Assembly: GCA_026929865.2 (NCBI GenBank)
Contig: CM049398.1
Span: 17,025,501 to 17,089,500, forward strand
Direction: 5' to 3'
Length of the DNA: 64,000 bases
Source of the DNA: Hyperoplus lanceolatus
Lineage: Eukaryota > Chordata > Actinopteri > Uranoscopiformes > Ammodytidae
Positions 1 through 64,000 of the stretch are shown in pieces. The first letter of the stretch is position 1. Every line of letters starts with the position of its first letter. Both the position numbers and the translations under genes were made by a program. The notes below the pieces were generated by a model. It made no database searches. It saw only the letters and a list, made by a program, of their open reading frames with translations, and was not told the DNA's origin.

Positions 1-2269
1 AGGTTTTCGGGGAGACACAGAATGACCATGTACACCCCTCTTGTGGATATTTTCCTTCTTTCAGGAAATTGTACCCCAAACAATGCAGTAAGAACATCAG
101 CATTCCTTGCATTATGTACTCCAAGGTTTGTCAGCACTCGGGTCCTGCAGTGTTCTTGAGGTAGGCGACGTTTGAGCTCTGCAAAGACAAAGCCCAGCCA
201 TTGGATGGGGATGTTTGAGGCATCTCCATCCATTAGTTCAAGAGGAATCCCATAGAGAAGAAGGTCTGTAGCTAAGCTAGGAAGACGTAGCACATTGTGG
301 CTCCCACTGCCAGGGCCGATGTGTGTTAGCTCAAAAATGAGACCCATCTCACGCAGAAAGTGCTCAAGGACCAGTGAAGATGAATCATGTTCAAAGGAAA
401 CAAGTGGGGAAATTTGTGGTTCGGCAAAATAATTGAAATCTGACTCAGGTAGTGTCAGCTCTGGTTTGTCTTGTTGTTTCCCTTCCAAATTATGGTTTTG
501 GTCCTCACAGACTGAATCTGAAGTTTGTTCCTTAAAACATACATTGTTTTCAATAATGTCTTCATCATGAATCTCTTTTTCATTTGATGTCATACATAAC
601 TGCTGCTCTTTGATTAGATTATGTGCAGACTTGGCTTCTTCCTCTTCAAAGGTTGGATCTGTGCAGAAACTATCACTGTCCCCTAGGTTGACCTCTGCTA
701 CATCTTTGGGCGTATCAGAATATTCGGGTTTGCCATTGTTATTTTTCATCTGTAGGTTTGTGAATAAGTCCTGTGACCTGTTTTGTATTTCAGTTTGCAT
801 CAGCTGAAGCTTGAGCTTTATCCAACTAAGAAAACAAGTCCTCTCAACTTTATCTGTTGTGGAAAGCGCATCAATAAAAATCTTCATTGCTGGGGTCATT
901 TTGTAGCTGGACAGTGCTACCAAGATGTCTTTCTTTTCTTTTTGCAGTTGGGGGTCAATTTCCTTTCCTTTTTTCATTTGTTTTATCTCTTCCTTTCCAA
1001 TTGTAGACAGTTTGCTCCACAAAATCCCCTGCAAAGGAAGCTGTTTCTCCCTGAATTGAAAAGATCCCTCGTCTAAACCTTTCAAAAGGTCCTCCACTGT
1101 GGCCATTGCCTTTTTACAGACAGCCCCTTCATCCACATCAATGCCTAGCTCCTCTGCTAAATTTGCTGCTGCCTCAAGTGTAACAAGTTTTACTTTATTT
1201 GGTATGATGTCTTTAAGGGTGTCACACAACCTACTAGCCAGATCCTTCTCACTCAAAAGGCTCCCTTGTAGCACTGATCCTCTGGGAAGCCCAATGGCTT
1301 CTTCAAGGTCATCGTCTACAAACCCCACCACTCGGTTCTCAGTGTTCTCAGTATCTGATAAGTCAATCAATATAAGCTTGCTTGCCATATCCTTACAAGA
1401 TGCAATAAGTTGTTTTTCTCTCTCCCGGAGTCTCCCACAGAAAATAACCACAGCTGAAGACGCATGGCACAGAAAGCTGAGGTTTTTCACATGTGTACTG
1501 GCATCCCCACGTAGGTTAGAGATGACAACTGGGACAGGGAAAATATCTCTGGACTTGTCTCCAGTGGGTAGATACCATCCAATCTCTACTAGGCCATTGG
1601 AGAGTCTTTGGGGTAGCTGTCCTCCATCCATTCCCCTGTGGAGAAATGTTTCACTGGGGGGCCTGAGACCACTTATGACATTGTTTAGCACTAGTGACTT
1701 GGAGACACCACAGTGACCAAGTTTCACACAAGAAATCATTGGCATATGCATACTTGCCAAATTCCCCTCTTGTACTGCCCTGTTCTCAACTGGAAGGATA
1801 GACCTCCACTGGCTAAAAACACCTCTCAAAGGCCAAAGAAGGAAGCGACTGGGTTCAACTGGATTTACGTTTGGTAGAACCAGAGGCACAGCAAACCGGC
1901 ATTGCACCATGCGCACAGTAATCTCCTGCTGAAGGAAAGTGTTGGAAGACATAAAGACAGCTGTAACTAGATCGAGGGGATTGATCTCACAAGAGCTTTC
2001 TCCTCCATTGATTATCTTCTCTGTTTTTTTGGCATTGTTCGGTACATATTCATGTACAGGTTTGCAGCAAGGACTCCGTGCATCTGGGCTAAGTAGCCAA
2101 AGGCGTTTGAGGAAAGCATTTGGTAGATCTTTGGGCTCCTGAGGAGCTTGATTCTCCAGAGTCCAATTGCTGATATCCAACATAGATGCTGGTTCCAGTG
2201 GTGTAGTCCCAAAGGCCTCCAGGCCCAGCTTATGTAAAACCCCTGCCTGGGCATTGTCCTTAGGAGGTT
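1..2269 (-). CDS. Very large interferon-inducible GTPase-like protein, giant exon (partial)
   Basis: The minus strand is open from a splice acceptor at 2270 to base 1, about 755 codons, and continues outside the window. The reading includes family-typical stretches such as WPLRGVFSQWRSILPVENRA, SCVKLGHCGVSKSLVLN and LPLQGILWSKLSTIGKEEI, which I recognise from the VLIG/GVIN/URGCP group of cytosolic immune GTPases that carry most of their coding sequence in one huge exon. A glycine-rich GHCGVSKS motif lies near 1690-1725. Near the window edge the reading LDGDAS-like segment (LMDGDASNIPIQWLGFV) leads to the position of the usual P-loop. Here it reads GVHNARNADVLTALFGVQFP, without the GKS/T residues, so nucleotide binding by this domain is doubtful. 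The start phase (two nt, then codons) matches the short ATG exon at 6386-6428. The exact family member cannot be fixed from this part. Confidence 0.82.
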
Positions 2270-2776
2270 CTAGTTTGAAGAAACAAGGCAATTATTTAGG
2301 CTACATTTTATTTAAATGATGGTATTGGAAATACACCGTTATCCAGTTAAGTGAATAAGCCAACTAACTTATTTAATTTGGCTAAAAGGGGTAACAATGT
2401 AGTACTTTGCTTAATAATTGCAAATAAACAAGTTTTCAATATTTTAATTGTTTATACAAGTGTATACAAGTTCCATTTCTTGACAAATGAGACATGATAT
2501 GATTTTCTTAATCATAAAATGTTTCTTGTATAACAAGAGGCTTTGCTTTATAAAGTACTTGTAAAAAATTATTGATAAAACTGTTGATTCTCTTCCTATA
2601 TTTGAGAGAGCAATAACAGTTGTTTTTTTAACAGAAAAGTCACAATTCCCCTGTATCTAACTAGCCCATATATCTTAGCTGTGGGACAAAAACAGCAGTG
2701 TTCCCCTCAAATACACCATTAGAACATTCTGCAATGTTTTGCTTTTATCCAAAACTATCCTTCTGACCAGCAGATT

Positions 2777-2952
2777 ATAATTCTTTTTTTTTAAATATTT
2801 TTATGCTTTATTGATAGTGTAGAGACAGAGTTGAAACGGGGCAGAGAGGGGAGTGACATGAAGAGAACGCAGCGGCTGGAATCGAACCCGGGTCCGCTGC
2901 TGGCCGAGGCCCATGGGGGGACGCCCTACCAACTAAGATAAGGGCGCCCCAC
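2777..2952 (-). mobile_element. tRNA-derived SINE with 12-bp target duplication
   Basis: Read on the minus strand the element begins with a tRNA-like head: an A-box-like TTAGTTGGTAGGGCG and a B-box-like GGTTCGATTCC (RNA polymerase III promoter parts). It ends in an A/T-rich tail. It is bracketed by direct copies of GACCAGCAGATT at 2765-2776 and 2953-2964, the expected target-site duplication of LINE-mobilised insertion. It sits in the intron of the VLIG-like gene. Confidence 0.8.
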
Positions 2953-3835
2953 GACCAGCAGATTGTATCTCTTTTAATTTCCAAAGCCAGAGCAGTCACA
3001 GGAGGCTGCTGTATTGGTCAAACCAAATGTATTTCTGCCTCCCTTAATGGGAAATTAACGAACACATCAGTAGGCTACTATCGCTCAAATGCTATAAAAC
3101 AGCATATACAATTATATGTCACCATTTCTTTACATAGATGAAGAAAAAGTGGTCTGACTCAAAAATCGCCACTAAAAAAAGTGTGTTGCTGTTTTGAAAT
3201 GCAACCAACTCAGGCTGCGGGCATAATATAAGTGGTAGAGGAGAAACAGATGCACCAACTGTCCGGTAATTGTCCCCATACAATAAATACAGGTCTGCAG
3301 AGATTTGAATGATTAGAATGTATTGGCCCTTTTAGATAGCACTACTCAAAAGGGCTGTAAAAACTAAAAATAACACATTTTGCGTTTTACTGTATGACAG
3401 CACGAGTGGTCAGCCCGGCGGTCAGCTGCACAAGCCGACCCGGCAACGATCAGCTGCGAGAGCGCCCACTGTCCTGCTCCACCAGCAGATCGGAAAAACG
3501 TGCCGGTTAACGGTGGAAATAAATCGCTCGCTTAAGCGATCAATGACACATTAAGAGAGGAACTAACATCTAAAAAGTGCGTCAAATAAATAAAATGTTA
3601 AGCTGAATGTTGTGCCGTGTATTTTTTATCATAAAGAACAGTGTAGGCCTACTACATATTTAATACTGTGGATAACATTTTGAATGAATGCAGCCCCCGT
3701 GCCTCAGTGTTCCCCCAGCTGCTCCAGACGGAGACAACTGCCCTTACGCAGTCCCATGCAGCGCTCCTAAGTGGCCAGTGTGTGCACTATTGAATCAGTG
3801 CTCCTACTCAGTTGCACACCATAAGCTGCACATTT

Positions 3836-4105
3836 TTAAGTGATTAATAAATTTATTTCGGTCTGAGCAAACACTGCATTTGTATTATCTTGTAATAATT
3901 GTCCAACAAAGTAATCGGCTACCCGGCACAGCCTGCACTGCGAGTCCATGCTGTTTACAAACTTGCGTACACGAGCTGAGAGCTGGCGTGGGATTTGAGC
4001 GTATCCTACGCTCACGTCCATATTGATAAATGCGGAGGTTTGCGTGGAAATGTGCGTACACCCACATTTCTGGTCTACGCAAGGTTGATAAATGAGGGCC
4101 ATTGA
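3836..4105. repeat. Unclassified interspersed repeat-like block
   Basis: This block has the look of a dispersed fish repeat, with two GATAAATG-containing phrases about 70 bp apart (near 4024 and 4087) and a GTGCGTACACCCACATTT core. I could not find its termini or a target duplication, so its class is unknown. The flanking stretch 2970-3835 holds no gene that I can recognise. Confidence 0.3.
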
Positions 4106-4173
4106 GCGTTCATATTCAATGCATTTACTTTGGGGAAAGAGACTTCAGTCCGAGCAGACACGGATGTGTTAGG

Positions 4174-5795
4174 CAGGGACGTTGGAACTACTTTCTTAGG
4201 GGGGTGCTGTAAATTGGCCGAGGTGCAGTGCTATCAGACAAAGCAGTAGGCTACTGGTAAAATCTATAACCATGATAAAATAGCCTATTTATATTTGACT
4301 CGACGTCATTGGAAATGAGGTTCACCCCTCAATTGGTCTCTCGAGCATAAATAAAAGTTAAATGAAAATGAAATGAAATATCTAAAATAGCTATTAAAAC
4401 AAACTGTAAAAGCAAATAACATTTATGAATTTTCCAAAGTATCCTTATAGCCTTTTTTTATCCTGAATTTGAAGGACGTAGGTTTTGATTAAACATTGGG
4501 TTGTGACTATTTATAAGTGGGGGACTGGGGGTACTCCCCCAGAATTTTTGGAGCATTAAATGCTTAATTTCCTGCATTCTGGTGAATTTTTATTCACCAA
4601 TTTGTTCCTTTTCTGCATACATTTTTATTCTTGAGCCCCGCTGTGATCGGTGAATGATAACCGGGGCAGTGCACGTCATGTTGTCGAGGGGATGGCTTCC
4701 GCGATCTCCGTTAGTTTCAGTTTACAGCCGACAAAGTTACAATCACAACGACCGCATAGACAGCGCATGGACAGCGTTTTAATGAAGCCTCTCATTCTTA
4801 TTATCATAAGGGCGTTGAAGAAAATGATATCTAAACATTACGGCGGCCCTGGCGGTGCGTAAAAGGACAGCGCAGTTGGCAATCTCTCCTCAACAGTGCA
4901 AGCTACAGTAAAAGTCCATCGCACAGCCGATTCCTGCCTCTGATACGTTGACTCGCAACATAATGACTCAAGGCTTTGCATTGGCTTTGGCGATTTCCCC
5001 TGCCTCTTTTTTCTCTCCACACGAAGCGTTCTCTCTCCCATTGCACACACGCATGCCCCGGCCGCTTCTGAGAGCACAGCCAATGTTGGTTCCACCCGAA
5101 AAAAATTAAATAAACAAGTTGGTCACAGGCCCTGAAGCTGAATGACCGCTCTGGTAACGGGCAGTCCATTACTGGACGCTGAATACTAGACCCCGAATAT
5201 AAGACGACCCGATTTTTTTACGACCTTATGAAGTGTTAATATGTTCGCCTTTACTTGATGCATGCGCGCTCACCGGCCGCCGGGGACACAATTCTTATCA
5301 GCGGTTACTTGGCACGATACCGGCACACACCTTTGAGGAGCAGGTGCGCAGGTGAACGTTGCATCCTGTCAGCGCGTCTCTCTCTCTTTTTCTCTCCCCC
5401 CTGTGGTAGGGCGCTTAGCAGACTGGATTTTTAATGATAACCTAATGCTCATTAGCGCGTGCCCTTCAGCACTCTGACTCTACCAAAGTGCGCATGGGAA
5501 GGCGGAGCACAAACGTAATCTCGTCCTGGGCACGGTGAAGAAATGCGACGGGCATATGTAATCTAGCCTATATAGTATACTGTATAGCCTATAAGCTATA
5601 TATATTATAGTGTTATGCTCTGTCAAGTTGATGTGAGGGAGCAGGAGATGGGAAAGAGAGGACTTAGGCTATGATATTGTTTACAGAGCAATCGCGGGAG
5701 CACAGGGCAAAGTGTAGGGGGGCGGAGAGGGGGTGCAGGCGGTGGTGAGGGGGGGTGCGGCCTCACCCCCCGCACCCCTACTTCCAACGTCCCTG
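4174..5795. mobile_element. Non-autonomous hAT-type DNA transposon
   Basis: The block starts CAGGGACGTTGGAA and ends in its inverted complement TTCCAACGTCCCTG. The flanking 8-mers GTGTTAGG (4166-4173) and GTGTAAGG (5796-5803) match at 7 of 8 bases, as expected for an old hAT target duplication. Next to each terminus the sequence turns G-rich. No transposase reading frame is visible in the 1.6 kb, so this is a deletion derivative. It lies in the first intron of the VLIG-like gene. Confidence 0.75.
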
Positions 5796-6019
5796 GTGTA
5801 AGGACTACATGATGTCTAAAGTAAGCGAAGATTATCGCGAAATACACTCTATTTGGTTTTGTGAATGCAGATACAGAAAATGTGTTTGAAACTATGAAAG
5901 AGTAATACATTTGAATAAGTTATATAGAAAATAAATATATTGTTTAATGTCTAATCTTGAAACTTGATTTATTTTTCTTTGTATTTACTACCTCTTAAAT
6001 GCAATTTCTGATTTATTGT

Positions 6020-6095
6020 ATCCCCCTGTAAAGCACATTGAATTGCCATATGTCTGAATTGTGCCCTATACAGTAAATCAACTTTGCTTTGCCTC
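6020..6095 (+). mobile_element. Relic of an L2-like LINE 3' end
   Basis: The stretch reads like a non-LTR retrotransposon 3' terminus: TGTAAAGCACATTGAATTGCC, a region resembling a TATATAAATAAAC tail, and a final CTTTGCTTTGCC. The same type of tail occurs, inverted and better preserved, at about 55490-55580. Only the last ~75 bp are recognisable. Confidence 0.5.
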
Positions 6096-6385
6096 AGTTG
6101 AATGTGAATAAATTAGAATTTCCTGAAATATCTGATTTGTCTTCCGATCATTAAAATAGGAAAAAAAACAGATGTTAACAGATGATTATCCCTACAGAAA
6201 CAAGCCAATACAATACATTACTCTATCAAACAATTTCATGTTGATAGAGAAAAATTAAATATCTTTTGAGTCCCTCAATCATTTAAAAAAGAAATCGTTA
6301 TAATTCCCACAGCTTATCCAGTAAGAAGGAGTAAAGTGTTAAATGAAGCCACAATCCCTTATAAACAAAATAAAAAGAAACTTAC

Positions 6386-6428
6386 TTTTCTTTTTGCTGC
6401 TCAGCCTCTTGGAAAGCTTGAGTGACAT
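6386..6428 (-). CDS. First coding exon of the VLIG-like GTPase gene
   Basis: A minus-strand ATG at 6428 opens 14 codons plus one base, ending AAAA before a strong donor GTAAGT (MSLKLSKRLSSKKK). The single leftover base joins in phase with the two-base start of the exon at 2269, giving KKKK-PPKDNAQAG. The peptide is short and basic. Phase agreement and the good donor are the main evidence; further small exons in the 4.1-kb intron cannot be excluded. Confidence 0.62.
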
Positions 6429-7764
6429 GCTAAATCCGGAAGAGTGTCTCTCCTCTCCACTTCAAATGCGTTTTTGTCCTCTGATCAGCCACTTACAATG
6501 TGAAGTGTTTACTGGATACCTGTGATTAAAATGCATAACATACACATTACTGGCATACAAAAGGCAGCACCACTTAGCCAAAATTACATCCAAGCTTCGT
6601 AACCACTTATAGCACATATGTCTACAAATGGATACAATGGATGGGAATGTCCTAAAACCTGCTCATAGGGGACAGCTGATTGTGGATTGTTAAGAGGAAA
6701 CTGGTTTGTTCTGAAGTGTATCTTCTCGAAATGCTTCACTGAAGCAAGAATCTCCTCCCTGTTTCATTTTTCTTTTCAATGTAAAACTTGATCCATGACA
6801 GGCTGAACACTCTCCTCAAATCAGGAGACTGTCAGAAAGACAAAGTACAACACTGATGTCTGAGGTGACTATTGCTCAGTTTTATCACTTCTCATCTTGA
6901 GAGATTTATCTCAGCTATGAGCTTGGCTACTTTCCAGTTGTGGGCAGTGGCAATATCTTTCTGTAGAAAAGCTGCAATATAACAAAATACGGTTGGTGAA
7001 AGTAAGGAAGAAATTAATTTCATTATAATTTAATTAATTTTGTATCGCTAACCATAAAATACATTGGTTTACTAGTTTGGAAATAGCGCAAATTCTTTTT
7101 CTTAATACTCAGTACTCATATCCTTTACCTAATGTACAAGTAAAACTAGCAATATCACAGTTTCAAAATGCTCCCCTAGAAAAAAAGCCCTACATTTAAA
7201 ATTCTTTTTAAGTAAAAGAACAGAAGTAGGCTATTATCAGTAAAATGTACATAAAGAATAAAAGGTAGAAGTAGTGACTGTGCTGTAAAATGTCGATTTA
7301 CAACTTCAAAAATGTAAGTAGCATTTTACTATAGCAGCAGAGGTGGAGCTAGTTCTGGTAGGCTACATACACATGTATTAATGTGCATAATTTATTTGAA
7401 CCTCTCATGAATTTTAGCTTTTTTATGAAATATTGGATAATTTCACCTATTTGGGCCTCAATTCAATCCGGGGAGAAATTTAGTGGGGAACATTGTAGCC
7501 TCATCATAGATTAAGATTTTTTTTATCTGACATGGAACGAAATATTCCAGCTGTCAGACACATTTACTGTAGAAAAAACTACAATATTTCCTTCAGAATT
7601 GTTAATATTAATATGAGGATCATTAACTTGTACGATATAAAAATATTCAAGTTGAATACAATTACCTCAAAAATATAATTAAAAATACTATTTGATTTCA
7701 TGTACTTACTAACTTTTCACCAAATGATAGATGATAGTGTTTATCAAATACATAATAAATATTT

Positions 7765-7895
7765 AAGCAATAGCACACGAGAGGGAGCATGTTGTCGCTC
7801 TATATCAGCACTGCTGTGATTCGGTCGTAGGCACGAGGCCGCACAGCAGTGCTGATATAGAGCGACAACATGCGACCTCGAGTGTGCTATTGCTT
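7765..7895. repeat. 54-bp foldback with 23-base loop
   Basis: Arms 7765-7818 and 7842-7895 are both 54 bp and complementary except for a cluster of four mismatches (CACACGAGAGGGAGC against CACACTCGAGGTCGC). The transcript of either strand would form a long hairpin. It abuts the inverted-repeat element at 7898-8624 and is probably part of a transposon or MITE end structure. Confidence 0.85.
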
Positions 7896-7897
7896 TT

Positions 7898-8624
7898 TTA
7901 TACAGCAGTTTTACAACTGAAATTCACAAGTTAACTTTAAAATGTGATCTTTAATCATTTAAGAATGTATTTGCTTCCGCCAACACAAATAGTTCGACAA
8001 CAGCAGTCAGAGCGGAGCGCGTTGCTATGCAACAACTTTACGCGAGTGAGCTCGTCTTGCTTTGTTTACTCTGGTAACATTAACCACGGCGGCCCGATGT
8101 CCCGTAAAAATCACCAAAGAAACGGAACGGCGGATCTTAATCTAGTTGGTAATAAGGTCCGCTGCCCAATCCAAACCCCCCACGCTTCATTTCCCAGAGT
8201 TTATGAGTGTATTTCGGCCCGGGGGAAGTAACGTTATACAATGAGGTGGGAAAGCTAGGCTAGGCTAAAGCTATGCAGCGCTCGTATTATTCAGCAGCCT
8301 GAGTTTATCTCCACACACTATTGCTGTCTTCAGTAACGTGAGTGTGAGCGACTACCGCACACTGTCTCTGTCTGTGTCTGTGTGTGGCAGCGATGCCCTC
8401 TCACAGGGGAGAGACTCGCCACAGTCAACCGGAGTCACACACACACAGATAACACACAAGTGAAGCTCCGGCTCATCAGTGAGCCGCGGAGTGATTTTGA
8501 CAGTTGGTCTACAGTTTGGTGAACAGTCTGAGTGATGTTGTTCGCTAATATCAGCACTCCTTCAGAACGCTCAGAAGGTCTCTCGTCCAATCAGATCACT
8601 CGCTCAGAACCAACTGCTGTATAA
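7898..8624. mobile_element. Inverted-repeat element of unknown class
   Basis: TTATACAGCAGTT at 7898-7910 is repeated as AACTGCTGTATAA at 8612-8624. The interior contains ATATCAGCACT (near 8547-8557), which is also present in the neighbouring foldback, so the two are likely one composite non-autonomous DNA transposon. No reading frame with a recognisable transposase is present. Confidence 0.5.
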
Positions 8625-8639
8625 TTCATATTAATACAA

Positions 8640-10550
8640 TGTAAATAATGATTTAACTTCTCATTCATGTATTACAGTAAACAATCGAGTTATAACAATT
8701 CATTTTACAGAGTAATTACTAAATAAATACTTCATAAATATGTTTAGAAAGTAAGTATTCATTGTGTCAAACTTTTAATGGTGTATTCAGTTCCTGATTT
8801 ACTTCTGCTATACAACAATTGTACTTGTTGTGCACCCTAAGTGTTGCCCTATTGTCTAATACACAAAAATAACTTGGTTAAGAAGAACAACTAATACATA
8901 GGCTATAAATGCAACTATTTATGTATCTTTGTGATGCTGGCTGTGTTCCTTCGTAGAATTTGAACTTAAATCATAATGTTCTTACCTGCTTCTCCCCATT
9001 CAAATGCTTGGTAAAAGACAATGAGTATCCAGGAGGTTTTGTCTCTCTGTCTTATACCTGTCTGTTCAGTGATAAGACACATTCCTTGACCACTATCTAA
9101 TCCCATAGCTACAGAGTGAACACCAGTCACACGCAATCATACTCTGTCAACATCAAGGCACGTAGGCAAAAGTAAAACATTTTAAAATATGACAAAGGTG
9201 GTTACGTAGTTAAAGACACCTGGCCGAAAGATTATCATTTGTCTGCAAAAGTCAGAGGCGAGGCTCCAGACAATGACGCACACAAACCCTTAGTTATGTG
9301 TGCTTTCTCAGATCTGATAAATTATAAATCTCCAACATACTGATGCTCCCTTTTGTTCACAACCTTTTCTTCTTGCTATTTCTTCTTTTCTTCTTCCACT
9401 CAATTTTCATTTCCTTTCAGTAGTCAGTAGTCTTCTGTACAAAAGAAATATAGTACGAGTGTCTGGTAGGACCAGGCTACCTCAGAGAAACCAGTTTTGA
9501 CACCTTTGCAGATAAAATGTTGGTTTTCAGTTTGAAAATGCAGGTGGATTACAACCTGATGCAACCCTTCTTTACTTCAAATTTGGACATAATATTTCCC
9601 AATGATATTACTCAAGTCAAACGGACCAATAACAATACAACTGCATGATTATTAATAAGAGAGGGCATGCTTGGTGCCACTTTCTAATAATGCACAAATT
9701 ATCAAAGATTTAGCCTAAGTTGCATTTCCTACAGTTAGAATCCATGACGGAGAGTAACGTTTGGGTTGCAAGGTTGTGAAAATTTGATTAATACTGATCT
9801 TTTGGAAAAGAGTTGAGGAGGACCAAACTTAATTTATTAACAACTCAATACTCCTTTATTAATGGATAACCAACATTGAAAAAACAGCATTATTATCAAA
9901 TTAAACCAGGCACAAGAATTGTGTCACAAGCCAGCCACCCCATATGTGTTCTTGTAAATGGCATGTACGTAACTGATCTATATAGCAAGTGTGAATTATT
10001 TATTAACCATATGAAATTCATTAGTAACTATACCATAAAAAACATGCCTTGAAGAATGTCTTATTAGAAAGTGTTACTTTCTTAAATTAAAAAATGTCAA
10101 CCTCTATTGGAACAAAGGATATGCAAACCAAATCATCAATAAGGTGTATTTCTGTTGCTAATCCTACCTATCTGAATCTTACCAGATCTGCCTCGACTTC
10201 TGGAAAGGTGACATAACACCTGAGGGATAAGTGTTTTGCAGAGGAAAAGATTACAGCTTCTCTATTTCTGTCCGGCAAAGCTCTTTAAGCAGTCTTAGCC
10301 CCGTGTGAGTGTGAGAATAGTGTGTGAATGTGCGTGCACATGTTTGGGTGTGTGTGTGTGTGAGCTTGTGTGCCCCTGGGTGAGTTGGCATACTGTGTGT
10401 TCAATTGTCCTCCCACTGAGCAGCCATTTGATGCATTCCTGATTGCTCAGATCTGTTGCTGTGTGGACCTTTCTTTCCTTCATCTGGAGTTAGGAAAACA
10501 ATTGAAAAACAAGGACAACATTGAGGATTAATAGAGACTAAAGGAATAGC
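8640..10550. other. Intergenic stretch without recognised gene
   Basis: Apart from the tentative regulatory block at 8986-9414, I see no supported coding sequence, RNA gene or complete mobile element here. It is A/T-rich with a short TG-rich tract near 10305-10370. It lies between the divergent VLIG-like gene and the PCP4-type gene and so may contain promoters of both. Confidence 0.5.
8986..9414 (-). promoter_or_regulatory. Possible 5' untranslated exon and ETS-IRF composite site of the GTPase gene
   Basis: On the minus strand a good donor (AGCAG then GTAAG, exon end 8986) lies upstream of the ATG exon, and GGAAATGAAA at 9414-9405 fits the ETS-IRF composite consensus GGAAnnGAAA. For an interferon-inducible gene family this is a sensible layout. 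No transcript evidence is available, and short matches of this kind occur by chance. Confidence 0.25.
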
Positions 10551-10557
10551 AGTCAAG

Positions 10558-12983
10558 ATGATTGTCACCATGCTAACAGCCATGTATATCATGGTCAAAG
10601 TCGTAGAATCGGTAAGATGATTTTAATGAAATAAGGAATAGAAATAAGTAATAATATTATTGCATTGAAATTGGATTAAACATGATTCAGTGTGTCAAGC
10701 TAATATCCTGACTTTGTCAAAATGTCACTAGTATTAGAATATTTGTAAAAATCCTTGATTTCATAAAAAGATATGTTTAAAAGTAATGAGTGGTGGTTCT
10801 CTGTGTTTTTGCTGCAACCATAACATTGTAGTTTACCCAACCACCTAGGTTTACAAAGACAGCGTAAACATGTGATTAGGGTGATGTGAAAAATCACATG
10901 GATGGATCAGTGTCCAATTGTGGACAGTATTCAAATTTAATTAATGTGACTTTAAAACAGACTCTTATGGTGCATTATTCCTCGCTCGTATTCCTCTCTT
11001 CTTATTATGTAACATTTGATGCTCATGTTTAAAAAAAAATTCAAAAGTGAAGTACCATCGAAAAGGTCCTCAGGCCAAACTGTATTAAGTATAAGTAAGT
11101 GAACCGGAGGCACCTTGACCTGCACAATGGAACCTCTAACCCAAACTCCTTTTAACTTTCAGATAGGTGTACAGTTTTCACGGCAAGAGGACCCTTTGCC
11201 TTACATGGTGTCCCAGCCATTGCCTTGGCATATTCACTCAGTTTCGCACAGTCGGAGGAGCAGCAAAGTAGACGAGGTTAGTTGTAACAAGATAAGTTGT
11301 AATGAGGGGATTTTACCCCAGTATAGTTGCTGTCTATCACAGCAATGCTGACACTTCAAGGCAATTCATTCTATACAGCAAACACATCACACATTCATTC
11401 TGCACATGGCCGATTCAACCACTGGAACCTAATCCTCTATTTTGGATATGATCCACTGGGGGTCGTCTGTTGTCTTTTGTCTCATGTAGAGACAGAGCTC
11501 ATTGGTCAAGCTTGACTCAGCATGGGAGCATAAGCTTGGTCACATGTTTTACTTGTAGTGTGTCAGAGGAGAAAGAAAGCAGAGGAAATCATTTAAAAGA
11601 CAAGAGTGACTTTTAGCGCCCCTGCACTCAAGCAGTAATAGCCAAATAATATAATAAAAAATAAGATAAAGGTGAGTTTAACTACATACGTTTTGCCATC
11701 TCTGAGCCAATAACAGTGAAACAATCAATATATGATCATAAATACAACTGTCCAAAAATGTCACATTTGTGCATCCTTCTGAAATAGGTGTGTTTATATA
11801 TGTTTACTTATTATGCCTTGTCCTTAGTTTGAGGTAGCTGGTCTGAAGGTCACTTCTGAATGTTCGAAGATGAAGCTGCCTATTAAAAAAGACAAAAAGA
11901 GGAAAAAGAGCCAGGCAAACTTTAGTGGTTAAGAAATTGCTGAAATGATAGGGGAAAAAGATCACATCAGCAAAAGCACAGACTAAACAGAGGCAGACAG
12001 AGATAAAAAGAAAGGCCCTTTGTGTATTTAACTATGTCACTGTAACAACTTTGGTAAAAGATGAGAGTATAGACCATATTGACAAGGTCGTGTCTGTTGG
12101 ATTCAGTTACGGCCCACAGCCAAGGTGACGGGTAAGCAGGCTGAACAGGTCTAGTTCTCAGTCTTCTGGCTTCCCTGCCACTGCTCTGCTTGAGCTGTGA
12201 TCCCAATCAAGGGGATTTGTGTTTGAGGTCATTACCTTAAGTGTAGAAAGAAAGGACACAAAATCACACAGGCACATTGCACAGTCATTACTTAAGCACT
12301 GTACATTTTGTACTGCCAGAGGAATTTGGCCAAAGCGCCTGTTTGACTATCTGTTTGCATGTGTCTGGTTTTGTAACGTCAGTGACTTACGTTTTGGCTA
12401 AGTTACTGATACAACTGTAGCATTGATATTGATCATACCTGACCATTATCTCATGCCTGGGTGCCTCACACCCACACAACAAATTAATCTGTTTTTGTTT
12501 CTCTGCATGTCAGCAGGTCTGTCTTTCTAACACTCAGCTACTCTGTTTCCATTACAGTTTGATGGCTTGAGGAGGAACAGCATAGGCGTGTACAGAAAGA
12601 GTAAGTACCTCTCTGAATGCAGGCTATTTTTTTTTTGCCATAATCAATGTCACCTTAAAGCAATCACTAGGGCTTGATTCGAATCCAATGTCAAACCCAG
12701 CTCAACCTAGAATCAGAAAGAAAAGCCCGCCTGAATCAAAGCTAATATGTAAACCATGTGTTTGGACTTAACCATTGCTACAGACTATGTCTCCATGGCT
12801 ATTGCAACTACCTCTCTGGCTATCCCCTGTGTCCTGTCGTGCCCAGGCTCCAATGCCAGCAATGGGACATGCATTCCCCCCGCTGCTCCTCCACTCAGCC
12901 CTGTTGAAGTCGAGAAGGCCGCCGCCACCATCCAGACCCATTTCAGGAAGTTTCAACAGAAGAAACAGAAGAACGGCAAGTAA
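10558..12983 (+). CDS. PCP4/PEP-19-type IQ-motif protein (four-exon model)
   Basis: Model: exons 10558-10611, 11163-11276, 12558-12600 and 12847-12983, 348 nt in all, 115 residues. Junctions are CG|GTAAGA, CTTTCAG|ATA, GAG|GTTAGT, TTACAG|TTT, AGA|GTAAGT and CCCAG|GC, and the phases (0, 0, 1) agree throughout. The last exon encodes VEVEKAAATIQTHFRKFQQK then KQKNGK-stop. This is the IQ calmodulin-binding motif of Purkinje cell protein 4 (I-Q and the basic HFRKFQQKK tail), a small protein that speeds calcium exchange on calmodulin in neurons. The N-terminal part lacks the acidic run usual before the IQ in PCP4. It instead has a hydrophobic start (MIVTMLTAMYIMVKVVES), which could be a wrong first exon, and a basic Ser-rich middle (HSRRSSK, GLRRNSIGVYRK). 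Last exon: high confidence; exons 2-3: good; exon 1: weak. An alternative acceptor just before the IQ segment (CCACTCAG at 12898) would not keep phase. Confidence 0.62.
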
Positions 12984-13460
12984 ATGGACAAAGACGGCTG
13001 GTTGGTGCCAATGCAGCAAGCCCGAGAGCCAAAGAAAAGCAGGTGGAACGTATGCCCATTCTCCAAAGAATTGGATCTGTGATGGCATACACAAATTCAT
13101 ATATACAGTCATATTACATATGTACATATATTCAAACAAAAACTTATTAGAACACTGAGAATAGTGACACAGTATGAACACAGTAATATACGGCCATAGA
13201 GTACATCTCAGATAGCTGTTTGAAATATGTATTTAAAGTCCAATGTGATCAATGTATGAGAATATACGGTACGTGTAAATGATTGTTAGTTTTGATGTGC
13301 TGTGATGACCGAGTGACTGTGTGAGTGACATCGAGTATGCTGCTATGAGTTTTGAGTATTTAAATATGGAAAAAAACACATCAGATAATTTGTTGACATA
13401 TTGGATCTTTCAAAAACAAACGTAGTTCTAACCTATTTCAATAAACTCTCCTTTAAGCCT
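12984..13460 (+). other. 3' UTR and poly(A) signal of the PCP4-type gene
   Basis: After the TAA at 12981-12983 the sequence is non-coding, and AATAAA occurs at 13440-13445. This gives a 3' UTR of about 470 nt, plausible for a small neuronal mRNA. The stretch 13461-13884 up to the Harbinger element holds nothing that I can identify. Confidence 0.5.
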
Positions 13461-14215
13461 GTGCAGTATTTCATTGAAGCATGATGCCCTCTAGTGTTTT
13501 GGTCAGGTTCGGAATCCTATTATGAATGAGCCACATCTTCAGATGGTTCATCTATAATGCGACAGTAAAAAGTCCCCCTAGGAAGTCTTTTTGTATTATT
13601 AATGTTGTATTTTTAAGTGGCTGCAAGACCTGAAGTAGTCAGAATAAAGTAAATAATGTATTGCATGATTAAAATACAAACATACAAATAACTATCATAA
13701 CCATGACATTGTGAAATGATCAAAAATAATATAATTTGTCATTCCACTCACCCTGAATAAAGCAACAGCCAATCACAAAACTGCCTCGTTCTGTCTCATT
13801 TCTCTCGACAAGGAATCCGTAATGAAAAGTGTCAGAATAAAATAAAATGTAAAAAATTGTTCTGTGACCAGCAACACATATATTGGTCGCGTTTCCCAGA
13901 TTCGTTAAGAGCCTCTTTGGGCTAAGTACTTCTTTGGAGCGCTCTTAAGAACGCCGTGAAAGAAGAATGCGTTTCCCAGATTCGTTCTTAGCGAAAGTAG
14001 CTCTTTCACTAAGATGGAACTGTAAGACGGAGCTTACAACCTTCTTAGCGACCAAATCGTCAGTGATCATGCCGCGTCAGGGAAATTTATTTCCTCCACT
14101 TTTCGAAATAATATTGTAATAAACCTTGCCTCTGGATTAGAGGAGATAGAGAGCACCTTAACAGTTATGCAAGGAAACAAAACGAGGAGGACACTGAAGA
14201 ATACCAATCAATTAT

Positions 14216-14462
14216 CTTTATTGAACATCATGTAGGAGACACGGGACGGGAACACATGTGGAAGAGCCTTTAGGTTAGACCCTCTTTTCTGGTGACACTT
14301 CTCAGGCATTAGCCACCCACACAAACCCCCAGCAACAGGGCACGGCACACAAATGCTGCTATGCAGCCACACCAAACCCCTTAGGGCACTGCACATCAAA
14401 TCTGCACTGCAACCCACTACACGGCAACCCGTGGCGTCAGAGCCCCCCTGTGCACACTGGAC
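14216..14462 (-). other. Harbinger left-arm segment with minus-strand poly(A) signal
   Basis: On the minus strand this segment ends with TTCAATAAAG (AATAAA near 14216-14221), suggesting the 3' end of a Harbinger transcript. It reads open for about 70 codons, but the protein resembles nothing I know and may be 3' UTR. It is continuous with 20256 onward once the LINE is removed. Confidence 0.35.
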
Positions 14463-14480
14463 GAGTTGTTACCCCTGGGA

Positions 14481-14495
14481 GCCAAGATGGCGCTG
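14481..14495 (+). promoter_or_regulatory. YY1-like site at the LINE 5' end
   Basis: GCCAAGATGGCGCTG lies 5 bp inside the element start. CAAGATGGC is the core bound by YY1, and mammalian L1 carries the same core at its own 5' end, where it sets the transcription start. The match is direct; function here is inferred. Confidence 0.5.
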
Positions 14496-14756
14496 TTCTG
14501 AGGAGGCTGCGTTAAACTTTCCTCCGGAAAACTTGGAGGCTTTGATACCACAACTTCAATGGTTTCGACTTGAAAACGATATATATGGCTGCGTAAATTA
14601 GAGAAGAAAGTTTTCCGGTACTTCTGGGCAGAATAATTCAAAGTTAACTTTATAAATGTAAAAAACCCAGTCGACGGAAGGAAATCAATAACGGTTACGT
14701 TAACGGTTTTGTCTTTGTCACCGACCAACATATCAACTGAAACGAAAAAAAAACAA

Positions 14757-15585
14757 ATGGAAGACAGTTGTACCACTGTAATGGAGGCTAATATGGAAGA
14801 AGAACGAGGAGAGGTGAAAACAGACACTGAGGAAGTCTTCTCTACAGAGAAACCTGTGGCGAAAAAAAAGAAGAGAGCACAGCAATGGCAACGGTGAGAG
14901 CGGCTTCTCGGACATAATGGCAGCGATTCAGGTGCTAGCTAAAAAACAGGACGACTCGTTCGGCAAAATCTCGGCAATTGAATTGACTACGAACTCTACT
15001 GCCAAACAAATTGAGAAATTAACGTCCACTGTTGAGCAACTTGTAGTGGACGTTGAGCGTCACAAAGACATATTGAGAACCACACAGCTGGAGGTTGAAA
15101 ACCTAAAAAAAGAAAACAAAATCCTGAGGGCAGGAGTCGCTGACTGCAAACGGTACAGCTGGAGGTGGGCGCTCAAGCTACATGGGATGAAAGAGGAAAC
15201 TAATGAAGATACAAGAAAGCTGTCTATTGATGTGATGGGAAAGGTGGCTCCTGGGCTGTGTGAGTATCTGGAGGAGGGGGTTGACATAGTCCACCGGGTC
15301 GGCCCAAGAAAACACGATGGTCCCCAGACTCCCCACAGATCCATCATTATCCTGTTCGCACTCCGCCGCATCCGTGATGGTGTATGGAAATGCGCGAAAG
15401 GGTGCCGGTTTCTACGGGACAACAAGCTGCGACTGTCTGAGGCTCTGTCTCCGGAGGACAGATTGGCAAGGGAGAAACTGTGGCCTCTGGTAAAGAAAGC
15501 GAGAGAGGAGGGGAAGAAGGCTTCATTCCTGGGCCCCTTTGCTTTGATTGACGGGAAGAAGATCGACCACTTAGACATTGAGTAA
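14757..15585 (+). pseudogene. LINE ORF1 protein, one frameshift
   Basis: The first frame starts MEDSCTTVMEANMEEERGEV and ends soon after KKKKRAQQWQR. The second frame takes over upstream of 14917 (NGESGFSDIMAAIQVLAKKQ) and runs to the stop at 15585. The shift falls at or near an A8 run (14862-14869). The product has a coiled coil (about 14980-15110: heptads with EKL, VEQL, VENLKKEN). An L1 ORF1-type RNA-binding region follows (LKLHGMKEE, VDIVHRVGPRK, RSIIILFALRRIRD, LSPEDR). ORF1p of L1-group LINEs binds element RNA and acts as nucleic-acid chaperone. If the A-run is a sequencing error the ORF is intact. Confidence 0.75.
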
Positions 15586-16234
15586 TGTTTTAGCCTACTG
15601 ACAGCTAGTTGGCTGGGACCTGCCTGACGGCCTCTCGATTCCAGAATGTGGGACCGTTGATCCAACTTCCACCTGATCTGCGGTCCGGCTGGACTCATGT
15701 TGGATATTCCTCCATTTCAAGTAACACAAAAGTTGGTATGAAAAAAAAAAAAAAAAAAAAAAAAAAAATTATAATAATATTAATTTAATTTATTTATTTA
15801 AATAATTTGGATAAGAAAGTATTTTTGGTTGAATGCTCTTATTCATATTTAAAGCTGGTGACCTATGTTTTGGTCCTTAATGGTTAGTTTTGAAATCGTT
15901 GTTTCACATTACATAATGTGTTCATATAGTTTAATTAATATAAAATACCTTGATTTCAGGTGCAGGGTATGATTGCACGGATATGTTAAAGGTAGCCTGG
16001 AATTTATGTATTACGCCTATCTTATATTTATTTTTAGTTATTAGTCAAGTCAAATACATGGTGGTATAAAATATTTATTTTTATTTTAGTTACTTAATGT
16101 TTCCACCACATTATTATTGGTTGTTTATCAATCCTTCTTTCAAAAAAAAGCTAAAGCACACCTACAGTTCTTGTTATCTGTTATTTGAGAGCTTTTCTGT
16201 TTGTTTGTCCTACTGTTCGTTTTTTAGTTATTGG

Positions 16235-19200
16235 ATGGATGTTATTAAGCTAAACCCTCTTACTTTGATGTCACTGAATGTCAGGGGTATACGTGATGCT
16301 GTTAAGAGAAAAGCTATGTTATTATTTTGTAAAAGAAGTGAAGCTGATTTAATTCTACTTCAAGAGACACATTCCAGTGAGTCAGACATTAAGTTTTGGA
16401 AAGGGCAATGGGGAAATGGAATTTACTGTAGTCATGGCACCAATCACTCAGCGGGGGTCTCTGTTTTTCTACATAAATTTAGGGGTGATATTTTAGAGGT
16501 TGTCTCTTCAGATGATGGTAGATGGTTGACTATTATTCTCAAACAGGATAATGCAATTTTCATTGTGTGCAATGTTTATGGTCACAATTCTCGCTCTCTA
16601 AACAAAGGGCTTTTCTCCCAAATAATTTTGAAACTAAAAGAACTATTACAGAAATATTCAAATTCCTTTTTAATTTTAAGTGGTGACTTTAATGAATGTG
16701 CTGATGATGCAAAGGACAGGTATCCGCCAAAAAATTGCCAAACTTCGCAAAGTAACAATCTGATTTTAAAACTATGTTGTGATTTGTCTCTGACTGATGC
16801 ATGGCGCTTCTTATATCCCGATATGCAAGACTTTACTTGGTCAAATAGGAATTTATCTTGTAGATCAAGAATTGATCTTTTTCTGATCTCTACAAATGCT
16901 CTATATCTTGTTAAAGATGTGTCTCACTCTTCTGCTCCTTTATCGGACCATAAACAAATTAGTCTTAAGTTATGTGGTTCACAGGATACTACAAATTTAA
17001 GAGGTTACTGGAAATTCAATAATTCTCTTCTTCAGGTTAACCAGTTTAATGATAGAATTAAAGAAATAATTGAAGAAATATATACTGAAAACAATAAGGG
17101 TGAAAAAAGATGCGAATATTTTACGTATATGTCTAGGTGTGCTGCTATAAGGAGAAGTAAGGAACTGAAGGTCATTAGAAATCAAAACGAATCTGAATTA
17201 TTACATAGAATAAACACCCTTTTATCTAAAACTAACTTAACTTCTGAGGAAGAAATAGAACTAAAGGAGATACAACTCAAAATAGATCAAATTTACAAAG
17301 ATTTAGCTAAGGGTGCATTTATAAGATCTAGAGCCAAGTGGTTGGAGGATGGGGAAACCAACTCCAGTTATTTTTTTGCTCTTGAAAAAAGAAATGGCAA
17401 GAGAAAATCCCTGCAGACTCTTAATATTAACGGAAATCACTGTACAGATTCAAAAGAGATCTCCAACTTTGTCTCCTCATTCTACAGTAAGCTTTACACA
17501 TCCAAATTTAATAACCTCTTATGTGAGACTTACATTTCTAAATTAAAGGAGGTTGTTCCTGCTGTCGAGGAGGACCTTAAAATACTTTGTGACTCAAAGG
17601 TTACAATAAATGAAATTAAAACAGCTATTTTTTCAATGAAAAAAGAAAAATCACCAGGTATTGATGGTCTTTCTGTTGAATTTTATATCCATTTTTGGGA
17701 CATTATTCGAAAGCCTTTATTTTGCATGTATGAGGAGTGTATCAGTCAGAGAGAAATGAGTACAACTATGAAACAAGGTATTATCTCATTAATACCAAAG
17801 CCAGATAAAGACATTTTATTAATAGACAATTCGCGACCCATTACTTTGTTAACTATCGATTATAAAATATTGTCTTTAGCCTTTGCAAACAGATTAAAGA
17901 CAGGACTTGATTATATTGTGGCTGAAACCCAGTCAGGCTTTATGAAGGGTAGACATATTAGTAACAATATTAGACTTGTATTAGACCTACTTGACTATGC
18001 AAACGAAGTACATTCAAAAGCTTTCATTCTATTTTTAGATTTTTATAAAGCCTTCGACACCATTGAACATGGCTTTCTTATAGAATGTCTCAAGCTCTTT
18101 GGTTTTGGGACAACATTTGTAGAAATACTTGATATGTTTTATAAAGGAATTAATAGTTCTGTTATATTAAACTTCAACACATCTCAAAGATTTGATATAA
18201 AGCGAGGTGTTAGACAAGGTTGCCCTATTTCGCCCTTTTTATTTATTTTAGTTGTTGAGCTGTTATCCATAAATATTGCCCAAAATCCAGACCTTAAAGG
18301 CATAACTATATTTGATAGAGAAATAAGAATTTCGCAACTGGCGGATGATACAACCCTTTTCCTCAGAGATAGAGATCAATTACCAAAGGCTATTGAGCTA
18401 GTTGAACAGTTTTCTTCAGCCTCAGGATTAAAGCTAAATATATCTTAATGTGAATTATTGCCTTTGCATGATTGTGATGAAACATCAATAGACAACGTTC
18501 CTATAAAGAATGTGGTGAAATATTTAGGTATTCATATGACAAGAAATCTTTTAGTTAGACAGCATTTAAACTTTAACGAGAGAATTAAGAAAACTAGAAA
18601 TATATTCAATCTCTGGCTTCAAAGGGACTTAACATTGTATGGTAGAGTACTGTTATCTAAAGCTGAGGGGCTGTCTCGTTTTGTTTATCCGTCACTTTCT
18701 CTCTTTGTTAATGACTCCACAGCCAATGTCATCAATAAGTTATTCCTTGATTTTATTTGGAAAAATAAACCCCACAAACTTAAAAAAGCAGTATTATCTA
18801 ACAGTAGAGCGGACGGAGGTCTTGAAGTTTTAAATTTCATCGATACTGTTAATACTTTTAAAGTTAACTGGCTTAAAAGATGCTTAGCTAACCCAAATTC
18901 TTTATGGTTTTTCATCCCTAACCACATTTTTGATAAAATTGGTGGTCTCTCTTTTGTTTTGATATGTAATTACGCACCAAACAGACTTCCTGTTGCATTG
19001 TCAAAGTTTCATCAGCAGTCTCTTCTTGCCTGGAAGTTATGCTACATCCACAACTTTTCTCCTCACAGAACTTTCCTATGGAATAATTATAATATAACTA
19101 TTAAAAATACTTCCCTCTTTTATCCAAAGTGGTTCGAAAGAAATATTGTAAATATTTTGTCTTTATTTGATGAACATGGCTCAATAATATCATATGAGAA

Positions 19201-19723
19201 CTTTATGACAAAGCACAGTTTTCCTATTCCCTTCAAGGAATTCAATGCAGTAACTAAGGCTATTCCTTCAGGTTTGTCTCATCTGATTAAGAGTCATGTT
19301 TGTTTTAATGAAGTACATACTTCCTATGATCTTCCTACATTGTCTTTGAATGGCATGGAATTAAAAGATAAAAAATGTAATAATAGATTCATTCGTCAAA
19401 CATTGCAAAGTAAAAACAAAATTATTCCAAGAGGAAAATTCTACTGGAATTCGCATTTGGAAAACATAAATTGGAAAAAGACGTGGCTTTTACCTCATCA
19501 ATTTTGTATTTCCAACAAGGTAAAAGAAATTCATTTTAAAATTTTACATAAAATCTATCCAGTCAATTCTATAATTTCTAAATATATGGATGTTGATAGC
19601 TCCTGCTCCTTTTGTGGACTCGCTGATGAAACATTTGCCCACCTTTTTTTTTGAATGTGAATATACGAAGAAATTTTGGTATGATTTAAGTTGTTTCATT
19701 TTCCGTCCACCCATGTGATTTTA
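16235..19723 (+). pseudogene. LINE ORF2: APE endonuclease and reverse transcriptase, damaged
   Basis: The open frame begins at 16097, but the conserved part starts at the ATG at 16235. Endonuclease motifs: MSLNVRGIRD, LILLQETHSS, ILSGDFNE and APLSDHKQIS. Reverse transcriptase: KSPGIDGLSVEFY, SGFMKGRHI, FLDFYKAFDTIEH (catalytic D), VRQGCPISPFLF and LADDTTLF (catalytic DD). The C-terminus has a Cys-His knuckle (CSFCGLADETFAH). Lesions: an in-frame TAA at 18446-18448, with the same frame continuing CELLPLHDCDE; a +1 shift at a T9 run (19644-19652) just before ECEYTKKFW; and another shift near 19715. The enzyme would nick target DNA and prime reverse transcription. The style resembles the Tx1 branch of L1. 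Confidence 0.85.
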
Positions 19724-20255
19724 TTCTTAAAGATGTGATATGTTACTTTGACGATGGTAAAGATAAGTCCCTTATTTATATGGTTAATTTTTTTATTTTA
19801 CTTGGGAAATTTTTTATTCACAAACAAAAATTCTTAGAATCCCATCCCACTTTCCAGGTTTTTTTTTGTAGAATTTAAATCATTTTTTAAGTCCCTTTCC
19901 CTGTTAAAAAATAGAAAAAGTTCTAGATTTATTGAGTGTTACCAAACTAGATTTCATGAATCTCCTTGACAACAGGTCAAATGAATTCATACCTCTTTAG
20001 CTAGATTTATTCTTAATATTTTTACAAATGTTTATTAATGTTTTTTTTCATCCATCCTTTATGTATTTTGTATATTTTTTTATATAATTAATATGACAAT
20101 TAATGTATTAAATATGTATGTGTATGTTTATTGTATGTAAAATATTGTGTTGCTCTCTGAGTTTGTATTGCATAATTGTTTTGTTTAATGTAATTGCATA
20201 ATTGTTTAATAAATTTGTAAGAAAAAAAAAAAAAAAAAAAAGAGTTGTTACCCCT

Positions 20256-21100
20256 ACTATTTCCCCCACTAGGTCCCCTGTACTGCCGCGTCTAATTAAA
20301 ATACAATTAATTAACAAAGCTATAAACACACAATACAAATATATATATATCTATATCTAAAAGCTACTTAACTCTCCCAGGAGTTGAGACCCCCCCCTCG
20401 GGGTCTGGGCTTTGGCGCTGGTCCGGATTGGCTGACATGCACGGCTCCGGTCCAACGCAGCGAGGCAGCTCCACAAACTGCAGGAGAGCCTCTACACCAA
20501 TTGGAGAGCGGTTTGAGCACTCCTAAATGATCCCCACCCTATCAGTAACTCGCCCTCAATACTGGAACCTTTCCCTTACTCTATTGCTATCTTCACCGCC
20601 GGCACCCCTAGCGGCATGCGAACGGCCCCACCCCCCAGGCCTGAGTGCATTCGGCTTTTAGAATGGATCTTAGTTGGGCACAAGCCCTGTAACATTCAGT
20701 CCGCTCCCCAACAACCCTGATTGTCATCTGTCTGCCCTTTTTCTAACCTCCTACCCACTCCCTTCAGCTGCATCGCATCATCCTAATTAACGACCACTCT
20801 GTGGCTCACTCTCTGATCACAGCCCATGGTTCACTACAATATAACAATGCTCAATGCGGACCACTGGGCAAGAAACATAGACTAATAGTAGAGACAAAAA
20901 ATGTTTTAATGAATTAGACGTTTACGTTTTCCACACACATGTGAGTTTATAGTACCACTACACATACAAAAAAACAAACATCAACAACCCTGTGGCATTT
21001 CACAGATATCAAGGAAACAGATTTAATTGAACTCAGCTGAACCTCATTCAGAGCGGCTCCAACTGCTAAAGGCGTTGCCAAAGTCCGCGCGTGTGAGAAA
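20256..21100. other. Harbinger internal sequence without clear gene
   Basis: This continues the Harbinger element to the right of the LINE target duplication. It is partly C-rich and encodes no product I recognise on either strand. Confidence 0.45.
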
Positions 21101-21102
21101 CC

Positions 21103-21465
21103 ATGGCTGTAATACAACACCTCGCTGCGAACCAACAGCCTCGCCGTGCGCGAAGCCAGACGGTTTACATAAATGCATACGTGCGTCGGCACTTCTCCCC
21201 ACTGGACGTGCTATCAGACCGGGCCGTCCAGGCAAAGTACCGGCTGCCCCGTGCGGATATCCAACGGCTGATCACTCTGGGGTCTCCACACATCCAGAGC
21301 AACCCGCTGCAATTTTGTCTTCAGCCCGGTCCAACAACCCGCAGCCCCTACCTCTTCACCACCAGTCACCAAGCACTAAACCATAAACCCACAATCACCA
21401 CACATCACCCATATCAACTCTCAGGCCTGAAGGCTGAAATAAATAAACAGAACCAGCAGATGTAG
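21103..21465 (+). pseudogene. HARBI1-like transposase N-terminal fragment
   Basis: The frame starts MAVIQHLAANQQPRRARSQ, then has YINAYVRRHFSPLDVLSDR and VQAKYRLPRADIQRLITL. This pattern (basic arginine run, F-x-D-x-L, then R(F/Y)RLPR-x-x-I) is typical of the N-terminus of PIF-Harbinger transposases. After about 60 residues the similarity ends, and the DIRS insertion begins at 21477. No DDE domain follows on the far side of that insertion, so the gene was already truncated. Confidence 0.55.
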
Positions 21466-21519
21466 GCTACATGTAACGTAAGTTATGAACATAACTATGG
21501 ATCTATGAGACCGACCGAT

Positions 21520-21661
21520 GACCGTCACTACGGTCTAACCGTGAATGATACCCTCCATTCTACCTATCTTTCGAGACCATAATATCAACAGAGTCGTATG
21601 ACCGACCTTTAGAGGCGGGCTCGGAGTGCATAAAGCATCCGGGGGAGCACGCCTCTTCCTC
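21520..21661 (+). repeat. DIRS left inverted terminal repeat
   Basis: From GACCGTCACTACGG to CGCCTCTTCCTC the sequence matches the reverse complement of 27200-27341 over 142 bp with no difference that I can see. The unique left extension 21477-21519 is instead complementary to part of the internal complementary region. Confidence 0.88.
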
Positions 21662-21700
21662 CTGCCTGGAACGCCTCAGCCAGTTCCGAGCGACAAGAGA

Positions 21701-21798
21701 TAGTGACGGTCATCGGTCGGTCTCATAGATCCATAGTTATGTTCATAACTTACGATCTATTTCGACCTCCCTCAGACCGTCACTACGGTCTAACCGTG
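21701..21798 (+). repeat. DIRS internal complementary region (ICR)
   Basis: The first half (21701-21754) is the exact reverse complement of the element's left terminus (21477-21530). The second half (21752-21798) is the reverse complement of its right terminus (27318-27364). The two halves meet at ACG, the complement of the terminal CGT. This is the arrangement that lets a DIRS transcript be circularised through its ICR during replication. Confidence 0.9.
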
Positions 21799-21809
21799 GA
21801 TGAGTCATA

Positions 21810-22880
21810 TCAACAATGTCGCGAGGAAGAAAATTCCCCGTCATCAGTCCGCTCGGTGGCAGACCTGAGAATAGTGGAGCCCATGGTTGCGGACGCAACA
21901 TTGACCCTATAAAATCTGGTGAAAGTGCATGGAGTGCTCCATGAAGCAGCCGCACATATATCACCTAGGGCAACTCCTTTTAAAGCTGCCCATGACGTGG
22001 CCATACTTCGTGTAGAGTGAGCCACAAGGCCACCAGGCATCGGGAGTCCCTGCGTGGTGTAAGCCTGGGCAATCGTCTCCACCAGCCAGTGGGAAAGACG
22101 CTGTTTATACACTGGGTGGCCCAACTGTCTATCAGCATAACACACAAACAGCTTAGTATGTGACTGCCTCAGCTGCTGAGTATGGCTGACATAAGCCCTC
22201 AATGCTCTTACTGGACACAATGTATGAAGAGCAACTCTTCCTTGGCACGCAGGATCAGGGTGAAATGCCTCCAGCTCGATCGCTTGATTAACTGTATCTG
22301 GCCTTACCACTTTAGGCAGGAAGCAAGGGTTTGGCCAAAGAGACACCCCTGCGTTCTCGGGCTTCCACCTTAAGCACTCGTCACTAACAGACAGTGCGTG
22401 TAGCTCACTCACCCTTTTAGCTGAACATATGGCCAAAAGAAATGCAGTTTTTTGTGTCAAGAACTTTAAACCCGACTGCTCTAGCGGTTCGTATGGGGCA
22501 ATAGCCAAAGACCTCAACACCAAAGGGAGGTCCCAGGATGGGGCTCTCAAGCTCCTGCTTGGCCGCAGGCGGTTAGCGCCCTTGAGGAACTGAGACACCA
22601 TGGGGTGCTTTCCCACAGAAAGACCTCCCACTGTCTCGTGAAATACAGAAATAGCGGCAGCATAGACCCTCAGGGTGCTTGCTGCCCTCCCCAGGCCCAG
22701 TAGGGACTGCAGGAAGAGGAGCACCAAAGCCACCGGACAGGTGACCGGGTCCAACTCCCTATTTTGGCACCATGACGAAAAGAAATTCCATCTTTGTTGG
22801 TAATTGGCTCGTGTAGAAGGTGCCCTGGCATTATTTATCGTCTCCAGGACGGCTTCACTCAAATCCCGAGAGATGGACTG
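21810..22880 (-). CDS. DIRS tyrosine recombinase
   Basis: The frame is the same as the reverse transcriptase start but overlaps the end of the RNase H frame. It begins around ISRDLSEAVLETINNARAPS and ends EFSSSRHC at the ICR. A core-binding region (STRANYQQRWNFFSSWC) is followed by the catalytic domain. The catalytic Arg lies in AICSAKRVSELHAL, His and Arg in VAHSTRSMATSWA (about 22008-22024), and the nucleophile Tyr in FTRFYRVN (about 21903-21927). The enzyme integrates circular element DNA without target duplication. All four R-H-R-Y positions are present, so this gene may be functional. Confidence 0.85.
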   Translation of the reverse strand, partial: QSISRDLSEAVLETINNARAPSTRANYQQRWNFFSSWCQNRELDPVTCPVALVLLFLQSLLGLGRAASTLRVYAAAISVFHETVGGLSVGKHPMVSQFLKGANRLRPSRSLRAPSWDLPLVLRSLAIAPYEPLEQSGLKFLTQKTAFLLAICSAKRVSELHALSVSDECLRWKPENAGVSLWPNPCFLPKVVRPDTVNQAIELEAFHPDPACQGRVALHTLCPVRALRAYVSHTQQLRQSHTKLFVCYADRQLGHPVYKQRLSHWLVETIAQAYTTQGLPMPGGLVAHSTRSMATSWAALKGVALGDICAAASWSTPCTFTRFYRVNVASATMGSTILRSATERTDDGEFSSSRHC

Positions 22881-24779
22881 AGGAGGGGCCAGGCCCATAA
22901 CTGCATCACAGACGGGTTCGGGTGCCAGATTTGGCCCCGTGCCTGAGAAAGAAGGTCTGCCCTGCGGGGCAAGGGCAAGGGTTGACCGTAAACAAGACGG
23001 AGGAGGGCCGGGAACCAATGCCTCCCCGGCCAGTGTGGAGCCACTAACAGGACCCTGTAGCACCCCTGGGCAATCCTGTCTAGCACATGGGGTACCAATG
23101 GAAGCGGAGGGAAAGCGTATAGTAACCCTTCCGGCCACTCTTGAGACAGTGCATCCAGGCCTAAAGGGCTGCACGGCTGCCTCAGGGAGAACCACCTCTG
23201 GCAATGGGTTGTCTCCCTGGAAGCAAATAGATCCACCTGGAGCTTTCCAAAGTGAGTTGACAAGGTCACTACAACCTCTGGGTGTAGTCTCCATTCTCCC
23301 GGGAGAGGTCCGGACCTGGAGAGGAGGTCCGCCGCTATGTTCAAGACCCCTGGTATGTAAACCGCCTTGAGTGAGGCCAGGCGTGGGAAGGCCCACGTCA
23401 GAAGCCTCTGGGCCATCTTTAGGCAAGAGAGGGACCTTGTGCCGCCCTGATGGTTGATGTTGTACACCGTGGCAGTATTGTCTGTTCTTACAAGGACATG
23501 TCTGCCCTGTATGAAGGGAATAAGAGCCTTGAGGCCCAAATAAACTGCCCTTATCTCCAGCACATTGATATGTTCTGTGTCCCAAGGAGGCCCCCAGAGA
23601 CCCCTCACCGCTCTGCCTTCCCAGACCGCCCCCCAGCCTGACTGGGAAGCATCCGTAGACACTATGGTCCGCCTCGAGGGGAGATTGCCCAAGGGGGGCT
23701 CCCTGTGTGAGCAACCTGCTGTCCCGCCATGGGCGCAGGGCTCTGAGACATGAGTGTGTTATCCGGAGCTTTACATGCCTGTCCCTGTGTGGGTTTAGGT
23801 TGAAAGCATTTAGCCACCGCTGTAGAGGCCGCGCCTTGAGGAGACCTAATGGAATCACCACCACTGCTGCCGAAATCGACCCCAGTAGTCTCTGAAGGTG
23901 GATTAGTTCTAGGCGCTTGCCAAGGCGAAAGATGCGCAGGGCCCCCAGAATTTTTGCCACTCTCTGAGGGGTGAGTGATGCCCTCATCGTGAGGGAGTTC
24001 AGACATAGTCCTAAGAAGACTGTCTCCTGCCTTGGCATGAGATTGCTCTTCTTCAAGTTGACCTGGAAGCCAAGAGACTGAACGTGGGACAGGACTGTCC
24101 CTGTGTCCTGCACTACCTGCTGGCAAGACGGAGCGCAGACCAACCAATCGTCCAGGTACGGCATGATTTTTAAGCCTGCCCTCTGTAGGGGCATCAAGGC
24201 AGCTGCCACCACCCTGGTAAATACCCTGGGGGACAGGGAGAGGCCAAATGGGAGGACTTTGAACTCGTAAGCCTGTCCCCGAAAGGCGAAGCGTAGGAAC
24301 TTCCAATGTTCCTGACACATAGGGACGTGGAAATAAGCGTCCTTGAGATCGATAGTGGTGAACCACTCCTTTTCCTCTATTGCTTCCATGATGTGCCTTG
24401 TGTGCAGCATCTTGAAGGGTAAGGTTTTCATAAAGGCATTTAAGCCCCTGAGGTCCAGAATGGGGCGCAGCCCCCCGTCTTTCTTTGGAACCAGGAAATA
24501 TATTGAATAAAAGCCAGTGTGCTGTTCGCTGGAACTTACTTTTGCAATTGCTCCTTTTTGTAGCAGTGTGGCGATTTCCTCGGCCAACACATCTGCCTGG
24601 ACTGGGTCCTTCACGGATGTTATCCGGACCCTGGAAAAAGGTGGGGGCCGCCGCCGAAATTGGAGCCTGTAACCCCTGGTGACTGTTGCCAGTACCCAGG
24701 GGTCTGAAACTTTCTGCTCCCAGCTGTCCAGGCGTAGCTGGGAGTGAACCCCGGCGGCTGTCCCACCAATCCTATTCAC
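22859..24779 (-). pseudogene. DIRS reverse transcriptase-RNase H, one frameshift
   Basis: The reverse transcriptase shows LVPKKDGGLRPILDLRGLNA, FTTIDLKDAYFHVPM (catalytic D) and YLDDW (24144-24158). RNase H continues in another frame with IVSTDASQSGWGAVWEG, NVLEIRAV, VRTDNTA and LNIAADLLSR, ending at 22859. The change of frame falls at a C6 run (plus-strand G6 at 23693-23698): with five C the two frames join (GAPLG then NLPSRRTIVSTD). The start is uncertain. The frame is open past a GTG at 24779, overlapping the end of gag, so translation may depend on frameshifting from gag. In the undamaged element the polymerase and recombinase frames would overlap near 22860. Confidence 0.85.
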
Positions 24780-26415
24780 GACCCTGCCGGGGCCTTTGGC
24801 CCCTCGGGGGACGTCTATTTTGGGGAGCCCCTCTTGATGTTGAGTGGGACTGAAACCCCCGCTGCAGTGGTCTTACTTTAGCACCGCTGTAGTCCTGGTT
24901 GCCCGGGCTCTGACGTCCGTTACGCACCCAAGGATCCTGACGGCCCTCAGCAGTCTGATATGGTTGCTGCCGGCCAGTAGGTCGCTGCCTTGTCCTCCCA
25001 GGGTGAGTGAACGTGCGTTGCACACTCTCCCTGGCACGTGCAGTTTGTTCAGCCTTCTTCAGCACATTCTGGGAGTCTGAATGAAACATTGAGCCCGGCT
25101 CCACTGGCATATTGGTGAGCTCGCTCTTAATACTCGCTGGGAGGTTCGTTTGAGCCAGCCAGATCTGCCTGCGGGTCATCATGGCTGATGACATAGCCGC
25201 CCCCCACATCCCGGGTGAGCTGGGAATGGGTGGATAAGGCCGCATCTACCAAGTTCCTGGTATCGCGGTCAGCTGCGCTAAGAGTCTTCCTGATAGCTGC
25301 CAGTAGGATAGCCAAAGCATTTCCTGAACAAGCTGCACGAGCAGCTGCATTGTAGGTCCTGCAGACCAAGCGGTCCGTCTTGTCGCACTCCTTTCGTGGA
25401 CATCGTGGGTCAACTGTGACCTTCTCTGGGCTGAGAGAGGTTAAGGCTGCCATCTCCTTCTCCACCGGAGGCATACCCCCCAGTCCTGTCTCCGACGGGT
25501 ATTGTGCCTTAGCCACCCTTCTGCAGCCTGTATTAAACTGAGGTGCTTGGCTAGGAGTACTCCAAGCTCCTTTCAGCATCTTGCAGTAGTCTTCTGCTGC
25601 TGGAATAGCCACTGAAGGACGGGGTTGTGGAATGCCAGCCCAGACCCCCCCTCTGTCTGACTTGGGACTTCCACTGGGGTGTCAAGTCCCAGGATCTTGG
25701 CAGCACTCAGGACCCTTGAGAACACACTATCTTGACCCGGCTCTTCTGAACACTCATCTGCAGAAGCAGATCCCTCTGGATGGGATGAGCTGAGGCCGTG
25801 TGGCTCTGCAGCAAACTCCGGTTGTCCCTCTTCTGCGAAAAGGGAACCCCGGGCATATAGGGATATAGAGTCCGGGTGGTTGGCTTCTGGCTCCTGGTAC
25901 GATGACATATATGCGGAGGATGTTCGACCAGAGGTGTGAGTCTCAGAGATAGCTTCACTCTGAGAGCGAGTTTCAATTCTGCCCACCCTGTCTGTCAGGC
26001 CACGAATGGCAGACAAAATTTGCAGCTGTATATCCTCCCGTCCTGCCGCCGCCACTGGGGTGGGGCCTGGACCTTCTGGCTGCAGAGCCCCTCTTGCGGC
26101 TCGTCTTTTGCTACGGCCATGGGAATGCTCACGTTGGCGTTTGCGTGATTGGCTGCTCTTAGAGTGGCGGTCCTGTATCCTACCATCGGTGGGAGAAGGA
26201 GCACCTGCCGCAGCACCGGGGGGGGGTTCTCTTAACCAAGCCCTCCGAGACCTCTCGTCCAGCGGTAGGTCCAGTGCAGCTGGACATGGGGACTCCACAT
26301 CCTCCAAGAGGTGAGCCCTGCCCAAGCATGGGGGACACTCTCTGTGACCATCACGGGGGTCCATGGTCGCTCCACAGGAACGGCATGTCTGGGGGGCCAT
26401 AGTGCCCAATTTCAC
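24772..26415 (-). pseudogene. DIRS gag-like protein, two frameshifts
   Basis: Three overlapping frames make up one gag-like protein. The first (26415-25573) starts with a Cys/His cluster (CRSCGATMDPRDGHRECPPC) that could bind zinc, then a basic stretch (SRKRQREHSHGRSKRR). The second (25612-25127) holds a helical region (SSEYS-free, with YNAAARAACSGNALAILLAA). The third (25245-24772) is basic and Gln/Arg-rich, ending QRPRQGRE. Joins are explained by a missing C in a C4 run (plus-strand G4 at 25621-25624) and an extra base in a G6 run (plus-strand C6 at 25200-25205). Gag packages element RNA; details for DIRS elements are little known. Confidence 0.7.
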
Positions 26416-26419
26416 CCCA

Positions 26420-26690
26420 AATGTGTACGCGGACGTACACTGGGGGACAACTAAAGGAACCCGACCGTCTGCGCACAGAGGTTAAGGGAAGCTTTAAGTT
26501 GATCAGCAGCCTCCTAGCTTAGCTGATTTTTCCTCTTTATTCTTTTCTTTTTTTAATGAATCCAATTCACCCACAATATGTACGCGGACGTACACTGGGG
26601 GACAACTAAAGGAACCCGACCTTCTGCGTACAGAGGTTAAGGGAACCTTTAAGTCGATTAACAGCCTCTTAGTTAAGCTGCTTTTTTCTT
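26420..26690 (-). repeat. Tandem duplication in the DIRS 5' leader
   Basis: A block starting TACGCGGACGTACACTGGGG occurs at about 26425 and again at about 26580, with roughly 110 bp of similarity (GGGGACAACTAAAGGAACCC, CAGAGGTTAAGGGAA). It lies directly upstream of gag and could be part of the element's promoter or leader. The remainder to 27199 is leader sequence with a pyrimidine-rich tract (26685-26755). Confidence 0.7.
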
Positions 26691-27199
26691 TCTCTTCTTT
26701 TCTTTTCTTTCCTTCTTCTCCTCTATTTTTCTTTTTCTTTCTTCTTTTTCCCTACAATGGGGAATAAATAAAGAAACACGCTTTTCAGGGAAATTAAGTT
26801 GACCATCAAAATCAAAATCAACTCTGAAATAGTACGAATCACCACTCTTGGGACGTACGAGGAAAATATACAAATAAAGCACTTCTAATGCCGGCAGGCA
26901 AGGCTTTGTTATTGTACCTATTCTTAGTATTTAACAAATTTCGCCCCAACACTGCTTTTTCCTTGCAGGCTAAGGGGAGAAGCAACAGGTGTTAACAATC
27001 AACAACAATCAAACACCATGCGCTACAAAACTACTGGAGACCTTTCGGTGCGCCAATAGTTACAAACTGTAATCACAGGGAAACCAGTTTAACAATCCTC
27101 AGGGACACAAGGCACCTGCACAATAATGTGACGGATTACCAGCTTCCTACATTTTCAAACACAACTTACCGGTCTCTCAGATGAGGCGAGAAAGGCAAA

Positions 27200-27364
27200 G
27201 AGGAAGAGGCGTGCTCCCCCGGATGCTTTATGCACTCCGAGCCCGCCTCTAAAGGTCGGTCATACGACTCTGTTGATATTATGGTCTCGAAAGATAGGTA
27301 GAATGGAGGGTATCATTCACGGTTAGACCGTAGTGACGGTCTGAGGGAGGTCGAAATAGATCGT
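27200..27364 (-). repeat. DIRS right inverted terminal repeat and terminus
   Basis: Positions 27200-27341 mirror the left repeat. The last 23 bp (27342-27364, ending AGATCGT) are absent from the left repeat but present, inverted, in the ICR. Element sequence ends at CGT before Harbinger sequence CCTGCACACT resumes. Confidence 0.88.
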
Positions 27365-27499
27365 CCTGCACACTATGATTATTGCTGCAGTGTCCGGGTG
27401 TACCTAGTGTTGCTAGGTTTGACACCCTCATTTCAATGCAAAATGATCCACACAGTAAATGATTGAAAAGGAAACCAACGTAGTTTATTGAAACCATAT

Positions 27500-27841
27500 G
27501 GGGGAGGGGTGACTCCGCGTTGTCTTTACTGGGCGTCTGCATCACCTGCAACGAAGGGAGATTGATTAGTGAAACCTTCTCACTCTTCCTTTTTGTTTGG
27601 TTCTGGAACTCCTGCCACTTCTTCCTCACAGCACGCCAGTCACGCAGGCCACATGGGCTGGAGGGGGACATCTTTTCGGCTATGGCCTGCCTAACACGGT
27701 TCATCACCGTGATGTTCTTTTTGCCCCTTTTTCCCCGAATAAAACTCCCCTGTGCTGCCAGACCTCGTCCACTAAGACGCCCATCTCCTCCGCGGTAAAC
27801 GACGGTGCCCGCTTGTTTCTTTTGCTGCCGCTTTCTTCCAT
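27500..27841 (-). pseudogene. Harbinger Myb/SANT-like DNA-binding protein, frameshifted
   Basis: An ATG at 27841 opens MEESGSKRNKRAPSFTAEEM and VLVDEVWQHRGVLFGEKG. The frame then shifts near 27715 to ITVMNRVRQAIAEKMSP, LRDWRAVRKKWQEFQNQTKR. Together these make the trihelix Myb/SANT-like domain of the second protein of Harbinger elements, which binds element ends and helps import the transposase. AATAAA on the minus strand near 27484-27490 gives its 3' end. The frameshift makes this copy non-functional unless it is a sequence error. Confidence 0.72.
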
Positions 27842-28262
27842 TCTCACATCACATGTGTGTGCCTATATCCATGGGGTATGTATGCGCTAATGGGCTTGAT
27901 TACTACTTTGATACACTTGTTGCCACACACACCCGCACCCACACACCCCCCACACACACGATACATGCGCAGCCTAATTCCACCTGTGTGGGGGAGACCA
28001 CGGGGCGCTGTGTGTGACTTATGCGCTGATAAAGAGGTGGGTGATCGATTCGCCTGGCATCTATTTATTCAGTTTCAGCACGACCGCGGTGGACAGCTCC
28101 CACTAAAGTGCTTCTTTCGCTTCAACTTACGCGTTCTCCAAAGATGGCACTTAAGAAGCCATCTGGGAAACACCCGTATCTTAGCGCTCCTTCTTAGGCA
28201 AACCCTTCTTTCGACCCTTCTTTGGTCCCAAAGAACGATCGAATCTGGGAAACGCGGCCATT

Positions 28263-28850
28263 GTCATTATAGTGAAACATTGCTTGTTTAATTTTGAACA
28301 CTGCGGGTCTCCTACTGGGCGAAAAACCTGAAGATAAATGACAGATGACTGCTTTTTTGTTTGTTTTCCACACATTAAATCTTGACTAATCCCAGGGGCA
28401 TCATAGTGGTATGTAAAGTGGGAAAAACTATCCAGGGCTCCAATAGAATGAAAAGTTAATTGTCGTTAAATTTTATTATTTTTTTATTTCTAAATAATTA
28501 GCATCATAAATACATTTAAATTGGTGGAATAAATCACTTGATTGACTGAAGTGTGCAATATGTAAAATATATTGCCTCCAGAACAAGTGTGTCCATTGCC
28601 TTGGAATTGACAGACATTCCTGTAATTTTTTTAATTTGAGCCATTGAACATTCTGCCTGAAGAAATGGTCTCAGTAAAATCTAACAGTTAGGTTTCAAAT
28701 AGATGAATGAGCAAGAAGACTCTTTCACAAACAAGTCTAGCCCTTACCACCTTCCAACTGCAGTAAAAACTTGATCACACAAGTCCTTTATGTAAAATGC
28801 TACTCAGGCTGAAATAAATGAATAATAGCATCACAGTTCATAAAAAGATA
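28263..28850. other. Intergenic region between Harbinger and dscaml1
   Basis: A/T-rich sequence without coding potential that I can support. It separates the right end of the Harbinger element from the probable cleavage site of the dscaml1 transcript. Confidence 0.5.
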
Positions 28851-28852
28851 GC

Positions 28853-31800
28853 TTTATTGCACAAGGTGTTGAGTACTCTTTTTCTGTTTTTGTTTGTTTT
28901 CATAGAAAAGAAAATGTAGAGTTAAACACAAGCAATTGCAAATTGAAGCAACGTTTTCCCCATAAAAGTTTAAGGAACAACCTCTGCATTTTAAACTGTC
29001 TTAATTAATCCCTGTTTAAATGTGGTCAATTCACCTTTTACCCTCTCCTATTATAACCAGCTTAGTTTTCCGAACATGCAATGCTGCTGTCCTCCTCCCC
29101 CCAAAAGTGAAATAATAATAAAAAAGGCAACCTTAAATCAAGCAACCTGTGAAAAAATTAAATAAGAAAGAAAAGGAAAAAATATATTTTTTTAAATGCA
29201 ACCAAATGTCCTGTAAAAGAAGAAATCAATATTGTCAATTATGCATGGTCCACTCTGACATGGTTCAACTGGTCCATAAATGAAGATAAAGCCGTGTCTG
29301 TATAATTCTATAGTTTTTCATTAAGTCCTCTTCTGTTTAATTACAATAACTTCAGTTCAAAGTTTACATTGTGCCCTGGTTTCTAGTGAAGATGTCGAAA
29401 ATAGTACTCATTTATACAAAACACTTTCCTATGTACACAAATCTTCAATTATGGAGTAGACATTAAGTTGTATAGGTGGGCAAGGGGGTAAAGTGAGAGG
29501 GGGAAGATCTGATTGGTTGTGTAGACGTGGAAAAGGTTGGGAAAGTAGTTCATATGAAGTTGGCCTTAACAACAGAGGCCAAGTCAGTTTGGAAAGTATG
29601 TTGTTGTATTTTAAGGGAAAATCCACCTTTAATCAATCATTATTTATTTGAACACTGCAGATATTTTGTCAATTGTTAAGTCATGCTGCAGCTAAGAAAT
29701 CGGCTGCTAAAATAGATACATTAGAAAGGAATTAACCTGATTGAACAGTACGGTTAGCAAATGCATATGGTAGTATGTTTGCAAATTGCCCAAAGCAACT
29801 AGTCAATTTTAGTTTTTAGTATACAATAACAAGATTTATCATTTCATTTTTCTTCTCTTTCTTTTCTTTTTTAACAATAGACGGAAGAATATCTGGATTA
29901 ATTTTGTGGGGCCAACAAAATATTTCCTGTCATTTTAGGATGACAAAAAAAAACACACAATCTAACGACATACACATACTGTACAAAAAGCACACTTATT
30001 AACAATCGTATTTGTATTGTTGATATTCTCAGTAACAGTGTCAAAATATCAGCAGATTGAATTTTCCTTAAAAGGTGAAATACTTTGAGCAAACTGACAA
30101 TAGATCATGGTTTTACCCTAAGAGCAACTTCACTAAAGAACTGGGGAAAGCAGGTTGGACAGGAGTTTACTTCATCACTCCATCCAATATCCATACAGCT
30201 GGAGTAAGGAAGCCTCCGTTTCTTAGTTGCTAAAACAGAAACTTGTTTCCCTGAAAACAAGTGTGAGCACACCTCGAAAACATGAGGGCCAAAATGAAAG
30301 GCATCATAACCATTAACAATGAAAAGCATACTTCATTTCTCTCCTGTCTACTTGTAAAATAAAAGGGAGCACGGATACATGTATGAGCAATTGTAACTCA
30401 TGTGGTATGTTTATCGGCCTGAAGTACCGGAGTTTGGGGAGGACTTGTTATGACACAGATAAGAAACATAAATATTTGTTGGTCTGTTTGTCTTCGTTAA
30501 TAACTGTCAGGTAATGGCATCAAGTTTGTGAAAACACCTTTGGAGGGTACACTACGACATTTTACAATAGGCTCACTCACTGTACAGGCTGTCCTTGTTT
30601 TTACCGTTTTTCTTTTTCAACACCACACTTTCTGCACTGAGCCATAGACCACAGGTCACAAGCAACACAATCTCACACTATAAATTGACTTTACTGTGCT
30701 TGTCCTTTTAGCTCCTACCTTCTGCACAGGTGCTGCAGCCAAAACAATTACACAATCACAAAGGGGGTCACTGTATCATTCTTCAAACCTCAGTTTCACC
30801 ACTGAACTTTCTTTCATACCACCTCCTTTGCTCTCTACGATCTCCCGTCCATGGTTGTGCTACCCGTTTTAAGCCTCCTTATTCTTTTTCCTTCCTTCCT
30901 TCTTGCAGTTTTTCTCTATGAGCGATTGTCTTGTGATCTTTTATATATATTTTCAATTAGAACGGCTTTTATATTTCTCTGCTTTTTTCAATATTCATAA
31001 ATTTACTATATATTTTGGATAGAAATATATATGTACATACTTTTGAAAACAAACATATATCATATCTTTTTCTATTGCGAGAGCCCTGATGTTACGTTTT
31101 ACCATTGCAAAACATTTTGGAGCAACTCTACTTTTTTTTTGGAACGATCTTTGTTATGGGATTAAGCTTTGGGAGAAGAAATGGGGAGAAAAGAAATTAA
31201 CTTTAAGTTAACGGATACAGTATCATGCATAAAGCTAAAGTAAATTTCAGTGAGTTTGAGGGTCTTGAAAACACATCTTTTAGTTTTGAAGACAACTTAT
31301 TTCTGAAGAAAAACCTGTATCCATCTGCTATGTAACTATTCCCCATTTCCCTAACAGAACTGCTAATGCTATCAACACTTGATCTCTCTGGCTATAATTT
31401 TAAAGTCATGTCCGTCCATAAATTCAAAACAACTTGATACAAATAGGATTTTTTCTTGTATACATCTCAATACATTTGCTGTGTGTTTGCAACTTGTCTC
31501 TCCACTCATTGAACTCCAAAAGGCATTTCTGCCTCTCTGTGCATATTAGACCCTTTTTGCTCTGTCTGTCTGTCTGTTTTCTTTTTTTAAACTAGCCTGT
31601 ATGCTAGTATTAGGTCACAGTGACACTGTATGGATATGATAGGGGACTGGTGGGTAGAAGTGACCGTCAGGAAATGATAGGGGAACAAGTGGCTACAGGT
31701 AAAATGAGTTAAACAAAGTAGAATAGCATGTTGGTGCCAAGATGAATCACAAAAAGGTATCTTCCTGCATTGTTTTGAGGGGGGAACAAAAAAATTAAAT

Positions 31801-32133
31801 TTAACATATTTCTTATCATCTGCTATTGTTCTCATTGAACCCCACATCATCTTCAGTATTTACCATTTCCTAAGCAATGCTGTCAATGACACTCAACAAA
31901 AACAAAGTTCAGAATTCTGGACCAAATTAGGATCATAGTGTTACATCATCAGCATCATTGTCATTACTGTCCCCCAAGTCCCCTTTCCACGGGTACAAAA
32001 TGAACAGTGTAGGTAGGGGGTAGTCCAGTTAGGATGCAGACATCTGCCTGAGAGGTCAGCATACAGATTGATTTTTAAAAAGGTCCACTGTTAGTGTGTG
32101 CCTGCCACTTGAATACATATACAGTATATATTT

Positions 32134-32206
<73 letters not shown>

Positions 32207-33059
32207 GCAGGCTTATGAAGGTTTCTGTTACTTGGATCCATTCTAACTTTTTCTTAGTGCACATTAGATTATATTTCCATCACCAGAAAATAAAAAATTA
32301 AACTGATTCCCTTGGTGATGCTTGACATTTTTTTCTGCTGTGTGTCTGTTTATAAAAGCATCAATTAAGACCACTATGCTGTATCATCCATATACAGCAT
32401 GTATAAGAAACTGCTCCATGTCTCAAAACTGGTATTGAGGAAACACTCCTTCCATTGCCTCTAAGGTATGAATCCATGATGGAGTAATCTCTCAGAGCCA
32501 GTGTAAAACCAAGGTTGGTGTTTTATGCATACAGTAAAAGCATCCTGCCGTGACACAATGCTGTGATATGAGCTCCTCTTTCATCAGAGACCAGAAAAGT
32601 ATCATATTTAAAAACCTAAAAATCTCAAAAACTTATTCTGTGACTGTCTTGGTCCAGAAAACAAGACAGTTCACGTGGAAAGAATTTTGTGCATAAGTAC
32701 TGTGTCCTTACCAGAAAATGATAATATGAAGTGAAAAGATTCATCATTTATGTTTTGGCAAGTGATTTCCAGGGTGATAAAATAAGAGATACAGAAAGAT
32801 GACACAATAATAATAGAAAGCAATCAGGCAGATAGAAAGGCAAACCGCTGTGCTGTGGAGACCGAACTCTGACCCCTTCATACAGCAGTGTCAATGGGAA
32901 CCCAACCAGCCCCCTGCAGCCTGGCACAGTGCAGGCACTGACTGGTCAGCTGTGCATGTGTATGTTCCTCATCCCACTTTTCCATAGAGGCTCCAGGCAA
33001 ATGCTGGCTTGACCAGCATGCTATTATGAGTTACAGTGACAGGCCTCAGTAATGGCAGG
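28853..33059 (-). other. Long 3' UTR of dscaml1 with poly(A) signal
   Basis: No coding exon is seen downstream of the stop at 33060-33062. On the minus strand the AATAAA at 28858-28853 is the best candidate signal, which implies a 3' UTR of about 4.2 kb. A 64-bp (CA)n array (32142-32205) lies inside it. Long 3' UTRs are common in neuronal adhesion genes. The true end could be nearer, since other AATAAA-like words occur. Confidence 0.45.
32142..32205. repeat. (CA)n microsatellite in the dscaml1 3' UTR
   Basis: About 32 uninterrupted CA units. On the transcribed strand it reads (UG)n. Confidence 0.95.
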
Positions 33060-63588
<30,529 letters not shown>

Positions 63589-64000
63589 CTTTAGAAAACA
63601 ATTAGTAGTGTTACATACAGAGATGGTTCATGCATGCTTTCATGCCATTTCAGTCATCCCTATCCTATTATTTATGTTATGCCGTCATTTGTTTCAAACA
63701 GGGACTATAGATGTCAGTGGTCCTTTCCACGGTGATTCTTAAGGTGAAGTATTTACTCGTCAAATGCCAGCATGAGCTGTATTATGTTTCATTATAACGT
63801 TGTATGAAATGTAAAATCACATTAAAATGTGATAGAAAAAGAGCCCCTAATCTAGTTTGAAAATTGGTTCACAGGTAGTTAAGGCTGAAACACAGGCTAA
63901 AACTAGACACTACATTCTGATGTGTTCATATTTTCTGATATACATTTTACATAAAGCTTTAAAAATGCCAGATGATCCGCTGAAAATAATCATTTGTGTT

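What the first reader, a model, noticed from the sequence alone, without database searches (positions are those of the whole stretch)
10558..63588. A PCP4-type gene convergent with dscaml1 mirrors the PCP4-DSCAM pair
In human, PCP4 lies next to the 3' end of DSCAM and converges on it. Here a gene with a PCP4-type IQ motif converges on the 3' end of dscaml1, the DSCAM paralogue. The simplest reading is that both pairs descend from one ancestral neighbourhood duplicated with the genome, and that this fish kept a PCP4-family copy at the DSCAML1 site, which I do not know from mammals.
Basis: partly seen in the sequence, partly recalled or inferred. Interest (0 to 1): 0.75.

Follow-up and report, generated by a model that had tools for sequence, protein, structure and literature searches.

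The report
Third PCP4-like gene beside fish dscaml1
This fish genome has a small gene with a PCP4-type calmodulin-binding motif facing the end of dscaml1, just as PCP4 faces dscam, and it looks like an old relative of PCP4 that has lost the acidic stretch PCP4 uses to tune calcium.

Summary
The adhesion gene is dscaml1 (tail 92% identical to recalled DSCAML1, 76% to recalled DSCAM). About 20 kb past its stop, on the other strand, is a final exon with a PCP4-type IQ motif (12847-12983).

The same genome has true pcp4 about 17 kb past dscam, in the same convergent arrangement, and pcp4l1 on another contig. All three IQ exons are entered in phase 1 and hold 137, 128 and 131 coding nt. The window gene shares 13 of 21 core residues with fish pcp4; fish and human PCP4 share 18. 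It is single-copy and unlikely to be a recent copy. Best reading: an old third PCP4-family gene at the DSCAML1 site.

Limits: the tree does not resolve its place. The three upstream exons are no better than many chance chains. The C13 dscaml1 has no detectable copy. Other fishes could not be examined. The exon keeps seven calmodulin-contact residues but lacks PCP4's acidic calcium-tuning sequence, so I file it as a probable PCP4 homologue, not as an acidic/IQ PCP4-type protein.

The parts
12847..12983 (+). Last coding exon of the PCP4-like gene, phase-1 acceptor, IQ motif, stop codon included
12906..12968 (+). PCP4-type IQ block EVEKAAATIQTHFRKFQQKKQ
   Evidence: tblastn to PCP4, 65% over 20 residues; core counts
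12558..12600 (+). Candidate exon 3 (FDGLRRNSIGVYRK, phase 0 to 1); not shown
   Evidence: splice scores; chain null
11163..11276 (+). Candidate exon 2; not shown
   Evidence: splice scores; chain null
10558..10611 (+).
   Evidence: splice score; chain null
13440..13445 (+). First AATAAA after the stop codon, possible polyadenylation signal
33060..63591 (-). dscaml1, 3' part: exons from the stop codon to the last exon matched in the window; the 5' part lies outside

Best explanation
The window holds a third, old PCP4-family gene that converges on the 3' end of dscaml1, as pcp4 converges on dscam. The two neighbourhoods most likely descend from one ancestral convergent pair (PCP4-like and DSCAM-like) duplicated with the genome before the teleost duplication; the copy beside the C13 dscaml1 was then lost or has diverged beyond detection. 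Shown: the IQ exon, its position and orientation, the pcp4/dscam pair in the same genome, the shared phase-1 last exon, and the missing acidic sequence. Inferred: descent from the early vertebrate duplications, expression, upstream exons and function. Most likely mechanism: the C-terminal IQ helix binds the C-lobe of calmodulin at low calcium and holds or competes for it, but without the acidic plug it should not speed calcium binding as PEP-19 does.
For: pcp4 (C4:24939200, plus) faces dscam (minus) with about 17 kb between stops, and the window exon (plus) faces dscaml1 (minus) with about 20 kb. Last coding exons of window gene, pcp4 and pcp4l1 all enter in phase 1 with 137, 128 and 131 nt. 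PCP4 is the only PDB hit. A codon pattern for IQxxFR[K/R]FQ matches only the window exon and pcp4 in the assembly; I built it from residues the two share, so what it shows is the absence of any third match, and the reversed control had one match. Seven of seven calmodulin-contact residues named in PMC5122967 are kept. GC3 of the exon is 0.66 against 0.35-0.40 total GC in the flanks. bace2 lies beyond dscam and bace1 is on the same contig.
Against: Sister position to PCP4 is not resolved (support 54 and 47). The genome search with human PCP4 did not list this exon, and the search with this exon did not list pcp4, so similarity is short and weak. The C13 dscaml1 flank has no hit to the exon better than E 0.21. 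No gene shared between the far sides of the two pairs was recognised. dscam and dscaml1 lie on the same contigs here (C4 and C13), so an old same-chromosome duplication is not excluded. No transcript and no orthologue in another species was seen.
Confidence: 0.62

Rival explanations
1. A copy of pcp4, or of a small segment, came to lie beside dscaml1 later, in the fish lineage, and then diverged fast, so the mirrored pairs are not inherited from the early vertebrate duplications.
For: pcp4 and the window gene are on the same contig, C4. The C13 dscaml1 has no detectable copy. The tree puts the window gene on a long branch.
Against: Core identity to pcp4 (13 of 21) is below that of pcp4 to pcp4l1 (14 of 21) and of fish to human PCP4 (18 of 21). 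The same convergent orientation beside a DSCAM-family 3' end would have to arise anew. The region is single-copy at DNA level.
Confidence: 0.18
2. The exon is a decaying or non-functional remnant of a PCP4-family gene.
For: The upstream exons do not exceed the null, the acidic sequence is gone, and no transcript was seen.
Against: Open frame to a stop at the place expected from pcp4, acceptor among the best 1.8%, seven contact residues kept and raised GC3.
Confidence: 0.12
3. The IQ block belongs to an unrelated IQ-motif gene and the PCP4 likeness and position are coincidence.
For: IQ motifs are short; the profile of the PCP4 exons also finds Cav1 and IQSEC1 IQ segments in the PDB at E 0.0018-0.01. 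The alignment alone would reach only about E 0.7 genome-wide (my scaling). One chance match to the reversed pattern was found.
Against: Same last-exon phase and nearly the same length as pcp4 and pcp4l1, with the stop 5 codons after the KK of the motif, and the predicted position beside a DSCAM-family gene.
Confidence: 0.08

Closest known systems
PCP4 / PEP-19 (beside DSCAM)
   Same: 13 of 21 core residues, phase-1 last exon of similar length, IQ motif near the stop, convergent on the 3' end of a DSCAM-family gene
   Different: No acidic sequence before the IQ motif, no hydrophobic plug at F30/I32 (A and P here), T for S48, V for P37
PCP4L1
   Same: 12 of 21 core residues with the recalled human protein and 11 of 21 with the fish one; phase-1 last exon, 131 nt
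   Different: PCP4L1 has the acidic sequence; in this genome it lies on C23, away from DSCAM-family genes found here
Neurogranin and GAP-43
   Same: Small proteins with one IQ motif (recalled)
   Different: 8 of 24 aligned residues shared with each (recalled sequences); they group together apart from the PCP4 set with support 90 and 100

Membership tests
PCP4 / PEP-19 family | C-terminal IQ motif of the IQxxFR[K/R]FQ kind | tested here: met
PCP4 / PEP-19 family | Calmodulin-contact residues A42, I46, Q47, F50, R51, K56, K57 | tested here: met
   seven of seven kept, but S48 is T; in the paper Q47N together with S48T abolished binding
PCP4 / PEP-19 family | Acidic sequence next to the IQ motif with F30, I32, M34 plug | tested here: not met
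   A, P, L at the plug and no acidic residue opposite E28-D35 (feature from passages of PMC5122967)
PCP4 / PEP-19 family | Last coding exon entered in phase 1, about 130 nt | tested here: met
   137 nt here, 128 in pcp4, 131 in pcp4l1
PCP4 / PEP-19 family | Tree position within the PCP4/PCP4L1 clade | tested here: inconclusive
   support 54 and 47 for the PCP4 side
PCP4 / PEP-19 family | Binding to calmodulin | not testable with these tools
   needs an assay
2R ohnologue of PCP4 at the DSCAML1 site | Present beside DSCAML1 in several early-branching vertebrates | not testable with these tools
   no other vertebrate genome in the collections
DSCAML1 | Closer to DSCAML1 than to DSCAM | tested here: met
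   tail 92% against 76% (recalled references); PDB 1va9 at 8.2e-48; 94% to the C13 copy against 79% and 77% to the two dscam loci

The most novel reading that the evidence does not exclude
A third vertebrate PCP4-family ohnologue exists at the DSCAML1 site, kept in at least some fishes and missing in mammals, and it is a natural IQ-only PEP-19: it holds calmodulin without the calcium-steering acidic sequence, a separation otherwise made by deleting or mutating that sequence in the laboratory.
Probability: 0.42. Interest if true: 0.6.

Novelty: new variant of a known kind. Interest (0 to 1): 0.42.

Why it matters
If the gene is conserved across fishes, the PCP4 family has three old branches rather than two, the PCP4-DSCAM linkage predates the duplications that made DSCAM and DSCAML1, and one branch has separated calmodulin binding from calcium tuning. 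It would give fish laboratories a testable small gene beside a neural adhesion gene. If it is confined to this species, it is a curiosity.

Tried and rejected
Four-exon model from 10558: tested by splice scores and null chains and kept only as a candidate. In one search it tied for the best of the 40 chains with three upstream exons and ranked 10th of all 76 chains. A single-exon reading from an ATG at 12795 is in frame, but its 5' part lies in the likely polypyrimidine tract and the acceptor upstream of it is weaker (best 10%), so I did not prefer it.

Recent copy: not favoured. IQ exon beside the C13 dscaml1: no hit better than E 0.21 in the 130 kb fetched there, 2,500 bases of which are masked. 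No hit at E 0.1 or better in about 19 kb past the C13 dscam or in the 30 kb before the window.

Shared far-side genes of the two pairs: none recognised; only the longest frames were looked at. Kir-channel positions put the two closest matches (85%) on C4 and C13; the other Kir genes were not assigned, so I draw no paralogon proof from them.

Literature: searches listed no paper that I recognised, from titles and abstract starts, as describing a PCP4-like gene beside dscaml1. One search was uninformative: 14,323 papers matched and 12 were shown. PMC13069148 holds both names but concerns expression and holds no word beginning with 'synten' (passages). Fish annotation databases and most subscription journals are not searchable here, so the gene may already be annotated.

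A slip of mine: the recalled GAP43 segment was out of register by one residue, so its counts there are void; one search has it in register.

Full report
Setting. The window is C4:17025501-17089500 of an assembly of 806,742,258 bases in 527 contigs, a fish by its gene content. I had no other vertebrate genome. Comparisons are within this genome, with PDB sequences, or with human sequences recalled from memory.

The adhesion gene. DSCAM-family exons run on the minus strand from 63591 to the stop at 33060-33062. The tail is 92% identical to a recalled human DSCAML1 tail and 76% to recalled DSCAM; for the C4:24.96 Mb locus it is the other way round, 90% to DSCAM and 77% to DSCAML1. A FnIII exon matches PDB 1va9 (DSCAML1) at 8.2e-48. 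A tail search found four loci: this one, C13:20.81 Mb (94%), C13:32.04 Mb (79%) and C4:24.96 Mb (77%). I read them as two dscaml1 and two dscam genes. A table passage of PMC11612004 gives zebrafish dscama and dscamb as products of the teleost duplication.

The IQ exon. At 12847-12983 an exon reads [S]SNASNGTCIPPAAPPLSPVEVEKAAATIQTHFRKFQQKKQKNGK and a stop. Human PCP4 matches at E 5.6e-5 in the window, with the next hit at E 1.5. In the PDB, PCP4 (2n77) is the only hit at E 1 or better, at 0.0066. The Pfam IQ model gives 15.4 bits, under its cut-off of 20.3; human PCP4 itself gets 14.7. Scaled to the genome the PCP4 match would be about E 0.7 (my arithmetic). The genome search with human PCP4 listed two places, which I read as pcp4 and pcp4l1, and not this exon. 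The search with this exon listed only itself. Similarity alone is therefore weak.

What raises it above chance. First, position: pcp4 on the plus strand at C4:24,939,200 faces dscam with about 17 kb between stops, and this exon faces dscaml1 with about 20 kb. bace2 lies beyond dscam at C4:25.12 Mb. [quoted passage not shown] Second, architecture: the last coding exons of this gene, pcp4 and pcp4l1 are all entered in phase 1 and hold 137, 128 and 131 nt. Third, rarity: a codon pattern for IQxxFR[K/R]FQ matches two places in the assembly, this exon and pcp4, with one match for the reversed control. I built the pattern from residues the two share, so the two matches were given; what is informative is that there is no third. 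Fourth, GC3 of the exon is 0.66 while total GC of the flanks is 0.35-0.40; four dscaml1 exons tested gave GC3 of 0.53-0.79 and pcp4 0.83.

Age. Of 21 core residues the window gene shares 13 with fish pcp4, 13 with human PCP4, 12 with human PCP4L1 and 11 with fish pcp4l1. Fish and human PCP4 share 18; pcp4 and pcp4l1 share 14 (human sequences recalled, PCP4 agreeing with 2n77 over the stretch shown). The gene region is single-copy at DNA level. A recent copy would need fast change. In a seven-sequence tree NRGN and GAP43 group together with support 90 and 100, and the window gene falls on the PCP4 side with support 54 and 47 in the two alignments, so sisterhood to PCP4 is unresolved.

Loss or divergence elsewhere. 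In 130 kb around the C13 dscaml1 tail, including 78.7 kb of 3' flank, the exon has no hit better than E 0.21; a p190RhoGAP gene lies on that 3' side. In about 19 kb past the C13 dscam there is no hit at E 0.1 or better. cep164 and bace1 lie together at C4:31.63-31.66 Mb, 14.6 Mb from dscaml1; in human CEP164 abuts DSCAML1 (recalled). In one search dscam and dscaml1 share contigs, so an old same-chromosome duplication is not excluded from this genome alone.

Upstream exons. The chain 10558-10611, 11163-11276, 12558-12600 has splice sites among the best 1.8-3.2% (consensus matrices recalled), and GC3 of 0.60 over 70 codons against local GC of 0.39. Chains scoring as high were found at 38 of 133 null acceptors. 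In a second null, 54 of 199 acceptors had such a chain and 23 also met the length and GC3 conditions. The model is plausible but not shown. The candidate third exon runs from phase 0 to phase 1, as pcp4 exon 2 does.

Mechanism. Passages of Wang and Putkey 2016 (PMC5122967) say that PEP-19 binds the C-lobe of apo-calmodulin by an IQ helix; that changes of I46 with Q47, A42, F50, R51, K56 or K57 impair peptides; that Q47N with S48T abolishes binding; and that the acidic sequence 30-40, anchored by F30, I32 and M34, is needed to speed calcium binding, while an IQ peptide without it does not do so. By the alignment the window exon keeps A42, I46, Q47, F50, R51, K56 and K57, has T at 48 and V at 37, has A, P and L at the plug and A, P and S at D31, D33 and D35. 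Prediction: calmodulin binding kept, calcium steering lost. The T at 48 is a caution for binding. Nothing was assayed.

Membership and novelty. It meets the IQ-motif, contact-residue and exon tests of PCP4 and fails the acidic-sequence test. I therefore call it a probable PCP4-family homologue and a new variant, not an acidic/IQ PCP4-type protein. The searches listed in Tried and rejected showed no description of it; annotation databases were out of reach.

Noticed in passing
L029:7429-9999 (C4:17022929-17025499, minus), abutting the start of the window: An 857-residue open frame with a URGCP-like GTPase domain (E 1.7e-18), the nearest recognised gene upstream of the IQ gene.
   Followed up: partly
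window 28844-28952: A stretch 80% identical to C13:20804190-20804294 lies past the dscaml1 stop in both copies; it may be dscaml1 3' UTR or a conserved non-coding element.
   Followed up: no
window 14818-19654 and 21813-24872: Two retroelements between the IQ gene and dscaml1: one with endonuclease and reverse transcriptase, one with a 1020-residue frame with reverse transcriptase. The first frame, 14818-15582, has no Pfam match.
   Followed up: partly
window 60440-61504 and 45798-46166: A reverse transcriptase frame and a Tc3-type transposase helix-turn-helix frame in dscaml1 introns.
   Followed up: partly
L014:5878-9735 (C13:20793878-20797735, plus): A p190RhoGAP-type gene converges on the C13 dscaml1 where the C4 copy has the IQ gene.
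   Followed up: partly
G000 C4 and C13: dscam and dscaml1 lie on the same contig twice, on C4 and on C13, and bace1, bace2 and cep164 are all on C4; in human these are on chromosomes 21 and 11 (recalled).
   Followed up: no
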